Source: an uncultured Cohaesibacter sp. (GTDB lineage Bacteria; Pseudomonadota; Alphaproteobacteria; Rhizobiales; Cohaesibacteraceae). Taken from it: a stretch of 64,000 nt of DNA. The notes beneath the pieces are model-generated. The model did not search any database, was not told the origin of the DNA, and saw only the letters and a program-made list of their open reading frames with translations. The stretch covers positions 1,617,001-1,681,000 of the forward strand of contig NZ_OY782764.1 of NCBI RefSeq assembly GCF_963678225.1, in the 5' to 3' direction. This document shows, piece after piece, positions 1 to 64,000 of this stretch (within the stretch, counting starts at the first letter, position 1; every line of letters begins with the position of its first letter). Made by a program: the position numbers and the translations under genes.

Positions 1-423
1 CGCATGAGTCCGAAAGAAGTGAAAGATGAAATCAAGCAATCCGAAGGCGACCCGATGGTCAAGGGGCGCATGCGCTCGCTGGCCAGAGACCGGGCACGTA
101 ACCGTATGATTGCGTCTGTGCCACAGGCAAATGTTGTGATTGCCAACCCGACGCACTTTTCCGTTGCCTTGCGCTATGAGCATAGCGTAGACAAGGCACC
201 GGTTGTTGTTGCAAAGGGACAGGACCTTATCGCGCTGAAAATCCGTCAAATCGCAGAAGAAAATGACATTCCGGTGATCGAGAATGTGCCCTTGGCGCGG
301 GCATTGTTCGCTGAGAGTGAAGTCGATTTACCTATACCACCACAGTTTTTCCGAGTAGTTGCAGAAATTCTATACTATGTGTATTCTGCCGATAGCTCGA
401 AATACAAAACAGCTTCGGGCTAA
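1..423 (+). CDS. flhB: FlhB, flagellar export switch protein (C-terminal part, cut by window edge)
   Basis: This is the cytoplasmic C-terminal domain of FlhB, the flagellar type III export component that switches substrate class from hook to filament. The reading frame is open from the first base, so the membrane part lies outside the window. Visible are the linker before the cleavage site ([17 protein letters not shown]), the autocleavage motif NPTH in [15 protein letters not shown], and the conserved tail with [15 protein letters not shown]. The gene ends with TAA at 421-423, two bases before the next start, so the two are probably co-transcribed. Identification is firm; only the 5' end is missing. 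Confidence 0.96.
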
Positions 424-425
424 GA

Positions 426-923
426 ATGAACAAAGCTTCCCGGAAATCGACCATGATTAGTCGAAAGCCTCTTGCAACAGTTGATTGCAAAGACGTTTAT
501 GAGCATGCCATGCTTTGGGCGATGAAAGATGTTATCGCCGAGCTTAGACTTGTCGATGCAGCGCATCTGATTTCGTATGTCTTTACGGACTCCCATGCCA
601 ATATCAGCGATATTGTCGCATCGTCCTCGGAATTATTCCTCAAGGCCAATACCCTTTTCTATCGCGGCGAATCCACGGCGCAATTGGACTGGTCCACGCC
701 GCCTACTGTGCGCTTCGAGATGGCTTTCAGACATCTTGATCTTGATGCGCGCTTTGCGCTGAATCTGATTGGCGATGTGTCCACCATTGCGATGCAATCT
801 GTCCGCTATGAAGATGGATCCGACGGCAGCGAGTGCGATATCGAGCGGTTTGTCAATGTGTTGACAGATGCGCATATTCGCCGGCCTTCCAAGGATTGGG
901 CCGACAAAGGCCTGCTCATGTAG
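426..923 (+). CDS. Hypothetical protein following flhB
   Basis: A 165-residue soluble protein starting two bases after the flhB stop codon. I do not recognise a family. It has no signal peptide or membrane segment and is acidic in its C-terminal third (YEDGSDGSECDIERF). Tight spacing to flhB argues for translational coupling and a flagellum-linked role, but this is context only. ATG at 426 is used; a second ATG lies at 456. The gene ends just before a hairpin shared with the convergent operon on the other strand. It could be a lineage-specific flagellar accessory or assembly chaperone. Confidence 0.7.
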   Translation: MNKASRKSTMISRKPLATVDCKDVYEHAMLWAMKDVIAELRLVDAAHLISYVFTDSHANISDIVASSSELFLKANTLFYRGESTAQLDWSTPPTVRFEMAFRHLDLDARFALNLIGDVSTIAMQSVRYEDGSDGSECDIERFVNVLTDAHIRRPSKDWADKGLLM

Positions 924-998
924 GCCCCCGACCGGCGCTCTTCTGTTCTCTGCCTGAAGAGGATGTGACCGTGATGGCCCATGAAGACAGGGGCATCA

Positions 999-1018
999 GT
1001 CGGGGATAGCTCCCCGAC
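999..1018. terminator. Hairpin between convergent genes
   Basis: A perfect 8-bp stem (GTCGGGGA at 999-1006, TCCCCGAC at 1011-1018) with a 4-base loop sits between the stop codons of two convergent genes (923 and 1036). There is no strong T-run on either side, so it may be a weak bidirectional terminator. Confidence 0.5.
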
Positions 1019-1035
1019 CGATGTGTGTTTAGCTC

Positions 1036-3273
1036 TTAGAGAAACGGTTTGGCCCGTTCCATCAGATCGTCCAAATCCGGTTCAGCCGGATTGCGAGGCT
1101 TGCCCGGATGGATGATGCTGACCTGACAGCCTTCTGCAGCTTCCACCAATTGGCGATAGGTGCCAGCGTCGGGATCGGCGATGAAGGCCTGCATATTTTC
1201 GTTATAGCCAAATAACTGGTCATTGATCTGGCGGCACTCGTTGCAGGTCGTGCAACGGGACGTTTCGATCCATGGCATGTCATCAAGCACTTCTGCCGCA
1301 GCGCTGTCCTCTTCTTCAGACGCGACCTGAGGCTCAGCTGTTGGCTGCGCTGCCTCGGCGACCGGCTGGGCCGGCTGGGCAGCTGTAGGGCTTGCGGCGT
1401 CACTGGAAAGCTCGGCTAGCAGTGCCTCCCGTTTGCGCCGTTCCTCGGCCAGTTGGGCCAACACATAGGAATTGTTGATGCCAGCCAGTTCCTGCAAACG
1501 GTTCCATGCATCCTTGCACCGACGGGCTGCGGCAACAATCTTGTCATCAACCACAACACGCATCAACGCGTCTTGTCGATCCACACCCTGCACATAGGCC
1601 CGCTTGATGGCATCGCTGCCCCCTGATGTTTCGAGCCATTCCTCGAACGGCACCATATCGCTGCTCCAGCCCTTGCGCTCGATCGCTTCGCAGAAACGGT
1701 GATAGCGGGTATCAGCCAGAGCAAAATCCCCGTAGGTAAAGCTCACAGCCTCTTCCTTGCGCACTCCTGTAGGGTCTTCATAGCGAAGAGTGTGCTCGGG
1801 CCAGTCTTTCTCCATCTGCGGATTAGCCGACAGATCAAACCGGCTGGCCAGATCATTGCCAGCGGACGGATCGTAGGAGAAATTCGGGAACAGGCGTGCT
1901 TCGGTTGCCGCTGCGGCCAGAATATAGGCAGGCACGCCCGGAACAGTTTGGGTTGCGCCCGAATAGATGCTGAACATGGCTGGTCCACCATAATGCATGG
2001 CGCGGACCATATCATCCTGCATACGGGTCATATGAGCGCTGGATCCCTGAACCACGAAGGCATTGTTGATGCCCATGGCCATGGAAGCAAGCCGTGCCGT
2101 ACCCGCACCAAAGGAGTTGCGTGGCGGTTCCGGAGAGGTGGGCCCGAGAATGTCATCCACCTGGATCATCACCTTGATAGGCAAGCCGCATGCAAGCGCT
2201 TCATAGGCACGGGAAATTTCGGAGGACTCCGTAACCCCGTCGCGCAAGAAGATCATGGCGGGTGGCAGGAAGGCCATCTGCTCTTCGGTTAGATCACTTT
2301 CATCGAAATTGGCAAAGACGGCATCATGCAGGTCGGGAACATATTTGTTCTCAACTTCCATTTCGGCAATCGCCAAAGCCTTGGTGAACTCGATGACGCT
2401 CGGCAGGCGATCCCGATAGGCATCCAACGCTTCGGTACAGCTCTGGAAGACATAGCTGTAGCACACCGCCTTGTCCGGATAGCTATAGGTTGCACGCCCC
2501 GGCCCGAAGAATGCCTGAGTCTGGAGCACCTGCAATACATGCTTGATGCGTTCCACTCTGTCGGCGGGCAGCCGGTCTTCAGGGCGTACACGATGCAGGA
2601 TATTGGACAAGACACCAAAGTCGATGGATTTGTCGCCATCCAGCCCCATGGACTTGGCCAGCGCTTCAGGGCTGTGGGCCTCATCGGACTTGATATGATC
2701 CGATTTCAGGATGTCATTGAGCCGCAGCACCAGACGGTCGACCTTGTAGCGGAACTTGCGGGCCCGAGCCAGATGCATGGATTGCCAGACATGGGCCAGA
2801 ACCTTGCCCGGCGTTGCCTCTGAGCAGCCGATGACACGGCCCTCAAGAGTGACGGCCTGGCGTGCCCGATCCAGATTCTGATCAAGCGGGCCAAAGGCCG
2901 ATTGACCACTCTCGGCCACCAGTTCTGCCTCGCTGATACGCCACAGCTCGGAGAGCTTTTCTTCCGCGCCGGCAGCCACCTTTTCGCGCATGCGTTGTTC
3001 AAGACGCAGAACCTGCTGGCGCAATTCTTCCCCGTCCGGTCCTTGTGGGGCCACCAGCCGCAAGGCTTCGTCCACGATGTGGCATAGGGGCATGAGTGGT
3101 TTTTCCACCTCTTCTCCTCCTTCTATGAGGACAAGAGGATAGTCATAGCGCAAGCTATCAAGCGCATTATAGCGGGCAAAGAGCGCCGGACGGAGAGCCG
3201 TCAATGCGGCTTCCTCCATGAAAGCGTCAGTGCCCTGACCCTGAGGGGCCGTTGAGATTTGAGCCACCTGCAT
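1036..3273 (-). CDS. PFOR C-terminal-like protein with degenerate TPP site and C-terminal ferredoxin domain
   Basis: A 745-residue protein, last gene of the 2-oxoacid oxidoreductase operon, 6 bp after korB. From about residue 320 it aligns by eye with the C-terminal half of the giant PFOR at 13709-18688: FANFDESDLTEEQMAFLPP here against FNNFEWHNFSDAERDLLPT there, then LPIKVMIQ against TPVKVMVL. The TPP/Mg motif, which in the giant PFOR starts GDGAAYDIG, is replaced by RDGVTESSE, and the downstream Asn-containing segment by MIQVDDILG. It therefore probably cannot bind TPP. An Ala/Pro/Glu-rich linker (about 610-660) leads to a C-terminal iron-sulfur-like domain with CTTCNEC near residue 671 and a further Cys near 713. 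The N-terminal 300 residues are largely helical and unassigned. Likely role: structural or electron-transfer subunit working with KorAB. Confidence 0.75.
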   Translation of the reverse strand: MQVAQISTAPQGQGTDAFMEEAALTALRPALFARYNALDSLRYDYPLVLIEGGEEVEKPLMPLCHIVDEALRLVAPQGPDGEELRQQVLRLEQRMREKVAAGAEEKLSELWRISEAELVAESGQSAFGPLDQNLDRARQAVTLEGRVIGCSEATPGKVLAHVWQSMHLARARKFRYKVDRLVLRLNDILKSDHIKSDEAHSPEALAKSMGLDGDKSIDFGVLSNILHRVRPEDRLPADRVERIKHVLQVLQTQAFFGPGRATYSYPDKAVCYSYVFQSCTEALDAYRDRLPSVIEFTKALAIAEMEVENKYVPDLHDAVFANFDESDLTEEQMAFLPPAMIFLRDGVTESSEISRAYEALACGLPIKVMIQVDDILGPTSPEPPRNSFGAGTARLASMAMGINNAFVVQGSSAHMTRMQDDMVRAMHYGGPAMFSIYSGATQTVPGVPAYILAAAATEARLFPNFSYDPSAGNDLASRFDLSANPQMEKDWPEHTLRYEDPTGVRKEEAVSFTYGDFALADTRYHRFCEAIERKGWSSDMVPFEEWLETSGGSDAIKRAYVQGVDRQDALMRVVVDDKIVAAARRCKDAWNRLQELAGINNSYVLAQLAEERRKREALLAELSSDAASPTAAQPAQPVAEAAQPTAEPQVASEEEDSAAAEVLDDMPWIETSRCTTCNECRQINDQLFGYNENMQAFIADPDAGTYRQLVEAAEGCQVSIIHPGKPRNPAEPDLDDLMERAKPFL

Positions 3274-3279
3274 GATCGG

Positions 3280-4272
3280 TCACTCCCCGTTTGAGGTCGC
3301 TTGCTGGCCTTCGGGCCAGATGCCGACCTTGTCGAATTCTTCGTTGAGAACAGTTTCCACCAGCTGTGGCGTGCTCGGGCGTTTGCCTTTGCGCAATTCG
3401 TCATAGCAGGGCACGTGCGGATTGGAATAAAGCACGCCCACCGGGATCTCCTCATCCAGCATGGCAAGAGCCTGTGCCCGATTGAGGTCAAGCGGATCGT
3501 GGGTCTCCTGGTTCTTGTAGATGCGGGAAAGTTCCGGCTTCAGTCGCAGACCATCGGCATGGGTCAACATCCGCACGCGCAGAGGATCCTGAACTGCAGC
3601 GTCAAAATGATGGTTCATGAAGTTCGGGCAACGTTGCAGGATGCGGATAAAGGAAAAGCCCTTGTGGTGATAAGCTTTGGAGAGCACATCATAGAGCAGC
3701 TCGGGTATCCAGTCCGGCACCTGCGCCACGAAGGACACGTTGGAGATGCCCAGCGTGACACTCAACGGGTTGAGCGGATTGAGCGTGACCCCGAACGGGG
3801 TGGTGTTGCTCTTCAAGCCCTTTGGAGATGTCGGCGAGGCCTGCTTCTTGGTGAGGCCATAGACATTGTTGTCATGCAGCAGCATGGTCATGTTCATGTT
3901 GTAGCGCACCGCATGCAGCCAGTGGGCCGCCCCGATGGAGCAACAGTCGCCATCGCCGGTGGTGACGAAAACGCTGAGATCCGGCCGGCGGATCTTGATA
4001 CCTTCGGCAATCGGCAAGGCACGCCCATGGATGCCATGGAAGCCATAGGCATTCATATAATGCGGCAGGCGAGAGGCACAGCCGATGCCTGAGACACACA
4101 CGGTCTTTTCTGGCGGAAGCTGTTCATCCCGACACAAACGCTGCATGGCGGTGAGAATGGCGTTATCGCCGCAGCCGGTGCACCAGCGTGGGGTGATATC
4201 GCTTTGATAGTCTGCAATCTGATAGTCGGTTTGCACCATCTGCATCAGACATTGGCTCATGGAAGCGGTCAT
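3280..4272 (-). CDS. korB: 2-oxoacid:ferredoxin oxidoreductase, beta subunit (TPP-binding)
   Basis: The 330-residue TPP-binding subunit of a two-subunit 2-oxoacid:ferredoxin oxidoreductase, which decarboxylates a 2-oxoacid with CoA and reduces ferredoxin. Near the N-terminus it has RWCTGCGDNAIL, and the TPP/Mg site is TTGDGDCCSIG followed by LLHDNNVYGLTKKQASPTSPKG. All are classic KorB/PorB features. It starts 1 nt after the korA stop codon with a purine-rich site (GGGAGG) inside the korA end, implying translational coupling. 2-Oxoglutarate and pyruvate enzymes are hard to separate by eye; the KorA partner with fused gamma domain slightly favours 2-oxoglutarate. Confidence 0.9.
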   Translation of the reverse strand: MTASMSQCLMQMVQTDYQIADYQSDITPRWCTGCGDNAILTAMQRLCRDEQLPPEKTVCVSGIGCASRLPHYMNAYGFHGIHGRALPIAEGIKIRRPDLSVFVTTGDGDCCSIGAAHWLHAVRYNMNMTMLLHDNNVYGLTKKQASPTSPKGLKSNTTPFGVTLNPLNPLSVTLGISNVSFVAQVPDWIPELLYDVLSKAYHHKGFSFIRILQRCPNFMNHHFDAAVQDPLRVRMLTHADGLRLKPELSRIYKNQETHDPLDLNRAQALAMLDEEIPVGVLYSNPHVPCYDELRKGKRPSTPQLVETVLNEEFDKVGIWPEGQQATSNGE

Positions 4273-4273
4273 C

Positions 4274-6223
4274 TCATAGCCCTCCCGCCGTTTGTTTTTT
4301 GTCGTCGAGCTTGGCCATTGCGGCCTCTATGATTTCCGCAGGCTTGAGCGGTTGGCCGCGGGCATTGCCCCAGCAATCCACATCCACCAGCCAGCGCGAG
4401 CGCAGAAGCATGGCCAGATGGGAATAGCGTCGGTTTGACGGATCGATCAGCGGATCACTCTCTGGGTCATTCCAGTTATTCTCGATGGTCATGACCTTGC
4501 CGAAACGTTTCATGACAGCATCGATGCCAGCGGCCATCGGCTGGATGAATTTCAGATGCAATGAGGAGACCTTGAGACCCTGTTCCCGCATGATCTTCAC
4601 GGCTTCCTCGATGGCGCCGCGTGTACTGCCCCAGCCGATGAGTAGCAGATCGCCTTCCTCATCGCCATAGACGGGTGCCAGACGCAAAGTCTTCTGCAAT
4701 GCAGCCAGTTTGCGGCTGCGGTTCAAAAGGCCCTCCTCGTTGATCTGAGGGTCATAGGCCACGTGGCTGTCCCGATCATGGGCAAGGCCCGTGAGGCAAT
4801 GCATGCCGTTTGGCTGGCCGGGAATGAAGCGGGTCGCAATGCCTGTGCGTTCGTCCCAGTCATAGGGATGGGCATCTTCCGGCACCGCAGATTGGTTGAC
4901 CGGAGGGGCCAGCCACTCGGCGTTGAATTCAGGTCTGTCAAAAGGCTGTTGCGCGGTCGAAAGAGCCGCATCCGAGAGGATGACCACGACCATGTTGAAG
5001 GTCTCGGCGATCTTGCGTGCGGTGATGACCGAATAGAAGCAGTCCTCGATGGAATCCACCGCCATGACCACCTTGGGCGCATCCCCATGACTGCCGAACA
5101 TGGCGGACATCATGTCGCCCTGCTCGACCTTGGTTGGCAGGCCGGTGGAAGGTCCACCGCGCTGAACATCAATGACAACCAGCGGAATTTCGGTCATCAC
5201 GGCAAGACCGATGGCTTCCTGCTTGAGCGAGAGGCCCGGGCCGGAGGTGATGGTCACCGCGCATTTGCCAGCATAGGAAGCCCCGATGGCGAAGGTCGCC
5301 GCCGAGATTTCATCCTCTGCCTGATGCACCACGCAGCCGACCTTCTCGAAGATGGTCGAGAGATAGTGCGAAGCCGAGGTGGCTGGCGTGATCGGATACA
5401 TCGAGCAGACTTCCATGCCCGAGGCCACAACCCCGAGCGCCAGCGCCGCATTGCCGTTGGTCACGATTTGTGGCTTCACAACCGGCGCCGCAGGGATCAT
5501 GTAGCGCATGGAGAGATTCTCTGCCGCCCAGGCCTGTCCGGCCGCCAGAAGTTCGAGGTTGGCATCGACGATCTTCTGGTCCTTCTTGGCAAAGGTCAGC
5601 CGCACCTGTGCTTCGGCCAGTGCCGTATCCAGACTGTAGATCGTGCAGAGAATGCCCAGCACGAACATATTCTTGCCCTTGGTCGGATCGGGCACATATT
5701 TTTGACATTCCGTCTGCATCGGAATCTCGAACAGCTTGTAGCCCCTTGCGCGGACTTCGGCGGTCACCTTTTCATAATTCTCGGCAACGGCAGGGTCCTT
5801 GTCGCGTTTCCACATTTCTTCGATGAGAATGGTGGCTCCGGGCTTGATCTCGTTGGCGTTCAGGCGGCTTAGAAGCACCTGCTCGTTAAAGGCGATCACG
5901 AGATCGGCCTTGTCACCCACATTGGTGACCTTGTGCGCGGCCATGCGCACCCTGTTGCCGCTGGCGCCCGCGATGGAGCGGTGAGGGGGCTGGATCTCGG
6001 CGGGGATGATCTCCACCGTCCAGATTCCGTGCCCGGATCGGGCGGCGATCGACGCAAGGGACTGGCCGCATCTTTGCGCGCCTTCCCCCGAGTCACTTAC
6101 GATTTCAACAATATGTTCCTGAATGACTTCGACAGGTCCACTTGCTGGGGACTTCTTCAATGCGGTCCTTTCCTCGCTGGGAGGAGCATCGTGAGAAGAA
6201 GCCTGCATGCCATATTCCGTCAT
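4274..6223 (-). CDS. korA: 2-oxoacid:acceptor oxidoreductase, alpha subunit with fused gamma domain
   Basis: The alpha subunit of the 2-oxoacid:ferredoxin oxidoreductase, about 649 residues. An N-terminal gamma domain comes first (GEGAQRCGQSLASIAARSG, then ADLVIAFNEQVLLSRL). It is followed by the pyrimidine-binding domain (NAALALGVVASGMEVCSMYP, ITPATSASHYLS, ITSGPGLSLKQEAIGLA) and a C-terminal domain (LLIGWGSTRGAIEEAV). This fused gamma-alpha layout is common in bacterial KorA. I start it at the ATG at 6223, preceded by GGAG at good spacing. The longer frame from 6268 would overlap the upstream gene. It is the fourth gene of the operon from 8718 and pairs with korB. Confidence 0.9.
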   Translation of the reverse strand: MTEYGMQASSHDAPPSEERTALKKSPASGPVEVIQEHIVEIVSDSGEGAQRCGQSLASIAARSGHGIWTVEIIPAEIQPPHRSIAGASGNRVRMAAHKVTNVGDKADLVIAFNEQVLLSRLNANEIKPGATILIEEMWKRDKDPAVAENYEKVTAEVRARGYKLFEIPMQTECQKYVPDPTKGKNMFVLGILCTIYSLDTALAEAQVRLTFAKKDQKIVDANLELLAAGQAWAAENLSMRYMIPAAPVVKPQIVTNGNAALALGVVASGMEVCSMYPITPATSASHYLSTIFEKVGCVVHQAEDEISAATFAIGASYAGKCAVTITSGPGLSLKQEAIGLAVMTEIPLVVIDVQRGGPSTGLPTKVEQGDMMSAMFGSHGDAPKVVMAVDSIEDCFYSVITARKIAETFNMVVVILSDAALSTAQQPFDRPEFNAEWLAPPVNQSAVPEDAHPYDWDERTGIATRFIPGQPNGMHCLTGLAHDRDSHVAYDPQINEEGLLNRSRKLAALQKTLRLAPVYGDEEGDLLLIGWGSTRGAIEEAVKIMREQGLKVSSLHLKFIQPMAAGIDAVMKRFGKVMTIENNWNDPESDPLIDPSNRRYSHLAMLLRSRWLVDVDCWGNARGQPLKPAEIIEAAMAKLDDKKQTAGGL

Positions 6224-6240
6224 GGTTTTGGCTCCGGCAG

Positions 6241-7749
6241 CTAAATTTGTCTTATTCTGGTAAAGCAATGTTCAGCAAGGTCGATGCCGAACAGACTGTT
6301 CTCGAAGTCGGATGTCTCCGGCTCGTAAATGACGTTGGTGTCTCTGAGGCCCAGATAGCGGCGGATGCTGTCAGCCGCCTTGCGCCCTGCGCCCATTGCC
6401 TTGATCACGGTCGCCGCTCCGGTGACGATGTCTCCCCCGGCATAGACACCGGCAAGGGAGGTTGAAAGATCGTCGTCGGTGTCGATATAACCCCATTTGT
6501 TGAGGCCGATCGACGAGGTCTGGCCGAGGATCGGGTTGGGCGAGGTGCCGATGGCATAGACCACCGTATCCGCTTCGAAGTCGAATTCGCTGCCCTCAAC
6601 CGCTACCGGACGCCTGCGCCCGGAGCTATCGGGTTCACCCAACTCCATCTGCACGCAACGGATGCCGCGCACATTGTTGTCGGCGTCGCCAAGAATTTCG
6701 ACCGGGTTGGTCAGCCAGTGGAACTCGATGCCTTCTTCCTGTGCGTGATGAAGCTCTTCCTTGCGGGCAGGGCACTCGATTTCGCTGCGTCGGTAGATGC
6801 AATGCACCTGCTCGGCACCAAGCCGTAGGGAAACACGCATCGCGTCCATGGCCGTATTGCCCGAGCCGATCACGGCCACGCGCTTGCCAAGGCCCAGCGG
6901 AGTGTCGAATTTGGGGAAGTCCCCTGCATGCATCAGATTGCAGCGGGTCAGCAACTCGTTGGCGGAAAGGACGCCGTTGAGATTTTCGCCCGGAATGTCC
7001 ATGAAGTGGGGGGTACCGGCTCCAACGCCGATAAAGACTGCATCATAGCCCATGTCATCGAGCATCTGATCGATGGTGAACAGGCGGCCCACCAGTGTAT
7101 TGCACTGGATATCGACGCCCAGCGCCTTCAGATTGGCGATCTCGGCGTCCACCACGCTCTTGGGCAGGCGGAATTCTGGGATACCGTAGCGCAAGACGCC
7201 ACCGGGCACATGAAAGGCCTCATAAATGGTAACGGCGCATCCGGCCTTGGCCAGATCCGCCGCACAAGCCATTCCGGCTGGTCCAGATCCTACGATGGCA
7301 ACCCGGAAGCGGTTGGGTTCAATCTGTGCTGATTTCTGCCACCCCTCCTTGATAGCCATGTCGCCAAGGAAGCGTTCAAGTCGACCGATCGCAACCGGTT
7401 CAAGGCCCGTGCCTGCACCGACAGCGCAAACCCCTTCGCACTGATCCTCCTGTGGGCAGACCCGGCCGCACACGGCGGGAAGCTGGGTCGCATCGGTCAT
7501 ATGCTCATAGGCGCCACGGAAATCCTTTTCCAGCATCTTGGAAATGAATCCGGGAATGTCGATCTTGACCGGGCATCCTTCGATGCAGGCCGGTTGCGGA
7601 CACATCAGGCAGCGTTCACATTCCAGAAGAGCATTTTCAAGATCAAAGCCCAGTGCCACTTCATCAAAGTTTCTGGCGCGGATCTCCGGCTCCTGAACCG
7701 GCATGTCTGCCCGTTGTTGCGGAATGGATCGAATTGTCTTGCGAGCCAT
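6241..7749 (-). CDS. NfnB/GltD-like FAD- and NADP-dependent oxidoreductase
   Basis: A 502-residue flavoprotein of the glutamate synthase small subunit (GltD) family, here best read as the large subunit of an NfnAB-type NADH-dependent ferredoxin:NADP+ oxidoreductase. It has an N-terminal iron-sulfur domain with Cys44, 47, 50, 55 and 59 (CERCLMCPQPACIEGCPVK) and a second Cys group around 94-108. An FAD site (GSGPAG, 154-159) and a second dinucleotide fold (VIGSGNTAMDAMR, near 290) follow, with the C-terminal FAD motif YAGGDIVTGAATVI. No large GltB subunit is nearby. The gene follows its partner directly (stop at 7750, start 7749) and precedes korA, so ferredoxin reduced by KorAB is the likely electron source or sink. 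Confidence 0.88.
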   Translation of the reverse strand: MARKTIRSIPQQRADMPVQEPEIRARNFDEVALGFDLENALLECERCLMCPQPACIEGCPVKIDIPGFISKMLEKDFRGAYEHMTDATQLPAVCGRVCPQEDQCEGVCAVGAGTGLEPVAIGRLERFLGDMAIKEGWQKSAQIEPNRFRVAIVGSGPAGMACAADLAKAGCAVTIYEAFHVPGGVLRYGIPEFRLPKSVVDAEIANLKALGVDIQCNTLVGRLFTIDQMLDDMGYDAVFIGVGAGTPHFMDIPGENLNGVLSANELLTRCNLMHAGDFPKFDTPLGLGKRVAVIGSGNTAMDAMRVSLRLGAEQVHCIYRRSEIECPARKEELHHAQEEGIEFHWLTNPVEILGDADNNVRGIRCVQMELGEPDSSGRRRPVAVEGSEFDFEADTVVYAIGTSPNPILGQTSSIGLNKWGYIDTDDDLSTSLAGVYAGGDIVTGAATVIKAMGAGRKAADSIRRYLGLRDTNVIYEPETSDFENSLFGIDLAEHCFTRIRQI

Positions 7750-8718
7750 TTACTTGCCTCCCTCAATGGGTGCTGCATCCGGCGCAAGGGCCAGGCGGCG
7801 GCAACTATCGGAATAGCGCTCCATCGCTGCGGCCTCTTCAGGGCGGTAGCGTTGCAGTCGGGTGAAGAGATCGTCAAAGTCGACCTGATGGCCATCAAAA
7901 TCGGGCCCGTCCACGCAGGCGAACTTGATCGTCTCTCCTACTTTCACGCGGCAGCCGCCGCACATGCCGGTGCCGTCCACCATGATCGGGTTGAGGCTCA
8001 CCATTGTCTTGATGCCGTAGGGGCGTGTGGTTTCCGTGCAGGCGCGCATCATGACCGGAGGACCAATGGCGACTACTTCGTCTACGTCTGGATTCGCTTT
8101 GATTGCCGCTTCAATGCCTTGGGTGACAAGGCCGTGTATGCCCGCTGAGCCATCGTCTGTGCAGATAATGAAATCATCACAAATGGCGCGAAATTTCTCT
8201 TCCCAGAACATAAGGTTGCTGGAGCGGAAGCCCAGAACCCCGATCACATGGGCGCCAGCTTCCTTGAAGGCCCGTGCCTGCGGGTAGATAGGCGCGATAC
8301 CTAGCCCGCCGCCCACACAAATGACCTTTTTGGTTTTCGATGAAATGTCACTGGGAATACCAAGAGGGCCGAGCATGGCGTAGATCTCACGACCGGGTCT
8401 GCAGAGCAACTGCATCTCCCTTGTGGATTTGCCCACGGCCTGCACGACAAGTGTGATGGTTCCCTTTTCCCTGTCGAAATCCGCAATGGTCAGCGGAATA
8501 CGCTCGCCCAGCTCATGCAGCATCACGATGACAAACTGGCCGGGTTTGGCGGCCTTTGCCATGACTGGATGTTCGATTTCGATAAGGAATGTTGACTTTG
8601 AAAAATCGGTACGCGTCAGGATTGGAAAGGATGCCGTAACACCTTTCCCGGATCCGTTCTGCCTATTTGCGACAGACAAATCCTCCCCGCGACCGCTGGC
8701 GACCCCGCGATCGGACAT
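7750..8718 (-). CDS. NfnA/PyrK-like FAD/NAD-binding iron-sulfur oxidoreductase subunit
   Basis: A 322-residue protein of the dihydroorotate dehydrogenase electron-transfer (PyrK) and NfnA family, first gene of the operon. It shows the flavin-binding region (KPGQFVIVMLHELGERIPL), the NAD-binding fold (VICVGGGLGIAPIYPQARAF) and a C-terminal [2Fe-2S] motif (GTGMCGGCRVKVG, then FACVDGPDFDGHQVDFDDL). Beside an NfnB-like gene, this points to an electron-bifurcating or ferredoxin:NADP+ transhydrogenase pair rather than pyrimidine synthesis. It has an N-terminal extension of about 35 residues before the conserved fold, so translation may start further in, for instance near residue 50. An FNR/FixK-type box lies about 110 bp upstream. 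Confidence 0.88.
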   Translation of the reverse strand: MSDRGVASGRGEDLSVANRQNGSGKGVTASFPILTRTDFSKSTFLIEIEHPVMAKAAKPGQFVIVMLHELGERIPLTIADFDREKGTITLVVQAVGKSTREMQLLCRPGREIYAMLGPLGIPSDISSKTKKVICVGGGLGIAPIYPQARAFKEAGAHVIGVLGFRSSNLMFWEEKFRAICDDFIICTDDGSAGIHGLVTQGIEAAIKANPDVDEVVAIGPPVMMRACTETTRPYGIKTMVSLNPIMVDGTGMCGGCRVKVGETIKFACVDGPDFDGHQVDFDDLFTRLQRYRPEEAAAMERYSDSCRRLALAPDAAPIEGGK

Positions 8719-8823
8719 GAATTTCCTCCCCTTGCTGCGGAATTTGCCAACTAGATTGCACAGGGTGCAATAATCGGAACAAATACAACAGCTTCGACGC
8801 TACGCCCATGGAAGGGGGAAACA

Positions 8824-8837
8824 TTGACACCAATCAA
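8824..8837. promoter_or_regulatory. FNR/FixK-type box upstream of the KOR-Nfn operon
   Basis: TTGACACCAATCAA matches the FNR/FixK consensus TTGAT-N4-ATCAA with one change. It lies about 106-119 bp upstream of the first gene (start 8718). The operon product is an oxygen-sensitive ferredoxin enzyme, so low-oxygen induction makes sense. Binding itself is inferred. Confidence 0.6.
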
Positions 8838-8899
8838 AACGGCAGGGATCAGCCGCTAGCTACGACTAAGGTTTTAGAGGACTGGTGAAAAGATGACGC

Positions 8900-8934
8900 A
8901 AAAAAAAGAAGCGTAGGCCATAAGCCCACGCTTC
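8900..8934 (-). terminator. Rho-independent terminator of the decarboxylase operon
   Basis: An 11-bp stem (8908-8918 with 8924-8934, 5-base loop) is followed on the minus strand by eight T residues (A-run at 8900-8907). The one non-Watson-Crick position is G-U on the minus-strand RNA but A-C on the plus strand. It therefore works in the direction of the gene ending at 8964. Confidence 0.88.
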
Positions 8935-8963
8935 CTTAATCTTAGATTCAGTTTGACTGAATG

Positions 8964-10115
8964 TCAGAGTGAGAACCAGGCTAGGAAGAAGCCTGCCACC
9001 ACTGCTGTACCAATCACACCGGCAACGTTCGGACCCATGGCATGCATGAGAAGGAAGTTGCTCGGGTCCGCTCTCTGACCTTCCACCTGGCTAACGCGTG
9101 CGGCCATTGGCACCGCAGACACACCAGCAGATCCGATAAGCGGGTTGATCTTGTTCTTCGAGAACACGTTCATCAATTTGGCCATCAGGATGCCGCAACC
9201 AGTAGCGATACTGAAAGCGACGATACCCAGTGCCAGAATCTTCATGGTGTCGAAGTTCAGGAACCGTTCTGCCGTCATTGTGATGCCGACAGACGTACCC
9301 AGGAAGATCGTGATGACGTTGACCACTTCGTTCTGAGCAGCCTTGGTGATGCGTTCTGCTTCAAGGCTTTCCCGAAGGAAGTTACCCAGCATCAGCATGC
9401 CAATCAGGGCTGCTGCTGCGGGAACCAGCAGGATCACAAGGATGGTAACCATGGCAGCAAAGATGAGCTTTTCAAGGCGACCTACTTTACGCAGGGATTT
9501 CATCTTGATCTTGCGTTCTGCTTCAGTTGTAAGCGCACGCATGATCGGAGGCTGGATCAACGGCACAAGCGCCATGTAGCTATAAGCTGCAACCGCGATT
9601 GGAGCGAGTAGATCCGGAGCCAACTTGCTGGCAAGGAAGATCGAGGTCGGGCCGTCAGCACCACCAATGATACCAATGGCAGCAGCCTCGTGTGACTGGA
9701 AGCCAATCAAGGTTGCACCAAGGAAGGTAGCGAACACACCAAACTGTGCAGCTGCACCGAGGAGCAGCGTACGCGGGTTGGCGATCAACGGACCGAAGTC
9801 AGTCAAAGCCCCAACGCCCATGAAGATGAGCGGTGGGAAGATTTCCAGCTCAACGCCTTTGGAAATATAGTAGTAGAGACCGCCAGCATGTTCGCCTTGG
9901 GGCAGGTTGACCAGACCTTCGGTGGGAAGGTTAGCCAAGAGAGCACCGAAAGCGATCGGAATCAGCAGAAGCGGTTCAAATTTTTTGTAGATCGCAAGAT
10001 AGAACAGCAGAGCAATGATCGCCCACATGACCATCATTTGCCAGGTCACATCGCCAAAAGCGGTCAAATGCCAAATCTGTTCAAGCTTGGAGGCCTGAGT
10101 TGCTGTGCCTTCCAT
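8964..10115 (-). CDS. mmdB: Na+-pumping decarboxylase beta subunit (MmdB/OadB/GcdB)
   Basis: A 383-residue multi-pass membrane protein, the Na+-translocating subunit that decarboxylates carboxybiotin and exports sodium. Typical features are several hydrophobic helices, the conserved segment [20 protein letters not shown] with Asp154 of GGADGP in the sodium pathway, and the C-terminal [14 protein letters not shown] and [16 protein letters not shown]. Length and motifs fit MmdB/OadB closely. It is the last gene of a four-gene minus-strand operon and is followed by a strong terminator. Because the carboxyltransferase at 10964-12517 is acyl-CoA type, the substrate is more likely methylmalonyl-CoA or glutaconyl-CoA than oxaloacetate. 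Confidence 0.95.
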
Positions 10116-10132
10116 GAGAAGGATCTCCCTCC

Positions 10133-10537
10133 TTATGAAAGGGTTACAAGAACTTGACCCTCGGTCACGGTAGCACCGGCTGCCACATTGACCGCGGTAA
10201 CTGTACCATCAGATGGAGCACTGATGTTCGTGTTCATCTTCATGGCTTCAAGGACAACCAGAGTGTCGCCAGCTGATACTTTCTGACCAACAGAAACGTC
10301 TACGCTGATGACAGTCCCTGCGAGTGGGCTAGGCACTGCGCCATCACCAGCTGGGGCAGCAGGAGCTGCAGCAGGAGCCGGAGCGGCTGGGGCCGGAGCG
10401 GCAGGAGCAGGAGCTGCTGCTGCAGGGGCTGGAGCTGCTGGTTTCGCAGCCGGAGCCGGGGCAGCATTGTCCATATCTTCGTCTTCCACCGTTACATCGT
10501 AGGTGATGCCCTGTACGGTGATCCGCAAGCGTTTCAT
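10133..10537 (-). CDS. mmdC: Biotin carrier subunit of the Na+-pumping decarboxylase
   Basis: A 134-residue biotinyl carrier protein. The short N-terminal segment ([19 protein letters not shown]) leads into an Ala/Pro linker of about 40 residues, then a biotin domain with EAMKMN, where Lys100 would carry biotin. The Ala-Pro linker is typical of mobile carrier subunits such as MmdC and GcdC. The gene overlaps by one base the upstream gamma-like subunit and precedes mmdB by 17 bp, consistent with one complex being made in order. Confidence 0.95.
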
Positions 10538-10947
10538 TACTTTAGTCCTCTCAGAGAATTGGGGGTCTGGCTACTGCCCAAGGGCATCATGGAAGTCCAG
10601 CCATTGCGGGTGTTATGTCCCGAAAAGGAGGCAATACGACCTTCCAGTGGCCATTCGCTTACTTTGTGTGGGGGAGCTGCGACGCGAGTCACTTTGTATC
10701 CTGCCCCCATTGTCGCGGCTACGGCTGCTGCAATGGCAGCCAGATGATGTGGTGGTACGCCAGCCCGGGAGGCTACCGCCGCACGCGGCGGTACCTTTGG
10801 GGCATGGTCCGAGCCGCCTGTGCCTGAGCCGTTCTTTTCCTGACGGATAAAGAAAGACCCAATAATTGCACAAGCTGCCCAGAGAATGGCAAGAGCCATC
10901 ATTACCACGACAAAGCCCGTTAAGATGATTTCCAGGTTTTCGAGCAT
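10537..10947 (-). CDS. mmdD: Small membrane subunit of the Na+-pumping decarboxylase (OadG/MmdD family)
   Basis: A 136-residue OadG-like protein with one N-terminal membrane helix (ILTGFVVVMMALAILWAACA) and a cytoplasmic tail. The middle part, HHLAAIAAAVAATMGAGYKV, is typical of the family's C-terminal domain. The final 35 residues contain WPLEGRIASFSGHNTR. The subunit holds the carboxyltransferase and membrane parts together. The frame could begin with TTG at 10950, but the adjacent ATG at 10947 is preferred. It is second in the operon, 16 bp after mmdA. Confidence 0.85.
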   Translation of the reverse strand: MLENLEIILTGFVVVMMALAILWAACAIIGSFFIRQEKNGSGTGGSDHAPKVPPRAAVASRAGVPPHHLAAIAAAVAATMGAGYKVTRVAAPPHKVSEWPLEGRIASFSGHNTRNGWTSMMPLGSSQTPNSLRGLK

Positions 10948-10963
10948 CAAGATAATCCTTTGC

Positions 10964-12517
10964 TCAGAGTGGAATGTTGCCGTGTTTCTTCGGCGGACGG
11001 GTTTCCCGTTTGGACATCAGGCCACGAAGCGAGAGAGCGATTGCACTCTTGGTTTCGCGAGGCTGGATGATATCATGGATAGCCAGTCTGCCTGCAGACA
11101 AGTAAGGGGTAGCAAATTCCTTGCGATATTCATCCGCAAGTTCTTTTGCCTTGGCCGGCTTGTCTTCAGCTTCTTTCAATTCCTTACGATAAAGGATATT
11201 GACAGCGCCTTCAGCACCCATCACAGCAATTTCGGCCGTTGGCCATGCCATAACGCGGTCTGCACCCATGTCTTCCGAGCACATTGCCAGATACGCGCCG
11301 CCATAGGCTTTACGCATGATGACCGTGATTTTCGGAACAGTAGCAGAGGCATATGCGAAGAGCATTTTTGCGCCGTGACGAATAATACCGCGACGTTCTT
11401 CAGCGACACCCGGCAGGAAGCCAGGAACGTCGACGAGGGTAACGATCGGGATATTGTAGACGTTGCAGAAACGAACAAAGCGTGCAGCCTTGTCACTGGC
11501 ATCGATATCCAGCGTGCCCGCTTTAACGGTTGGCTGGTTGGAAACGAACCCAACGACCATGCCGCCAATGCGGCCGAAGCCGATTACAATGTTGGCTGCA
11601 AAATGTTCCATGATTTCAAGGAAATCACCGTCATCAGCAAGGCTTTTGATAACCTCACGGCAGTCAAACGGGGTCTTGGAATCAGCTGGAACCAGCTCAT
11701 CCAGTGCCGGGTCATCAACAATTTTCAGGTCCGGCTCGATATGATGCGGCGGATCCATCATGTTGTTGGATGGCAGGAATGAGAGCAGCTTGTGTACGAT
11801 CTGCACAGCATGCTGGTCATTTTCAGCAATGAAGTGAATGTTACCGGATACGGAAGCATGTGCTTGAGCCGACCCGATTTCTTCCATCGTTGTTACCTGA
11901 CCGGTAACGGCGCGAATAACTTCTGGTCCACAGATGAACATCTGTGCGTTTTCGCGGGTCATGATGAGGAAGTCGGTCAGCGCAGGGCTGTAGGCTGCAC
12001 CACCGGCGCAAGGACCTGCAATGACAGAGATCTGAGGCACAACGCCAGAGAGCTGAACGTTGCGATAGAACACCTGACCATAACCGGAAAGGGCACCAAC
12101 ACCCTCCTGAATACGTGCTCCGCCTGAGTCGTTGAAGCCAACAACAGGTACACCTGCTTTCACAGCATGATCGAGGGCTGCACAAATTTTCTTGGCGTGA
12201 ATTTCACCCAAGGAGCCACCAACCACGCCGAAATCCTGGGAAAAGGCTGCTACTGGACGACCGTCGACAAAGCCTGTGCCGCAAATAACACCGTCCGTCG
12301 GAATGGTTTTGTCTGCCATACCGAAGTAACGGGTATTGTGCTGCGCATGCAAGCCGAATTCCTGGAACGTACCTTCGGAGAAAAGACCCCCAAGACGTTC
12401 ACGGGCAGTCATACGCCCTTTGGCATGTCTGTCTTCAGCTTTCTTTGCGCCGCCACCGTCCAGTGCGATTTTGCGCCGTTTCTCCAACTCATCAGAAAGA
12501 GTTTTGGAAATCGCCAT
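10964..12517 (-). CDS. mmdA: Acyl-CoA carboxyltransferase/decarboxylase alpha subunit (methylmalonyl-CoA type)
   Basis: A 517-residue carboxyltransferase of the PccB/MmdA family. It moves the carboxyl group from an acyl-CoA to the biotin carrier. Visible are the two crotonase-like domains: RMTARERLGGLFSEGTFQEF and FNDSGGARIQEGVGALSGYG in the first, and VDVPGFLPGVAEERRGIIRHG, KAYGGAYLAM and WPTAEIAVMGAEGAVNI in the second. The terminal GNIPL is typical for the family. The direct neighbours are a gamma-like subunit, a biotin carrier and a Na+-pump beta subunit, with no biotin carboxylase. This marks it as a decarboxylase rather than propionyl-CoA carboxylase. Confidence 0.92.
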   Translation of the reverse strand: MAISKTLSDELEKRRKIALDGGGAKKAEDRHAKGRMTARERLGGLFSEGTFQEFGLHAQHNTRYFGMADKTIPTDGVICGTGFVDGRPVAAFSQDFGVVGGSLGEIHAKKICAALDHAVKAGVPVVGFNDSGGARIQEGVGALSGYGQVFYRNVQLSGVVPQISVIAGPCAGGAAYSPALTDFLIMTRENAQMFICGPEVIRAVTGQVTTMEEIGSAQAHASVSGNIHFIAENDQHAVQIVHKLLSFLPSNNMMDPPHHIEPDLKIVDDPALDELVPADSKTPFDCREVIKSLADDGDFLEIMEHFAANIVIGFGRIGGMVVGFVSNQPTVKAGTLDIDASDKAARFVRFCNVYNIPIVTLVDVPGFLPGVAEERRGIIRHGAKMLFAYASATVPKITVIMRKAYGGAYLAMCSEDMGADRVMAWPTAEIAVMGAEGAVNILYRKELKEAEDKPAKAKELADEYRKEFATPYLSAGRLAIHDIIQPRETKSAIALSLRGLMSKRETRPPKKHGNIPL

Positions 12518-13708
12518 TTTATTACCGCTATGCTAGGCAGCGCCCGGATTGAGCGCTGCGTTAAGGTTGAGGTTGAACGGGTAAAAACCCGCCGGAAATT
12601 ATGGATCGGACACCCGATGACAAAATCCTCAATGACGGAAGTATTACTCATTTATTCTAATGAGATAAAGGGTTGGAAGCGGCAAAAGGTTTGGACCAAA
12701 GGCTAGTTGATGCCTGAATTGGCAGCTTACTGGCGAGAATCGCGCATTAGACCAAAGTGGATAGAGGTAGTTTGCATAGCGAAAAAAATTGCTATGCAAA
12801 GTTGTGTGGTCTGTGAATATTAACTGCTGGGACCATTATGTTAATCATCTCTGGTTGTAGAATGCTCTGATTGAGCCAAAAACCGAAGTCTTCCATCTAC
12901 TTATTCATTATATATATGGTCGCTGGTGAGGAAAACACCCTTCTGTGGCCTGTAGGTGAGTCGGGGTTCCTATCGCTGATAGGGTCAGCCTTGATGCGCA
13001 TCGTACGCTGTTGCGTTATGGAGCGACGCTATCTATTTACTCTCGCTCGGGAAGGATCTTGTACCGGTTTGCTGCTCTGGCCGGGTGCCAATCGCGCAAG
13101 CAAGGAGCTGCAGGTAAATGAAGGCGCGACTCTGGGCTGCCTTTACATCCGGATTGTGATGAAGCGACAATCTACAAGGCGGCGATGCGAATGGGCTGCT
13201 ATGCTGCCTGTTTCGGAGCAACGGTTTCGTACTTTCGTCTTATTAGCAAATATGTCGAGAAAAAAGCCTCCCCACCTAATCCTAAGGTGTATTTGCTGCC
13301 CTTTGCGCCCTCTGGATGGTTGCCGAAAATCGCTTTAAAAACAGGTCTCAAGTCGGCTTTTTTTAACAGCTCTAACTGCGTTAAAAATTGTATCATGATG
13401 CGGTGGTGCTCCTTGGCCAAGCAGCCGTGTTGATGCAAATCAACGCCGAAAGCCCTTGGATAGACTAACGATTATAACACTAAAGTATCGGGAGTTATGA
13501 CCGTATAGTGATGCACTTCCGGGACTTTTGTGTGGCTCACATGACCATTTTGACCACGCGACTGCTTCTGACAGCTGAAGGTATCTGAGGACCTGGGGTG
13601 ACCGCCTTTGCCACTGGGCTTTGGTTGCAGGCAATTCTTTGAGCACTTTATTTCATTTCGACAGGCTGACACTACCAACAACCGGTCTGTTGTAATTGGG
13701 TGGAGAAT
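12518..13708. other. 1.2-kb intergenic region between divergent fermentation operons
   Basis: No convincing gene here. It must hold the promoters for mmdA (left) and the giant PFOR (right) and contains a perfect FNR-type box at 13430-13443. Several short open frames exist, for example plus 12871-13338 and minus 13199-13438. They lack family matches I can recognise and clear ribosome sites. Part of the region could be decayed mobile DNA, but I cannot prove it. Confidence 0.5.
13430..13443. promoter_or_regulatory. Perfect FNR-type box upstream of the giant PFOR
   Basis: TTGATGCAAATCAA is an exact match to TTGAT-N4-ATCAA. It lies about 265 bp upstream of the PFOR start at 13709, so either the transcript has a long leader or the site acts at a distance. 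Its position next to an oxygen-sensitive enzyme supports a real FNR/FixK site. Confidence 0.65.
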
Positions 13709-16700
13709 ATGAACGAAAAACTTCCAAAAACGCCGGCGTATCCCGGAAATTCAACGGTAATTAACGGTAACGGCGCCGTGGCCCAGGTAATGGGACAGGT
13801 GTGCGGTGGGGTCATCGGTTATCCGATTACGCCTTCTACCGAGATTGCCGAAATCTATGAAGCTTTCAGAGCTGGCGGCGGACTCAATGTCTGGGGTCGT
13901 CATCCCTTCTTCTTCGAACCTGAAGGGGAACATTCGGCTCAGTCTGGCGCACTTGGCGCCGCGCTTACGGGCGGACAATATGTGTCCAACGCTTCGTCCT
14001 CCCAGGGCGTGCTTTATGGCCTTGAATCGCATTATGTCACCGTCGGCAAGAAAGTCGGCGGTTTTGTCATGCAGGTTGCGGCTCGCTCCGTTTCCCGCCA
14101 TTCACTGAACGTGATGGCTGGGCATGACGACATTTACGCCTTGCTGCCATCCGGTTACACCATCCTGTTTGGGTCCAACCCGCAGGAAGCTGCCGACCTT
14201 GCCGCGATCTCCTATAAGGTCAGCGCAATGTCGATGATTCCGGTTGCCAACGGCATGGACGGCTTCGTGACGTCTCACATGATGAGCGAAGTGATGATGC
14301 CGGAAGAAGACTTGCTGCGAGAATTCATCGGAGATCCATCCGAGCGCATCATGTGCCCGACCGTCGCACAGGAAATGCTCTATGGCGCCAAGGGGCGCGT
14401 CTTCCAGCTCAAACGCTATCTGGGCCGTCATAGCTCGGATATGGAACAGGACGCCTACGCCAAACTCGTTGCCTTCCTTGATGACAATGCCGATGCCGTG
14501 GAAGAAGACAATGCTGGCGAGATGGTTGCCAAGACCCTCGATATGCTGCCGGCAGAGCTGCACAAGCAGTGGAGCCGCCAGTGGACCAATGCCTTCCAGA
14601 AAGGCACGCGCCAGCGCGTTCCTGCTCAGGTCGATATCAACAATCCGGGCCTGACGGGTGGTGTTCAGAACCAGCCAGACTTCCAGGCAGGTGCTGTTGA
14701 CCATCGCACCCACTTTGTGCGCGACGTTGCCCGCTTCGTACGCGAAGCCATGGATGAATATTCGGCTCTGACCGGTCGCAGCTATGCTCCGGTTAAATGC
14801 TTCGAATGCGAAGATGCCGAAACCGTTCTGGTCGGCCTTGGGTCAGTCACCGATGATGCCGAAGCCGTTGCCGCTTACTTGCGCCGTCAGGGCAAGAAGG
14901 TTGGTGTGGTTTCCATCAAGATGCTGCAGCCATTCCCTGATGCGGAATTCGTGGAAGCTGTCAAAGGCAAGAAAGCCGTCACCATTCTTGAGCGTTCCGA
15001 CAACACCGCCCTGACTGCCTTCGTCAAGGAAGCCTTGATGAAAGCCATGGAAAATGGTGCTGGTGAACGCTATCCAGGCGTTCCTGCGCTCAAGGAACTG
15101 CCAAAACTGACGACGGCCATCTTTGGTTTGGGTGCACATGACCTGCAGCCACGCCATCTGGTCGCAGCCTACGAAAACATGGAAGGTGCTTGCCAGCCAT
15201 TTGTTTACCTTGGTAGTCAGTTCTTCTCCAAGGATGCAAGCCCGATCATGACCGAGCTTCAGGCCAAGCTGAAAGAGGCTTATCCTGAAACCGAACTGAT
15301 GGCGCTGGAAACCAAGCCGAACCCGAGCCTTTTGCCAGATGGTGCCCTGCGCATCCGCTTCCATTCGGTTGGCGGGTACGGCACGATTGCCACCGGCAAG
15401 CTGCTCACGGACATTTTGGCCAACGCCCTGCATCTCTATTCCAAGTCCGCACCGAAATACGGTTCGGAAAAATCGGGCGCGCCAACCAACTACTATATTA
15501 CGCTTTCTCCAGAGCCGGTGCTGATCACCAACGCCGACCTGGAAGATGTGGAAGTGGTTGTCTCGCCAGACCATAAGGTCTTCGCTCACAGCAATCCGCT
15601 GCGTGGCCTTGTTGAAGGCGGCACCTTCATTCTGCAGTCCAATCTTTCCGCCCTTGAAGTCTGGAAAGAACTGCCTGCAGCCATGCGCAAGACCATTCGC
15701 GACCGGAAGATCAAATTCCTGGTGGTTGACGGCTTTGCCATTGCCAAGAAACATGCTCCTGTTGCCGCTCTTCAGACCCGCATGATGGGTATCGCCTTCA
15801 TCGGCGCCGTCTGCGGCCATGTGGAACGCGTCACCGAAGGGGCTGATCGTGAAGCTGTGATCGAAAAGATCCGCAGCCAGATCAGCTACAAATTCGGCAC
15901 CAAGGGCGAAGCTGTTGTCGAAGGCAACATGGCGGTTATCCGCGATGGCGTCGAGGAAACGGCTGTTGTCGATTATTCGGCTCCTGAATTTGTCGAAGTG
16001 GACGCCGCTGGCGATCCTGTTCCTGAATTCAGCCCGACCATTTCTTCCAACATGTGCCGTATTGCTTCGGAATCTTCTCCGGAAGGTCTGTTCGATACCG
16101 CCTATTATGAAGAAACGGTCGCAGCGCCATTCCGCGCTGGTGCCATCGGCGAAGCGCCGGTTCTGCCGGGCTCAGGCATGTTCATGCCAGCCGGGTCTGC
16201 TGCTGCCAAGGACAAGGGCCTCTTCCGTCGTGAAGTACCGGTCTTCGATCCTGAAAAATGCACAGGCTGCCTGGATTGCTCCATGGTCTGCCCGGATGCT
16301 GCCATTCCGCCAAGTGTCTTCGATATCGAAGCTCTGCTGATGGCTGCTGCCAAAGACATCGACATGCCGGAAAAACAGCGCGAAGTCATTCGTGAATATG
16401 TCCGCACGATCGGTGAGACGGTTCGCCGTAAATATAATGCACTGGATGACGCTCCGAGCTTTGCCAAACTGGTGGCTGAAGCGGTCAACGAGCTTTATGT
16501 TGAAAGCGCCGTCGTCAAGGGCAATCTGGAACGCATCGTGGAAGCCGTGTCGGTTCTGCCTGTTGCCAAGACCCGCCCATTCTTCGACTCCATGGAAGCT
16601 GAACACACCGGTCAGGGTGGTCTGTTTGCCGTGGCAGTTGACCCTTGGAAATGCACCGGCTGTCTGGAATGCGTGGACATCTGTGGTCCGGGCGCTCTGG

Positions 16701-18688
16701 TGGCCGCCGATCAGGACGCTGGCTTGCTGCATGATCTGCAGTCCAAGTTCAACTTCCTTTCCAAAACACCGAACACGCCAGCCCGCTTTGTTGAACCGGC
16801 CTTTGAGGACGACAACGAAATCAAGCGCATGATGCTGGATCGCGCCAACTACTATTCCACCACCGGTGGTCACGGTGCTTGTCGCGGCTGTGGCGAGGTT
16901 ACGGCCATTCGTCAGGTTGTTTCCGCAACCCATGCGATCCACGACCGCCGTCAGAAAGCTCATGTGCGTGAGTTGGAAGAACTGGTCAACGGCCTGACCC
17001 TCAAGCTTGAAGAAGTCAAAGGCGATAGCGAACGTGAAGCTCGTATTTCCGGCGCCCTCAAAGTGCTCGAAAAACGCCTCTTCATGCTCGAAGGTGGCCC
17101 GACCGGCAATGGTCAGTCTCCGTTGGTTGTTGCCAACGCGACCGGCTGTAGCTCGGTTTACGCTTCGACCTTCCCGTTCAACCCTTACAACGACCCATGG
17201 GTCAACAGCCTGTTCCATGATGGACCGGCCGTCATCAAGGGTATCTTTGAAGGCACCACTGCCAATGCGGCAGTTGACTTCAAGGCCATGCGTCTTGCCA
17301 AACTCGAATTGGCCAATGCCTATGATCCGGTAACGGATGAAGCATTCTTCAACAATTTCGAATGGCACAATTTCTCCGACGCTGAACGTGACCTGCTGCC
17401 AACCTTCATGAACATCTCCGGTGACGGTGCTGCTTATGATATCGGCTTCGGTGCTCTGTCTCGCTTGCTGGCAAGTAACACGCCGGTCAAGGTGATGGTG
17501 CTTAACTCCGGCGTTTACTCCAACACCGGTGGTCAGGCTTCCACGGCCTCCCTGTCCGGTCAGGACAGTGACTTGGCCCGCTTCGGCAAGGCCAACCCTG
17601 GCAAGCTGGAAGACCGCAAGGAACTGGGCCTGATTGCAAGCTTCCACCCGAATGTTTTCGTGGTGCAGAGTGCAACCTCCTTCCCGGGTCACTTCCTCAA
17701 GAATGTGATGGCCTATCTGAAGCATTCCTCTTCACCAGCACTGCTTGACGTTTATACGCCATGTCAGGGTGAACACGGGATTGCCGATGACGCAGCCAAC
17801 CGACGCTCGAAACTGGCTGTTGAAGCCCGTGTCAGCCCGCTCTTCGTGCATGATCCCAAAGCAGGGAAAACCCTTGCTGAACGGTTCGACATTGAAGGCA
17901 ACCCGGCCAAGGATCAGGATTGGGCCATGCAGACCATCTCCTATATGGAAGATGGCCAGCTCAAGCTCATGGATCTGCCGCTTACTCCGGCTGACTATGC
18001 TTACGACGAAGTTCGCTTCAAGAAGCAGTTCCGCCCGATCAAGGGTGAAGTGGACGCTGTGCCGCTGCATGAATTTATCGACATGCCTGCAGTGGAGCGT
18101 GGCCGCAAGGTTCCATACATCCTCAAGACCAATGCCAAACAGGAACTGGTCAAACTGGAAGTTGGTGCTATGATCGTGCATCTGGTTGAAGAACGTCGTC
18201 AGAACTGGCGCACGCTTCAGCATCTGGCCGGTCAAACCGCTGCCAAACTCGATGCTGCGCACAGCAAAGAGCTGGCTGCAATGGAAGCAAAATACAAGGA
18301 AGCTCTGGAATCCCGCGAGCTTTCAATGGACAGCATCGCAGCCGGCATGGCTGAAATGGCTTCCATGTCTGCTTCCCCGGCTGTTCTGGGCCTTGGTGGA
18401 TCGGCTTCCGCTGCAACGGCCAATGGAGCATCCGATGCAGCACCTGCTGCCGGAGGAGCCAGCCTGCCGCACATTCATGAAGAGGACGTATCGCTCTGCA
18501 CCAACTGCAAAGCCTGCTATCAGGATGTTCCTGAGCTCTTCGAACTGACCAAAGTTGTCGAGAATGGGTCTGTCATGGAAGTGGCACACACCATCCCCGG
18601 TGCTCTGGAGCAGGTCGAAGTCACTCCGGACCTGAAGTCCCGCATCATGAAAGTGGCGGCAAAGTGCAACGCGGAGATCGTAAGATGA
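13709..18688 (+). CDS. Giant one-chain pyruvate/2-oxoacid:ferredoxin oxidoreductase
   Basis: An iron-sulfur TPP enzyme of about 1659 residues that would oxidise pyruvate (or a related 2-oxoacid) to acyl-CoA and reduce ferredoxin. Order: pyrimidine domain (GGVIGYPITPSTEIAEIYEAF), domain II, gamma domain from about 535 (IRFHSVGGYGTIATGKLLTD), 2x[4Fe-4S] domain (CTGCLDCSMVC near 850, CTGCLECVDIC near 980), TPP domain (CRGCGE near 1057, GDGAAYDIGFGA near 1236, VLNSGVYSNTGGQAS), a helical tail, and an extra terminal ferredoxin-like domain (CTNCKAC near 1597, last Cys near the end). Classical NifJ is about 1170-1200 residues, so roughly 450 residues are extra. ATG 13709 follows GGTGGAGAAT; the longer GTG start at 13700 is not needed. 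It overlaps the next gene by 4 bp. Confidence 0.92.
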   Translation: MNEKLPKTPAYPGNSTVINGNGAVAQVMGQVCGGVIGYPITPSTEIAEIYEAFRAGGGLNVWGRHPFFFEPEGEHSAQSGALGAALTGGQYVSNASSSQGVLYGLESHYVTVGKKVGGFVMQVAARSVSRHSLNVMAGHDDIYALLPSGYTILFGSNPQEAADLAAISYKVSAMSMIPVANGMDGFVTSHMMSEVMMPEEDLLREFIGDPSERIMCPTVAQEMLYGAKGRVFQLKRYLGRHSSDMEQDAYAKLVAFLDDNADAVEEDNAGEMVAKTLDMLPAELHKQWSRQWTNAFQKGTRQRVPAQVDINNPGLTGGVQNQPDFQAGAVDHRTHFVRDVARFVREAMDEYSALTGRSYAPVKCFECEDAETVLVGLGSVTDDAEAVAAYLRRQGKKVGVVSIKMLQPFPDAEFVEAVKGKKAVTILERSDNTALTAFVKEALMKAMENGAGERYPGVPALKELPKLTTAIFGLGAHDLQPRHLVAAYENMEGACQPFVYLGSQFFSKDASPIMTELQAKLKEAYPETELMALETKPNPSLLPDGALRIRFHSVGGYGTIATGKLLTDILANALHLYSKSAPKYGSEKSGAPTNYYITLSPEPVLITNADLEDVEVVVSPDHKVFAHSNPLRGLVEGGTFILQSNLSALEVWKELPAAMRKTIRDRKIKFLVVDGFAIAKKHAPVAALQTRMMGIAFIGAVCGHVERVTEGADREAVIEKIRSQISYKFGTKGEAVVEGNMAVIRDGVEETAVVDYSAPEFVEVDAAGDPVPEFSPTISSNMCRIASESSPEGLFDTAYYEETVAAPFRAGAIGEAPVLPGSGMFMPAGSAAAKDKGLFRREVPVFDPEKCTGCLDCSMVCPDAAIPPSVFDIEALLMAAAKDIDMPEKQREVIREYVRTIGETVRRKYNALDDAPSFAKLVAEAVNELYVESAVVKGNLERIVEAVSVLPVAKTRPFFDSMEAEHTGQGGLFAVAVDPWKCTGCLECVDICGPGALVAADQDAGLLHDLQSKFNFLSKTPNTPARFVEPAFEDDNEIKRMMLDRANYYSTTGGHGACRGCGEVTAIRQVVSATHAIHDRRQKAHVRELEELVNGLTLKLEEVKGDSEREARISGALKVLEKRLFMLEGGPTGNGQSPLVVANATGCSSVYASTFPFNPYNDPWVNSLFHDGPAVIKGIFEGTTANAAVDFKAMRLAKLELANAYDPVTDEAFFNNFEWHNFSDAERDLLPTFMNISGDGAAYDIGFGALSRLLASNTPVKVMVLNSGVYSNTGGQASTASLSGQDSDLARFGKANPGKLEDRKELGLIASFHPNVFVVQSATSFPGHFLKNVMAYLKHSSSPALLDVYTPCQGEHGIADDAANRRSKLAVEARVSPLFVHDPKAGKTLAERFDIEGNPAKDQDWAMQTISYMEDGQLKLMDLPLTPADYAYDEVRFKKQFRPIKGEVDAVPLHEFIDMPAVERGRKVPYILKTNAKQELVKLEVGAMIVHLVEERRQNWRTLQHLAGQTAAKLDAAHSKELAAMEAKYKEALESRELSMDSIAAGMAEMASMSASPAVLGLGGSASAATANGASDAAPAAGGASLPHIHEEDVSLCTNCKACYQDVPELFELTKVVENGSVMEVAHTIPGALEQVEVTPDLKSRIMKVAAKCNAEIVR

Positions 18689-21450
18689 CCGTTGATACTG
18701 CAGTAACGCAGGACGCTCTGTTTGATCATCAAATGGATGTTCTGAAAAAGCATCTCGCAGCGGACCCCCGGTCCCTGCGGAATGTCTTCATCGCGGATGG
18801 AGCCCAGGCCATGGCCTGGGAATTCCAGAAGGACGAGTTGGGCGAGCCCTTCATCAAGACTCTCTGGGGCCTTCTGCTCAAGAATGATGACATGAGCACG
18901 CTGATCCAGCGTTTCATCTGGAGCTTGCCGCTCCGTTTCAAACGCAAGTTCATCAAGGCGCTCGATGCCTACATGTCCGACCGCTATCCCATGTTCAAGG
19001 GCCTTTCTGAAGGCTGGCCCGAAAACAGCTACATTCCGCCCTATATCCGCACGCCGGAAGCGCGGTCAGCTGACTTCGAGTTGGTGAACCAGGGCTATCT
19101 GGGCTATCAGTCCCTCGGCTATTCCTTGCGGGAAGTCGAAATGATCGTCTGGCTGGAAGTGCTTCGCGACAAACAGTGCGAAGACAAGCCTTGCGAACTG
19201 GGCCAGATCATCCAGCGCACCAAGGACGAAGAAGCCAAGAAGATTGGCGGCTGCCCGGTCAAGATCCATATCCCGGAAATGATCGATCTGCTCGCCAAGG
19301 GCAAGATCCGTCAGGCGCTGGAATTGATCGAAAGCTGCAACCCGCTACCAAACGTCACCGGCCGCGTCTGTCCGCAGGAGCATCAGTGTCAGGGTGTCTG
19401 TAAGCATACCAACCGTCCGATCGAAATCGGTCAGCTGGAATGGTTCCTGCCCGAGCACGAGAAAGCTGCCAATCCGGATCAGCTTGCGCGCTTCGCTGGC
19501 ATTGTCAGCCCTTGGCAGAAAGCCGAAAAGCCTCCAATCGCGGTGGTCGGGTCCGGCCCGTCGGGCCTCATCAACGCCTATTTGCTGGCCGTTGAAGGCT
19601 TCCCGGTAACGGTCTTTGAGGCTTTCCACGAACTGGGCGGCGTGTTGCGCTACGGTATTCCCGAATTCCGTCTGCCAAACTCGCTGATCGATGACGTGGT
19701 TGCCAAGATCGACGCTCTGGGCGGTCGCTTCGTCAAGAACTTCGTGGTCGGCAAGTCCGCAACCCTTGAAGATCTGAAAGCCGCTGGCTTCTGGAAAATC
19801 TTCGTCGGGTCGGGTGCTGGCCTGCCAACCTTCATGAATGTTCCGGGCGAAGAATTGCTCGGCGTCATGTCGGCCAACGAGTTCCTGACCCGCGTCAACC
19901 TGATGCGTGGTCGTGATCCGGCCTATGAAACGCCGCTTCCGGACGTCAAGGACAAGAATATCCTCGTGATTGGTGGTGGTAACACCGCGATGGACGCAGC
20001 CCGCACGGCAAAACGCCTTGGCGGCAACGTGACCATCGTTTATCGCCGTACCCAGTCTGAGATGCCTGCCCGTGTTGAAGAACTCGAGCATGCACTTGAA
20101 GAGGGCATTGAACTGGCTGAACTGCGCGGACCAAAAGAGTTCGTCGGCGATCATCACACCCATTTCGTCACCCACGCTGTTGTGGATGTGAACGAGTTGG
20201 GTGAACCGGATGCCTCTGGCCGCCGTCGTCCACGTCCAACCGGTGAAGTCATCGAAATGCCGGCCGATCTGGTCATCATGGCGCTTGGCAACAAGTCCAA
20301 TCCGATCATCCCGTCGTCTGAACCCAAGCTTGAAGTCAGCAAATGGGGCACGATCAATGTTGGCAAAGATAGCCAACAAACGTCGATTGATGACATCTAT
20401 ACCGGTGGTGACGCCGCTCGTGGTGGGTCCACGGCGATCCTTGCTGCCGGTGATGGTCAGGCTGCTGCCCGTCAAATCCTCGGTGCCATTGATCTGGTGT
20501 CTGATGAGATTGCCGACCGGGTCAAGAGAGCTGATCACTTCACCAGCCTTGGTCTGGCTGAACATACCGTTCTCAAACACACGGATCTGGCTGCTGGCAT
20601 TGTTGAAATGACAATTCGCGCACCAGTGATTGCCCAGTCCGCACGGGCTGGCCAGTTTGTCCGCGTGCTGGCAACCGATGATGGCGAGCTCATCCCGCTG
20701 ACCCTTGCCGACTGGAACAAGGAAAATGGCACCATCGATCTGGTCATTCAGGGCATGGGTACCTCGACCAAGATGATGAACAAGATGAGCGAAGGCGACT
20801 TCTTCGCCGGTATCGCAGGCCCGCTTGGGGAACCAAGCGACGTCAAGAAATTCGATCCGGAAAAAGAAACCGTTGTCTTCACAGCCGGTGGCGTGGGTCT
20901 GCCCGCGATTTATCCGATTGCCAAGGCGCATCTGGAAACCGGCAACCATGTCACCATGATCATCGGCTTCCGTTCGGCAGACCATCTGTTCTGGACGGGC
21001 GAGGACGAACGCATGGGGCTGTTGAAGGCCAAGTATGGCGACATGCTTGATGTCATCTATTGTTCCAACGATGGCACCTTCGGCATCAAGGGCTTTGTCA
21101 CCAATCCACTTGAAGACATGCTCAAGGACGACAAGACCTCCAAGGGCCGCAAGATTGCGGAAGTCGTCTCTGTCGGTCCTCCGATGATGATGCGTGCTGT
21201 CAGTGATCTGACCAAGCCATATGAAGTGCCGACGGTTGTCAGCCTCAACTCCATCATGGTGGATGCCACCGGCATGTGCGGCGCCTGCATGGTGCCAGTG
21301 CTCAAGGATGGCAAGACCCTGCGTCAGCATGCTTGCATTGACGGTCCGGAATTCGACGCCCATACCGTCGAATGGGACAAGTTCCTGCCACGCTTTGGCC
21401 AGTTCAAAGTGCAGGAAGTCCGCAGCATGGAAAAACACAAGCTCAACTGA
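18685..21450 (+). CDS. One-chain NfnB-NfnA fusion flavoprotein with extra N-terminal domain
   Basis: A protein of about 921 residues fusing both halves of an Nfn-type NAD(P)H:ferredoxin oxidoreductase. Residues 1-160 are an extra domain I do not recognise (WEFQKDELGEPFIKTLWGLL). Then come a GltD-like iron-sulfur segment (GGCPVKIHIPEM, VTGRVCPQEHQCQGVC), an FAD site (VVGSGPSG near 289), a second nucleotide site (VIGGGNTAMDAART) and, from about 626, an NfnA/PyrK half ending with GMCGACMVP and HACIDGPEFDAHTVEW. The first Cys group is altered from the usual CxxCxxCxxxxC form (only KQCEDKPCELG remains). ATG at 18685 overlaps the PFOR stop (ATGA) with GGAG upstream. The longer GTG start at 18664 is rejected. 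A terminator follows. Confidence 0.9.
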   Translation: MTVDTAVTQDALFDHQMDVLKKHLAADPRSLRNVFIADGAQAMAWEFQKDELGEPFIKTLWGLLLKNDDMSTLIQRFIWSLPLRFKRKFIKALDAYMSDRYPMFKGLSEGWPENSYIPPYIRTPEARSADFELVNQGYLGYQSLGYSLREVEMIVWLEVLRDKQCEDKPCELGQIIQRTKDEEAKKIGGCPVKIHIPEMIDLLAKGKIRQALELIESCNPLPNVTGRVCPQEHQCQGVCKHTNRPIEIGQLEWFLPEHEKAANPDQLARFAGIVSPWQKAEKPPIAVVGSGPSGLINAYLLAVEGFPVTVFEAFHELGGVLRYGIPEFRLPNSLIDDVVAKIDALGGRFVKNFVVGKSATLEDLKAAGFWKIFVGSGAGLPTFMNVPGEELLGVMSANEFLTRVNLMRGRDPAYETPLPDVKDKNILVIGGGNTAMDAARTAKRLGGNVTIVYRRTQSEMPARVEELEHALEEGIELAELRGPKEFVGDHHTHFVTHAVVDVNELGEPDASGRRRPRPTGEVIEMPADLVIMALGNKSNPIIPSSEPKLEVSKWGTINVGKDSQQTSIDDIYTGGDAARGGSTAILAAGDGQAAARQILGAIDLVSDEIADRVKRADHFTSLGLAEHTVLKHTDLAAGIVEMTIRAPVIAQSARAGQFVRVLATDDGELIPLTLADWNKENGTIDLVIQGMGTSTKMMNKMSEGDFFAGIAGPLGEPSDVKKFDPEKETVVFTAGGVGLPAIYPIAKAHLETGNHVTMIIGFRSADHLFWTGEDERMGLLKAKYGDMLDVIYCSNDGTFGIKGFVTNPLEDMLKDDKTSKGRKIAEVVSVGPPMMMRAVSDLTKPYEVPTVVSLNSIMVDATGMCGACMVPVLKDGKTLRQHACIDGPEFDAHTVEWDKFLPRFGQFKVQEVRSMEKHKLN

Positions 21451-21484
21451 TATCTGTCAGCTTTATGAGCTTTGCGAAAAAAGA

Positions 21485-21521
21485 GCCTCCGGAAGCATGC
21501 CTTCCGGGGGCTTTCTCTTTT
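21485..21521 (+). terminator. Rho-independent terminator after the PFOR-Nfn operon
   Basis: An 11-bp stem (21485-21495 with 21501-21511, one G-U pair) and a 5-base loop are followed by a T-rich run (TTTCTCTTTT), 35 bp past the stop codon at 21450. Confidence 0.88.
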
Positions 21522-21631
21522 GGTTGTGATGCCAAATGGCGCGAATATATCCCGATAGACAGTCTGCTACAGTCGGTTACACGATATCTGTGGGCAAATA
21601 TGCGCAGATTTTTCGCATATTCGCTCTGAAT

Positions 21632-22141
21632 TCAGCATCCTCGTTGGTCGATTGCCTCCTCGGCAGTGTGAATAATCCGCTTGAGGTCATCGGCAAATGC
21701 AGCACATGCCTCCGGGCTCTCAAACCCTTTTTGCAACAGCGTTTCCGCGTTGGCGGCGATCTGGGGCATGATCTCGCTGAGTTTCTCGCGCCCCTCGTCC
21801 GTCAACAGAACCAGCCTTTGTCTGGCATCCCGTTCTGACGATCTGCGAGCGATAAAGCCTTTTGATTCCAGGGATTTGAGTACTTTTGTAAGGCCTCCTG
21901 AGGAAATCAGAAGAGCGTCATAAAGCTCGGTCGGCGTCATCGTCGCGCCGGGCTTTTGCGAGCGCAAGGCCGCCAAAGCATCAAATTCCATATAGGTTAG
22001 ATCATGGAACTTAAGCAGCCGCTTCGTTGTTTCTTGCAATAGGGAAGAAAGACGCTGAATGAGAGCCGCACTCTGCATAAACGGCGTGACAGCCTCCGGC
22101 CAGTTCTCGCAAACCTGTTTGCTTCGCTCTTCCACATTCAT
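21632..22141 (-). CDS. MarR-family transcriptional regulator
   Basis: A 169-residue winged-helix regulator of the MarR family. The DNA-binding part shows MTPTELYDALLISSGGLTKVLKSLESKGFI, followed by the wing ARRSSERDARQRLVLLTDEG. It is divergent from the RND efflux genes at 22258. The 116-bp gap holds a clear inverted repeat (22155-22176), so it probably represses itself and the pump and responds to a small aromatic or lipophilic compound. The ligand is not predictable from sequence. Confidence 0.93.
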   Translation of the reverse strand: MNVEERSKQVCENWPEAVTPFMQSAALIQRLSSLLQETTKRLLKFHDLTYMEFDALAALRSQKPGATMTPTELYDALLISSGGLTKVLKSLESKGFIARRSSERDARQRLVLLTDEGREKLSEIMPQIAANAETLLQKGFESPEACAAFADDLKRIIHTAEEAIDQRGC

Positions 22142-22154
22142 GACAGAAACCCTA

Positions 22155-22176
22155 TTTATCTTACCAGAAAGATAAA
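22155..22176. promoter_or_regulatory. Probable MarR operator
   Basis: TTTATCTT (22155-22162) and its exact reverse complement AAGATAAA (22169-22176) are separated by 6 bp. The site lies 14 bp upstream of the marR-type start codon and about 80 bp before the efflux adaptor. Size and placement fit a MarR dimer site. Confidence 0.75.
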
Positions 22177-22257
22177 ATGCATCGTCAGCCGTGCTTTGGC
22201 AATGCTGAAATCTGAAAACCAGACGGTCAGTTTAAAACCAATAAGAGACATATAGTC

Positions 22258-23520
22258 ATGACAGCCTCAGAAACACGCATGCCTTTCAGACACATGCTTC
22301 CACCAACTCTGGCCTTGCTTATCGGCCTTCTGGTCCCTTCTCTTGTCTCGGCACAGCCTGTACCTAGCGATGCCATGGATGGACAGAGCCAGGGGCCCTT
22401 GCCTGTCGGCGTCATCACACTGGAACAAGCCGATGTTCCATACGAGGTGACCCTACCCGGACGGGCGGTGGCCTATGAGCAGGTTTCCATTCGCCCGCGA
22501 GTGAATGGGGTTATCGCCGAAATCGCCTATCAACCGGGCCGACCGGTTAAGGTTGGCGACCTGCTGTTTCGTATTGATAATGAAACCTACGAAGCCTCTG
22601 TCCAGTCGGCTGAAGCCGAAGTGGCAAGCGCAGCAGCCTCTCTGGAAGGCGCTCAAATCACGCTTGAGCGCTACAAGAAAATTGAAGGTACGGGCATCTC
22701 CTCTGCCGATGTGAAGGATGCTGAAGTCAGTCTGCATCAGGCAGAAGCCTCCTTGAAAACGGCTGAGGCTGCCCTGCGTACGGCTAGACTCAATCTTGAA
22801 TGGACGGAAATTCACAGCCCCATTTCGGGCATTCCCGAGGTTGCGGATGTCTCTGTCGGTTCAATCGTGACGTCCAACCAGACGACAGCCTTGACGACAG
22901 TCACGCGTCTCAACCCGATTTATGTCGATGTGCAGGAATCAAGTGTACGAATGCTGTCCATTCGCAATCTCGTTGAGAATGGCTTCATCAAGCGCGCCGA
23001 CAAGCTGAGCCTCAAGCTACAGCTGGAAACCGGCGAGACGCTGGATGGCGAAGGCACGCTCCGTTCGCCTGGTACATCCGTGTCTACCACGACCGGAACT
23101 GTGGCCCTGCGAATGGAGTTCGACAATCCCAAACGCATGGTCATCCCGGGGCAGTTTCTGCGCGTGGACGCCACGTTGGGCACCTCTGAAGCCATTCTGG
23201 TGCCTCAGGGCGCCACTCAGCGCGCCAGCGATGGCAGCCTGACGGTTTATGTGGCCCGCGACGGCAAGGTTGCGGTCGAAACCCTTGAAGAGATCGGCTC
23301 TTATCAGAATAACTGGATTGTCACCGGCGGAGTGGAAACGGGAGACCAGATTATCGTCGACAATATCCGCAACCTTCGCGAAGGCATCGAAATCAAGACC
23401 ATCCCCGTTGAATATGTCGATGGCGTCATCAAGGAAGTGACAGATGATGATGCGGCCAAGGTGACCAATAGCAATGCATCAGGCGAGGCTCAGCCTGCCG
23501 ACGTGGCAGAGAAGGAATAG
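22258..23520 (+). CDS. RND efflux periplasmic adaptor (membrane fusion protein)
   Basis: A 420-residue AcrA/MexA-type adaptor that bridges an inner-membrane RND pump and an outer-membrane channel. It has an N-terminal export signal (MLPPTLALLIGLLVPSLVSA), the lipoyl/barrel start YEVTLPGRAVAYEQVSIRPR with VNGVIAEI, and an alpha-helical hairpin rich in Ala/Glu (VASAAASLEGAQITLERYKK). The beta-barrel parts follow (NPIYVDVQESS, MVIPGQFLRVDATLG). It lies 6 bp before the pump gene. No lipobox Cys is evident. No TolC-like channel is encoded in the window, so a shared channel elsewhere is expected. Confidence 0.94.
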   Translation: MTASETRMPFRHMLPPTLALLIGLLVPSLVSAQPVPSDAMDGQSQGPLPVGVITLEQADVPYEVTLPGRAVAYEQVSIRPRVNGVIAEIAYQPGRPVKVGDLLFRIDNETYEASVQSAEAEVASAAASLEGAQITLERYKKIEGTGISSADVKDAEVSLHQAEASLKTAEAALRTARLNLEWTEIHSPISGIPEVADVSVGSIVTSNQTTALTTVTRLNPIYVDVQESSVRMLSIRNLVENGFIKRADKLSLKLQLETGETLDGEGTLRSPGTSVSTTTGTVALRMEFDNPKRMVIPGQFLRVDATLGTSEAILVPQGATQRASDGSLTVYVARDGKVAVETLEEIGSYQNNWIVTGGVETGDQIIVDNIRNLREGIEIKTIPVEYVDGVIKEVTDDDAAKVTNSNASGEAQPADVAEKE

Positions 23521-23526
23521 GACGAC

Positions 23527-26500
23527 ATGGGATCTTTCTTTATTGATCGCCCGGTTTTTGCCTGGGTGCTTGCCATTGTCACGATGCTTGCCGGGGCATG
23601 GTCCATCACCAGTCTGCCGGTTGCCCAGTATCCAGACATTGCACCGACAACCATTCGTGTATCGGCCAGCTACAAGGGCGCCACCGCCGAGGCCGTCGAA
23701 AACTCCGTGACCAAGGTCATTGAAGACAGCCTCACCGATGTGGACGGCGTGCTCTACACCATTTCAAGCTCAAGTGCGGGGCGTGCGTCTCTTGAACTGG
23801 TTTTTGATGGCGCTGTTGATCCGGTGACGGCGCAGAATGATGTGCAGACCAAGATTGGTCAGATCGAAAGCCAGTTGCCAGACGCCGTGCAGGACGCCGG
23901 CATCAATCTCAGGCGGTCCAATGACTCCATTCTTTTGGTTGGCGCTCTCGTCTCTACAGACGGGAATCATTCTACTCTTGAGTTGGGCAACTTGCTTGAG
24001 GAGGTGGTGGAAGGCCCGATACAGCGTACAGACGGGGTCGGCGGCATCAACTCCTTCGGGTCTGGTTATGCCATGCGCATCTGGCTCGACCCGATGTCTC
24101 TGAACCGCTATCAGTTGACGCCAAGCGATGTGGTCAGTGCCGTTCAGGCACAAAATACCACTGTTTCCGTCGGTTCTCTGGGCACGCAGCCAACGCCGGA
24201 AGGTCAGCAATTCACCGCAACCTTGACAGCGCAAAGCCAGTTGACCACTGTCGACCAGTTCAAGCAGATCTTGCTGAAAACCAATGACAATGGTGGCTCT
24301 GTCTATCTGGGCGATGTTGCAAAGGTGGAAATCGGGCAGGAAGATTACGGCTCCAATTCCATTTTCAAGGGACTGAATGCTGCCGGTTTTGGCATCAATC
24401 TGGCCACAGGCGCCAATGCGGTGGATACGTCAGCGGCTGTCCGTGCTACCATGGACAAGCTGAAAGGCTCGCTGCCTGATGGCGTCGAAGTGCGCTATGC
24501 TTATGACACTTCCCCCTTTGTGGAGCTGTCGATCAACAAAGTCTATCACACGCTGGGCGAAGCGGTTGTGCTGGTGGTGCTTGTCCTGTTGGTTTTCCTG
24601 CAGTCTTTCCGCGCCACGTTTGTTCCGTTGATCGCGGTGCCGGTCGTGTTACTTGGAACACTGGCTGTTCTGGCCGCCACGGGCTTCACCATCAATACAC
24701 TCACGATGTTCGCGATGGTGCTGGCCATCGGCCTGCTGGTGGATGATGCCATTGTGGTTGTCGAGAATGTGGATCGGCTCATGCATGACGAAGATGTCGG
24801 ACCGCTGGAAGCGACGCGCCGAAGTATGGGGCAGATTACCAGCGCCCTGATCGGCATCGTGGTGGTGCTCTCGGCGGTGTTTCTGCCCATGGCCTTCTTC
24901 GGAGGATCGACAGGGGTTATCTATCGCCAATTCTCGGTGACGATGATTGCCGCCATGGTGCTGTCTCTCTTCGTGGCTATCACGCTATCTCCGGCTCTTT
25001 GCGCGCGCTTCTTGCGCAAGAAGAAAGCTGGCAAGGAAATTGCTCCCGCGCGCTGGTTCAACACAGGGTTTGATAGGCTCTCCCGCTCTTATGGTGCCGC
25101 AGTGCGCTTCATTCTGAAGGCGCCCTTCACCATGCTGCTGGTTCTGGCGCTGGTAACAGGCGGGGCATGGCTGGTTTATGAGAGAATGAACTCCTCCTTC
25201 CTGCCGACGGAAGATCAGGGCATGTTGATGAGCCAGATCAAGCTACCGGAGGGCTCCACCTATAAGCAGACCAAAGAGGTCGTCTCAGAGGTGGAAGCCT
25301 ATCTTCTGAATGAAGAGGGCGATGCAATCGATGCGACCTTCGCGGCTCTGGGCTTCAGTTTTGGTGGCTCGGGCTCCAACCAGGCCATGATGTTCATCAA
25401 GCTCAAGGACTTTGATCTGCGAGAAGATACGTCGCTGGATGCGGCTTCTGTTGCCTTGCGCATCAATCAGCATTTTGCGGCCAATCGTCAGGCCGAGATT
25501 TTTGTTATGCAACCTCCCGCTATTATGGGGCTCGGCAACTCGGGTGGTTTCTCGATGTATCTGGTATCCCGCAACGGCGGCTCCCATGCAGACCTGTCCG
25601 ATGCCGCCGATCAGCTTGTCTCTCTGGCCAAGGCGGATTCTCGCGTGCAGAATATCCGATCCTCTGAAAATGAAGACGAGAGTGCCCTGCGGATCTTGAT
25701 TGATCAGCCCAAGGCCGAGAGCTTCGGGGTGTCACTGAGCAGCATCAACGCCATGCTGTCGGTGATTTTCTCGGGCACAGATGTCAATGATTTCGATCTC
25801 AACGGCAATTTGCGCCCTGTTATTGTTCAAGGGGCGGCTGAATACCGCATGCAGCCGGAAGATATCGGCAAATGGTATGTCAGTAACAGCTCAGGCGATA
25901 TGGTGCCATTCAGTGCATTCGTTACGACCAAATGGGAGCCGGTGGCCCCCAGCCTTGCGCGGTATGATGGATCGTCAGCGATCAAGATCGACGGCTCTGC
26001 CGGGCCAAATACCAGCTCTGGTCAAGCCATGGAGGCGATGGAAGCACTCGCAGAGCAACTGCCAACGGGCTATGGCGTGGAATGGACCGGGTTAAGCTAT
26101 CAGGAACGGCAATCTGGTGAACAAGCGCCAATGCTCTATGCCCTGTCGTTCTTGATTGTCTTTCTGGCACTTGCGGCTCTCTATGAGAGTTGGTCAATTC
26201 CGATTTCGGTGATGCTTGTCGTTCCCATCGGTATTTTTGGCGCCTTGCTGGCCGCGTGGCTGTTTGGCCAGTCCAACGATGTCTATTTCAAGGTCGGAAT
26301 TCTGACCACGATCGGACTTGCCGCCCGAAACGCGATCTTGATCGTAGAATTTGCCGAAACGCTTTATAAACAGGGATATGTGCTGGTGGATGCGGCGGTT
26401 GAGGCTTCTTTGCAGCGGCTGCGTCCGATCATGATGACGGCGCTGACCTTCATTCTTGGTGTGCTACCCTTGGCTGTGGCCACAGGGGCGGGGGCAAATG

Positions 26501-26643
26501 CCCAGAATGCGATCGGTATCGGCGTTATCGGTGGTATGGTCGCGTCCACCTTTATTGGCGTGCTCATGGTACCGGTGCTCTATGTCATTGTTCGTCGTCT
26601 CTTTGGTGAGAGACATGGCGAGGAAACCACAGCCGAGGCTTAA
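23527..26643 (+). CDS. RND multidrug efflux pump, HAE1/AcrB type
   Basis: A 1038-residue inner-membrane proton-driven pump. It opens with FFIDRPVFAWVLAIVTMLAG and VAQYPDIAPTTIRVSASYKG, the HAE1 signature. Transmembrane segment 4 carries the proton-relay pair in GLLVDDAIVVVENVDR (Asp at about 406 and 407). The second half repeats the fold and ends with VKVGILTTIGLAARNAILIVEFA-type elements (here FKVGILTTIGLAARNA). Length matches AcrB/MexB (about 1030-1050). It is co-transcribed with the adaptor and probably controlled by the divergent MarR protein. Substrates cannot be read from sequence. Confidence 0.96.
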   Translation: MGSFFIDRPVFAWVLAIVTMLAGAWSITSLPVAQYPDIAPTTIRVSASYKGATAEAVENSVTKVIEDSLTDVDGVLYTISSSSAGRASLELVFDGAVDPVTAQNDVQTKIGQIESQLPDAVQDAGINLRRSNDSILLVGALVSTDGNHSTLELGNLLEEVVEGPIQRTDGVGGINSFGSGYAMRIWLDPMSLNRYQLTPSDVVSAVQAQNTTVSVGSLGTQPTPEGQQFTATLTAQSQLTTVDQFKQILLKTNDNGGSVYLGDVAKVEIGQEDYGSNSIFKGLNAAGFGINLATGANAVDTSAAVRATMDKLKGSLPDGVEVRYAYDTSPFVELSINKVYHTLGEAVVLVVLVLLVFLQSFRATFVPLIAVPVVLLGTLAVLAATGFTINTLTMFAMVLAIGLLVDDAIVVVENVDRLMHDEDVGPLEATRRSMGQITSALIGIVVVLSAVFLPMAFFGGSTGVIYRQFSVTMIAAMVLSLFVAITLSPALCARFLRKKKAGKEIAPARWFNTGFDRLSRSYGAAVRFILKAPFTMLLVLALVTGGAWLVYERMNSSFLPTEDQGMLMSQIKLPEGSTYKQTKEVVSEVEAYLLNEEGDAIDATFAALGFSFGGSGSNQAMMFIKLKDFDLREDTSLDAASVALRINQHFAANRQAEIFVMQPPAIMGLGNSGGFSMYLVSRNGGSHADLSDAADQLVSLAKADSRVQNIRSSENEDESALRILIDQPKAESFGVSLSSINAMLSVIFSGTDVNDFDLNGNLRPVIVQGAAEYRMQPEDIGKWYVSNSSGDMVPFSAFVTTKWEPVAPSLARYDGSSAIKIDGSAGPNTSSGQAMEAMEALAEQLPTGYGVEWTGLSYQERQSGEQAPMLYALSFLIVFLALAALYESWSIPISVMLVVPIGIFGALLAAWLFGQSNDVYFKVGILTTIGLAARNAILIVEFAETLYKQGYVLVDAAVEASLQRLRPIMMTALTFILGVLPLAVATGAGANAQNAIGIGVIGGMVASTFIGVLMVPVLYVIVRRLFGERHGEETTAEA

Positions 26644-26690
26644 AGCCGCGCTGGTCTGATGTAGGCGAACAAAGACCCTAAGAATAAGTG

Positions 26691-26724
26691 AATTGGCGTG
26701 CTGACTTGTGCGCCAATTTTCTTG
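26691..26724 (+). terminator. Terminator after the RND operon
   Basis: AATTGGCG (26691-26698) and CGCCAATT (26711-26718) pair across a 12-base loop and run into TTTTCTT, about 50 bp past the pump stop codon. Confidence 0.75.
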
Positions 26725-27653
26725 TCATGGAACAGGCCGGAATTCGCCAAATACTGCCAGCTTTAAACCATTCGCCTTGCTAGCAAGGTGCTCCTTTTTG
26801 CCCCAGAAATGCCGTGGAACGGGAGCTGCGCCACCAGACCAAATCACTCGTGCGTAAGAAGCGGAAAAATGATTCGATAGATGATGCAAACGATTCATTT
26901 TGGCGATTGCCTACTCATGAAAGAGGCCCGTTGTCAGTCAAATGACATGCCGATCCAGTTTTTCTGTGCAGAAATAGGGTGCTCTAATGGGTGGGAAAGA
27001 TTCTATTTTATGTAGGCACATATAAAAATATTTCTACAATTGTCCATCTCTGTCTAAATATAAATTCTCGTAAAAATTGAAATTTTTAATACTTTAGTAA
27101 TGTATATTAACAATTACCTAATTGAATTAGGGTGGGAAAGATATTCAGATAATGGTTTGGTGTTTGTAGAAGATAAGTTAAAAATTGTATTATATCTGTT
27201 TTTTAGAAACAGTAATATTTATTTATATTACTATGTAGAAAAAATAATTTTATGTGAAAATTTTTGTTGTTGAAATTGAAATATCAAAAATATACGCATT
27301 AAATATTTTTGATATATTTGTACATAAAATTTATAATAAATAATTTTTTGAAAATGTTTTAATAATTTAATATGGTCTATTCAAAAAATATTTTATAAAT
27401 ATTTTTGTTAGATAATTACTTTAAAAAAATTTATATTGTAATTTTATTTCGTGTTTATTCATTAGAATAGATATTATCACTTTTTACTAGGCAAAAGATT
27501 CCGGTCGAAATGCACATTTTTCCTAGAAAAGATCAGAAATAAGCTGAAAAAAAACTTATAGTTACACGCCTGAAAGAGTTCGGTACAACGTTTTATTAGT
27601 AGGAAGAATTTTGTGAGGTGACTTCTTAGCCTGAAACGTTGATGGACTGAACA
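26725..27653. other. Long non-coding stretch containing an extreme AT-rich island
   Basis: No gene is supported here. My hand count for 27001-27480 is about 84 G+C in 480 bases (about 17%), falling to about 13% in 27181-27480, against clearly GC-richer genes on both sides. It contains many A/T runs and no long frame. The right end must hold the promoter of the sigma factor at 27654. Possible readings are a xenogeneic-silencer or nucleoid-protein target, an insertion scar, or a flexible regulatory region. Confidence 0.75.
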
Positions 27654-28310
27654 ATGAAGAACGCAACCATGCAATCTGTTTCACAATCGGACATGCCTGA
27701 AACGGTTACGACAAAGTCGCAACTGCTGCAGGCACGTGACCTGGTTGCACTAAGCGATGACGAATTGCTTGGTTTGATCGCCATGGGACAGGAAGAAGCC
27801 TTTCAGGCGCTCGTCGAGCGTCATGTCGACCGTGGCTACGCGGTTGCCTACCGTATCCTGCAAGATGGCCCCGAGGCCGAAGATGTGTTGCAGGATGCAT
27901 TCCTTCAGGTCTGGACCCGTAGGGGAAACTGGAAAGCGGGACGCGCTAAATTCTCGACTTGGCTTTTCAAAGTCGTGACCAACCGCTGTATTGACCTTCT
28001 GCGCAAAAACAGGACGTCCGCCATGGACGAACTGCCCGATCTTAAAGACGACAGCTCGAACCAGTCTGCCGTTCTCGAGATGCAGGAAGCAATCGATCTG
28101 CTTGAAGGGGCCGTTGCCCAGTTGCCGGATCAGCAGCGCATCGCCATCGTCTTTTCCTATAACGAGAGTATGAGCAACAGCGAAATCGCGGAAATTATGG
28201 AAACGAGCGTATCCGCAGTGGAATCCCTGCTCAAGCGCGGACGCCAAAAGCTACGCCAGATACTCAAGGCGCACAGCTCCGATATTCTCTCTCTATTTAC
28301 GCAACCTTAA
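27654..28310 (+). CDS. ECF-type RNA polymerase sigma factor, flagellin-linked
   Basis: A 218-residue sigma-70 family factor with only regions 2 and 4, as in ECF sigmas. Region 2 is seen in FQALVERHVDRGYAVAYRIL, then AEDVLQDAFLQVWTRRGNW and FSTWLFKVVTNRCIDLLRK. Region 4 is seen in LPDQQRIAIVFSYNESMSNS followed by EIAEIMETSVSAVESLLKRG. An N-terminal extension of about 35 residues precedes region 2. A second ATG at 27669 is possible and neither start has a strong ribosome site. No anti-sigma gene is adjacent, but a small HGxDxxxWP protein at 35977 is a candidate partner. It lies directly upstream of three flagellin genes, whose promoters share an ECF-like motif. Confidence 0.88.
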   Translation: MKNATMQSVSQSDMPETVTTKSQLLQARDLVALSDDELLGLIAMGQEEAFQALVERHVDRGYAVAYRILQDGPEAEDVLQDAFLQVWTRRGNWKAGRAKFSTWLFKVVTNRCIDLLRKNRTSAMDELPDLKDDSSNQSAVLEMQEAIDLLEGAVAQLPDQQRIAIVFSYNESMSNSEIAEIMETSVSAVESLLKRGRQKLRQILKAHSSDILSLFTQP

Positions 28311-28339
28311 GCACAATTTCCTGCAATGTGATTTAATTT

Positions 28340-28366
28340 CGCCCGGTTTGGCTATTGCCTCCCGTT
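28340..28366 (+). promoter_or_regulatory. Shared flagellar promoter motif, copy 1 (flagellin 1)
   Basis: CGCCCGGTTTG starts at 28340 and CCCGTT ends at 28366, with 17 bp between CGCCCG and CGTT. It lies 67 bp upstream of the flagellin start at 28434. The same two-part motif precedes the other flagellins and flgD. A CGTT -10 element is usual for ECF sigma promoters. Confidence 0.6.
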
Positions 28367-28433
28367 AGAGACAGTAGGCGCACAGCATTTCTATATGAGC
28401 ATGCGCCAACTGCCCGCAACGAGGAGTTTGAGC

Positions 28434-29648
28434 ATGCCCGTCATTTCCACGAATATCGCCGCCAACATAGCTGTGCGATATTTAAACCAGAATTCGACCC
28501 GGCTCTCCGACTCCATTTCCAAACTTTCAAGCGGATCGCGCATCAGTAAAGCCTCTGATGATCCGGCGGGGTTGGCGATTGCGACGGGGATGTCTTCAGA
28601 TCTTGCCAATCTGGAGCAGGCGTCCGTGAATGCCTCCAACAGTCTGGCTCTGTTGCAAACAGCAGACGGCGGTGCGGCGTCCATATCCGAAATTCTGGAG
28701 CGTATGAAAAGCCTTGCCTCGCAGGCAGCCTCAGGCACGGTGACGGACGATGAGCGCAGCAATATTCAAACCGAATTTGCGGCCCTGATGGAAGAGATCG
28801 ACAGTGTGAGTGCTGGCACACGCTATAATGGCGTCAGCTTGCTGGATGGCTCAAGCAACTATTCCGATGACACAGTGGAAACCGCAGCCGTCTTTCATAG
28901 CGGCGTGTCTGCTGGCTATAGCGCAGCCGCATCGGCTGATGATGCGAGCGCCAGCTTTTCGATCAATGGCACCGTGGTGACGGTGACCAGCCACAGTGAT
29001 GGGGCCAACACCGAGGCTATGTCGGCACAGGATCTGGCGGATGCGATCAATCACTCTCTAAAAGAGCAGGGTGACTATACCGTATCGGCTTCAGTGGATG
29101 CGAGCGGAGCCCTTGTCTTCGCAAGCGAAGAAACCGGCGCCAACGCAACGCTCGATATTTCGGATGTGACGGGCGACAGCGGGCTACTTGCATCCATGGG
29201 GCTCTCGGAAGGGGGTAACGTGAAGGAGCGGGGCGCGTCAATTGAGGCAGTGACCACCGGCGCGAATGTGGTGGTTGGCGTTTCCGGCAATGATACGATC
29301 AATCTCTCCATTCAGGCCCTGACGACAGAAGCACTCGGGCTGTCCGGATTGGATCTGTCCTCCAGAGAAGGCGCAACCAAGGCTTTCTCTTTGCTCGATC
29401 TGGCGATTGGGTCTGTCGCTGATGCGCGCGCCGAGATGGGGGCGACCATGTCTCGCTTTGAATTCCGCTCGCAGCAGATCGACACAAGCCTTGAAAATCT
29501 CGAAGCGGCCAAATCTGCGATCATGGATGTCGATATCGCCAAGGAAATGGCGAAGATGTCTTCCGAGACCGTGCGCGTAAAAGCGGCCGCCGCCGCTGTG
29601 GCGCAAGCCAACAAAGTGCCGCAATATCTGCTCAAGCTCCTTCAGTAG
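28434..29648 (+). CDS. Flagellin 1 (shorter paralogue)
   Basis: A 404-residue flagellin, the filament subunit. The N-terminal D0/D1 region (MPVISTNIAANIAVRYLNQN, then GSRISKASDDPAGLAIATGM) and the C-terminal D1/D0 region (MSRFEFRSQQIDTSLENLEA, ending VPQYLLKLLQ) are canonical. The middle contains one Flagellin_IN-like repeat (FSINGTVVTVTSHSDGANTE). The start at 28434 is preceded by GAGGAG at 7 bp; the upstream frame from 28395 adds 13 residues that do not belong to the family. It differs more from flagellins 2 and 3 than these do from each other, notably in the SETVRVKAAAAAVAQANKVP segment. Confidence 0.95.
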   Translation: MPVISTNIAANIAVRYLNQNSTRLSDSISKLSSGSRISKASDDPAGLAIATGMSSDLANLEQASVNASNSLALLQTADGGAASISEILERMKSLASQAASGTVTDDERSNIQTEFAALMEEIDSVSAGTRYNGVSLLDGSSNYSDDTVETAAVFHSGVSAGYSAAASADDASASFSINGTVVTVTSHSDGANTEAMSAQDLADAINHSLKEQGDYTVSASVDASGALVFASEETGANATLDISDVTGDSGLLASMGLSEGGNVKERGASIEAVTTGANVVVGVSGNDTINLSIQALTTEALGLSGLDLSSREGATKAFSLLDLAIGSVADARAEMGATMSRFEFRSQQIDTSLENLEAAKSAIMDVDIAKEMAKMSSETVRVKAAAAAVAQANKVPQYLLKLLQ

Positions 29649-30007
29649 GCCATTTGCTACCGCTGATTTTCTTTTGGTGGATATAGTCAGCTTATTGCTT
29701 TTTGCGAAGCTTCCCGCATTTTATGAAAATTAATTTACCAAGTAATTTTCCAAATTTAATCTTTCGTTAACTATAATAAAACCCGATATTGAGTGATGAA
29801 ATGGCTGAAATCAGCTAATTTATGCTTAAAATCAAAGATGGGCCGATAAAACCTTATAGTTAACAAAGGTTTAAAAGGTTAAAAAATAAAGTAAAATAAA
29901 TCTCGCCCGGTTTGCCAACCCTGACCCGTTACAAATACAACGCGTGAAATAACGCACTTAACGGCACTGTAAAGTGGAGCCATTTTTTTCGAGTCAGGAT
30001 ATCTACC
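29649..30007. other. AT-rich leader region of flagellin 2
   Basis: No gene. The stretch is rich in A/T (29750-29900) and ends with promoter motif copy 2 at 29904-29930 and a ribosome site (AGGA) before the start at 30008. No clear terminator for flagellin 1 was found. Confidence 0.6.
29904..29930 (+). promoter_or_regulatory. Shared flagellar promoter motif, copy 2 (flagellin 2)
   Basis: CGCCCGGTTTG at 29904 and CCCGTT ending at 29930, again with 17 bp between CGCCCG and CGTT. The motif ends 77 bp before the flagellin 2 start. Confidence 0.6.
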
Positions 30008-31573
30008 ATGCCAGTAATCTCTACCAACACAGCTGCAAACACTGCAGTGCGTTTTTTGAACAGAAACTCCGATGATCAGTCCAACTCTCTGGCAAAGCTG
30101 GCCAGTGGGTCCAACATCAACAAAGCCTCTGATGATGCTGCCGGCCTGGCTATCGCGACCAAGATTTCAACCGACGTGGCTGCGCTGGAACAGGCTTCTA
30201 CCAACGCTTCCCACGCTGTTTCGGTTTTGAACACCGCAGATGGTGGTGCTTCCAACATCGCCGATATCGTCGAGCGTATGAAAACGCTGGCCTCCCAGTC
30301 CGCTTCTGGTACGGTAACGGATACTGAACGTGCTTATATCCAGGCTGAATTCTCGCAGCTACAGGACGAGATCGACGGCATCACCGAATCCACCCGCTAC
30401 AACGGCCAGGGCCTGTTGGATGGCTCCAGTGACTTCTCCGTGGATGATACGGAAACGGCCGCTGTTTATACGTCTGATGTTACGGGTACCGCTAGTACCT
30501 CCGCTATGATCGGTGCCGATGGCGTCTATACCGCAGACACTGCCGCTGAGGTCGTTTCTATTGAGATCGGTGATGGTACCAACACCGTCGATGTAGACTT
30601 TACCCTCAGCAATGTCGGTGACACGCTGACCGCACAGCAAATTGCCGATAAGATTAACACAACCGTGGCTGGGGATACCAATCTGGCCGGGAAAATTACC
30701 GCTTCCGCGGATGACGCTGGTAATCTTTCCCTGACCGGCGTTGATGGTACTACGGTTGAAATCGGGGATGGTGCAGCTCTTGCCAATACGACACTGGCAG
30801 ACGTTGGTCTGGACAACACCACCAGCGTACCGGCTGCTAAAGGCTACGCAAATGCGAGCGCAACTGCCGAAGAAACAATCCAAATTGAAGTCGGTGGTTC
30901 CAAGCTCGACATCACAGCAGCCTTCACTCAAGGTTCCGGTACTGCATTGAGCAATGAAGACCTTGCTGCACAGATCGAAACAGGCCTGCATGATGATGGC
31001 AACTATCAATATGAAGTTTCTTATGATAGCGCCTCGGAAGCCATCACGATCACCAGTCTTGCAACGGGGGACAGCGCTGACGTAACGATCGCTGGCACAG
31101 ATAGTGACGGTGGTTTGACTCTTGCTGCCCTTGGTCTGGAAGCCGGAACCACCAGCGGCAAGACAACCGCTGTGGCAACAACGGGCGCTGAAATCGTTGT
31201 TGGTTCCACTTCTGCTGATACCATCAATCTATCCATCGACACGTTGACGACCGAAGCGCTTGGCATTGATGAGCTGGATGTGTCTACCGGTGAAGGGGCT
31301 GCAGAAGCGCTTTCCGTACTGGATATGGCAATTGATACTATTTCGGATGCACGCGCCAAGCTTGGTGCAAAAATGAGCCGGTTCGAGTTCCGCTCTTCCC
31401 AGATCGACACCAGCGTTGAAAACCTTGATGCTGCCAAGTCTGCCATCGCCGACGTCGACATCGCCAAGGAACAGGCTTCCCTGTCTTCCTCCAGCGTGAA
31501 GGTTCAGGCTGCAGTTGCCGCAGCTTCTCAGGCCAACCAGATGCCACAGAATCTGCTTAGCTTGATCCAGTAA
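30008..31573 (+). CDS. Flagellin 2
   Basis: A 521-residue flagellin with canonical ends (MPVISTNTAANTAVRFLNRN; SQANQMPQNLLSLIQ). It has a long variable central domain of about 230 residues containing Flagellin_IN-like repeats (VDVDFTLSNVGDTLTAQQIA; KLDITAAFTQGSGTALSNED). Its first 155 and last 110 residues are nearly identical to flagellin 3, while the central parts are unrelated in detail. Such surface-exposed D2/D3 regions diverge under selection. The ribosome site AGGA lies before the ATG. A strong terminator follows at 31604. Confidence 0.97.
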   Translation: MPVISTNTAANTAVRFLNRNSDDQSNSLAKLASGSNINKASDDAAGLAIATKISTDVAALEQASTNASHAVSVLNTADGGASNIADIVERMKTLASQSASGTVTDTERAYIQAEFSQLQDEIDGITESTRYNGQGLLDGSSDFSVDDTETAAVYTSDVTGTASTSAMIGADGVYTADTAAEVVSIEIGDGTNTVDVDFTLSNVGDTLTAQQIADKINTTVAGDTNLAGKITASADDAGNLSLTGVDGTTVEIGDGAALANTTLADVGLDNTTSVPAAKGYANASATAEETIQIEVGGSKLDITAAFTQGSGTALSNEDLAAQIETGLHDDGNYQYEVSYDSASEAITITSLATGDSADVTIAGTDSDGGLTLAALGLEAGTTSGKTTAVATTGAEIVVGSTSADTINLSIDTLTTEALGIDELDVSTGEGAAEALSVLDMAIDTISDARAKLGAKMSRFEFRSSQIDTSVENLDAAKSAIADVDIAKEQASLSSSSVKVQAAVAAASQANQMPQNLLSLIQ

Positions 31574-31603
31574 CATAAGCTTTAGAGATAGCTCGACATC
31601 TTA

Positions 31604-31643
31604 AAGCGGCCGGATGCGTCAAGTGCGCATCCGGCCGCTTCTT
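31604..31643 (+). terminator. Strong terminator after flagellin 2
   Basis: A perfect 15-bp stem (31604-31618 with 31626-31640) closes a 7-base loop and is followed by CTTAT. It lies 31 bp past the flagellin 2 stop codon. Confidence 0.85.
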
Positions 31644-32085
31644 ATGCAATAGACAGGTGTTTCTGAACAACCGAGTGAAAGTTCAAAAGGTCTGGATAGC
31701 AAGAGGCTACCCGGGCCTTTCCTTTACAAATGCTTACTGAATTCAGGTGGTTTACTTGTGTCGATTGCGTGGAGTGGGGAATATTTACTCTCTGTTAATT
31801 ATAAAATTTGGTCGTTTGAAGTTTATTCTTTGAAAAGTCACCCAAAATATCGGAGTTGTTGTTAATCTTTTTCTCTGTGAATGCTTGGAAAAGCGTGGGT
31901 AAAACCTAACGGAGTGAAAATTCTGGATCGAACTCTTTATTCAACGTTAATTTTGAGGCGCTTTGGCCAAAAATATTTAGCGCCCGATTTGCTCTGCTTG
32001 GCCCGTTGAATAGTCAAGACGCAAGGAAAAGCGTCATCCGCTTAGTAACAGTAGCGCGGCTATCGTTTAGTTCAGGAGTTCGACT
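31644..32085. other. Intergenic leader of flagellin 3
   Basis: No gene. It holds AT-rich sequence, promoter motif copy 3 at 31981-32007, and CAGGAG as ribosome site before the start at 32086. Confidence 0.6.
31981..32007 (+). promoter_or_regulatory. Shared flagellar promoter motif, copy 3 (flagellin 3)
   Basis: CGCCCGATTTG at 31981 and CCCGTT ending at 32007, with 17 bp between CGCCCG and CGTT. It ends 78 bp before the start at 32086, almost the same distance as copy 2. Confidence 0.6.
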
Positions 32086-33642
32086 ATGCCCGTAATTTCT
32101 ACCAATACCGCAGCAAACACTGCAGTTCGTTTTTTGAACAGAAACTCAAGTGATCAGACCAACTCTCTGGCAAAGCTGGCCAGTGGGTCCAATATCAACA
32201 AGGCGTCTGATGACGCTGCCGGTCTGGCTATCTCCACTAAAATCGGTACCGACGTTGCCGCGCTGGAACAGGCTTCCACCAACGCTTCCCATGGTATTTC
32301 CGTTTTGCAGACCGCAGACGGTGGCGCATCCAACATTGCTGACATCGTTGAACGAATGAAAACGCTGGCCTCCCAGTCCGCGTCCGGTACGGTAACGGAT
32401 ACTGAACGTGCATATGTGCAGGCTGAATTTGAACAGCTGCAGGACGAAATCGACGGCATCACCGAATCCACCCGATACAACGGCCAGAGCCTTCTGGATG
32501 GCTCCAGTGACTTCTCCGTGGATGATACAACGACCGCTGCAGTAAGTGGCAACCAAGACGTTGCTGCTGTGCAGGGGGGGACTACTGCATATTCTTCAAG
32601 CGTCGGCGCCGACCAGAACTCTGTAATCGCAATCAATGGTGAAAGCTTCACTTTGACAGCCAAAACAGATGGTTCGGATGAAGAACTGACCATGGCTGAC
32701 GCCGCAGATCAGATCAACGCTCAGGTTGAGGCGTTGGGAGCTGATAGTGCTGCTGCAAGTGTTTACGCATATGTCGATAGCACTGGCGCATTGGCTATTA
32801 CGGATAACTCGGGTAGCAATCTCACTATTGATGATACATCGGGTGACTTTGCCCTGACTGATATTGGCTTGACGGACGGTACGGATCAGGCGGCAACTAC
32901 GGTGGCCACCTCGGACTATAGTGCTGCATCTGCTACTGAAGCTGCGACCGGAACCATTAGCATTGATGGGACGAAGGTAACCCTGACCACAAACTGGGAT
33001 TCAACGAACGGCGCCACGTTGACCAAAGAAGACATGGTGTCTCAGATCAACGAAGGCTTGAAAGATGCTGGGAATTATCAGGTTGAGGCTTCTCTCAATT
33101 CCGATGATCAGATTGTTCTTACAAGTCTTGATACAGGCGCGAATGCTTCTGTTTCACTTGCAGATGTAGATACATCTGGAGGGATTAGCCTTGGTACTCT
33201 TGGCCTTAGCTCCGGTACAACAAATGGCACGACGACTGAGGCTGCAACAACCGGTGCAGAAATCGTTGTCGGATCAACCTCTGCTGACACCATCAATCTT
33301 TCGATAGATTCTCTCGATACTGAATCTTTGGGTATCGCTGATCTGGACGTTTCTACTGAAGAAGGGGCAGCTGAAGCGCTCTCCGTTCTCGATATGGCGA
33401 TTGACAAGATTTCTGATGCGCGTGCTGAAATCGGTGCGACCATGTCCCGGTTCGAGTTCCGCTCTTCCCAGATCGACACCAGCGTTGAAAACCTGGAAGC
33501 TGCCAAGTCTGCCATCGCTGACGTGGACATCGCCAAGGAACAGGCCTCCCTTTCCTCCTCCAGCGTGAAGGTTCAGGCCGCTGTTGCAGCTGCCTCTCAG
33601 GCCAACCAGATGCCACAGAACCTGCTCAGCCTTATTCGGTAA
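32086..33642 (+). CDS. Flagellin 3
   Basis: A 518-residue flagellin, close paralogue of flagellin 2 at both ends (MPVISTNTAANTAVRFLNRN; NQMPQNLLSLIR) but with its own central domain. That domain contains Flagellin_IN-like repeats (SVIAINGESFTLTAKTDGSD; ISIDGTKVTLTTNWDSTNGA). The matching 5' and 3' gene ends form long direct DNA repeats with flagellin 2. Alternative flagellins in one filament, or sequential expression, are both plausible. The ribosome site CAGGAG is well placed. fliD follows after 69 bp. Confidence 0.97.
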   Translation: MPVISTNTAANTAVRFLNRNSSDQTNSLAKLASGSNINKASDDAAGLAISTKIGTDVAALEQASTNASHGISVLQTADGGASNIADIVERMKTLASQSASGTVTDTERAYVQAEFEQLQDEIDGITESTRYNGQSLLDGSSDFSVDDTTTAAVSGNQDVAAVQGGTTAYSSSVGADQNSVIAINGESFTLTAKTDGSDEELTMADAADQINAQVEALGADSAAASVYAYVDSTGALAITDNSGSNLTIDDTSGDFALTDIGLTDGTDQAATTVATSDYSAASATEAATGTISIDGTKVTLTTNWDSTNGATLTKEDMVSQINEGLKDAGNYQVEASLNSDDQIVLTSLDTGANASVSLADVDTSGGISLGTLGLSSGTTNGTTTEAATTGAEIVVGSTSADTINLSIDSLDTESLGIADLDVSTEEGAAEALSVLDMAIDKISDARAEIGATMSRFEFRSSQIDTSVENLEAAKSAIADVDIAKEQASLSSSSVKVQAAVAAASQANQMPQNLLSLIR

Positions 33643-33662
33643 GATTAATATTCAGATGGGGC

Positions 33663-33688
33663 CGCCTGATCGGGTGGCCCTGTCCGTA
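33663..33688 (+). promoter_or_regulatory. Weak fifth copy of the flagellar motif before fliD, overlapping a hairpin
   Basis: CGCCTG (33663-33668) and CGTA (33685-33688) are 16 bp apart, resembling the flgD copy but lacking the TTTG and final T. The same bases can form a hairpin (GGGCCGCC with GGGTGGCCC), so this could instead be a partial terminator of flagellin 3. Confidence 0.35.
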
Positions 33689-33711
33689 TAACTAATACAG
33701 GAGTTTGGCAA

Positions 33712-35469
33712 ATGACGAGTGTTAGTTCTACCGATACAGGCGCGGCGACGACCACGACAACGAACACTACCACTACGTCTTCATCCAGCTCCAGCTCCGC
33801 TCATACTGCCAATGTGTCATCTGACTCGGATATCGATTGGGATGCCCTGATCGAGGCGGCGGTGCTGCAAAAGCAGCTTCCAGCGGATCGTATCAGCAAT
33901 AAAATCACGGAAAATGAAGCCAAAATTGAATCCTACAACACCATGCAGGATCTGCTTGGTGACATGCTGGATTCTGTCGAGACCATCACGGGCGTTTCTG
34001 AATCCCTGACAGAACAGGATGACATTTTTTCCTCGCGCGAAGCCTATCTGACCGGCATCGGTGGCGCGGACGCAGAAAATTCACTGGTGGTGACCGCTGA
34101 GGCGGGTGTCGCCATCCAGACCTACGAACTGACGATCGACCAGCTCGCAACCTCCCAGAAAGTGGCCAGCGCTTCGCAGAGCAGCGGTTATGATGCACTC
34201 GGATATGAGGGCACAATCTCACTGTCCATGGCAGGGGCGGATATCCCGGTCAATGCAGATGGGGACGAAGACCCAACATTGCTGCAAGTTGAAGTCGACG
34301 ACACCATGAGCCTCGTCGAGATCGCCGATGAGATCAATACCCGAACCGACTATACGGGCGTGACCGCCACTGTGGTTGCCGTTGATGAGAATGACTTTCG
34401 CCTCGTGCTGACGGGGGAGACCGGCGCGGATATCGTCATGACCTCGGTCGAGGGAGACGACATCGGCCAGTCGCTCGGACTGACCGATAGCAGCGGTGCC
34501 TATGTTGACGAGCTGCAATCTTCGCAAATCGCCAAATTCTCCGTCGATGGCGTTGAGATTTCCCGAAAAAGCAACACCGTTGATGATGTGATCGACGGCG
34601 TCACATTCTCCCTCTACCAAACCACCGATGTTGGCGAATCCATCGCAGTCGAGATTGGCCAGTCCCTGTCTTCCATCAAGGATGCCGTGGTTTCGCTGGC
34701 CGATAGCTACAATGCCTATCGTGAATGGGCCATCACCCAACAGGCTATCGACGCAAGCGGATCCGTTTCCGATGACGCGACCCTGTTTGGTGACAATATG
34801 CTGCGCAATATCAACACCGAGATCGCGCGCGGTTTGTCTAAGGTGATTGATAGTGAAGGCATGGCGCTGCTCGGGCTTTCCTATGATGAGAATAACTATC
34901 TTGAGCTGGATGAGAGCGAGCTCAATGACGCGCTGTTGAACGACATCGACCAGATCGAGGATGTGCTCAACTTCCAGTATGAAACCAGCAATTCCGATCT
35001 GGCTGTTCTGCGGCGGAACGCCAACATGCCCTCGGAGCTGACGCTTGACATTACCGTTGATGAGGAAGGCGCTGTTGTCGGCGTTCTTGCAGACGGAGAG
35101 GCGGGGCTGTTCGAAGTGGATGGTACCCGTATCGTTGGCGCTGAAGGAACCGACTATGAGGGGATCACCTTTGTCTATACCGGCGATGAAAACGCCACGA
35201 TCACCTTCAGCAGTTCGGCCGGCATGGCCGAACAGCTTTTCCAGTCACTGAACAAATATACAGATGAGGATGATGGTCTTCTGACAGAGAAGATCGCATC
35301 CCTCGAAGAACAAAACGAAGATTATGAAGCCGAATATGACGACTATATGAGCATCGTTGATGCTTATGAAATGCGTCTGACGGAGCTTTACTCATCTTAC
35401 CAGGCAGCGATCGAAGAGGCCCAAAGCTCGCTGGACTATCTGGAAGCCATTCTCAATTCGGGAGACTAA
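33712..35469 (+). CDS. fliD: FliD, flagellar filament cap
   Basis: A 585-residue FliD (HAP2) protein that caps the filament and guides flagellin folding. The N-terminus is a Thr/Ser-rich low-complexity run, then SDIDWDALIEAAVLQKQLPA opens the conserved FliD_N domain. VAIQTYELTIDQLATSQKVA and FSVDGVEISRKSNTVDDVID are family signatures. The C-terminal FliD_C domain (LSSIKDAVVSLADSYNAYRE) ends in a coiled coil (EKIASLEEQNEDYEAEYDDY). A Flagellin_IN repeat is present in the middle. It is followed at 1 bp by fliS. Confidence 0.95.
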   Translation: MTSVSSTDTGAATTTTTNTTTTSSSSSSSAHTANVSSDSDIDWDALIEAAVLQKQLPADRISNKITENEAKIESYNTMQDLLGDMLDSVETITGVSESLTEQDDIFSSREAYLTGIGGADAENSLVVTAEAGVAIQTYELTIDQLATSQKVASASQSSGYDALGYEGTISLSMAGADIPVNADGDEDPTLLQVEVDDTMSLVEIADEINTRTDYTGVTATVVAVDENDFRLVLTGETGADIVMTSVEGDDIGQSLGLTDSSGAYVDELQSSQIAKFSVDGVEISRKSNTVDDVIDGVTFSLYQTTDVGESIAVEIGQSLSSIKDAVVSLADSYNAYREWAITQQAIDASGSVSDDATLFGDNMLRNINTEIARGLSKVIDSEGMALLGLSYDENNYLELDESELNDALLNDIDQIEDVLNFQYETSNSDLAVLRRNANMPSELTLDITVDEEGAVVGVLADGEAGLFEVDGTRIVGAEGTDYEGITFVYTGDENATITFSSSAGMAEQLFQSLNKYTDEDDGLLTEKIASLEEQNEDYEAEYDDYMSIVDAYEMRLTELYSSYQAAIEEAQSSLDYLEAILNSGD

Positions 35470-35470
35470 T

Positions 35471-35923
35471 ATGAATTATGCGCAAAACCGCGCGGTGAAC
35501 GCCTATAGGACAGCCAATACGGCTGTGCCGCCCGTCAAAGCTGTCGCTATGCTGCTGGATGAAGCGCTGAATGCGATCGTGTTGACAGCCTACTATATCA
35601 AGCGCAAGGAATTCGAGAGCGCTTTCGGGCGTGTCGTTCATGCCTCCAAGATCCTGAGTGGACTGCGGCAAAATGTGAATCTGGATGTAGACCCGCAAAT
35701 GGGGCAGCAGTTCATCGACATGTATACCAGCAACATTTTTGCTTTACACAATGCTTATGGACGTGATGACGCGATCCAAAGATATGCTACGCTGGCTAGC
35801 GGTATTCTGGAATTCCGCAATGCATGGGCAGAAATCGCAAGAATGCAGCAACGAAGCATTGACACCGTCATGGGCGGGATTTTAGATCAAAAAGATGAAG
35901 TTGTTGCCGCTGAAGCGGTATAA
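35471..35923 (+). CDS. fliS: FliS, flagellin export chaperone
   Basis: A 150-residue FliS-like chaperone, which binds the C-terminus of flagellin before export. The family pattern is visible in AVNAYRTANTAVPPVKAVAM and LLDEALNAIVLTAYYIKRKE, followed by a helical bundle (ASKILSGLRQNVNLDVDP). It starts one base after the fliD stop, so it is translationally linked. Many Rhizobiales use FlaF/FlbT instead, and no flaF or flbT is found in this block. Confidence 0.92.
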   Translation: MNYAQNRAVNAYRTANTAVPPVKAVAMLLDEALNAIVLTAYYIKRKEFESAFGRVVHASKILSGLRQNVNLDVDPQMGQQFIDMYTSNIFALHNAYGRDDAIQRYATLASGILEFRNAWAEIARMQQRSIDTVMGGILDQKDEVVAAEAV

Positions 35924-35976
35924 CGCCTGGACAATCGAGACGACGGCTTACTTGTCCAGCCAATGTTAGGACAATT

Positions 35977-36222
35977 ATGGCCAAGTCCGAAGGTGATATG
36001 ACGATTGAGCAGTTCGAAGAGCTGTTGGATCTGCACGGTCCGGATTTGAAGAATTGGCCAGAAGAGCAAGTGGCGCCAGCCCTTGCTCTTTTAAGTATTT
36101 CCCAAGATGCACAAGATAGCTTGCGACTTGCAGCAAGCATACCCAAGCTGGCGAAGGCCTCGCCAGCCCCGAAGGCTCCCGCCTCTCTTGTCAATCGCAT
36201 CATGACGAAAGTCAAAAAATAA
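35977..36222 (+). CDS. Small protein with HGxDxxxWP motif, possible sigma-factor partner
   Basis: An 81-residue soluble protein. A second start at 35998 (74 residues) has the better ribosome site (GAAGG). Its pattern FEELLDLHGPDLKNWPEE, then an Ala/Leu helix and a tail PAPKAPASLVNRIMTKVKK, resembles small proteins often found next to ECF sigma genes in Alphaproteobacteria (pattern LL-HGxDxxxWP). That resemblance is from memory and unverified. No ECF gene adjoins it here, but one lies 7.7 kb upstream at the other end of the flagellin block. I infer a possible role in controlling that sigma factor. It could also be a simple flagellar accessory. Confidence 0.65.
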   Translation: MAKSEGDMTIEQFEELLDLHGPDLKNWPEEQVAPALALLSISQDAQDSLRLAASIPKLAKASPAPKAPASLVNRIMTKVKK

Positions 36223-36635
36223 AATCATGATGTGCTGCTGCCTTGAATGCGCTGGCTACATTTGAGTATCTGCGCGTGGTGTGGCTCTCAAAATCAAAAG
36301 CTCTTTTCGCAAGCATTAGCAGCTCTTACAATTTCTCATTTGTTTCATCGCGTTCATTGGGCTGTCAAAATATTTATACGTGAATATTTTCTAAAGTAAA
36401 AAGGCGAACTGAAGGAATTTTGCGCAATTAAATACTTAAAAATTATATTTATAAACTGAGATAGGCAATTAATTCCTAGCGGAAATAAGTATAGGGCAAT
36501 ATTTTCCTAAATAAAAAATGAAAAAATACCGCCTGATTTGGCTTTTTGTCCCGTTTCAGAAATATGAGGGATGAAGGCATGAGGTGAAATCCGTGTCTTG
36601 ATCTCGTGTTTTCTCGAAACGCGCGAGCTAAAGCC
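36223..36635. other. Intergenic region before flgD
   Basis: About 410 bp without a gene, AT-rich between 36330 and 36530. It contains motif copy 4 at 36530-36555, and a TAAA exactly 15 bp upstream of GCCTGATT, which is also a loose sigma-28-like arrangement. Confidence 0.6.
36530..36555 (+). promoter_or_regulatory. Shared flagellar promoter motif, copy 4 (flgD)
   Basis: CGCCTGATTTG at 36530 and CCCGTT ending at 36555, with 16 bp between CGCCTG and CGTT. The motif ends 80 bp before the chosen flgD start, as in the flagellin genes, so hook and filament genes may share one control. Confidence 0.58.
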
Positions 36636-37304
36636 ATGACTGTATCTGCACTGGCCTCTTCTACAGCAAGTACGACGACCACGACGACTTCAAGCCAGGG
36701 ATTGGGATTGGATACATCGCAGTTCTTGCAGCTCATGGTCGAGCAGTTGCAGAACCAGAACCCGACCGATCCCACCGACACGACCGAATTTCTCAACCAG
36801 ATGGTTCAGCTGTCGACCTACGATCAGCAAGTCGAGAATGCAAACAATCTCAAAACTGTCGTCTCGTCTCTGGATACGATGATCGCTGCGAATGGCCTTG
36901 GCTATATCGGGCAATCTGTTTCTGTCCTTGGCGACACCACGACGCTTCAGGATGGTTCCGCCCAGTGGAATTACGCGCTCGAAAACGATGCTACAGATGT
37001 AAAAATCGAGATCTTCGATGAAGACGGCAACTCGGTCTACACAGCCGATGGTGAGACCGAAGCGGATGGTTCCCATGAATTTAAATGGGATGGCGTGACC
37101 GATGAAGGCAAGCAGCTGGACGATGGCGGCACCTACAGAATTGAGATCACCGCGACTGATAAAGAAGGCAATGACATTGAAACCAGCACCTCGGTAACGG
37201 GAAAGGTCACGGGTGTCGATGCTTCTTCTGGCCAGACATACCTGACAATGGGCGATGTCTTCTTCACGCTCGACCAAATCATCTCAGTCAGTTCTGATAG
37301 TTAA
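36636..37304 (+). CDS. flgD: FlgD, hook assembly (hook cap) protein
   Basis: A 222-residue FlgD that caps the growing hook. It shows LDTSQFLQLMVEQLQNQNPT and DTTEFLNQMVQLSTYDQQVE, the conserved N-terminal signature. A FlgD Ig-like domain (VKIEIFDEDGNSVYTAD, then GGTYRIEITATDKEG) and the tail TGVDASSGQTYLTMGD follow. I choose ATG at 36636; the longer frame begins with GTG at 36606 and adds ten unrelated residues. flgE follows after 95 bp. Confidence 0.93.
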   Translation: MTVSALASSTASTTTTTTSSQGLGLDTSQFLQLMVEQLQNQNPTDPTDTTEFLNQMVQLSTYDQQVENANNLKTVVSSLDTMIAANGLGYIGQSVSVLGDTTTLQDGSAQWNYALENDATDVKIEIFDEDGNSVYTADGETEADGSHEFKWDGVTDEGKQLDDGGTYRIEITATDKEGNDIETSTSVTGKVTGVDASSGQTYLTMGDVFFTLDQIISVSSDS

Positions 37305-37399
37305 GAAATTCAACAGGTTAGCGCTGCTTCCTGAACAATAAGTCAATCCTGCCACTCAAGCAATAGACATCGAACGTGGCGCATATGTAGGAGAGTAAC

Positions 37400-38650
37400 A
37401 TGAGTTTGATGGGTGCAACAAACGCCGCGATCACTGGCTTGGCCGCGCAGTCGCAGGCGCTTTCGAATGTTTCAAACAACTTGGCAAACTCGGATACGAC
37501 CGCATACAAGGCGTCCAAAACGAGCTTTTCAAGTCTCGTTGCAGGGTCTGGCAACAACAAGAGCGGTGGTGTGCATGCCAGCAACACGACCAACAACACG
37601 GCTCAGGGCCTTGTGACCGACTCGGCCATCTCCACGCATCTTGCCATTCAGGGCAACGGTTACTTCGTTGTGTCCGAAGAGGGGGATACATCCTCTCGCT
37701 ACTACACCCGTAATGGTGAATTCGCGGTCGACAATGACGGTTACCTGATGAATGGCGACTACTATCTGCTCGGTTGGGCAACCGATGCGGATGGCAACGT
37801 GGCCGGCGGCGCCAGCAGCGTCAATCTGGACAAGATCGATTTGAGTTCCATCCAGAGCTCGGCTCAGGCAACCTCCGAAGCTTCCATTCAGGCGACATTG
37901 CCCGGGGATGCTGTGTTGAATTCGACCTTTGAATCCAGCTTCGAGGTCTATGACTCGCTGGGAACGGCAAGCACGATTACCGCAACCTATGAAAAAACGG
38001 CGCAAAACACCTGGACGATTACCTATTCTGATCCGGTTTCTGCGGATACATCCACGACAACAGGCTCTGTGACCAGTTCGCCGATTACCGTCCAGTTCAA
38101 TAATGATGGCTCTCTGGCCAGCGTTTCTGGCACCGGCCTTGATATCACTTGGAACACCGGTGCGGCGGCTTCCTCAATCAAGCTTGATTTGGGGACGGTC
38201 GGCGGCTCTGACGGCTTGACGCAATATTCCTCCAACGATGTCGAGAATGCGGATATCGATGTCAAATCCATCATTGTTGATGGCCGGGCTTACGGCACGG
38301 TGGATGATATCGAAATCGAGACCGACGGGTCTGTGGTTGCTACCTTCTCCAACGGCGAAACGCGCAATATCTACAAGATCCCGGTCGCCACTTTCATCAA
38401 CTCCGATGGACTGACTGAAGACAGTGACGGCATCTACGCGATCTCAACCTACTCGGGCAACGCGACCCTGCATACAGCAGGCACGGGCTCGGCAGGCAGC
38501 CTGAAGAGCAGTTCGCTGGAATCCAGCACCGTGGACACCAGCACCGAATTTGCCAGCATGTTGTCCGCCCAGCAGGCCTATTCCTCTGCGTCCCAGATCA
38601 TTTCAACTGCCGGCGACATGTTTGACAGTCTCCTGCAAGCCGTGCGGTGA
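37400..38650 (+). CDS. flgE: FlgE, flagellar hook protein
   Basis: A 416-residue hook protein. The N-terminal rod/hook signature is MSLMGATNAAITGLAAQSQA followed by NVSNNLANSDTTAYKASKTS. The FlgE core (YFVVSEEGDTSSRYYTRNGE, NDGYLMNGDYYLLGWATDAD) and C-terminal helix (FASMLSAQQAYSSASQIIST) are present. The length is typical for alphaproteobacterial hooks. The ribosome site AGGAG lies 8 bp before the ATG. A small gene overlaps or abuts its stop. Confidence 0.95.
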   Translation: MSLMGATNAAITGLAAQSQALSNVSNNLANSDTTAYKASKTSFSSLVAGSGNNKSGGVHASNTTNNTAQGLVTDSAISTHLAIQGNGYFVVSEEGDTSSRYYTRNGEFAVDNDGYLMNGDYYLLGWATDADGNVAGGASSVNLDKIDLSSIQSSAQATSEASIQATLPGDAVLNSTFESSFEVYDSLGTASTITATYEKTAQNTWTITYSDPVSADTSTTTGSVTSSPITVQFNNDGSLASVSGTGLDITWNTGAAASSIKLDLGTVGGSDGLTQYSSNDVENADIDVKSIIVDGRAYGTVDDIEIETDGSVVATFSNGETRNIYKIPVATFINSDGLTEDSDGIYAISTYSGNATLHTAGTGSAGSLKSSSLESSTVDTSTEFASMLSAQQAYSSASQIISTAGDMFDSLLQAVR

Positions 38651-38655
38651 TTTTC

Positions 38656-38913
38656 ATGTCGGATGATCTGGCCCATTGCAAGGCTGAGCTCAGGCGCCTC
38701 AAGGCTGAAATCCGCCGCTATGAGAGAGAGCCGGACCGCGCGTCCGGCAAACTCCTGCTGCTGGTTGCCCAAAATGCTCTGAAGGACTTGATAAAGCATA
38801 TGCGGGGCCAGCAGGCGAGCATCAAGAATAAGCGCTCTCGATCCACAAAAGCCAATCAGGTTGCAAACGCCTATTCTCAGTTGAACCAGTTTCGAAAAAC
38901 GAACAAAGGCTAA
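38656..38913 (+). CDS. Small basic helical protein between flgE and flgN
   Basis: An 85-residue, strongly basic protein (MSDDLAHCKAELRRLKAEIR, ending NQVANAYSQLNQFRKTNKG) predicted as a coiled coil by its charged heptads. ATG at 38656 lies 5 bp after the flgE stop; a GTG at 38647 in the same frame would overlap it. I do not recognise the family. Its place between flgE and a FlgN-like chaperone suggests a flagellar export or assembly helper. Confidence 0.68.
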   Translation: MSDDLAHCKAELRRLKAEIRRYEREPDRASGKLLLLVAQNALKDLIKHMRGQQASIKNKRSRSTKANQVANAYSQLNQFRKTNKG

Positions 38914-38922
38914 GGGTGAACC

Positions 38923-39408
38923 ATGCACGACGAACTCAATACCAAGATGGTCCATTCCGAGCGTGATATCGAACGCATCGAAAGCGCCATTGATGAAGCG
39001 ATCACGGTGGCTGATGAACTGATCCGCATTGCCGGAGAAGAAAATCAGCGCCTCGAAAGCGGACGCCCCACTTCTTTGGATGATCTGCTTGTCAGAAAGC
39101 ACAAGTTGGCTGGCGAGTTTGATGCTTTCTTCAAGCGCTTCAAGGCGGAACGCGAGGTCTTTCTCTATGCCTCGGATGAGAAGTTCAACAGCTTGCAGGA
39201 CCGTATCCAGATTCTTGCCCAGTCCTTTATGGAAAATGCCAACCAGTTGAACCGGGCGATGTCTGCCAATGAACGGCGCATCAGTGCCATCATGCGGGCC
39301 ATCCGCGACAATCAGGATGCGAGCGCTTTGCCATCCTATGGGGCTGCCGGACAGAGCGCTTCCAGCACGCCACACGCTGCGTCTCTCAAGGGAGGGCGCA
39401 AGGTTTGA
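38923..39408 (+). CDS. FlgN-like flagellar export chaperone
   Basis: A 161-residue, almost entirely helical, acidic protein. The pattern ERIESAIDEAITVADELIRI with LVRKHKLAGEFDAFFKRFKA resembles FlgN, the chaperone for the hook-filament junction proteins FlgK and FlgL. It sits directly upstream of flgK and flgL, which is the usual context. FlgN proteins diverge widely, so the call leans on gene order. The last 25 residues are Ser/Ala-rich and probably flexible. Confidence 0.7.
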   Translation: MHDELNTKMVHSERDIERIESAIDEAITVADELIRIAGEENQRLESGRPTSLDDLLVRKHKLAGEFDAFFKRFKAEREVFLYASDEKFNSLQDRIQILAQSFMENANQLNRAMSANERRISAIMRAIRDNQDASALPSYGAAGQSASSTPHAASLKGGRKV

Positions 39409-39521
39409 GGATAGCGCCTCTCTGTCTTCGGTTTCCGATGATGCAAGAGAGGCTTGGACACCAATATGGCTTTTGCGCCTTCCCGCGCAGGAGGAACAAA
39501 AGCCAATAGAGGGAATAGCCA

Positions 39522-40880
39522 ATGACATCGCTGAATGTTGCCCGATATATCGCCTCCAGTTCACTGGGCGCGACACAGGTCCAGGTATCCGTGACGGCAA
39601 ACAATATTGCCAACGCTGACACCGAAGGCTATACGGCGAAATCTGCTTCAGCCAGCTCGCGCGCCTACGAAGGTGTTGGTGGGGGCGTGTCGGTTGATGG
39701 CGTTTCCTCTTCTGTCAGCAAATATCTTCTGACTGATCTGCTTGAGGCCACCTCGGGAGCGGCTTCGGCCACAAAGACCGCTGAATATCTGAGTGAGCTG
39801 CAGTCCTCACTGGGAACGTTGGAAGATCAAACTGGCGCGGGCACGTCGCTTGGCTCGACGATTGCGGATTTCGAAGAAGCCTTGACCCAACTGGCGACAA
39901 CGCCCGAAAGCACGGCGCTGGCCAATAATGCGGTGACCGCTCTGGAAGACCTCACCAGCCAGATCAGGGATACCGCGTCCGATCTTCAGGGCATGGTGGA
40001 CAAAGCGGATCAGGAGATCGCCGCAAGTGTGGACGATGTCAATGAAGTCCTTGAGACGATTGATGAACTCAATGATTTGATCCGTACTGAAAAAGCAGCA
40101 GGAAACAGCACTGCCAATCTGGAAGATCAGCTCAACTCGGCCCTGACGGATTTGTCTGGCACTTTGGACATCAAAACCTTTCCTTCGTCAGATGGTACCA
40201 CGAAGGTGTACACCACGACCGGACAAATACTCGTAGGGTCGACGGCACATCTTCTCTCAACCGGCCTCGATGCTGAGGGGCAGACGACGATATCCGTCAA
40301 TGGATCGGACATAACCAGCCGGCTCAATGGTGGCAACAGCAAGATCGGAGCCCTGCTGGAACTAAGAGACGAGACCCTGCCGGAGTATCAGGCCGCCCTC
40401 GATGAGATGGCGACGACCATGATCACGACACTCAATGGGGTCGCTGGGCTGAGTGGTGATATTCTGACAGGCACCAGCGCCAGCGACATCGCGGTTGAAA
40501 CCACGGTCAAGGACGATCCGACCACTCTGTTAGGAACCGGCAACGGCGCCACAACGGCAAACAACCTGCTTGATGCTCTTCAGGGGGATACGAGCTTTTC
40601 TGCTGCTGGCAAGCTCTCTGCTGGAGATCGGACATTTTCCGAATATGCGACGGAAATTCTATCCGCTGCGGTGTCTGACGCCCAAAGCGCCTCTACCTCC
40701 CTGAATGCAGCCGAGGCAGACATGACTGCTGCGACGGATGCAATTTCATCGGCCTATGGCGTCAATGTTGACGAAGAGACGGCGCGCTTGTCTGAGCTTG
40801 AGCAGCTTTATTCCATCGCTTCTACCATTTTGAGTACCTTGCAGGAGATGTTTGATGACCTGCAAGCGGCAGTTTCATAG
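39522..40880 (+). CDS. flgK: FlgK, hook-filament junction protein 1
   Basis: A 452-residue FlgK. The N-terminus resembles rod/hook proteins (LGATQVQVSVTANNIANADT, then EGYTAKSAS) and is followed by VGGGVSVDGVSSSVSKYLLT. A coiled segment (LEDLTSQIRDTASDLQGMVD) precedes LLELRDETLPEYQAALDEMA, a FlgK hallmark. The C-terminus (LSELEQLYSIASTILSTLQE) matches the family. It is shorter than the enterobacterial protein (about 547), as often in Alphaproteobacteria. flgL follows after 8 bp. Confidence 0.94.
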   Translation: MTSLNVARYIASSSLGATQVQVSVTANNIANADTEGYTAKSASASSRAYEGVGGGVSVDGVSSSVSKYLLTDLLEATSGAASATKTAEYLSELQSSLGTLEDQTGAGTSLGSTIADFEEALTQLATTPESTALANNAVTALEDLTSQIRDTASDLQGMVDKADQEIAASVDDVNEVLETIDELNDLIRTEKAAGNSTANLEDQLNSALTDLSGTLDIKTFPSSDGTTKVYTTTGQILVGSTAHLLSTGLDAEGQTTISVNGSDITSRLNGGNSKIGALLELRDETLPEYQAALDEMATTMITTLNGVAGLSGDILTGTSASDIAVETTVKDDPTTLLGTGNGATTANNLLDALQGDTSFSAAGKLSAGDRTFSEYATEILSAAVSDAQSASTSLNAAEADMTAATDAISSAYGVNVDEETARLSELEQLYSIASTILSTLQEMFDDLQAAVS

Positions 40881-40888
40881 GTGACGAT

Positions 40889-41785
40889 ATGGCAATGCGC
40901 GTAGCTACATTCCAGACAACCTCTGCCCTGATGCAAAAGACGATGACCACGCAGGCCAGATTGGCTGAAGTGCAAGCGCAGCAGGCCAATGGTCTGAAAA
41001 GTTCGGATTATGGCGGCTTGGGGTCCAGTGCGGGCAGGGTGGTTGATCTCAGCATTTCCGTCTCCCGCGCCGAAGCAAATATTTCTGCGGCAAATACGGT
41101 CGTCTCGCGCAATGATATGGCCTCGTCGATACTTCAGGACATCACGGATGTCCTGACCAATGCACGCAGTGCGGTTTCGGCCACCCGGTCCGATGATGAA
41201 CTGGAAAGCCTGCAAAATAATGCGGCCGAGTATCTCGAAGACCTCAAGACCATGCTCAATACGCAATATCAGGGACGCTATCTTTTTTCCGGTAGCACCA
41301 CCGATACCGCACCTGTCGACTTTACCGCCTATGCGGCCACGGATCTGACGACGGTCAACTCCGACTATTATCAGGGCGATGGCTACACCCAGACGATCCG
41401 ACTGGAAAATGGCCAACAGATGGACTACGGCATAACCGCAACAGTGAGCGGCTTTGAAGAGGCCTTGCGGGCGCTTTCCTATGTGGCCAACGGCAACCTG
41501 TCCGACACCAGTGAGCTGCAGGATGTAGATGCGCTGCTGGTCAGCGCGCAGGACAGCGTCATTGCCGCCACCTCCAAGGCCGGGAACACATCAAGCCGTT
41601 TGCAAAGCTACATCGAGAATGAAGAGGATTTCATCGCAGAAGCCGAAAATCTGGCTGCCGGAGAGACCTCTATTGATGCTGCCGCGGCTACGGTACTGGC
41701 GACGTCATACGAAACCCAGCTGGAAGCCAGCTATTCCGCCCTGAGTAAAATACTCAACCTGAATCTGTCTGACTATCTGCGTTGA
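40889..41785 (+). CDS. flgL: FlgL, hook-filament junction protein 3
   Basis: A 298-residue flagellin-like junction protein. It opens with MAMRVATFQTTSALMQKTMT and shows the FlgL pattern MLNTQYQGRYLFSGSTTDTA. It ends with flagellin-like ATVLATSYETQLEASYSALS and the tail ILNLNLSDYLR. Its place directly behind flgK fits. This closes the flagellar block; the next gene is unrelated. Confidence 0.93.
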   Translation: MAMRVATFQTTSALMQKTMTTQARLAEVQAQQANGLKSSDYGGLGSSAGRVVDLSISVSRAEANISAANTVVSRNDMASSILQDITDVLTNARSAVSATRSDDELESLQNNAAEYLEDLKTMLNTQYQGRYLFSGSTTDTAPVDFTAYAATDLTTVNSDYYQGDGYTQTIRLENGQQMDYGITATVSGFEEALRALSYVANGNLSDTSELQDVDALLVSAQDSVIAATSKAGNTSSRLQSYIENEEDFIAEAENLAAGETSIDAAAATVLATSYETQLEASYSALSKILNLNLSDYLR

Positions 41786-41955
41786 GCCTGGCGTCTGAGT
41801 GCCCGGTGGCTGATTTTCCTTCTTGGCTGTGGTAGCTTTGCCATGGTCATCTCCCTGTCATGATCGAGCGCCTAAAAGGACTGGGAGCCTGTTGGCGCAT
41901 CTTTCTGCGAACAGGTGCGCGTAAAAAAGCCAATCAAAACAAAAGGAGTGCGCTT

Positions 41956-42795
41956 GTGAAACTCGACCCATCCAGACAGCAGGCATTGATCAATCTTGTT
42001 CGGCAAGCGGCAAAAAGCGAAATCATGCCACGCTTTCGCCATCTCTCGCCCGAGTCCGTGCGGATCAAGACACGGCATGACGATCTGGTGACTGACGCCG
42101 ATGTGGCCTCTGAAGCCAAGATCAGCAAGGGCGCACTTGAGATCCTCCCAGAGGCCCTGATCATTGGCGAAGAAGCGGTTGCTGCCGATCCTTCCATTCT
42201 GGACAAGATGAGTGATGCCGATTGGGCAGTCATCATCGATCCGGTGGATGGCACATGGAATTTCGCCAACGGGCTGACACAGTTTGGCGTCATTCTCGCG
42301 GTCACCTACAAGGGCGAAACCTGCTTCGGTCTCCTCTATGATCCGGTAATGGATGACTGGATCATGGCCAGCCGCGGCGAAGGGGCATGGTTCTGCCGGC
42401 CCGATGGAGAGCCCATCCGGCTGGAAACCTCCGCGCCAAAGCCTTATGGCGAGTTGGAAGGAATGCTGCCGCTGTTCATTTTCCCTCAGGCACAGCGGGA
42501 ACGTTTGGCAGCCCAGATGGCAGCCCAGTTTGGTCGCCTTGATTGCCTCAAATGCTCTTGTCACGAATATCGCATGTTGGCGCAGGGGCGGGCGGACTTC
42601 ATCCTGAGCCCCAAGAAGAATCCATGGGATCATGCTGCAGGCGTTTTGATCACGCAGGAAGCGGGCGGTGATGCCGTTTGTCTGGACGGCCGCCCTTACA
42701 AACCGACGGATCATTCAGGGCCGTTCCTTGTGGCGCATAACAAGCAAAGCCTTGAGGCCTTGCGCGAGGCACTTGCCTGGCTGGATGCCAAGTAA
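41956..42795 (+). CDS. Inositol-monophosphatase-family phosphatase
   Basis: A 279-residue Mg2+-dependent phosphatase of the IMPase/CysQ superfamily. Metal-binding motifs are GEEAVAADPS, DPVDGTWNFANGL (Asp95 and Asp98) and the C-terminal NPWDHAAGVLITQEAGG. The substrate could be inositol monophosphate, histidinol phosphate or a nucleotide bisphosphate; motifs alone do not decide. I start it at GTG 41956, which has an ideal AAAGGAG site 9 bp upstream. The frame is open from 41860, but that segment has no family match. A bidirectional terminator follows. Confidence 0.9.
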   Translation: MKLDPSRQQALINLVRQAAKSEIMPRFRHLSPESVRIKTRHDDLVTDADVASEAKISKGALEILPEALIIGEEAVAADPSILDKMSDADWAVIIDPVDGTWNFANGLTQFGVILAVTYKGETCFGLLYDPVMDDWIMASRGEGAWFCRPDGEPIRLETSAPKPYGELEGMLPLFIFPQAQRERLAAQMAAQFGRLDCLKCSCHEYRMLAQGRADFILSPKKNPWDHAAGVLITQEAGGDAVCLDGRPYKPTDHSGPFLVAHNKQSLEALREALAWLDAK

Positions 42796-42820
42796 GCGGC
42801 AGACTTGCTCATCCTATAAA

Positions 42821-42861
42821 AAGGCCCCGCAGCAGCGATGCTAGCGGGGCTTTGGCTTTTT
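42821..42861. terminator. Bidirectional terminator
   Basis: GCCCCGC (42824-42830) pairs with GCGGGGC (42844-42850), extended inside by AGCA/TGCT and outside by A-T pairs. T-rich tracts lie on both strands. It separates the convergent phosphatase and D-amino-acid dehydrogenase genes. Confidence 0.85.
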
Positions 42862-42881
42862 AGTGTCGGGCAAAGTTCCGT

Positions 42882-44126
42882 CTAGAAGAAGCGGCGGGAT
42901 GAGAAGCCGCCAACGCTCAGGCATGGCTCCTGACCGGTGACAAGGTCGGCCGTCATCTTGCCGGTGATGGGGCCAACAGCAAAGCCCATATGCCCATGGC
43001 CAAAGTTGAAATAGAGGCCCTCATGCTGGCGCGATTCTTCGATCAGCGGCAGGTTGTCCGGGAAGCAGGGGCGGAAGCCCATCCACGGTTCATCTTCAAC
43101 CGGCTTGCCGATCGGATAGAGCTTCTTGGCCCATTTGGTGGCCTTTTTGATCTGAACCGGCGTCTTGCGTGTATCCCGCGCGGCAAATTCAATGCCGCTC
43201 GTCAGCCGGATGCCGTCTTCCATCGGGGTCAGAAGAAAGCCGATATCTTCATCCACGACAGGGCGGATCATGCTAGCGCCATTGTCGCTGGCAAAATGCT
43301 GATGATATCCGCGCTTGACCTCGAGCGGGAATTTATAGCCAAAAGGTTTGAGCAGATCCATGCTCCATGCGCCAAGGGCGATGACCACCTTGGGGGCGGT
43401 GACCGGACCATCTTGAGAAGACACTGTCCAACCGCCATTTTCCTGCTTCAGGCTGCGCGCGTCGCCAAGCAGCAGGGCTCCGCCGCGTCCCTTGAACAGC
43501 TCGGCATAGGCTTGCGTCACGCCGCCGGGAGAGGAAACAGAAACGCAGCCTTTCCAGTGAATGGCTCTGTCCTGCTCGGTGAAATGGAAGGAGGGCTCAA
43601 GCGCTTCCAGCTCTTTCTTGCCTACAATGTCATATTCAACGCCAAACTCGTCAGCATAGCCGAGGGTACGGGCCGTGGATTCAAAGCTTTTCGGGCTGTG
43701 ATAGAGATTGATCCAGCCGGTTTCGCGGAACTTGTCCATGATGCCAGCATCGCGCGCGAAATGGAAATGCTCGGTTGCCGAAACCTGACGCAAGGGTGTA
43801 ACGCGCCGTGCATAGGAGGAAATGCCAAAGGGCGTGGAAAGCCTCCACATGGCAAACAGCCAAGGCGCAAGGCGTGGCATCATCGTGGGGTGATAATGCA
43901 TCGAAACCTGGGTGTTGCTGCCATATTTCATCAGCGGCACGATCTCACTGGGAATGACCAGCGGCACATGGCCGTCTTTTTCGATGATTCCGGCATTGCC
44001 GTAAGAGGCTTCAAGGCCCGGTTCCTGACGATCCAGAATGGCAACTTTCAGGCCGCGCTCCTGCAGATGCAGGGCAGTACTTACGCCAACAATGCCGGCA
44101 CCCAGGACGATAACATCATATGACAC
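42882..44126 (-). CDS. D-amino-acid dehydrogenase, probably D-hydroxyproline dehydrogenase
   Basis: A 414-residue FAD oxidoreductase of the DadA family. The N-terminal dinucleotide site is MSYDVIVLGAGIVGVSTALH. Downstream are GYHQHFASDNGASMIRPVVD, IRLTSGIEFAARD and the FAD-closing segment MGFRPCFPDNLPLIEESRQH with NFGHGHMGFAVGP. Within the hydroxyproline island it would oxidise cis-4-hydroxy-D-proline to an imino acid and pass electrons to the respiratory chain. The start is GTG at 44126 with AGGAG 9 bp upstream. It lies 131 bp after the aldehyde dehydrogenase gene, with a 10-bp inverted repeat in the gap (44146-44155 and 44188-44197). Other D-amino acids, including D-proline, remain possible substrates. 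Confidence 0.88.
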   Translation of the reverse strand: MSYDVIVLGAGIVGVSTALHLQERGLKVAILDRQEPGLEASYGNAGIIEKDGHVPLVIPSEIVPLMKYGSNTQVSMHYHPTMMPRLAPWLFAMWRLSTPFGISSYARRVTPLRQVSATEHFHFARDAGIMDKFRETGWINLYHSPKSFESTARTLGYADEFGVEYDIVGKKELEALEPSFHFTEQDRAIHWKGCVSVSSPGGVTQAYAELFKGRGGALLLGDARSLKQENGGWTVSSQDGPVTAPKVVIALGAWSMDLLKPFGYKFPLEVKRGYHQHFASDNGASMIRPVVDEDIGFLLTPMEDGIRLTSGIEFAARDTRKTPVQIKKATKWAKKLYPIGKPVEDEPWMGFRPCFPDNLPLIEESRQHEGLYFNFGHGHMGFAVGPITGKMTADLVTGQEPCLSVGGFSSRRFF

Positions 44127-44145
44127 AGCAATACTCCTAAAGAAT

Positions 44146-44197
44146 TTCCCAAGAAAAAGCGGCCTCTTGTTGGGCCTCTCGTTTGGCTTCTTGGGAA
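44146..44197. repeat. Inverted repeat between aldDH and D-amino-acid dehydrogenase genes
   Basis: TTCCCAAGAA (44146-44155) and its exact complement TTCTTGGGAA (44188-44197) flank 32 bp that itself contains two GGCCTCT elements. It may be an attenuator or RNA-processing hairpin within the operon. No T-run follows, so full termination is unlikely. Confidence 0.45.
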
Positions 44198-44257
44198 CAG
44201 ACGAAAAATGATTGAAACAAAGAAGAGGCCGGGTCGTCCAAACCCAGCCCCTTTGTC

Positions 44258-45775
44258 TTACATATCCTTGGCGTCCTGAGGCAGAACGTCAAGCGGAATG
44301 TCCTGATAGCAGACCGGTCGCAGGAAGCGGCGGATGGACATGGTGCCAACCGACGTTGCGCCAAAGTTGGTGGAAGCCGGGAACGGTCCGCCATGCACCA
44401 TGGAATCGCAAACCTCAACCCCTGTTGGGAAGGCGTTGGCCAGAATGCGGCCCGCCTTGCGCTCAAGGATAGGCAACAACTTGCCGGCAAGCGGCTTGTC
44501 TGCGTCGTCCATCAGCATCGTTGCGGTCAGCTGCCCTTCAAAGCTCTTGGCGATGGTGAGCATTTCTTCTTCGTCCTTTGCCGTGACGATGATGCCCATT
44601 GGGCCGAAAACCTCTTCCTTCAACGTCTGATTGGAGAGCCAGTCCGCGCCGGAAACCATGAACAGGTTCGGCGTTGCATTGCGCATGTCGCACATGGAGG
44701 TGAGCAACTCGCGGACGCTGGTTTCAGAAGCAACAGCAGCAACACCCTTGCGGTAGGTATCAGCCATGCTTGATGTCAGCATGACTTGCTCACCGACCTC
44801 TTTAAGACCCGCAACGGTTGCCTGACCAAAGGCTTCGGCCTGTTCTTCCAGAATGATGGCAAGGCCCGGATTGGTGCAGAACTGTCCGGCTCCGATGGAA
44901 AGGGATCCAGCCCAACCTTTACCCAGCTCTTCGCCTTTGGCCTTTACAGCTTCGGGCAGCACGAACATCGGATTGACCGAGCCAAGCTCGCCAAAGAATG
45001 GAATGGGTTCTGGTCGCGCAACACAGAGATCATAAAGCGCCTTGCCGCCCCAGAAGGAACCGGTAAAGCCTACGGCTTTGATCAGCGGGTGCTGCACAAG
45101 AGTGGTGCCCACATCGCGACCACCGCCCTGTACAAGGCTGAAGACGCCTGGATGGATGCCGCATTTCTTGACGGCAGCAACAATCGCGTCACCCACGATT
45201 TCACCCGTGCCCGGATGGGCGCTATGGCCTTTGACCACCACAGGGCAACCAGCCGCCAGAGCAGCCGCGGTGTCGCCACCGGCAACAGAAAAGGCCAATG
45301 GGAAGTTGGATGCCCCAAACACGGCCACCGGCCCGATCGGACGCTGCATGAGCCGCAAATCAGGGCGCGGTGCAGGCTGCCGGTCCGGCAAGGCTTCCGT
45401 GAGACGGCGGTCGAGATATTCACCATCGCGGATGTGATTGGCAAACATGCGTAGCTGGCCGGTCGTTCGGCCCCGCTCGCCCTCAAGGCGCCCTGTCGGT
45501 AGGCCTGTTTCCAGATTACCTGTCTCGGTGATCTCGGCAGCACGCGCCTCGATTTCATCGGCGATGCATTCAAGGAAAGCTGCGCGCTCTTCGCGGGACG
45601 AATAGCCATAGGACCAGAAAGCCTCTTCCGCAGCCTCACATGCCTTTGCTACAAGGTCAGGTGTGCCTTTTGAAAAATCATGTGCTGGTCCGGAGACGGG
45701 CGCTGAGGAGAAAATCTCTTCGCTTTTGACCTTCTCACCCGCGATCAGATGGCTGCCGTGGGGGGTATAGCTCAT
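44258..45775 (-). CDS. Aldehyde dehydrogenase, probably 2-oxoglutarate semialdehyde dehydrogenase
   Basis: A 505-residue NAD(P)-dependent aldehyde dehydrogenase. Seen are the cofactor region (PVAVFGASNFPLAFSVAGGD, VVKGHSAHPGTGEIVGDAI), the general-base Glu in ELGSVNPMF and the nucleophile Cys in GAGQFCTNPGLAII (near residue 300). This sub-type (ketoglutaric semialdehyde dehydrogenase type III) is known in hydroxyproline clusters, where it makes 2-oxoglutarate in the last step. I start at ATG 45775 (MSYTPHGSHLIAG), with AAAGGA upstream; the frame from 45850 lacks such a site. It is divergent from the Ldh-family gene, with a palindrome in the shared promoter. Confidence 0.88.
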   Translation of the reverse strand: MSYTPHGSHLIAGEKVKSEEIFSSAPVSGPAHDFSKGTPDLVAKACEAAEEAFWSYGYSSREERAAFLECIADEIEARAAEITETGNLETGLPTGRLEGERGRTTGQLRMFANHIRDGEYLDRRLTEALPDRQPAPRPDLRLMQRPIGPVAVFGASNFPLAFSVAGGDTAAALAAGCPVVVKGHSAHPGTGEIVGDAIVAAVKKCGIHPGVFSLVQGGGRDVGTTLVQHPLIKAVGFTGSFWGGKALYDLCVARPEPIPFFGELGSVNPMFVLPEAVKAKGEELGKGWAGSLSIGAGQFCTNPGLAIILEEQAEAFGQATVAGLKEVGEQVMLTSSMADTYRKGVAAVASETSVRELLTSMCDMRNATPNLFMVSGADWLSNQTLKEEVFGPMGIIVTAKDEEEMLTIAKSFEGQLTATMLMDDADKPLAGKLLPILERKAGRILANAFPTGVEVCDSMVHGGPFPASTNFGATSVGTMSIRRFLRPVCYQDIPLDVLPQDAKDM

Positions 45776-45826
45776 GGATATATCCTTTTGCTGCAAGAAA
45801 GACTTGATGTTCTGACGACACAGATA

Positions 45827-45839
45827 ATACAATTTGTAT
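45827..45839. promoter_or_regulatory. Palindrome between aldDH and Ldh-family genes
   Basis: ATACAA-T-TTGTAT is a perfect palindrome around one base. The half site AATACAA also ends the 21-bp repeat found in the island's other two divergent promoters, so it may be another site for the GntR/FCD regulator. Confidence 0.5.
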
Positions 45840-45948
45840 GCATTTGGCAACCGAAGGATTTCCCGTTAGGCTCGGGAACCACAATTTGTCGCAAATTTAG
45901 CTACAGTTTAGAGAACGAAATACGCTTTTTGAACGATAAGAGGACGAT

Positions 45949-46986
45949 ATGTCACAAAAAGAAACGGTCACCATCGAAGCGCTGGAAGCGCGTGTTTCCC
46001 AAATCTTTGAGAAGATTGGCGCGCTTCGGGATGTGGCGGATTGCCTTGCCCATGTCATCGTGGCTGGCGAACGCGACCATTGTGCGGCGCATGGCCTTTA
46101 CCGTATCGAGGGATGTTTGCGCACCATCAAGGCCGGACAGGTAAAGCCGGATGTTGAGCCAGCTCTGATGTCGAGCGACGGGGCGATCGTCAAGGTGGAT
46201 GCAAAAATGGGCTTCTCCAATCCGGCTTTCGCTTTTGGGTTGCCGCTGCTGGTGGAAAAGGCCAGAGAATTCGGCCTTGCCGCCATGGTGATACAGGATT
46301 GCACACACTTTTCTGCGCTTTGGCATGAAACCGAGGCCATCGCCGCCCACGAGCTTGCTGGTCTTGCCATGTGCCCAAGCTATGCCACGGTCGCGCCATT
46401 TGGCGGCAACGCGCCCCTTTTGGGCACCAACCCGCTGGCCTTCGGGTGGCCGCGTCCCAAAAAAGATCCTTATGTTTTTGACTTTGCCACCAGCATGGCG
46501 GCGCGTGGGGAAATAGAGCTCTACAATCGGGCTGGCAAACCGCTGCCGCAAGGGTGGGGCATCGACAAGGATGGCAAGGAAACCACCGATCCGGCTGCCG
46601 TTCTGGAAGGCTCCATGTTGCCATTCGGCACCCATAAGGGATCGGCCATTTCCACCATGATCGAATTGCTCGCAGGTGCCATGATCGGCGATCTGACCAG
46701 CCCCGAAGCATTGGAAGCGCTGGGCACCACAACGCTGGCCCCTCATCATGGCGAACTGATTCTGGCGCTCGACCCGATTAAATTTTCTGCCGGACGCACG
46801 GACAACCCGTTTGAGCGTGCCGAGATGATGCTTGATGCCATTGCCGGACAGGGTGCGCGCCTGCCCTCTCAGCGTCGCTTTGCCGCTCGCAAGCAAACGC
46901 TAACTGAAGGTATCACGCTGGATGAAAAGCAGCTGGCTCTGCTGGCGAAGTTTGAGGAACAGGGGCTGGACGGGGTTAGTCTCTGA
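45949..46986 (+). CDS. Ldh-family oxidoreductase, probably delta1-pyrroline-2-carboxylate reductase
   Basis: A 345-residue NAD(P)H oxidoreductase of the malate/L-sulfolactate/ureidoglycolate (Ldh2) fold. Signatures are AHGLYRIEGCLRTIKAG near the N-terminus, then VQDCTHF-type substrate region (here MVIQDCTHFSALWHETEAIA), GTNPLAFGWPRP and GTHKGSAISTMIELLAGAMI. Homologues reduce cyclic imines such as delta1-pyrroline-2-carboxylate, formed from proline or 3-hydroxyproline. In this island it would return cyclic imines to L-proline. The ribosome site AGAGGA lies before the ATG. Malate or lactate dehydrogenase activity is the alternative, less favoured by context. Confidence 0.85.
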   Translation: MSQKETVTIEALEARVSQIFEKIGALRDVADCLAHVIVAGERDHCAAHGLYRIEGCLRTIKAGQVKPDVEPALMSSDGAIVKVDAKMGFSNPAFAFGLPLLVEKAREFGLAAMVIQDCTHFSALWHETEAIAAHELAGLAMCPSYATVAPFGGNAPLLGTNPLAFGWPRPKKDPYVFDFATSMAARGEIELYNRAGKPLPQGWGIDKDGKETTDPAAVLEGSMLPFGTHKGSAISTMIELLAGAMIGDLTSPEALEALGTTTLAPHHGELILALDPIKFSAGRTDNPFERAEMMLDAIAGQGARLPSQRRFAARKQTLTEGITLDEKQLALLAKFEEQGLDGVSL

Positions 46987-47010
46987 CCGCTCTGAGCCAT
47001 GCAAAGGCAC

Positions 47011-47049
47011 AAAAAGCGGAGCCCTTTTGCAATAGCAGAAGGGCTCCGC
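47011..47049 (-). terminator. Terminator of the DapA-family gene
   Basis: GCGGAGCCCTT (47016-47026) pairs with AAGGGCTCCGC (47039-47049), with an additional inner stem. On the minus strand it is followed by TTTTT (47011-47015). It lies between convergent genes. Confidence 0.85.
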
Positions 47050-47078
47050 GGGGGACTGGGTAAAAGAGAAAGTGTGTC

Positions 47079-48041
47079 TTACCCAAGATATGGAGCGAGT
47101 GAAGGCTGCTTGCTCCAATTTGCATACCAGTCATCAAACAGCTTGAGTTGTTTGGCGATATAGCCCTTCTGGCTTTCGCTCAAGACATCCGTTTCATTGA
47201 AGTTGAGCGTATATTCGGTCTTGCCGCGCAAAACCATCATATATTTGAAGCTGAGAACCAGATCAGGCATCTCATCAAACTTGGACAGAACGGCGAGCGC
47301 CGCTTCCAGCTCAAGGGCCAGACGACGGGCTTCTGTGTTGCCTTTCACGGCATCTTTGCAAAGTGCGATCATCAACAGCACTTCTTTGGGCAGGATGTTA
47401 CCGATACCGGTGATGGCCCCTTGTGCACCGCAATTGACATAGCCATGGTAAACAGCCGTATCCACACCAACCATCAAGAGCGCATCGTCACTATCGCTGC
47501 TGGTCATATTTTCTGCTGCATAGGAAAGCGCAGCTACGCCACCAAATTCCTTGAAGCCGACCAGGTTCGGATGGGTCTTGCGCAGCTCGAAGAAGAGATC
47601 CGCTTTGGTGGCAAAGCCATAGTAAGGGCTGTTATAGATCACGCCGGGCAGATCAGGTGCTGCCGAAAGAACGGCTTCGAAATGGGCCTTCTGGGCAGCA
47701 GCAACAGAGGTGCGGGAAAGCTGACGCGGGATGATCATCAAGCCCTTGGCGCCGACTTTCTGCGCATGAGCGGCGTGGGCGGCGGCCATCTTGCTATTCA
47801 TGGCGCCAAGACCGGCAACGACGGGAAGGCCTGCTTCGACCAGAAGCTCAACGCCTTTCATGCGTTCCGCGTCCGTCAGCAGAGGCCAGTCGCCCATGGA
47901 GCCGCAATAGACAACAGCGCCCATTCCGGCATCGATCATTTCCTTGCCCTGTTTGACCAGAGCGTCATAGTCGGGGGTGCGGTCTTCTTTGCATGGCGTC
48001 ATCAGAGCAGGCATGCAGCATGTGAAAATAGTGGAGTCCAT
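47079..48041 (-). CDS. DapA-family lyase, probably pyrroline-4-hydroxy-2-carboxylate deaminase
   Basis: A 320-residue (beta/alpha)8 enzyme of the dihydrodipicolinate synthase family. The Schiff-base Lys is in VGFKEFGG (Lys164) and the catalytic Tyr in GVIYNSPYYG (Tyr136); GSMGDWPLLTDAER replaces the usual GTTGE loop. In hydroxyproline catabolism such an enzyme deaminates the imino acid made by the D-hydroxyproline dehydrogenase to 2-oxoglutarate semialdehyde. I start at ATG 48041, because the longer frame opens with TTG at 48065. The divergent peptidase gene shares its promoter region, which carries a copy of the 21-bp repeat. Confidence 0.88.
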   Translation of the reverse strand: MDSTIFTCCMPALMTPCKEDRTPDYDALVKQGKEMIDAGMGAVVYCGSMGDWPLLTDAERMKGVELLVEAGLPVVAGLGAMNSKMAAAHAAHAQKVGAKGLMIIPRQLSRTSVAAAQKAHFEAVLSAAPDLPGVIYNSPYYGFATKADLFFELRKTHPNLVGFKEFGGVAALSYAAENMTSSDSDDALLMVGVDTAVYHGYVNCGAQGAITGIGNILPKEVLLMIALCKDAVKGNTEARRLALELEAALAVLSKFDEMPDLVLSFKYMMVLRGKTEYTLNFNETDVLSESQKGYIAKQLKLFDDWYANWSKQPSLAPYLG

Positions 48042-48132
48042 GTGATTGTCCCAAGAATTATCCAAAAACCCGACCGGTCCCGCCTTTTCGGGGTGGATAG
48101 AAAGATCTATGTTTATGCAGAGACAATACCAG

Positions 48133-48153
48133 TTGTATTTTAATTGTCGACAT
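48133..48153. promoter_or_regulatory. 21-bp repeat, copy 1 (probable GntR/FCD operator)
   Basis: Read on the minus strand, this site is identical over 21 bp to 51809-51829; its core reads GTCGACAATTAAAATACAA. It lies in the divergent promoter between the DapA-family lyase and the Xaa-Pro peptidase. Confidence 0.7.
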
Positions 48154-48221
48154 GAAATGTTACAAAAGGCACGGCTTTTTTGCTTTCTGTTGATAGGACG
48201 TATGAAATGGAGCAGATCCTA

Positions 48222-49334
48222 ATGAATGATTCCAAGAAAATTCTGTTTGAGAATCGCCTCTCGCGGCTAAGAGCGCGCATGGCGGATATCGGGACGGATC
48301 TGGTCGCTGTGGGGCCGACTTCGAACATGGCTTGGCTGGCAGGTGTCTCTGCGCATGGGGATGAACGGCCGGTGATGGTATTGGTCACCCAGAAGGATGC
48401 CGCCTTCCTTATGCCCGCGCTCAATCAGGATAGTGTGCGCCAGCATACGGACCTGCCATTCTACTGCTGGGCCGACGCTGATGGCGCTACCGGCGCATTG
48501 AACAAAATGCTGTCCGACTTCGGGCTTGCAAGGGAAGGCATTTCGGTGGCTGTTGATGAAGCGATGCGCGCCGACTTTGCTCTGTTGCTGCTGGATGCGC
48601 TGCCGGATAACAAACGTCAGTTCCTTGGTGATACGCTGGGCTATCTGCGTTGTCGCAAGGATGAAACGGAATATGCCCAGCTCAAGGAAAATGCCGTGCT
48701 GACCGATGCTTGTGTCACCGCAGCCTTTGAGCATCTGAAGGTTGGTATGACGGAGCTGGATGTCATAAAGTTCATCGATGACTATTTTGCAAGCCACGGC
48801 GCAACCACGGAATTTGCCAGCGTCTGTTTTGGCGGCAATGGTGCATTTCCTCATCACGACAGCGGCGAAACAAAGCTTCAAGAGGGTATGCCTTTGATGA
48901 TCGATCTGGGGTGCCGCAAGGGGGGCTATCCAAGCGACATGACCCGTTCGGGCTATTTCGGGGCCAAGCCGGAAGGCTATGAAGAAATCGCTGTCATCGT
49001 GGAGGCGGCGGTCAAGGCAGCTCTTGCTGCAGCCAAGCCGGGCGTGAAAGCCAGCGCCATTGATGACGCCGCCCGCTCGACCATTGCCAAGGCTGGCTAT
49101 GGTGACAAGTTCCTGCACCGCACCGGCCATGGGTTGGGTATCGACGTGCATGAACATCCCTATATGTCGGCAAGCTCCGAGACTATCCTTGAAGAAGGCA
49201 TGGTCTTTTCCATCGAACCGGGCATCTATCTGGCAGGCCAGTTCGGCGTGCGTCTGGAAGATATCGTCATCATGCGCAAGGATGGGCCGGAAATCCTGTC
49301 CGACAAACCACGTGACCTGATCGCAGCCAAATGA
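48222..49334 (+). CDS. M24-family Xaa-Pro peptidase
   Basis: A 370-residue metallopeptidase of the pita-bread (creatinase/aminopeptidase P) fold. Metal ligands lie in LMIDLGCRKGGYPSDMTRS (two Asp), RTGHGLGIDVHEHP (His) and FSIEPGIYL plus VRLEDIVIM (two Glu). FGGNGAFPHHDSG carries the substrate-side His. Such enzymes cut the X-Pro bond of small peptides, consistent with proline-rich collagen fragments. I start at ATG 48222, 9 bp after GGAG; other in-frame starts are TTG 48180 and ATG 48207. The peptidase downstream follows after 37 bp, so they likely form one transcript. Confidence 0.9.
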   Translation: MNDSKKILFENRLSRLRARMADIGTDLVAVGPTSNMAWLAGVSAHGDERPVMVLVTQKDAAFLMPALNQDSVRQHTDLPFYCWADADGATGALNKMLSDFGLAREGISVAVDEAMRADFALLLLDALPDNKRQFLGDTLGYLRCRKDETEYAQLKENAVLTDACVTAAFEHLKVGMTELDVIKFIDDYFASHGATTEFASVCFGGNGAFPHHDSGETKLQEGMPLMIDLGCRKGGYPSDMTRSGYFGAKPEGYEEIAVIVEAAVKAALAAAKPGVKASAIDDAARSTIAKAGYGDKFLHRTGHGLGIDVHEHPYMSASSETILEEGMVFSIEPGIYLAGQFGVRLEDIVIMRKDGPEILSDKPRDLIAAK

Positions 49335-49371
49335 TGGTTTATTCCGACCTTCGCTCTTTAAGGAGAGTGCA

Positions 49372-50646
49372 ATGACTTATGTAACATTTCCCGGCGTCGC
49401 CTATCGCGATATCACGCTGCCGGTTCCCCTTGATTGGGCCAAACCGGAAGGGGAAAGCCTGACGCTGTTTGCCCGTGAGGTGGTGGACCCTGCGCGCAAG
49501 GAGGAAGATCTGCCTCTGCTCGTCTTCCTTCAGGGCGGTCCCGGTGGCAAGGGCCCGCGCCCACAAGGGGGCGGCCCGGCTTGGCTTAAAACCGCACTCA
49601 AGACATACCGCGTCGTGCTGCTCGATCAGCGCGGCACGGGGCGGTCTTCACCGGTGGAAGGGCGCCATATGCAGCGCTTTGCCTCTGGCGAAGAAGGTGC
49701 CCGTTTTCTTGCCTGCTTCAGGGCAGACAGCATCATTCGCGATTGCGAGCATCTGCGCAAAGAGGCCTATGGTGGCCGAAAATGGTCAAGCCTTGGCCAG
49801 AGTTATGGCGGCTTTCTGACCCTTTGCTACCTCTCCATGGCCCCCGAGGCGCTGGAAGCCTGCTATGTAACGGGCGGGTTGGCCGGGATTGATGCCCGCG
49901 CAGAAGATGTCTATGAGCGCACCTTCCTGCGGGTGGCTGAAAAGAACCGGCACTATTATGCCCGCTATGAGGCCGACAGGGATGAGGTGGCCCGCATCGC
50001 CGATATTCTAGCCGGCGAAGACATTCGCTTGCCCGACGGAGACCGGTTGACAGTGCGCCGGTTGCAAACCCTCGGCATGGCCTTCGGCATGAAGCCGGGT
50101 TATGAGATGGTGCATTGGTTGATCGATGAAGCGCTCGATGGGGATGGCTTACTGACCGACAGCTTTCTTTCTTCCATCATGGTGGAAACAGGTTATGCCA
50201 CCAATCCGCTTTTCTGCGTGCTGCAAGAGGCCATCTATGGCCAGCATGGTAAAGCCTCCAACTGGGCGGCGCAAAGGGAGCGGGAAAAGCATGCCGCTTT
50301 CGCCGAGAGCCATCGGCCATTGCTCTTTACTGGCGAGATGATGTTCCCGTGGATGTTTGAAGAGATTAGGGCGCTCAAGCCTTTCCGGGCGGCGACAGAG
50401 GCTCTGCATGCCATGCCGCTGGAGGAACAGCTCTATGACAAGGCGCGTCTGGCCGCCAACGACGTCCCTGTTGCGGCTACCGTCTATTTTGATGACATGT
50501 ATGTGGATGCTGGCCTGTCACTGGAAACAGCTGGTCGGGTTGGCAATCTCAAGGCATGGGTGACCAACGAATATGAGCATGACGGACTGCGGCAGGACCC
50601 GCGTGTTCTGGCGCGGCTGATGGATATGGTCGCAGGCAACGAATAG
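49372..50646 (+). CDS. Alpha/beta hydrolase, prolyl-aminopeptidase-like (S33)
   Basis: A 424-residue hydrolase of the S33 prolyl aminopeptidase type. The oxyanion region is FLQGGPGGKGPRP, the next landmark is LLDQRGTGRSSPV, and the nucleophile elbow is GQSYGGF with Ser144. The C-terminal catalytic His lies in NEYEHDGLR. It would release N-terminal proline or hydroxyproline from peptides. Paired with the Xaa-Pro peptidase it suggests that peptides, not only free hydroxyproline, feed this pathway. A strong terminator follows. Confidence 0.9.
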   Translation: MTYVTFPGVAYRDITLPVPLDWAKPEGESLTLFAREVVDPARKEEDLPLLVFLQGGPGGKGPRPQGGGPAWLKTALKTYRVVLLDQRGTGRSSPVEGRHMQRFASGEEGARFLACFRADSIIRDCEHLRKEAYGGRKWSSLGQSYGGFLTLCYLSMAPEALEACYVTGGLAGIDARAEDVYERTFLRVAEKNRHYYARYEADRDEVARIADILAGEDIRLPDGDRLTVRRLQTLGMAFGMKPGYEMVHWLIDEALDGDGLLTDSFLSSIMVETGYATNPLFCVLQEAIYGQHGKASNWAAQREREKHAAFAESHRPLLFTGEMMFPWMFEEIRALKPFRAATEALHAMPLEEQLYDKARLAANDVPVAATVYFDDMYVDAGLSLETAGRVGNLKAWVTNEYEHDGLRQDPRVLARLMDMVAGNE

Positions 50647-50682
50647 CAATACTGCACCTGAGTGGCGCATCAAGGACATATT

Positions 50683-50717
50683 AAAACTGGCGCGGGGCCT
50701 TGCCCCGCGCCAGTTTG
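50683..50717. terminator. Strong bidirectional terminator
   Basis: A perfect 14-bp stem (50685-50698 with 50702-50715) closes a 3-base loop between the convergent peptidase and epimerase genes, with short A/T tracts on both sides. Confidence 0.88.
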
Positions 50718-50739
50718 CCTTCAAGCTGTTTAGTCAGCT

Positions 50740-51741
50740 TTAAAGCACCGTAAAACCGTGGGCATAAGGGTCGCGATCATCAATGAAGATGGTGTTGAAC
50801 CCGGTCTGGCGTGCCCAGCCGCCGATGGATGGAATGATGGCATCCAAATCACCCACCTTGGCGGCGGCTTCCACCCGTCCCTTGAACAGGCTGCCGATGA
50901 TGCTCTCGTGAATGAAGGCATCGCCGATATCCAGCCGCCCTTTAGCAACCCAATGGGCCATGCGGGCCGAGGTGCCCGTGCCGCAAGGGGAGCGATCGAT
51001 GGCCTTCTCGCCATAAAAGACTGCATTGCGGGCCGTCGCTTCCGGCGCCAGAGGTTTGCCGGTCCAGAGAATATGGCTTAGGCCGTTGATGGCCGGATTC
51101 TCCGGATGCACAAAATCGTATTTTTCATTGAGCGCCGCACGCAGCTTGGGTGAAAAGCCTACCAGCTCACCGGCTGAGAAGTCGGCCATATCCTTGTAGC
51201 AATCCTGAGGCTCCACAATGGCGTAGAAATTGCCGCCATAGGCCACATCCACATGCACGTCTCCCAGCCCGTCAATCTCGGCAGTCATGTCTTCAGCATA
51301 GAGGAAGGCGGGCACGTTGGTCAGCCGGACCTCTTCCACATAGCGGCCTTCCTGCCGATACTCCACGGTGACCAGACCGGCGGGCGTATCCAGCCGCAGC
51401 TTGCCCGGTTCCTTTGGGGTCACCAGACCGTTCTCGATGGCCATGGTCACAGTGCCGATGGTGCCGTGGCCGCACATGGGCAGACAGCCCGAGGTTTCGA
51501 TGAACAGGACAGCAATATCGCAATCTTCCCGCGTCGGCGGATAGAGAATCGATCCGGACATCATGTCATGTCCGCGCGGCTCAAACATCAGCCCTGTGCG
51601 AATCCAGTCGAATTCAGCCAGAAAATGTGCCCTTTTCTCTATCATGGTGCTGCCTTCCAGCTGCGGGGCGCCGCCCGCAACTAGTCGCACCGGATTGCCA
51701 CATGTATGGCCGTCAATGCATTGAAATGTATGGTTTTTCAT
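50740..51741 (-). CDS. 4-hydroxyproline 2-epimerase (proline racemase family)
   Basis: A 333-residue enzyme of the proline racemase superfamily. Both acid/base cysteines are present: Cys90 in LPMCGHGTIG and Cys253 in SPCGTGTSARMA. This fits an epimerase or racemase and excludes the trans-3-hydroxyproline dehydratase type, which has Thr or Ser at the second site. It would turn trans-4-hydroxy-L-proline into cis-4-hydroxy-D-proline, the first step of the pathway. The opening HTFQCIDGHTCGNPVRLVAGG is typical of hydroxyproline epimerases. It is divergent from the GntR gene, with the 21-bp repeat between them. Confidence 0.92.
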   Translation of the reverse strand: MKNHTFQCIDGHTCGNPVRLVAGGAPQLEGSTMIEKRAHFLAEFDWIRTGLMFEPRGHDMMSGSILYPPTREDCDIAVLFIETSGCLPMCGHGTIGTVTMAIENGLVTPKEPGKLRLDTPAGLVTVEYRQEGRYVEEVRLTNVPAFLYAEDMTAEIDGLGDVHVDVAYGGNFYAIVEPQDCYKDMADFSAGELVGFSPKLRAALNEKYDFVHPENPAINGLSHILWTGKPLAPEATARNAVFYGEKAIDRSPCGTGTSARMAHWVAKGRLDIGDAFIHESIIGSLFKGRVEAAAKVGDLDAIIPSIGGWARQTGFNTIFIDDRDPYAHGFTVL

Positions 51742-51808
51742 CGGATACCCTGCTCAGGTGATACGCTTTGTGCTCTGTGCGTTTCTTTTCTCGCATTGAC
51801 ACGATAAT

Positions 51809-51829
51809 ATGTCGACAATTAAAATACAA
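51809..51829. promoter_or_regulatory. 21-bp repeat, copy 2 (probable GntR/FCD operator)
   Basis: Identical over 21 bp to 48133-48153 in reverse orientation. It lies 67 bp upstream of the epimerase start and 69 bp upstream of the GntR start. Part of it, TGTCGACA, is palindromic. Confidence 0.72.
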
Positions 51830-51898
51830 ACATTTGCTTCAGGACTTTAAAGATATTCGCTAGAAATATTCATCACAACATCGTTGGGCAGCAAGGGC

Positions 51899-52615
51899 AT
51901 GACCGAAACAAAAGAGAAAAAAACGACCAAGGGACCCTATAAGAGAGGCGCAGGCGTTGGCCATGTCTATCAGACCCTGCATCGTGAAATCATAGAATTG
52001 AAGATCGCGCCCGGCAGCCCGATTGATGAGCTGCAACTGGCAGCGCGTTTTTCCATGTCGCGCACACCTATCCGCGAAGCGCTGGTTCGTTTGGCAGCGG
52101 AAGGCCTGATCACGACGCTGCCTAACAGGGCAACCATCGTTTCCAACATTGATTTTCTCAATCTCTCGCAGTTCTTCGATGCACTGACTCTGATGTATCG
52201 CGTTACGACGCGACAGGCAGCTGCTAATTATGAAGAAGGAGATCTGGCCGATATCAATCATTGGAAGGATCTCTACGCCAAAGCGGTGGAAACGCGCGAT
52301 GTCTTCGAGATGATCGCCACCAATCGCGAATTCCATCTGGCCATCGCAAAAGCGGGGCGCAACCGCTATTATGTCGAGCTGTTCACCCGTCTTCTTGATG
52401 AGGGGCGTCGTATCCTGCGGCTCTATTACCAGTCCTACAATGATGATATCCCGCATCTTTATGTCGATGAGCATGAGAAGATGATCAAGGCCATCATGAA
52501 TCGCGATCTGGCGCTGGCAGACAAGCTGGCGGCGGAACATGCCGACCAGATCGTGCGCCAGATTCAGTCTTATATCGCAGCTGATACGCGGGTGAATGGC
52601 TCCCTCGCGCTTTAG
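51899..52615 (+). CDS. GntR/FCD-family transcriptional regulator of the hydroxyproline island
   Basis: A 238-residue regulator with an N-terminal GntR winged helix (VYQTLHREIIELKIAPGSPI, then LAARFSMSRTPIREALVRLA) and a C-terminal all-helical FCD ligand domain (REFHLAIAKAGRNRYYVELF; YVDEHEKMIKAIMNRDLALA). FCD regulators often sense small organic acids or amino acids. Its position divergent from the epimerase, with the repeated 21-bp site between, suggests it controls the whole island, probably as a repressor released by a pathway compound. I use ATG 51899; a TTG at 51884 is in frame. Confidence 0.9.
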   Translation: MTETKEKKTTKGPYKRGAGVGHVYQTLHREIIELKIAPGSPIDELQLAARFSMSRTPIREALVRLAAEGLITTLPNRATIVSNIDFLNLSQFFDALTLMYRVTTRQAAANYEEGDLADINHWKDLYAKAVETRDVFEMIATNREFHLAIAKAGRNRYYVELFTRLLDEGRRILRLYYQSYNDDIPHLYVDEHEKMIKAIMNRDLALADKLAAEHADQIVRQIQSYIAADTRVNGSLAL

Positions 52616-52654
52616 CTCTACGCCGCAAAGACCAGGCTCTCAGGGCCCGGTTGC

Positions 52655-53899
52655 CTATTCGCTTTGCGCATATTCCCAGGCAGGGAAGGGATCTGGCAGA
52701 TGCTCATAGAGGGAAGGGTCGAAGGGCCCTTCGCCAATAGGAGCCGCCAGAGCCCTATCCAGCATCGAGCAGATGCGATCCTTGTTCATTTCACCCAGCA
52801 TACCGATAAAGACGATCTGCTGGCGCCGGTCGCCATATTGCGGGTCAAGCACCGCCTTTAGCTGTTTGCGCATCGCACGGTCTTTTGGCCAGCGATCCTG
52901 AGGCACGGACGCCCACCAATAGCCCAGCGGACTTGTTCGGGCCATATTGCCCGCAAGGCTATATTCACCGACAATGCGGTGGCGTGTGGCCAGCCAGAAA
53001 TGTCCCTTGGCACGGATAACACCCGGTAGTGGCGTCTGGGTGAATTCGTGAAATTTCTCCGGGAGCAAGGGGCGACGGGCAGTCCAGACAAAGCTGGTGA
53101 TGCCGAATTCGGAATCCTCTGGCACGTGGTCAGCAAAGCCATAAAGCTCCTTGTACCATTGAGGATGCTCATGGGCGCGCTGGAAATCAAACAGACCCGT
53201 GTTGAAAATGGCATCCGGCTCGACTGCTCCGAAGTCCGTTTCGATTAACCGGGCTCCGGGGTTGAGGCCATGAATGATGGAGCGGGCCGCGCCCAATTGT
53301 TCGCCGCTGGCGTCTGACACCTTGTTGAGAATGATGATATCGGCAAATTCGATCTGATCCACGAGCAAGTCAGCCAGTGTTCGCTCATCATGATCGGAAA
53401 GATCCGCCTTGAGTGCATCCCTGTCAGCCAGGAAATCCTTCGAGCCGAAATCCTTGAGCAGATGAACCGCGTCGATCACAGTTGCCATCGTATCCAGACG
53501 GGCAACATCATTGAGGCTGCGCCCCTCTTCATCGCGAAATTCAAAGGTTGTCGCCACAGGTAGCGGCTCGGATACGCCAGTGCTTTCCACCAGCAAATAG
53601 TCAAAGCGCCCTTCTTCAGCCAATTGCCGCACCTTGACCAGAAGGTCATCGCGCAAGGTGCAGCAAATGCAACCATTGCTCATTTCCACCAGTTTTTCTT
53701 CTGATTGGTTGAGCGTGGTTTCTTCGCGTACCAGATCGGCGTCAATATTCACTTCGCTCATATCGTTGACGATGACGGCAACCCGCCGGCCATCCCGATT
53801 GTTGAGCACATGGTTGAGGAGGGTTGTTTTTCCGGCGCCAAGAAATCCTGAAAGCACGGTAACAGGCAGCCGCTTGTCGATTTTACGTCGTCTGAACAT
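52655..53899 (-). CDS. COG0523 GTPase metallochaperone (CobW/ZigA-like)
   Basis: A 414-residue G3E GTPase. Walker A is [13 protein letters not shown], the metal-binding motif is [14 protein letters not shown], and the Walker B region is [14 protein letters not shown]; the CobW C-terminal domain follows. COG0523 proteins deliver or protect metal cofactors, and those under Zur control act in zinc starvation (ZigA/YeiR type). A perfect 12-bp palindrome of Zur type lies 17 bp upstream of the start codon. The length (about 400) is typical of the zinc-linked subgroup. A cobalt role is less likely because no cobalamin gene is near. Confidence 0.9.
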
Positions 53900-53909
53900 C
53901 TATTTACCA

Positions 53910-53932
53910 CATGAAATGTTATAACATGGCAA
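53910..53932. promoter_or_regulatory. Zur-type operator upstream of the COG0523 gene
   Basis: The core ATGTTATAACAT (53916-53927) is a perfect palindrome and sits in GAAATGTTATAACATGGC, close to the known proteobacterial Zur site (GAAATGTTATANTATAAC type). It is 17 bp upstream of the start at 53899, where a bound repressor would block transcription. Confidence 0.75.
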
Positions 53933-54098
53933 ATATCAGCGCCCAGAGTGGCCCGTCAAGCGTCCAAAAGGGGTTGGTCGGAGTGATGAGGCATAACTGC
54001 CTGTGGCAAATTGTCCTGTGAAACCAAAGACAAGACCGCAGGTCTACTCATAAATCAGTCAGCCAGCCAGACCAACAGTTAGCCAGACAAACAGCGAT

Positions 54099-54134
54099 AA
54101 AAAAACGGTGTGCCCCTGTTGGAGAACACCGTTT
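54099..54134 (-). terminator. Terminator of the DoxX gene
   Basis: AAACGGTGT (54103-54111) pairs with ACACCGTTT (54126-54134). On the minus strand the stem runs into T7 (A-run 54099-54105). The DoxX gene ends at 54210. Confidence 0.82.
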
Positions 54135-54209
54135 CAAGTGAGAGAGCCTTATTCTTGGTTTTATGCTCTGCAGAAGATCTTGTTGTTAGCTTGGTTCCTG
54201 AAAGAGAGC

Positions 54210-54632
54210 TTACTGAGCCCAGGCCAGCTTCTGGTTGACAACTGGCAGACGCAGAGCGAAGGCACCGCTGCCCAGAAGGGCGATGGAAAGGTTGGTGATG
54301 GCCCAGAACAGCGGGAATTCCCAACCGCCACCTTCGCTGGAGAAGACCCAGCCATTGCCCGAATGTACAAACAGGGCACCGATGATCGGTGGCAGGGTCA
54401 GGATGGCAACCGCACGGGTGGCGACACCGAGGATCAGGGCAGCGCCGCCAACCACTTCAGCGAAAATGGTCAGATAGGCAAAGAGGCCAGGGAAGCCGAG
54501 GCTTTCAAAAAAGCCAACCGTGCCCGGAATGGTAAAGATGAAGATCTTCATCAGGCCATGGGCCAGAAGCAGGGCGCCAGAGATGACGCGGAGAAGAAAG
54601 GCTGCATAAGGAGCGGATTGATTGTCGATCAT
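54210..54632 (-). CDS. DoxX-family membrane protein
   Basis: A 140-residue membrane protein with four hydrophobic segments (LLRVISGALLLAHGLMKIFI; GLFAYLTIFAEVVGGAALIL; AVAILTLPPIIGALFVHSG; FPLFWAITNLSIALLGSGAF). The arrangement and the LAHG and FAEVVGG motifs are those of DoxX. Family members are linked to redox or thiol stress but lack a firm common function. It follows a secreted SnoaL-like protein gene by 111 bp and ends at its own terminator, so the two probably form one operon. Confidence 0.88.
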   Translation of the reverse strand: MIDNQSAPYAAFLLRVISGALLLAHGLMKIFIFTIPGTVGFFESLGFPGLFAYLTIFAEVVGGAALILGVATRAVAILTLPPIIGALFVHSGNGWVFSSEGGGWEFPLFWAITNLSIALLGSGAFALRLPVVNQKLAWAQ

Positions 54633-54743
54633 TATAGTGTTCCAACTGTGGTTGCGTGCAGTCTTTGCACTGATTTCACTGGTTCATTCGGTTTCAAGGG
54701 AGGCTTTCTTGCTGGAAAGCCCCCTGGTTTGCGAGGTCGCGGA

Positions 54744-55310
54744 TTAACGCAGACCGATCTGCTTGTAGAAAGCGTCGTTGTCCCAGAAGAGATATTCCTC
54801 ATCCATGACGCCGTCTTTTGTCCAATGGCCGATGGTTGCCATGGTCAACTTGTAGGCTTTGCCGGTTGGCTCGATGAATTTGCCCCCGCCAATCGGCATT
54901 GGTTCGGTAAAGGTGCCAGCGATTTCGCCAACAACACCTGTCCACTCGCCCTGTCCGATGCGAACCGGATGCTTGTCGATCTTGGTGTCAGGAGCGAACA
55001 CGAAGAAGGCCTTGAGGTCTTCGATATGCTGGCCGATGCCTGTTACGCTGCGTCCGTCCGGCCAATGGACTACAATGTCATCAGCGTGGCTTTCATGCAG
55101 GCGATCCCATTTCTGACCAGAGAAAACTTCGAAATCGAGGATATCAAAGGTTTCTAGATTTTTGGCGATGCGGGCTTCATCGGCCTGATGCAGTGCCAGT
55201 TCCTTGAGCGCTTCGGTTACCGGTTTCGCATTATCCGCCGCCAAAGCTGTCGTTGCGATTGTTCCGATAAGAGCCAAGGCTGCGGTCGAAAGGGTCAAGA
55301 GCTTCTTCAT
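54744..55310 (-). CDS. Exported SnoaL/NTF2-like protein
   Basis: A 188-residue protein with a clear signal peptide (MKKLLTLSTAALALIGTIAT, cut after TALA). The mature part is an NTF2-like cone fold of the ester-cyclase/SnoaL type (HADDIVVHWPDGRSVTGIGQ, HIEDLKAFFVFAPDTK, then VGEIAGTFTEPMP). Such proteins may be enzymes or binding domains; catalytic residues cannot be judged here. Its 5' flank (55316-55425) is an unusual T-rich stretch. Context with DoxX suggests an envelope role. Confidence 0.82.
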   Translation of the reverse strand: MKKLLTLSTAALALIGTIATTALAADNAKPVTEALKELALHQADEARIAKNLETFDILDFEVFSGQKWDRLHESHADDIVVHWPDGRSVTGIGQHIEDLKAFFVFAPDTKIDKHPVRIGQGEWTGVVGEIAGTFTEPMPIGGGKFIEPTGKAYKLTMATIGHWTKDGVMDEEYLFWDNDAFYKQIGLR

Positions 55311-55315
55311 GGTGT

Positions 55316-55425
55316 CGTTTCCGTTCTTCTTATTGTTCTTTTTCTTATTCTTGTTTTTGTCGTTTTGGTTTTTTGTTTTGTTTTGTTTTGTTTTTGGTCT
55401 TGCATTTGCTGGTGATCCATATATG
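55316..55425. repeat. T-rich low-complexity tract upstream of the exported SnoaL-like gene
   Basis: The plus strand has repeated TTTTG/TTCTT units (for example TTTTGTTTTGTTTTGTTTTT near 55373-55392). Read with the gene it is an A/C-rich (AAAAC) leader. Slippage could change its length; a regulatory role is possible. Confidence 0.6.
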
Positions 55426-55590
55426 GACCAGTTTTTTAATCAATGAAATGGAGATTGTGTTGAATGACTATCTATAAATCATTCCAAATAGATTTAAGGC
55501 CGCCCCTTTCCCGCAAATAAGCGGAGACAAAAGGAGACTCTTAGTCAGGGGCATGCGCCTGAACAAGCGGTCTCTATCTCAATGGAACAA

Positions 55591-55600
55591 GGGGGGGGGG
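55591..55600. repeat. Ten-G homopolymer
   Basis: A run of ten G residues 4 bp beyond the stop codon of the TetR-type gene (stop 55605-55607). It is outside the coding frame, so it would not switch the protein, but its length may vary or be a read error. Confidence 0.7.
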
Positions 55601-55604
55601 CAGA

Positions 55605-56582
55605 TTAAGGCTTTACGTAGCGCAGGATCGTTTCAACGATCATGTCCCGCTGGGCAGGAACATCGGCTTCATCCCACAGGTCCATGTCAAACACGGCCCG
55701 CCATGAATAGCGGTTGGAAACGCGCATGAAGCTGAAAGAAGAGATGAGAAAATGCAAGTGCCACGGGTTGATATCCTTGCGGAAAACGCCTGCTTTGGCA
55801 CCACGCTCCAGAAGATCGCTGACGGTCTGGATGGCAATGGCGTTGCGCTCTACAAGGCTCTGTCGACCAGTGATATGGCGTCCCATCTCGATATTCTCGA
55901 CAGACACCAGCCGGACATATTCGGGATGTTCAGCATGGTGGTCAAAGGTCACTTCCACAAGGCGACGCATGGCCTCTTCAGGGGGGAGGGCATCCAGATG
56001 CAAGCCCTGCTCCTTGCTACGCACACCGCCGTAGGCTTCTTCCATCACGGCGGCGTAGAGCTTTTCCTTGCTGCCAAAATGATAATAGATCATCGGCTTG
56101 GTGGTGCGGGTTCTGGCGGCGATTGCATCCACACGGGCGCCGCTAAGTCCTTTTGCTGCGAATTCTTCCATGGCGGCATCAAGGATGTCCCGCCGGGTTA
56201 TCTCCGCTTCTCTGCGTCGGGGAGCGGGGCGGGGCTCTTCTTTGGAGGCGTTCTCTTCCATCTCCCTGACATCAGCGCTTTCTCTATTGTCTAGAGCCTG
56301 CGGCTCCGGTCTCTCTTCCTGAGGGGCAATCGAACCAAGGGGTGTCTCATGATCAATGACCGGAAGCTCCGAGCGTGCCGAGGCAAATTCCTGTTCCAGA
56401 TCCTCCAGCATGGCACGCGCGATCTTGACCCCTTCCGTCACATTGATGGCACCGGTAGAGCGCTCGATGACCTTGGAGCGATCTTTATATTGCGGATGCT
56501 CCCAAAGATCTCTGGGTACCTTTTTGAGAATACCAACGCGACCATTTCGTCCGATACGCACATTCTTGGGGAGCTTTGTCAT
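55605..56582 (-). CDS. TetR-family regulator with integrase-like N-terminal extension
   Basis: A 325-residue protein, about 120 residues longer than usual TetR proteins. Residues about 125-325 are a standard TetR regulator (EITRRDILDAAMEEFAAKGL, then IAARTRTTKPMIYYHFGSKE and a C-terminal ligand domain). Residues 1-65 (KNVRIGRNGRVGILKKVPRD, SKVIERSTGAINVTEGVKIA) resemble the N-terminal segment of tyrosine recombinases, where VPRDL and a following threonine/alanine helix are usual. An acidic/Pro-rich linker (66-124) joins them. The gene is divergent from a TRAP transporter, its likely target. The extension is in frame with ATG 56582; an internal start could also give a normal TetR. Confidence 0.85.
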   Translation of the reverse strand: MTKLPKNVRIGRNGRVGILKKVPRDLWEHPQYKDRSKVIERSTGAINVTEGVKIARAMLEDLEQEFASARSELPVIDHETPLGSIAPQEERPEPQALDNRESADVREMEENASKEEPRPAPRRREAEITRRDILDAAMEEFAAKGLSGARVDAIAARTRTTKPMIYYHFGSKEKLYAAVMEEAYGGVRSKEQGLHLDALPPEEAMRRLVEVTFDHHAEHPEYVRLVSVENIEMGRHITGRQSLVERNAIAIQTVSDLLERGAKAGVFRKDINPWHLHFLISSFSFMRVSNRYSWRAVFDMDLWDEADVPAQRDMIVETILRYVKP

Positions 56583-57190
56583 CTTCGCCTCAGGTCTTTG
56601 GAAAGTATGGAACTCCTTCCAAAGTATGGATTTTTCACTTTGCGGGTATGGATGATAGGCACTTCGCGGCGCTTGTCAATATCCGGGATCTGGATTTGAA
56701 CTGTTAGGAAATTGCCTTGGATATCTGGTAAAAATACGGGTTAACCATCTAATATTTAGCGATATTCCGCAAAATCACCCTCTCTCGCGGGCAAGATCGT
56801 TCACAGCATCATGCGACGCGTTGTCGCAATAGTGGTAATTGTAATGCTTGTTTATTGACAAAAACTACCAGTAAGTAGTGTTGTTGGTATGTGCCGTAAT
56901 TTCGGTATGGATGATTGGGAGACCATCCACGCCGTTAGCTCATTCTGGTCGGTGTTTGAACCGGCTGCGTGAAACGCGCAAAGAAACCCTTGGGAGGGGA
57001 AGGAGCAATTCTCGGCATACAGCTCGGGCTTACCGGCCCGGGGAAAACTTGCTGGCGCTCAGGCTGACCAATCGAGCTTCGCGGCTCCATCAGATGATGC
57101 GCTCAAACAGGCTCTAGCGAGGAGAAGGAGGCGGTGAGGAATGCACCGCTTCGCCGCTCATAAAGGCGGTTACCAAAAGGGAGGCATTCA
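56583..57190. other. Divergent promoter region of tetR and the TRAP operon
   Basis: No gene is supported; the open frame at 56878-57117 lacks a ribosome site and protein-like composition. It holds a CTTTGGAA/TTCCAAAG inverted repeat near 56596-56623, a twofold AAAGTATGGA element, and ACTAC-N6-GTAGT at 56864-56879 beside TTGACA. The last 300 bp may be a long leader of dctP. Confidence 0.55.
56855..56879 (+). promoter_or_regulatory. Possible TRAP-operon promoter with TetR operator
   Basis: TTGACA (56855-56860), a good -35 element, is followed at once by the inverted repeat ACTAC-CAGTAA-GTAGT (56864-56879). A TetR dimer bound here would cover the promoter. No good -10 is evident at the usual spacing, so this remains tentative. 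Confidence 0.4.
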
Positions 57191-58177
57191 ATGAACAAGG
57201 CATTTGCGAAACTCGCAATCATGGCCGTGGGGATCGGGCTCGCATTTCCGGTCATGGCCGCAGACTTCAGTTTCAAATTCGCGCATTCTCAGCCAGACAG
57301 CTCCGTCCGGCATAAATCCATGCTCTTCTTCAAGGAAGCGCTTGAGAAAGAAAGCGAAGGGCGCATTTCCGTTGAGATTTTCTCGGGCAGCCAGCTCGGG
57401 AGCGAACCGGAAGTGATGGATATGGTCAAGATGGGCACCGTGCAGGGTACCCGTGGTGGCGCTTTCACCAAGGCCAACAAGAAATTCCTGATTTACACGT
57501 TGCCATTCCTTTATGACAGCACAGACGCCGTGCTCAAGGCCATGCGCAGTGACTTCGGCACCCATATCGCCGATGCAGCCAAAGCCAATGGCTATTATAT
57601 TCCGGCAACCGGTGTGGCTGGCGGCTTCCGCGTGGTGACCAACAATAAGCACCCCATCAATACGCCAGCTGATGTAGAAGGCCTTAAGATCCGCACGCCG
57701 GGTATTGAAACCATCATCAAGACCTTTGAAGCCCTTGGCGCCAGCCCGACCTCCATTCCTTATGGCGAGGTTTATATGGCTCTGAAGATGGGGGTCGCAG
57801 ACGGCCAGGAAAATCCGCCGAGCAATATCTCGGTGATGAAATTCTACGAAGCCCAGACCTATCTCTCCCTGCTTAACTACCAGATCCATCCAGATCCCCT
57901 CTTTGTGAATCTGAAATGGTATGAAGGCCTGCCGGACGATCTCAAAACCGTCTTTGACAAGGTCTCCAAGGAAGCCATGGCATGGAGCGACGAGCATTGG
58001 CTCGCCTCCGAAGCTGACTATCTTAAATTCCTCAGCGACAAGCTGGAAGTGAATGAGATTTCGGCTGAAAACCGCGCCAAATTTGTCGAAAAGGTCCGCC
58101 CTGTCTGGGATTTCTACATCCAGAATGGCACTTTCTCCGAAGAGGAAGTCAATCAGGCCATCGAAGCTGGCAAGTAA
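57191..58177 (+). CDS. dctP: TRAP transporter periplasmic binding protein (DctP family)
   Basis: A 328-residue secreted solute-binding protein. It has a signal peptide (MNKAFAKLAIMAVGIGLAFP, cut after VMA) and DctP features: FSFKFAHSQPDSSVRHKSML at the start, ISVEIFSGSQLGSEPEVMDM, and the core IRTPGIETIIKTFEALGASP TSIPYGEVY. The Arg of IRTPG binds the ligand carboxylate. Ligands of the family include dicarboxylates, sugar acids and amino-acid-related acids; a hydroxyproline-derived acid is possible but unproven. The ribosome site AAAGGGAGG is ideal. Confidence 0.94.
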   Translation: MNKAFAKLAIMAVGIGLAFPVMAADFSFKFAHSQPDSSVRHKSMLFFKEALEKESEGRISVEIFSGSQLGSEPEVMDMVKMGTVQGTRGGAFTKANKKFLIYTLPFLYDSTDAVLKAMRSDFGTHIADAAKANGYYIPATGVAGGFRVVTNNKHPINTPADVEGLKIRTPGIETIIKTFEALGASPTSIPYGEVYMALKMGVADGQENPPSNISVMKFYEAQTYLSLLNYQIHPDPLFVNLKWYEGLPDDLKTVFDKVSKEAMAWSDEHWLASEADYLKFLSDKLEVNEISAENRAKFVEKVRPVWDFYIQNGTFSEEEVNQAIEAGK

Positions 58178-58264
58178 CAGCCAATCTGAATAGAGCAGGC
58201 GCCGGAAGCGGGAAGTCGCCCCGGCACCTGCCTGAGACCACTCAAACCATCTGAAAGCTTTGAC

Positions 58265-58783
58265 ATGTCCGGTCCGGCTCCTGCCTATCAGGTGCATCCG
58301 GTGCTTCGCGCCGAAAAACTGCTGATGCACTTATTGACGTGGCTTTTGACAGCGCTCTTTGGCCTCATCTTCGTTCTGGTCGTCATTCTGGTGATCATGC
58401 GCTATGGCTTCAACACAACGATTATCGGCGGCAGCGAAGCAACCGTGATGCTGTTTATCTACACCACGGCGCTCGGCGCGGCGGTGGATATTGCTCGTGG
58501 CAAACATATCCGCATCGACGCGCTGATCGACAGCCTGCCCTTGCGGGTGAAAAGCTGGCTGGAAGGGATCAACCTGATTCTGATCGGCATTTTGCACGCC
58601 CTCTTGCTCTATTACAGTACGCAATGGATCTCGGTGGTGGGCAACAGCGAAGACCCCGTTCTGCATATTGCCGAAGGGCTCATCGAGGTGGCCATCCCCA
58701 TCGGCTGCGCCTTTGCCATTCTTTTCTGCATCACGCGTCTGATTGCGCTGATCATGACGCCCCTTCCCAAACCCACAAACTAG
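58265..58783 (+). CDS. dctQ: TRAP transporter small membrane subunit (DctQ family)
   Basis: A 172-residue protein with four predicted membrane helices (LTWLLTALFGLIFVLVVILV; AEG-rich loop; LILIGILHALLLYYSTQWIS; IPIGCAFAILFCITRLIALI). It carries DctQ signatures such as GSEATVMLFIYTTALGAAVD and ARGKHIRIDALIDSLP. It pairs with DctM in the Na+-driven transporter. It lies 88 bp after dctP and 15 bp before dctM. Confidence 0.92.
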   Translation: MSGPAPAYQVHPVLRAEKLLMHLLTWLLTALFGLIFVLVVILVIMRYGFNTTIIGGSEATVMLFIYTTALGAAVDIARGKHIRIDALIDSLPLRVKSWLEGINLILIGILHALLLYYSTQWISVVGNSEDPVLHIAEGLIEVAIPIGCAFAILFCITRLIALIMTPLPKPTN

Positions 58784-58797
58784 CGGTGTGACAAATC

Positions 58798-60075
58798 ATG
58801 CTCTTGCTCATTGGCAGTCTTGTCCTGTTCATGCTCATCGGTGTTCCCATCGCTTATTCGATGGGCCTGTCGGGGCTACTTTATTTTCTCGTCTATCAAC
58901 CCGATCTCATCGCGGTGCTGCCCGCACGCGTCTATGCTGGGATGAACAGCTCGGTGATGTTGTCGCTGCCCCTCTTCATCGTCATGGGGCACCTGATGAA
59001 CCATGGCGGCCTTACCGGTCGGCTGATTGATTTCTGTATGCTTTTCGTCGGTCGTCTCAGAGGGGGGCTCGGCTTGGTCTCTGTCCTGACAGCGATGGTG
59101 TTTGGCGGCATCTCGGGCTCGTCGGTGTCTGATGCCGCCTCCATCGGTCAGGTGATGATCCCGGCCATGAAGAAAAAAGGCTATCCGGTGCGCACGGCCA
59201 CCGGCCTCATCGCTGCGTCTTCTACCATGGGCATGATCATTCCGCCTTCGATCCCAATGGTCATCTATGCCTTTGCCGCGTCGGAATCGGTCGGGCGGCT
59301 GTTCTTGGGCAGCCTGATCGCGGGCGTTATGGTGGGTGTCTTCATGCTGGGCATCGTGCTGATCATTGCGCACAAGAACCAGTTCCCCTGCGAAGAGGTG
59401 GATCTCGCCCCTGCCAAGGTTTTACGTGGTACGATGGAAGGCCTGCCCGCCCTCCTGATGCCGCTCATCGTGGTTGGTTCTGTGGTCACCGGCATCGCAA
59501 CGGCAACGGAATCAGCTGCGGTCGGAGCGCTTTATGCCTTGCTGGTCGGCCTGTTTGTCTATCGGGGGCTCACGTTCAAAGATCTGCCTAAGCTGTTTGG
59601 TGAGGCCATTCTCAGCTCGGCCAACGTGATGATCATCATTGCCTTTTCCGGTGTCTTCACCTGGATTCTGGCCCTTGAGCATGTCACGCAAATGATCGGT
59701 ATGCTGTTTGTGCAGCTTCAGCTTGGACCAACAACAGCGATGCTGGCTGTGGCAGTGGTCATTCTACTGATCGGCTTCTTTGTCGATGTCAGTCCGGCCA
59801 TTCTGCTGTTAACGCCGGTCTTTTTACCTGCGCTCAAGATGCTGGGCGTGTCGCCGATCCAGTTTGGCGCGGTGTTGATTTCCGGTCTCGCCGTGGGCTT
59901 GGTGACGCCGCCGGTCGGCATGTGCCTCAATGTCTGCGCCAGTGTTTCGGGGGAGGGTATCCTGTCGGTTTTCCGAGGTGCGCTGCCCTTCCTTCTGGCA
60001 AACTTTCTTGTGGTGCTGCTGCTCTGCCTCTTCCCGGTTCTGAGCACATGGCTCCCGTCCCTTCTGATGGGCTAG
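58798..60075 (+). CDS. dctM: TRAP transporter large membrane subunit (DctM family)
   Basis: A 425-residue integral membrane protein with about 12 hydrophobic segments. DctM signatures include MVFGGISGSSVSDAASIGQV, GLIAASSTMGMIIPPSIPMV and FGAVLISGLAVGLVTPPVGM. It forms the transport channel for substrate delivered by DctP. A terminator follows directly. Confidence 0.95.
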   Translation: MLLLIGSLVLFMLIGVPIAYSMGLSGLLYFLVYQPDLIAVLPARVYAGMNSSVMLSLPLFIVMGHLMNHGGLTGRLIDFCMLFVGRLRGGLGLVSVLTAMVFGGISGSSVSDAASIGQVMIPAMKKKGYPVRTATGLIAASSTMGMIIPPSIPMVIYAFAASESVGRLFLGSLIAGVMVGVFMLGIVLIIAHKNQFPCEEVDLAPAKVLRGTMEGLPALLMPLIVVGSVVTGIATATESAAVGALYALLVGLFVYRGLTFKDLPKLFGEAILSSANVMIIIAFSGVFTWILALEHVTQMIGMLFVQLQLGPTTAMLAVAVVILLIGFFVDVSPAILLLTPVFLPALKMLGVSPIQFGAVLISGLAVGLVTPPVGMCLNVCASVSGEGILSVFRGALPFLLANFLVVLLLCLFPVLSTWLPSLLMG

Positions 60076-60103
60076 TGGGGCACTATCAGCTTGAAGAAGA
60101 GAA

Positions 60104-60136
60104 GAAACCCCGTAAGCACAGCTTGCGGGGTTTCTT
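60104..60136. terminator. Bidirectional terminator between TRAP and ABC operons
   Basis: A 14-bp stem (60104-60117 with 60121-60134, one G-U pair) closes the 3-base loop ACA. T-rich sequence follows on the plus strand and T/C-rich sequence on the minus strand. It serves convergent genes ending at 60075 and 60155. Confidence 0.85.
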
Positions 60137-60154
60137 GTGTGATAACGAGCGGTG

Positions 60155-61855
60155 CTAGTTGAGCCCTGCCACCTGACCCTTGGAGAGCCAGCGGAGCAGA
60201 CCGATCAGCCCCAGCGGAATGAGCGTGGTGATCATGATGGCACAAAAGGCCATGGCCATGCCAAGCCCAGCAGAGCCTTGGTCGAACTGGGTCCAGATAT
60301 AGACGGCGATGGTCTGGAAACCGATGGGCGCGACCAGAAGAGATGCGACCAGCTCGCGCGAGGCCACTGCAAAGACAAGGATCATCGATGTGACCATGCT
60401 GGGCAGGATCAGCGGGAAGATGATCCGGATGAACGCCTTGAGCGGACCTGATCCGCTTACCCTTGCCGCCGATTCCAGATTGTCGCCCAACTGGTGCAGC
60501 GAGGCGGTGGCATAGCGCACCGGTTGGGGCAGCAGAATGCAGATATAGGCCAACAGCAGAATGAAAGGCGTGTTATAGGGCGTAATTGGCAGCCACGGCT
60601 GGTTCCACGCCAGAATGATGCCGACCGCGACGACGACGCCGGGCAGGGAATTCGGCGTGATGGACAGGGCATCCAGCACGAGACGGAAACGTCCGCGTCC
60701 CTTGACCACGGAATAGGCGGTGATTGCGCCGAGCAGACCAGCCAACAGCGCCGTGGATACGCCAAGTGCCAGAGAGTTGCCCAAGGCGACAAGCCCCTCG
60801 CTGCCCTTGCCGAGCAGCTCGTTGAAATTATCCATACCCATATTCTCTGCCGTCAGACCACCGGAGATGGTGCGCGACAGGGCTGTTGCCAGAATGGCCA
60901 GAATGGGCAGGCCCGTGGCCAGAAAAGTAATGAAGCCGAAATAGAGCGAAACTGGCACAGCCCAGAGGCCGAGCGCGCGTTTGTCCGATACCTGCGGTTT
61001 GCCGCTGACGATGCGGTAATCGCGCCGCGTCAGCAGCCAGCGCTGGATCATGAAGGCCACCAGAGCCATGCCCACCAGCACCAGCGATAGAGTCGCGGAG
61101 CCGGGCAGGTCAATGGGCCATTCGGAAATCCGGTTCTCGATGCCGGTTACCAGCACATCGAAACCGATCCTGCGGCCCAGCGCTGCGGGGGTGCCATATT
61201 CCTCGATGGACATGGCAAAAACCAGCAAGAGGCTAGCGGCAAGTCCGGGCATGGCGAGCGGAAAGGTTATGCGCCAGAAGGAGCGCCACTGACCCGCACC
61301 AAACACACGGCCTACATCGCTATAGCGCGCGCCGATGGTTTCGAAGGTGCGCGAGAGAACGAAATAGACCACCGAAAAGGTGTTGAGCCCCATGATGATC
61401 ATGATGCCGGGCACTGAGAAAATCAGCCCGGCCAGATTGATGCCGGTCACCTGTTCCATATAGCCATGAGGCTGCAGCGTCATGATCCAGCCAAGGGCTG
61501 CGATATAGGGCGGGATCATGAAAGGGATCAGCAACAGCGCATCCCAGATGATCGCGCCGGGCACCCTGAAGAGGGCGCGCAAAGCGGCAAGAGGAACAGC
61601 GAAGAGAGCGGCGAAAAAGACCGTGCCAACACCCAGAAGAAGGGTGTTTCCGGCGAGCCCGAACAGGTGCGGATCAGACAGGGTCTTGAAAAAGAGAGAG
61701 AAGGGAGCGGCCAGTGAGCCGCTCCCGATGTCTGGAAAGATTGCCTGAATGATGATGAACAGGCAGGGAACTGCAACGACGAGCAGCAGCCCGGAGGTGG
61801 CGATCCATCTTAAGAGCGCGCTGCCTTCTGCGCCTGTCGTCGTTGCCTTTGCCAT
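60155..61855 (-). CDS. ABC transporter permease (fused, iron/phosphonate type)
   Basis: A 566-residue permease holding two copies of the binding-protein-dependent transport fold, as in FbpB/SfuB-type systems. About 12 membrane segments are visible. Each half has an EAA-type loop contacting the ATPase (LPLAMPGLAASLLLVFAMSI in the first half, FPLILPSMVTSMILVFAVAS in the second). The start at 61855 overlaps the stop of the binding protein by one base. It is third in the operon. Confidence 0.9.
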   Translation of the reverse strand: MAKATTTGAEGSALLRWIATSGLLLVVAVPCLFIIIQAIFPDIGSGSLAAPFSLFFKTLSDPHLFGLAGNTLLLGVGTVFFAALFAVPLAALRALFRVPGAIIWDALLLIPFMIPPYIAALGWIMTLQPHGYMEQVTGINLAGLIFSVPGIMIIMGLNTFSVVYFVLSRTFETIGARYSDVGRVFGAGQWRSFWRITFPLAMPGLAASLLLVFAMSIEEYGTPAALGRRIGFDVLVTGIENRISEWPIDLPGSATLSLVLVGMALVAFMIQRWLLTRRDYRIVSGKPQVSDKRALGLWAVPVSLYFGFITFLATGLPILAILATALSRTISGGLTAENMGMDNFNELLGKGSEGLVALGNSLALGVSTALLAGLLGAITAYSVVKGRGRFRLVLDALSITPNSLPGVVVAVGIILAWNQPWLPITPYNTPFILLLAYICILLPQPVRYATASLHQLGDNLESAARVSGSGPLKAFIRIIFPLILPSMVTSMILVFAVASRELVASLLVAPIGFQTIAVYIWTQFDQGSAGLGMAMAFCAIMITTLIPLGLIGLLRWLSKGQVAGLN

Positions 61856-62787
61856 CAGTTGAAGATCTTCTTGAAGCCAGCCAGAACCTCTTCGCGTGAC
61901 GGCGCGCCTTCGGTGGAAAGCAGCTTCAGATCGCCGATCAGAGGACGGTCGACCTTGATGTCGGTTCGGGACGGCATCAGGTGAACCTTGGCGACTTCAT
62001 TCTGACCTTCAGGAGAAAGCACATAATCGACGAATTTCTTCGCATCATCCTGATTTTGGGAGGATTTGAGGATCATGATCGGGCGTGGCGCAACCACGGT
62101 GCCGCTTTCAGGGAAGATGGCTTCAACGCTTTCGCCCTTGGCCGCAGCGCCCATGGTGATATAGTCAACGCCTGCAAAAACGGCGGCTTTTGCGCCCTGC
62201 AGAACAGGGTTGAGCGCAGCCTTGTTGGCACCGGCAACGATCGCGCCATTGTCTTCGAGGCCTTCCAGCACATCAGTCATGCCATTGGCCGTAAAGGCTT
62301 CAACCAGCGTGTAGGTGCCACCAGAAGCGGCTGGATCAGGCAGGGTGACCAGATCTTTATACTCGGGCTTGGTGAGGTCAGACCAGTCGGTTGGCTTTGG
62401 AGTGCCGGATTTGGTGTTCCAGCCAATAACCAGACCGGCAACGCCCTGAGCGACAGCGGTATCGGTCTTCAGGAAGTCAGGAACCGTTTCGGCATTCGGG
62501 CTGGTGTAAGGCAGGAGCAGGCCTTTTTCGGCAAAGCTGGTTGCGGTGCCCCAGCTGGCGGAGACGACGACATCGGCAACAGGGTTGGCGCTTTCCGCTT
62601 CAAGGCGGGCCATCACCTTGCCGGTGGTTGCCTGAAACACATTGGCCTTGATGCCGGTTTTGGCGGTAAAGCCCTTGACGAGATTCTTAATCAGAGCGCC
62701 CGGACCGGCAGAATAAACGGTCACGTCTGCATGGGCAGCAGTGGATGCCATGAGGCCAAGGGCCAAAGCAAGAGTAAGACGACGCAT
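61855..62787 (-). CDS. ABC transporter substrate-binding protein (iron/phosphonate family)
   Basis: A 310-residue periplasmic binding protein with a signal peptide (MRRLTLALALGLMASTAAHA). The fold is that of the FbpA/AfuA cluster (VTVYSAGPGALIKNLVKGFT, KTGIKANVFQATTGKVMARL). Classical ferric-binding members show an adjacent Tyr pair near the C-terminal third. Here that area reads AVFAGVDYITMGAAAKGESV with a single Tyr, and conserved small polar residues (ATTGK, SGGTYT) could bind an anion. A phosphonate, phosphate ester or other organic ligand is as likely as iron. The ribosome site GGAG lies before the ATG. Confidence 0.85.
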   Translation of the reverse strand: MRRLTLALALGLMASTAAHADVTVYSAGPGALIKNLVKGFTAKTGIKANVFQATTGKVMARLEAESANPVADVVVSASWGTATSFAEKGLLLPYTSPNAETVPDFLKTDTAVAQGVAGLVIGWNTKSGTPKPTDWSDLTKPEYKDLVTLPDPAASGGTYTLVEAFTANGMTDVLEGLEDNGAIVAGANKAALNPVLQGAKAAVFAGVDYITMGAAAKGESVEAIFPESGTVVAPRPIMILKSSQNQDDAKKFVDYVLSPEGQNEVAKVHLMPSRTDIKVDRPLIGDLKLLSTEGAPSREEVLAGFKKIFN

Positions 62788-62814
62788 GAAAATGCTCCAA
62801 TAGTTTGGTCATGT

Positions 62815-63876
62815 CTACGCAGGAAACCAGCGCAGCTCTTCAGGTGAATAGGAAATATCGATTAAATCTCCGATCCTTGCGCGCTGGGCGCTGACAAGGC
62901 GGATGAGGTGGTCAGTCCCTTCGATACCCAAAGTGAGGGCATGTCCGGTGCTTCTTGTCTGGGCGCGCAGCACACGCGCCTTGAATTGTGCCGGGCCTTC
63001 GCTCCCCAGCCGCATGGCCCGCTCGGGCAGCAACAGGGTGCTCTTATCAGAGGCTGCGGGACCATCGGGCAAATGCACCGATGTGCCTTCCACCTGCCAT
63101 CCATCGCCATTGCGACCAGCTGGCAGCAGGCAACCAAGTCTTAGGAAGTCAGCCACGGCCACTGTGGCAGGATTGCTGACCAGCTCATCAGGGCAGGCCA
63201 GCTGTTCTATCTTGCCGCCGCGCATGACAGCCACATGATCGGCCAGCGTTAGCGCTTCGCCATGGTCATGGGTCACATAAACCGCGCTGAGATTAAGGTC
63301 GGCAACGAGATCGCTGAGCTCTTCCACCATGCTTTCGCGCAATTCGCGATCAAGATTGGAAAGGGGTTCGTCAAACAGCACAAGCGGCGGTTCGGCAACG
63401 ATGGCCCGGGCAATCGCTACGCGCTGTTGCTGGCCGCCGGAGAGATCGGATGGGCGCCGCTCTGCCATGGCGCCAAGCCCGACCCGGTCGAGCGCCTTTG
63501 CGACGCGTTCCCTGCATTCAGCGCCGGGTCGACGCTGCATTTCCAGCGGGAAGGCGACATTTTTGGCAACGGACATGTGAGGCCACAGGGCGTAATCCTG
63601 AAACACCATGCCAAGGCCGCGCTGCTCGGGCGGAAGGGTGATGCCTTTGGCTGGCGCGGCAACCGCGCGCCCCGCTATTTCGATCGTGCCTTCGTCAGGC
63701 AAAAGCAGGCCTGAGACGAGACGCAACAGGGTTGTCTTGCCACAGCCAGAAGGGCCCAAAAGCCCAAGGACCTTGCCAGCTTCAAGGGAGACGTCAATCC
63801 CGTCGAGAACTTTGTTCGTTCCATAACTCATTGATATTGAATGGATGGAAAGAGCCGTCTGCGAGGAATCGGTCAT
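62815..63876 (-). CDS. ABC transporter ATP-binding protein
   Basis: A 353-residue ATPase with Walker A (GLLGPSGCGKTTLLRL), Q-loop (MVFQDYALWPHMSV), ABC signature (LSGGQQQRVAIARAI) and Walker B (LVLFDEPLSNLD) with the switch His in VTHDHGEA. A C-terminal TOBE-like domain follows, typical of iron, phosphonate and sugar importers. It is first in the operon, ahead of the binding protein, which is a less common order. I start at ATG 63876; the frame continues to a GTG at 63918 but the extra residues are unlike the family. Confidence 0.93.
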   Translation of the reverse strand: MTDSSQTALSIHSISMSYGTNKVLDGIDVSLEAGKVLGLLGPSGCGKTTLLRLVSGLLLPDEGTIEIAGRAVAAPAKGITLPPEQRGLGMVFQDYALWPHMSVAKNVAFPLEMQRRPGAECRERVAKALDRVGLGAMAERRPSDLSGGQQQRVAIARAIVAEPPLVLFDEPLSNLDRELRESMVEELSDLVADLNLSAVYVTHDHGEALTLADHVAVMRGGKIEQLACPDELVSNPATVAVADFLRLGCLLPAGRNGDGWQVEGTSVHLPDGPAASDKSTLLLPERAMRLGSEGPAQFKARVLRAQTRSTGHALTLGIEGTDHLIRLVSAQRARIGDLIDISYSPEELRWFPA

Positions 63877-64000
63877 AAAGGGAGCTTTGTAGAAATATGG
63901 GCGCACGGGACTAAACACAGGGCTGAAAATGGTTTGGTGTGTGGGGCGGTCTATAGGAGCTGTATATGACAGTCGTGTGAAGCTTTGATGTCAGCCGTCA

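Follow-up and report, generated by a model that had tools for sequence, protein, structure and literature searches.

Known 2-Oxoacid Oxidoreductases and Nfn-Type Flavoproteins

Electrons from PFOR and OGOR are usually assumed to reach NAD(P) enzymes through free ferredoxin. The 2-oxoglutarate:NADP+ oxidoreductase of Azoarcus evansii and the phenylglyoxylate:NAD+ oxidoreductase are examples of 2-oxoacid-oxidising enzymes that have an NAD(P)-binding flavoprotein of their own. The locus described here is likened to these enzymes by description, and neither of them is known to include an Nfn pair, a giant chain, or a dead PFOR-tail subunit. Matches to the NCBIfam Pad models were below cut-off.

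Among the fused Nfn proteins sorted into patterns by Liang, Huang and Wang (2019, PMC6405883), those of pattern C, known from Actinobacteria and from Alpha- and Gammaproteobacteria, carry the NfnB part first and the NfnA part at the C-terminus and are about 200 aa longer than those of pattern B. The fused patterns are called uncharacterised in that paper, and the legend to its Figure 2 lists PFOR among the nfn neighbours in some microbes, so that simple nfn–PFOR adjacency is already in print. The fused Nfn of our locus fits pattern C as outlined there, whereas the giant PFOR partner and an Asp at a cluster site are features found here and not reported in that paper's outline of the pattern. 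AadN from Rhodopseudomonas palustris is a fused Nfn homolog tied to low-potential electron delivery; in the relevant sections of PMC9973337 it is classed as pattern B, lies beside aromatic degradation genes, and is not shown adjoining a PFOR. According to our scan of genome contigs, the genus Rhodopseudomonas also possesses a giant PFOR.

The single-chain PFORs of Desulfovibrio africanus and Moorella thermoacetica, as presented in PMC5020499, have the same order of alpha, gamma, two internal Fer4 clusters, and TPP/beta as the giant, which is ~430–490 aa longer, the extra length lying in an insert that separates the two internal clusters and in a single-cluster Fd at the C-terminus. The OFOR/OGOR enzymes of Magnetococcus marinus (6n2n) and Sulfolobus tokodaii, described in the same source, likewise have a gamma–alpha KorA and a KorB with one cluster. 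Unlike these two-subunit enzymes, the operon found here adds NfnA, NfnB, and an apparently dead 745-aa Fd-bearing protein.

Organization of the Locus

The window, i.e., the whole stretch of 64,000 nucleotides of Cohaesibacter DNA that was analysed, contains a five-gene set on the minus strand, a two-gene set on the plus strand, and genes of a Na+ pump between them. The open reading frames, their coordinates and strands, and the domain families of both operons are as first described in the initial annotation. The two sets, presented there as lying face to face, diverge and stand back to back. The features are as follows:

1036..3273, minus strand: 745-aa pseudo-beta protein, a relative of the giant's C-terminal half (26% identity over 424 aa to the window giant, P0006, E 9e-32)
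1039..1281, minus strand: single-cluster Fd tail of the 745-aa protein (C674, C677, C680, C716; PF13370)
1474..2382, minus strand: degenerate TPP/beta-like domain of the 745-aa protein, residues 298–600 (alignments, motif scan)
3280..4272, minus strand: KorB, 330 aa, beta, GDG at 106 (6n2n_B, E 1.2e-50)
4274..6268, minus strand: KorA, 664 aa, gamma and alpha domains (TIGR03710, 512.9 bits, cut-off 482.75)
6241..7749, minus strand: NfnB/GltA-like flavoprotein, 502 aa (TIGR01316, 574.9 bits, cut-off 471.75)
7750..8718, minus strand: NfnA-like flavoprotein of the DHODB/FNR type, 322 aa, encoded first in the set (NCBIfam NF004862, 383 bits, cut-off 220; PF10418)
8905..8937, minus strand: terminator-like site between the pump and the five-gene set (15-pair stem followed by a T run; consensus match)
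8964..12517, minus strand: neighbouring genes of a Na+-translocating acyl-CoA decarboxylase (MmdA-like, gamma, biotin carrier, beta; family searches)
13709..18688, plus strand: giant PFOR-like protein, 1659 aa (domain and motif searches)
18470..18685, plus strand: single-cluster Fd tail of the giant (C1597, C1600, C1603, C1653; PF13459)
18685..21450, plus strand: fused Nfn, 921 aa (NF009415, 1676.6 bits, cut-off 1519)

Both sets are real, yet they are not split and fused forms of one machine. The initial annotation had assigned the same domains to both, and this holds for the two Nfn halves alone (41% and 40% identity) and fails for the Kor/PFOR parts: KorA and KorB align with the giant over short stretches of 57–83 aa at 30–33% identity (best E 1.6e-4), which rules them out as split pieces of it. 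We regard it as reasonably likely that the window encodes two systems that dehydrogenate 2-oxoacids independently of each other and have separate Nfn-type flavoproteins, and that a tethered single-cluster Fd probably carries electrons in both.

The Giant PFOR-Like Protein and Its Fused Nfn

In the giant, PF01855, PF17147, PF01558, Fer4, and PF02775 follow one another in the order of a single-chain PFOR, giving alpha (domains I and II), gamma (III), two Fer4 clusters (C851–861 and C982–992) with a long insert, TPP/beta, and the C-terminal Fd. The TPP/beta part retains GDG at 1238 and NTGG at 1272, which we take to be the TPP motif, as well as four Cys residues (C1058, C1061, C1147, and C1352), presumably the proximal-cluster ligands. 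The equivalog model for pyruvate:ferredoxin/flavodoxin oxidoreductase, TIGR02176, gives the protein 387.2 bits, far under its cut-off of 911.35; the protein is therefore named PFOR-like, with pyruvate as a putative substrate.

The ATG of the fused Nfn overlaps the stop codon of the giant (ATGA, 18685–18688). The protein is full length, with an N-terminal extension, an NfnB-type N-terminal part, and an NfnA-type C-terminal part, and its predicted model matches the fold of the NfnI L and S chains. One 4Fe-4S set and three 2Fe-2S Cys residues are conserved, while the other 4Fe-4S set consists of three Cys and an Asp, D169 (numbered from an ORF start at 18664), which occupies one expected Cys site in 68 of the 68 aligned rows, all remaining expected ligands being invariant. 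Loss of the whole cluster was rejected, since three of its Cys remain and Asp stands at the fourth position. This Asp may itself be a cluster ligand, as far as the residue pattern goes; the predicted model is unsure in the cluster loops, and their low confidence tells against the proposed docking of the giant on this protein.

That the giant and the fused Nfn belong together, as proposed initially, withstood a search for their independent occurrence: the fused Nfn was found in nine of 398 same-phylum genomes, the same nine that carry a giant at 55% identity or more. These nine represent two genera, which weakens the argument for a shared electron path, and at most two candidates per genome were scored in this first look. 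In the genus g98, all eight giant loci (L062–L069) are followed by the fused Nfn.

A larger count covered 91 giants, the window's own excluded, among which 11 had no readable 3′ end and two had at most 1500 b downstream. Loci L170, L171, and L172 (on the same contigs as L134, L113, and L115, respectively) and L177 (own genus) were excluded, as were, by the 800-bit limit, the second-type giants L060, L061, and L166; the named loci are the best 80 of 299 confirmed relatives in the scan of genome contigs, and none of these 80 is a separate locus brought in by the 745-aa part of the query. Both the tail and an adjacent Nfn are present in 64 of the 78 scorable giants and neither in 12, while two (L099 and L136) have the Nfn and, by tblastn, the tail in another frame. 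By the same method, L148 was found to have the tail, with the Nfn at 15130. No trace of a tail was detected in the DNA covered at 13 tail-less loci (only 25 b downstream in L147), whereas seven of seven controls showed it. When the 13 genomes with a tail-less giant were searched as a whole (12 of them read, and G651 judged from its 1583-aa frame), a close fused Nfn was found in G656 only, where it is in two frames and adjoins the end of a second giant. Siculibacillus, with a tail-less giant, has a different Nfn-like gene elsewhere (47% and 43%), which is a point against the direct coupling of tail and Nfn.

On a tree of 85 giants, each of the two traits changes twice, in both cases at the same places. 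The tail and the Nfn being present or absent together in two independent events favours a direct passage of electrons from the PFOR to the Nfn, as raised by the initial annotation, but two events are few (sign test p 0.5), and each could be one deletion spanning both neighbouring genes. A further class-wide sample of 385 genomes, searched for more loss events at E 1e-120, matched the own genome alone. A second type of giant (G364, G270, G410, Persicobacter, and Gemmatirosa), which falls outside the 91 as being under the 800-bit limit or a later addition, is also Fd-tailed but has no fused Nfn, with an RnfB-like protein nearby instead. The Fd tail is thus not Nfn-specific, and this too counts against a dedicated hand-over to Nfn.

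Such giants would also fit a shared pathway with a diffusible ferredoxin pool, the tail of the giant being an internal relay or a stabiliser that does not dock on Nfn. Free ferredoxin links ordinary PFOR and Nfn in the accounts given in PMC6405883 and PMC5861303, and the C-terminal arm (domain VII) of the D. africanus PFOR extends over the other subunit, according to the structural part of PMC5020499. We find this reading rather unlikely, because the giant persists in both events where the tail and the Nfn are jointly missing, and because a PFOR stabiliser would not explain the persistence of the tail on the catalytically dead protein of the five-gene set.

In the preferred reading, that of a tethered Fd, a 2-oxoacid, probably pyruvate, would be oxidised at the TPP site of the giant, and electrons would move from the proximal cluster, by way of both internal clusters, to the linker-borne Fd at the C-terminus. 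This tail would dock on the fused Nfn at its distal cluster in a putative physical complex, where electrons may be exchanged with NADP(H) and NAD(H), possibly with bifurcation; the presumed direction of flow is away from the oxoacid.

The Five-Gene Set and Its 745-aa Protein

The NfnA-like protein has a 2Fe-2S domain (PF10418), and in the NfnB/GltA-like protein, alignment identifies a set of C47, C50, C55, C59, C98, C104, and C108, which we assume, by the DPD/Nfn structures, to be ligands for two 4Fe-4S clusters. KorA is a gamma–alpha single chain whose best solved relative is 6n2n_A, the OGOR of Magnetococcus marinus; its ORF starts with TTG, and the true start may be later. KorB is a separate, active-looking beta subunit that, as in KorAB enzymes, combines a TPP motif (GDG 106) with one cluster, of which C31, C34, C65, and C215 are presumably the ligands; with TIGR02177 it scores 238.9 bits, narrowly under the cut-off of 261.9.

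The 745-aa protein is a relative of PFOR beta and, judged from its motifs, not a functional beta. It matches other giants at 29% identity (E 1e-58), and its fold matches 21 PDB entries at E ≤ 0.001, all of them PFOR or oxalate oxidoreductase, while a sequence search of the PDB returned nothing at E 0.1. GDG is changed to RDG and NTGG to PTSP, the TPP-side loop is deleted, and two of the four proximal-cluster Cys positions are left. Loss of the catalytic motifs and retention of the four tail Cys characterise all 12 aligned members of the family. Fission of this giant as the origin of the protein was rejected, as the family members group in a single clade, separate from either giant type (SH-aLRT 99, in a tree that carries a long-branch warning).

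Degeneration of the TPP and proximal-cluster sites would also be expected if the protein took no part in electron transfer and served KorAB as a decoy subunit, either inactive or regulatory. We hold such a role to be improbable, given that the four tail Cys are invariant even in the G496 relative, whose body is 25% and whose tail is 50% identical. Our preferred explanation is that KorAB, with one cluster only, oxidises a 2-oxoacid, probably 2-oxoglutarate, and that the 745-aa protein would act as a scaffold bringing the missing Fd to the separate NfnA and NfnB; the low confidence of the tail in the predicted model is a point against it.

Orthologs of the 745-aa protein occur in 13 of 297 order genomes. 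The order of the five genes is the same in the window, G469, G501, G570, G647, and G630, as well as in G445, where the last gene is cut, and the set is partial at contig ends in G540 and G496. Whole or cut by contig ends, it is present in a further four families of the order, and no giant was found there.

The Na+ Pump Between the Sets

The genes between the two sets, originally annotated as a Na+-pumping acyl-CoA decarboxylase, are indeed those of OAD-beta, a biotin carrier, OAD-gamma, and a carboxyltransferase. The cut-off of TIGR01109 (Na_pump_decarbB) is exceeded, while the mmdA subfamily model TIGR01117 gives 735.7 bits against a cut-off of 998.8. A gap of 245 bp containing the terminator-like site separates the pump from the Kor operon; within 8500–13800, nine such sites were found versus 5.9 expected by shuffling.

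The proposal that both sets and the pump make up a single physical system that balances NADP(H) draws on their proximity: in the window and in G647, a stretch of 21 kb holds all three, and in L070 and L071 the parts adjoin one another within the reach of these loci. Elsewhere they come apart. In G501 the two sets are ~50 kb from each other, in G469 the pump gene is 8 kb away, and the search for a giant found none in G540, G630, or G445, whose covered DNA also contains no pump gene. Four genomes from outside the genus encode the 745-aa protein and yielded no giant, and its ortholog was sought and not found in the 12 genomes of the order that carry a giant and belong to other genera. Around the giant, the covered flanks contain pump genes at two of 80 loci (the best 80 of 299 relatives), both from Cohaesibacter. 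Together with the terminator-like site, these neighbourhood data led us to reject the one-system proposal, which we consider very improbable.

Association with nifH

Over the curated cut-off, nifH was found in 29 of 33 genomes with a P0006-type giant versus seven of 52 in a sample of the order spanning 52 genera (kinship uncorrected), the seven including the own genome and G410, a holder of a second-type giant. Among own-genus or Cohaesibacter genomes, all six that carry the giant have nifH, and neither of two own-genus genomes without the giant does. Among genomes with the five-gene set only, three of four were examined and none had nifH over the cut-off; the difference between 29 of 33 and none of three makes it plausible, from gene content, that the giant set and the five-gene set serve different roles.

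These counts, uncorrected for kinship, may also suggest that the giant system is mainly a reductant hub of nitrogenase, in which pyruvate and NADPH, with Nfn in the bifurcating direction, would charge ferredoxin. We are doubtful of this, as the nifH of the own genome lies ~1.6 Mb from the window, nifH over the cut-off is missing from four of the 33 giant genomes, and nifH also accompanies tail-less giants (L113, L128, L130, L134, and L137); because of this last co-occurrence, the Nfn arm would not be required for such a hub.

Possible Significance

We tentatively suggest, with somewhat more doubt than confidence, that the Fd tail is an interchangeable plug, which would fit the fused Nfn in the giant, the RnfB-like membrane protein in the second type, and NfnA/NfnB in the KorAB system, with free carriers serving where it is lost; the plug of KorAB would sit on a catalytically dead half of a PFOR, retained solely as an adaptor. 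If so, the 745-aa protein would be a pseudoenzyme turned electron-transfer subunit. A tethered Fd that comes and goes with its partner Nfn, and a dead half of PFOR retaining nothing but the Fd, would amount to direct wiring amenable to a clean genetic test. The giant would be a likely partner for the uncharacterised pattern C Nfn, in a PFOR family linked to nifH-bearing genomes.

Locus and architecture of the giant PFOR and the fused Nfn

The locus (G000:C2:1617001-1681000) lies in a 4.94-Mb genome close to Cohaesibacter, the nearest named giant genes being those of C. marisflavi (99%) and C. haloalkalitolerans (94%). Its gene sets are as follows:

1036-8718, minus strand: five-gene set (NfnA-like, NfnB-like, KorA, KorB, and a 745-aa pseudo-beta protein with a ferredoxin tail)
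8964-12517, minus strand: Na+ pump (acyl-CoA decarboxylase) genes
13709-18688, plus strand: giant PFOR-like protein, 1659 aa
18685-21450, plus strand: fused Nfn, 921 aa

The initial annotation placed the two oxidoreductase sets face to face; instead, they diverge from an intervening stretch of about 5 kb, which comprises the pump genes (minus strand) and some 1.2 kb in which no gene is recognised. Directly after the fused Nfn (21632-26643), a MarR-type regulator is divergent from an HlyD/AcrB efflux pair, likewise in G647 of the same genus; at 26001-28000, G+C drops to 42.8% versus about 55%; and at 426-923, a 165-aa ORF without a Pfam match follows an FlhB fragment.

The giant has the order of a single-chain PFOR (TPP-binding alpha domain, domain II, gamma domain, two Fer4 clusters, and TPP/beta domain), the last bearing GDG and NTGG motifs as well as four Cys at the proximal-cluster places. 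Two further elements are an insert that sits between the two internal clusters and a C-terminal single-cluster ferredoxin (C1597, C1600, C1603, and C1653) attached by a linker. Its stop codon overlaps the start of the fused Nfn gene (ATGA), whose product is an Nfn from end to end (NF009415, 1676.6; cut-off 1519), with the NfnB part N-terminal and the NfnA part C-terminal. According to Liang et al. (PMC6405883), this is the order of pattern C Nfn, which is termed uncharacterised there.

In the AlphaFold model of the fused Nfn, mean pLDDT is 82.5 but drops to 50-60 or less in the cluster loops around residues 170-200 and 230-250; the model matches both the L and the S chain of P. furiosus NfnI. 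Alignment of the family with the window's ordinary NfnB shows one expected Cys replaced by Asp (D169) and an insert in the same loop, while the other expected ligands are kept in 68/68 rows. The replaced Cys is presumably a distal-cluster ligand, as judged from DPD and Nfn structures. Such an altered site would fit an altered partner, though it is no proof of one.

Joint occurrence of the giant, its tail, and the fused Nfn

The proposal that the giant PFOR pairs with the fused Nfn is supported, a check for independent occurrence of the two not having refuted it. In a 398-genome phylum sample, with at most two candidates scored per genome, the giant (at least 55% identity) was found in the Cohaesibacter genome and in eight others, all of a single further genus, and the fused Nfn (E 1e-120) in those same nine and no other; the nine positives thus represent two genera only. 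The genes are adjacent in 8/8 genomes of the other genus. The giant is rare in a class-wide sample (1/385). Scanning the contigs of 84,980 species confirmed 299 relatives, the best 80 of which belong to Alpha-, Beta-, and Gammaproteobacteria plus one Kineosporia.

This actinobacterium, Kineosporia sp. R_H_3 (L148), in which no nifH exceeds the cut-off, bears the giant-Nfn pair; either lateral transfer or mixed assembly may account for the pair. Rhodopseudomonas infernalis (L100) has a second NfnA-like stretch (18551-19369, 66% to the C-terminal part of the fused Nfn) 3 kb past the pair, and in a gammaproteobacterial MAG (L111, 15729-17411), a KorA 55% identical to that of the window lies 5 kb from the pair at a contig end.

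Altogether, 91 giants were counted (80 named loci, eight of genus g98, and L173, L174, and L175; the window's own excluded), from which 11 without a readable 3′ end and two (L116, L147) with 1500 b or less downstream were left out. Among the 78 scored, 64 have both tail and Nfn (including L148, Nfn at 15130 by tblastn), 12 have neither, and two (L099, L136) have Nfn and a tail encoded in another frame. One tail-less clade (Siculibacillus, Consotaella, Pleomorphomonas, and two other genomes, L140 and L175) is nested inside tailed giants, and L115 is a second case apart from it. The tree is unrooted, but the nested position of the tail-less giants makes loss the natural interpretation. The tree requires two changes for the tail and two for Nfn, and both coincide, although a sign test on two concordant pairs cannot reach significance. 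No ferredoxin trace was found in the fetched DNA of 13 tail-less loci (controls positive, 7/7). In whole-genome searches of 13 genomes with a tail-less giant (G655-G665, G576, and G651, the last assessed from its frame length), only G656 yielded a close fused Nfn, split over two frames and located on another contig next to the end of a second giant; elsewhere in Siculibacillus there is another Nfn-like gene (47% and 43%). The Hyphomicrobiales MAG fen_921 (G584/G656; contigs C79 and C209; L094 and L115) has two giants: one lacks both tail and Nfn, and the other ends beside the fused Nfn broken over two frames; L094, which is cut within a giant, may be the remainder of this second one.

nifH over the curated cut-off is present in 29/33 genomes with a giant of the window's type, in 1/2 with a second-type giant (see below), in 0/3 with the five-gene set only, and in 0/2 genomes of the Cohaesibacter genus with neither set. 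In the order, it occurs in 7/52 genera, the Cohaesibacter genome and G410 among the seven (giant genomes versus order sample, Fisher p 4.5e-12, a statistic that ignores relatedness). In R. palustris, which encodes a PFOR, growth of fix mutants on nitrogen gas is poor (PMC9973337), which counts against a simple supply role.

Second-type giants

Other ferredoxin-tailed giant PFORs, whose tail resembles the one on the 745-aa protein, occur in G364, G270, and G410 and on plasmids in Persicobacter and Gemmatirosa. No Nfn was found near them in the DNA examined, which limits the claim that the tail denotes an Nfn partner. An RnfB-like protein, its N-terminus hydrophobic on visual inspection, is near all five, adjoining in four and about 6 kb off in Persicobacter; the hosts are Pseudomonadota, Bacteroidota, and Gemmatimonadota. 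These neighbours suggest that the ferredoxin tail serves differing partners.

RnfB-like proteins near second-type ferredoxin-tailed giants (locus, coordinates)
L060, 9101-9985
L061, 7331-8209
L166, 12767-13666
L191, 16170-17042
L192, 4069-4878

The five-gene set and the Na+ pump

The five-gene set begins with NfnA-like and NfnB-like chains and continues with KorA (gamma-alpha), KorB, and the 745-aa protein. The nearest PDB relative of KorA/KorB is Magnetococcus OGOR, and they are of the same kind as the solved two-subunit Sulfolobus enzymes, which have one cluster and lack an internal ferredoxin domain (PMC5020499). The 745-aa protein resembles the giant's C-terminal half (26%, E 9e-32) and is closer to another giant type (29%, E 1e-58). 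All 21 PDB matches of its model at E 0.001 or less are PFOR or oxalate oxidoreductase (mean pLDDT 65.7; core confident, tail not). Its motifs are altered (GDG to RDG, NTGG to PTSP, a 17-column loop deleted) and 2/4 proximal-cluster Cys positions are lost; the four tail Cys are kept in 12/12 aligned sequences.

Orthologs of the 745-aa protein are present in 13/297 genomes of the order: 9/11 of the Cohaesibacter genus (missing in G606 and G634), all nine with the giant, plus G540, G630, G445, and G496 of four different families, the last ortholog being distant. All five genes stand in this order in the window, G469, G501, G570, G647, and G630; in G445 only the last gene is cut, and contig ends interrupt the order in G540 (Nfn-like pair on another contig) and G496. 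Neither a giant (at most three candidates scored per genome) nor a close fused Nfn was found in G540, G630, G445 (completeness 83%), and G496 (86%), and no 745-aa ortholog in the other 12 matching, giant-bearing genomes of the order. The giant pair and the five-gene set are therefore separable.

The four pump genes share the strand of the five-gene set and lie upstream of it, with a 15-pair stem and a T run between (consensus match only); they fall within the fetched flanks of the giant in 2/80 loci (best 80 of 299 relatives), both Cohaesibacter. The pump was treated as a neighbour, and the idea of one physical system around it is not sustained, the two sets being separable.

The individual parts are of known kinds; the linkage rule, a dead ferredoxin-carrying half, and a third (RnfB-like) wiring were not found in the accessible portions of the open-licence literature searched. 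Confidence is slightly reduced, since the genome searches scored a limited number of candidates and their absences weigh less for it. The locus holds two distinct enzyme sets that each pair a 2-oxoacid oxidoreductase with an Nfn of its own; on balance, we find it rather probable that a tethered ferredoxin is the link within each.
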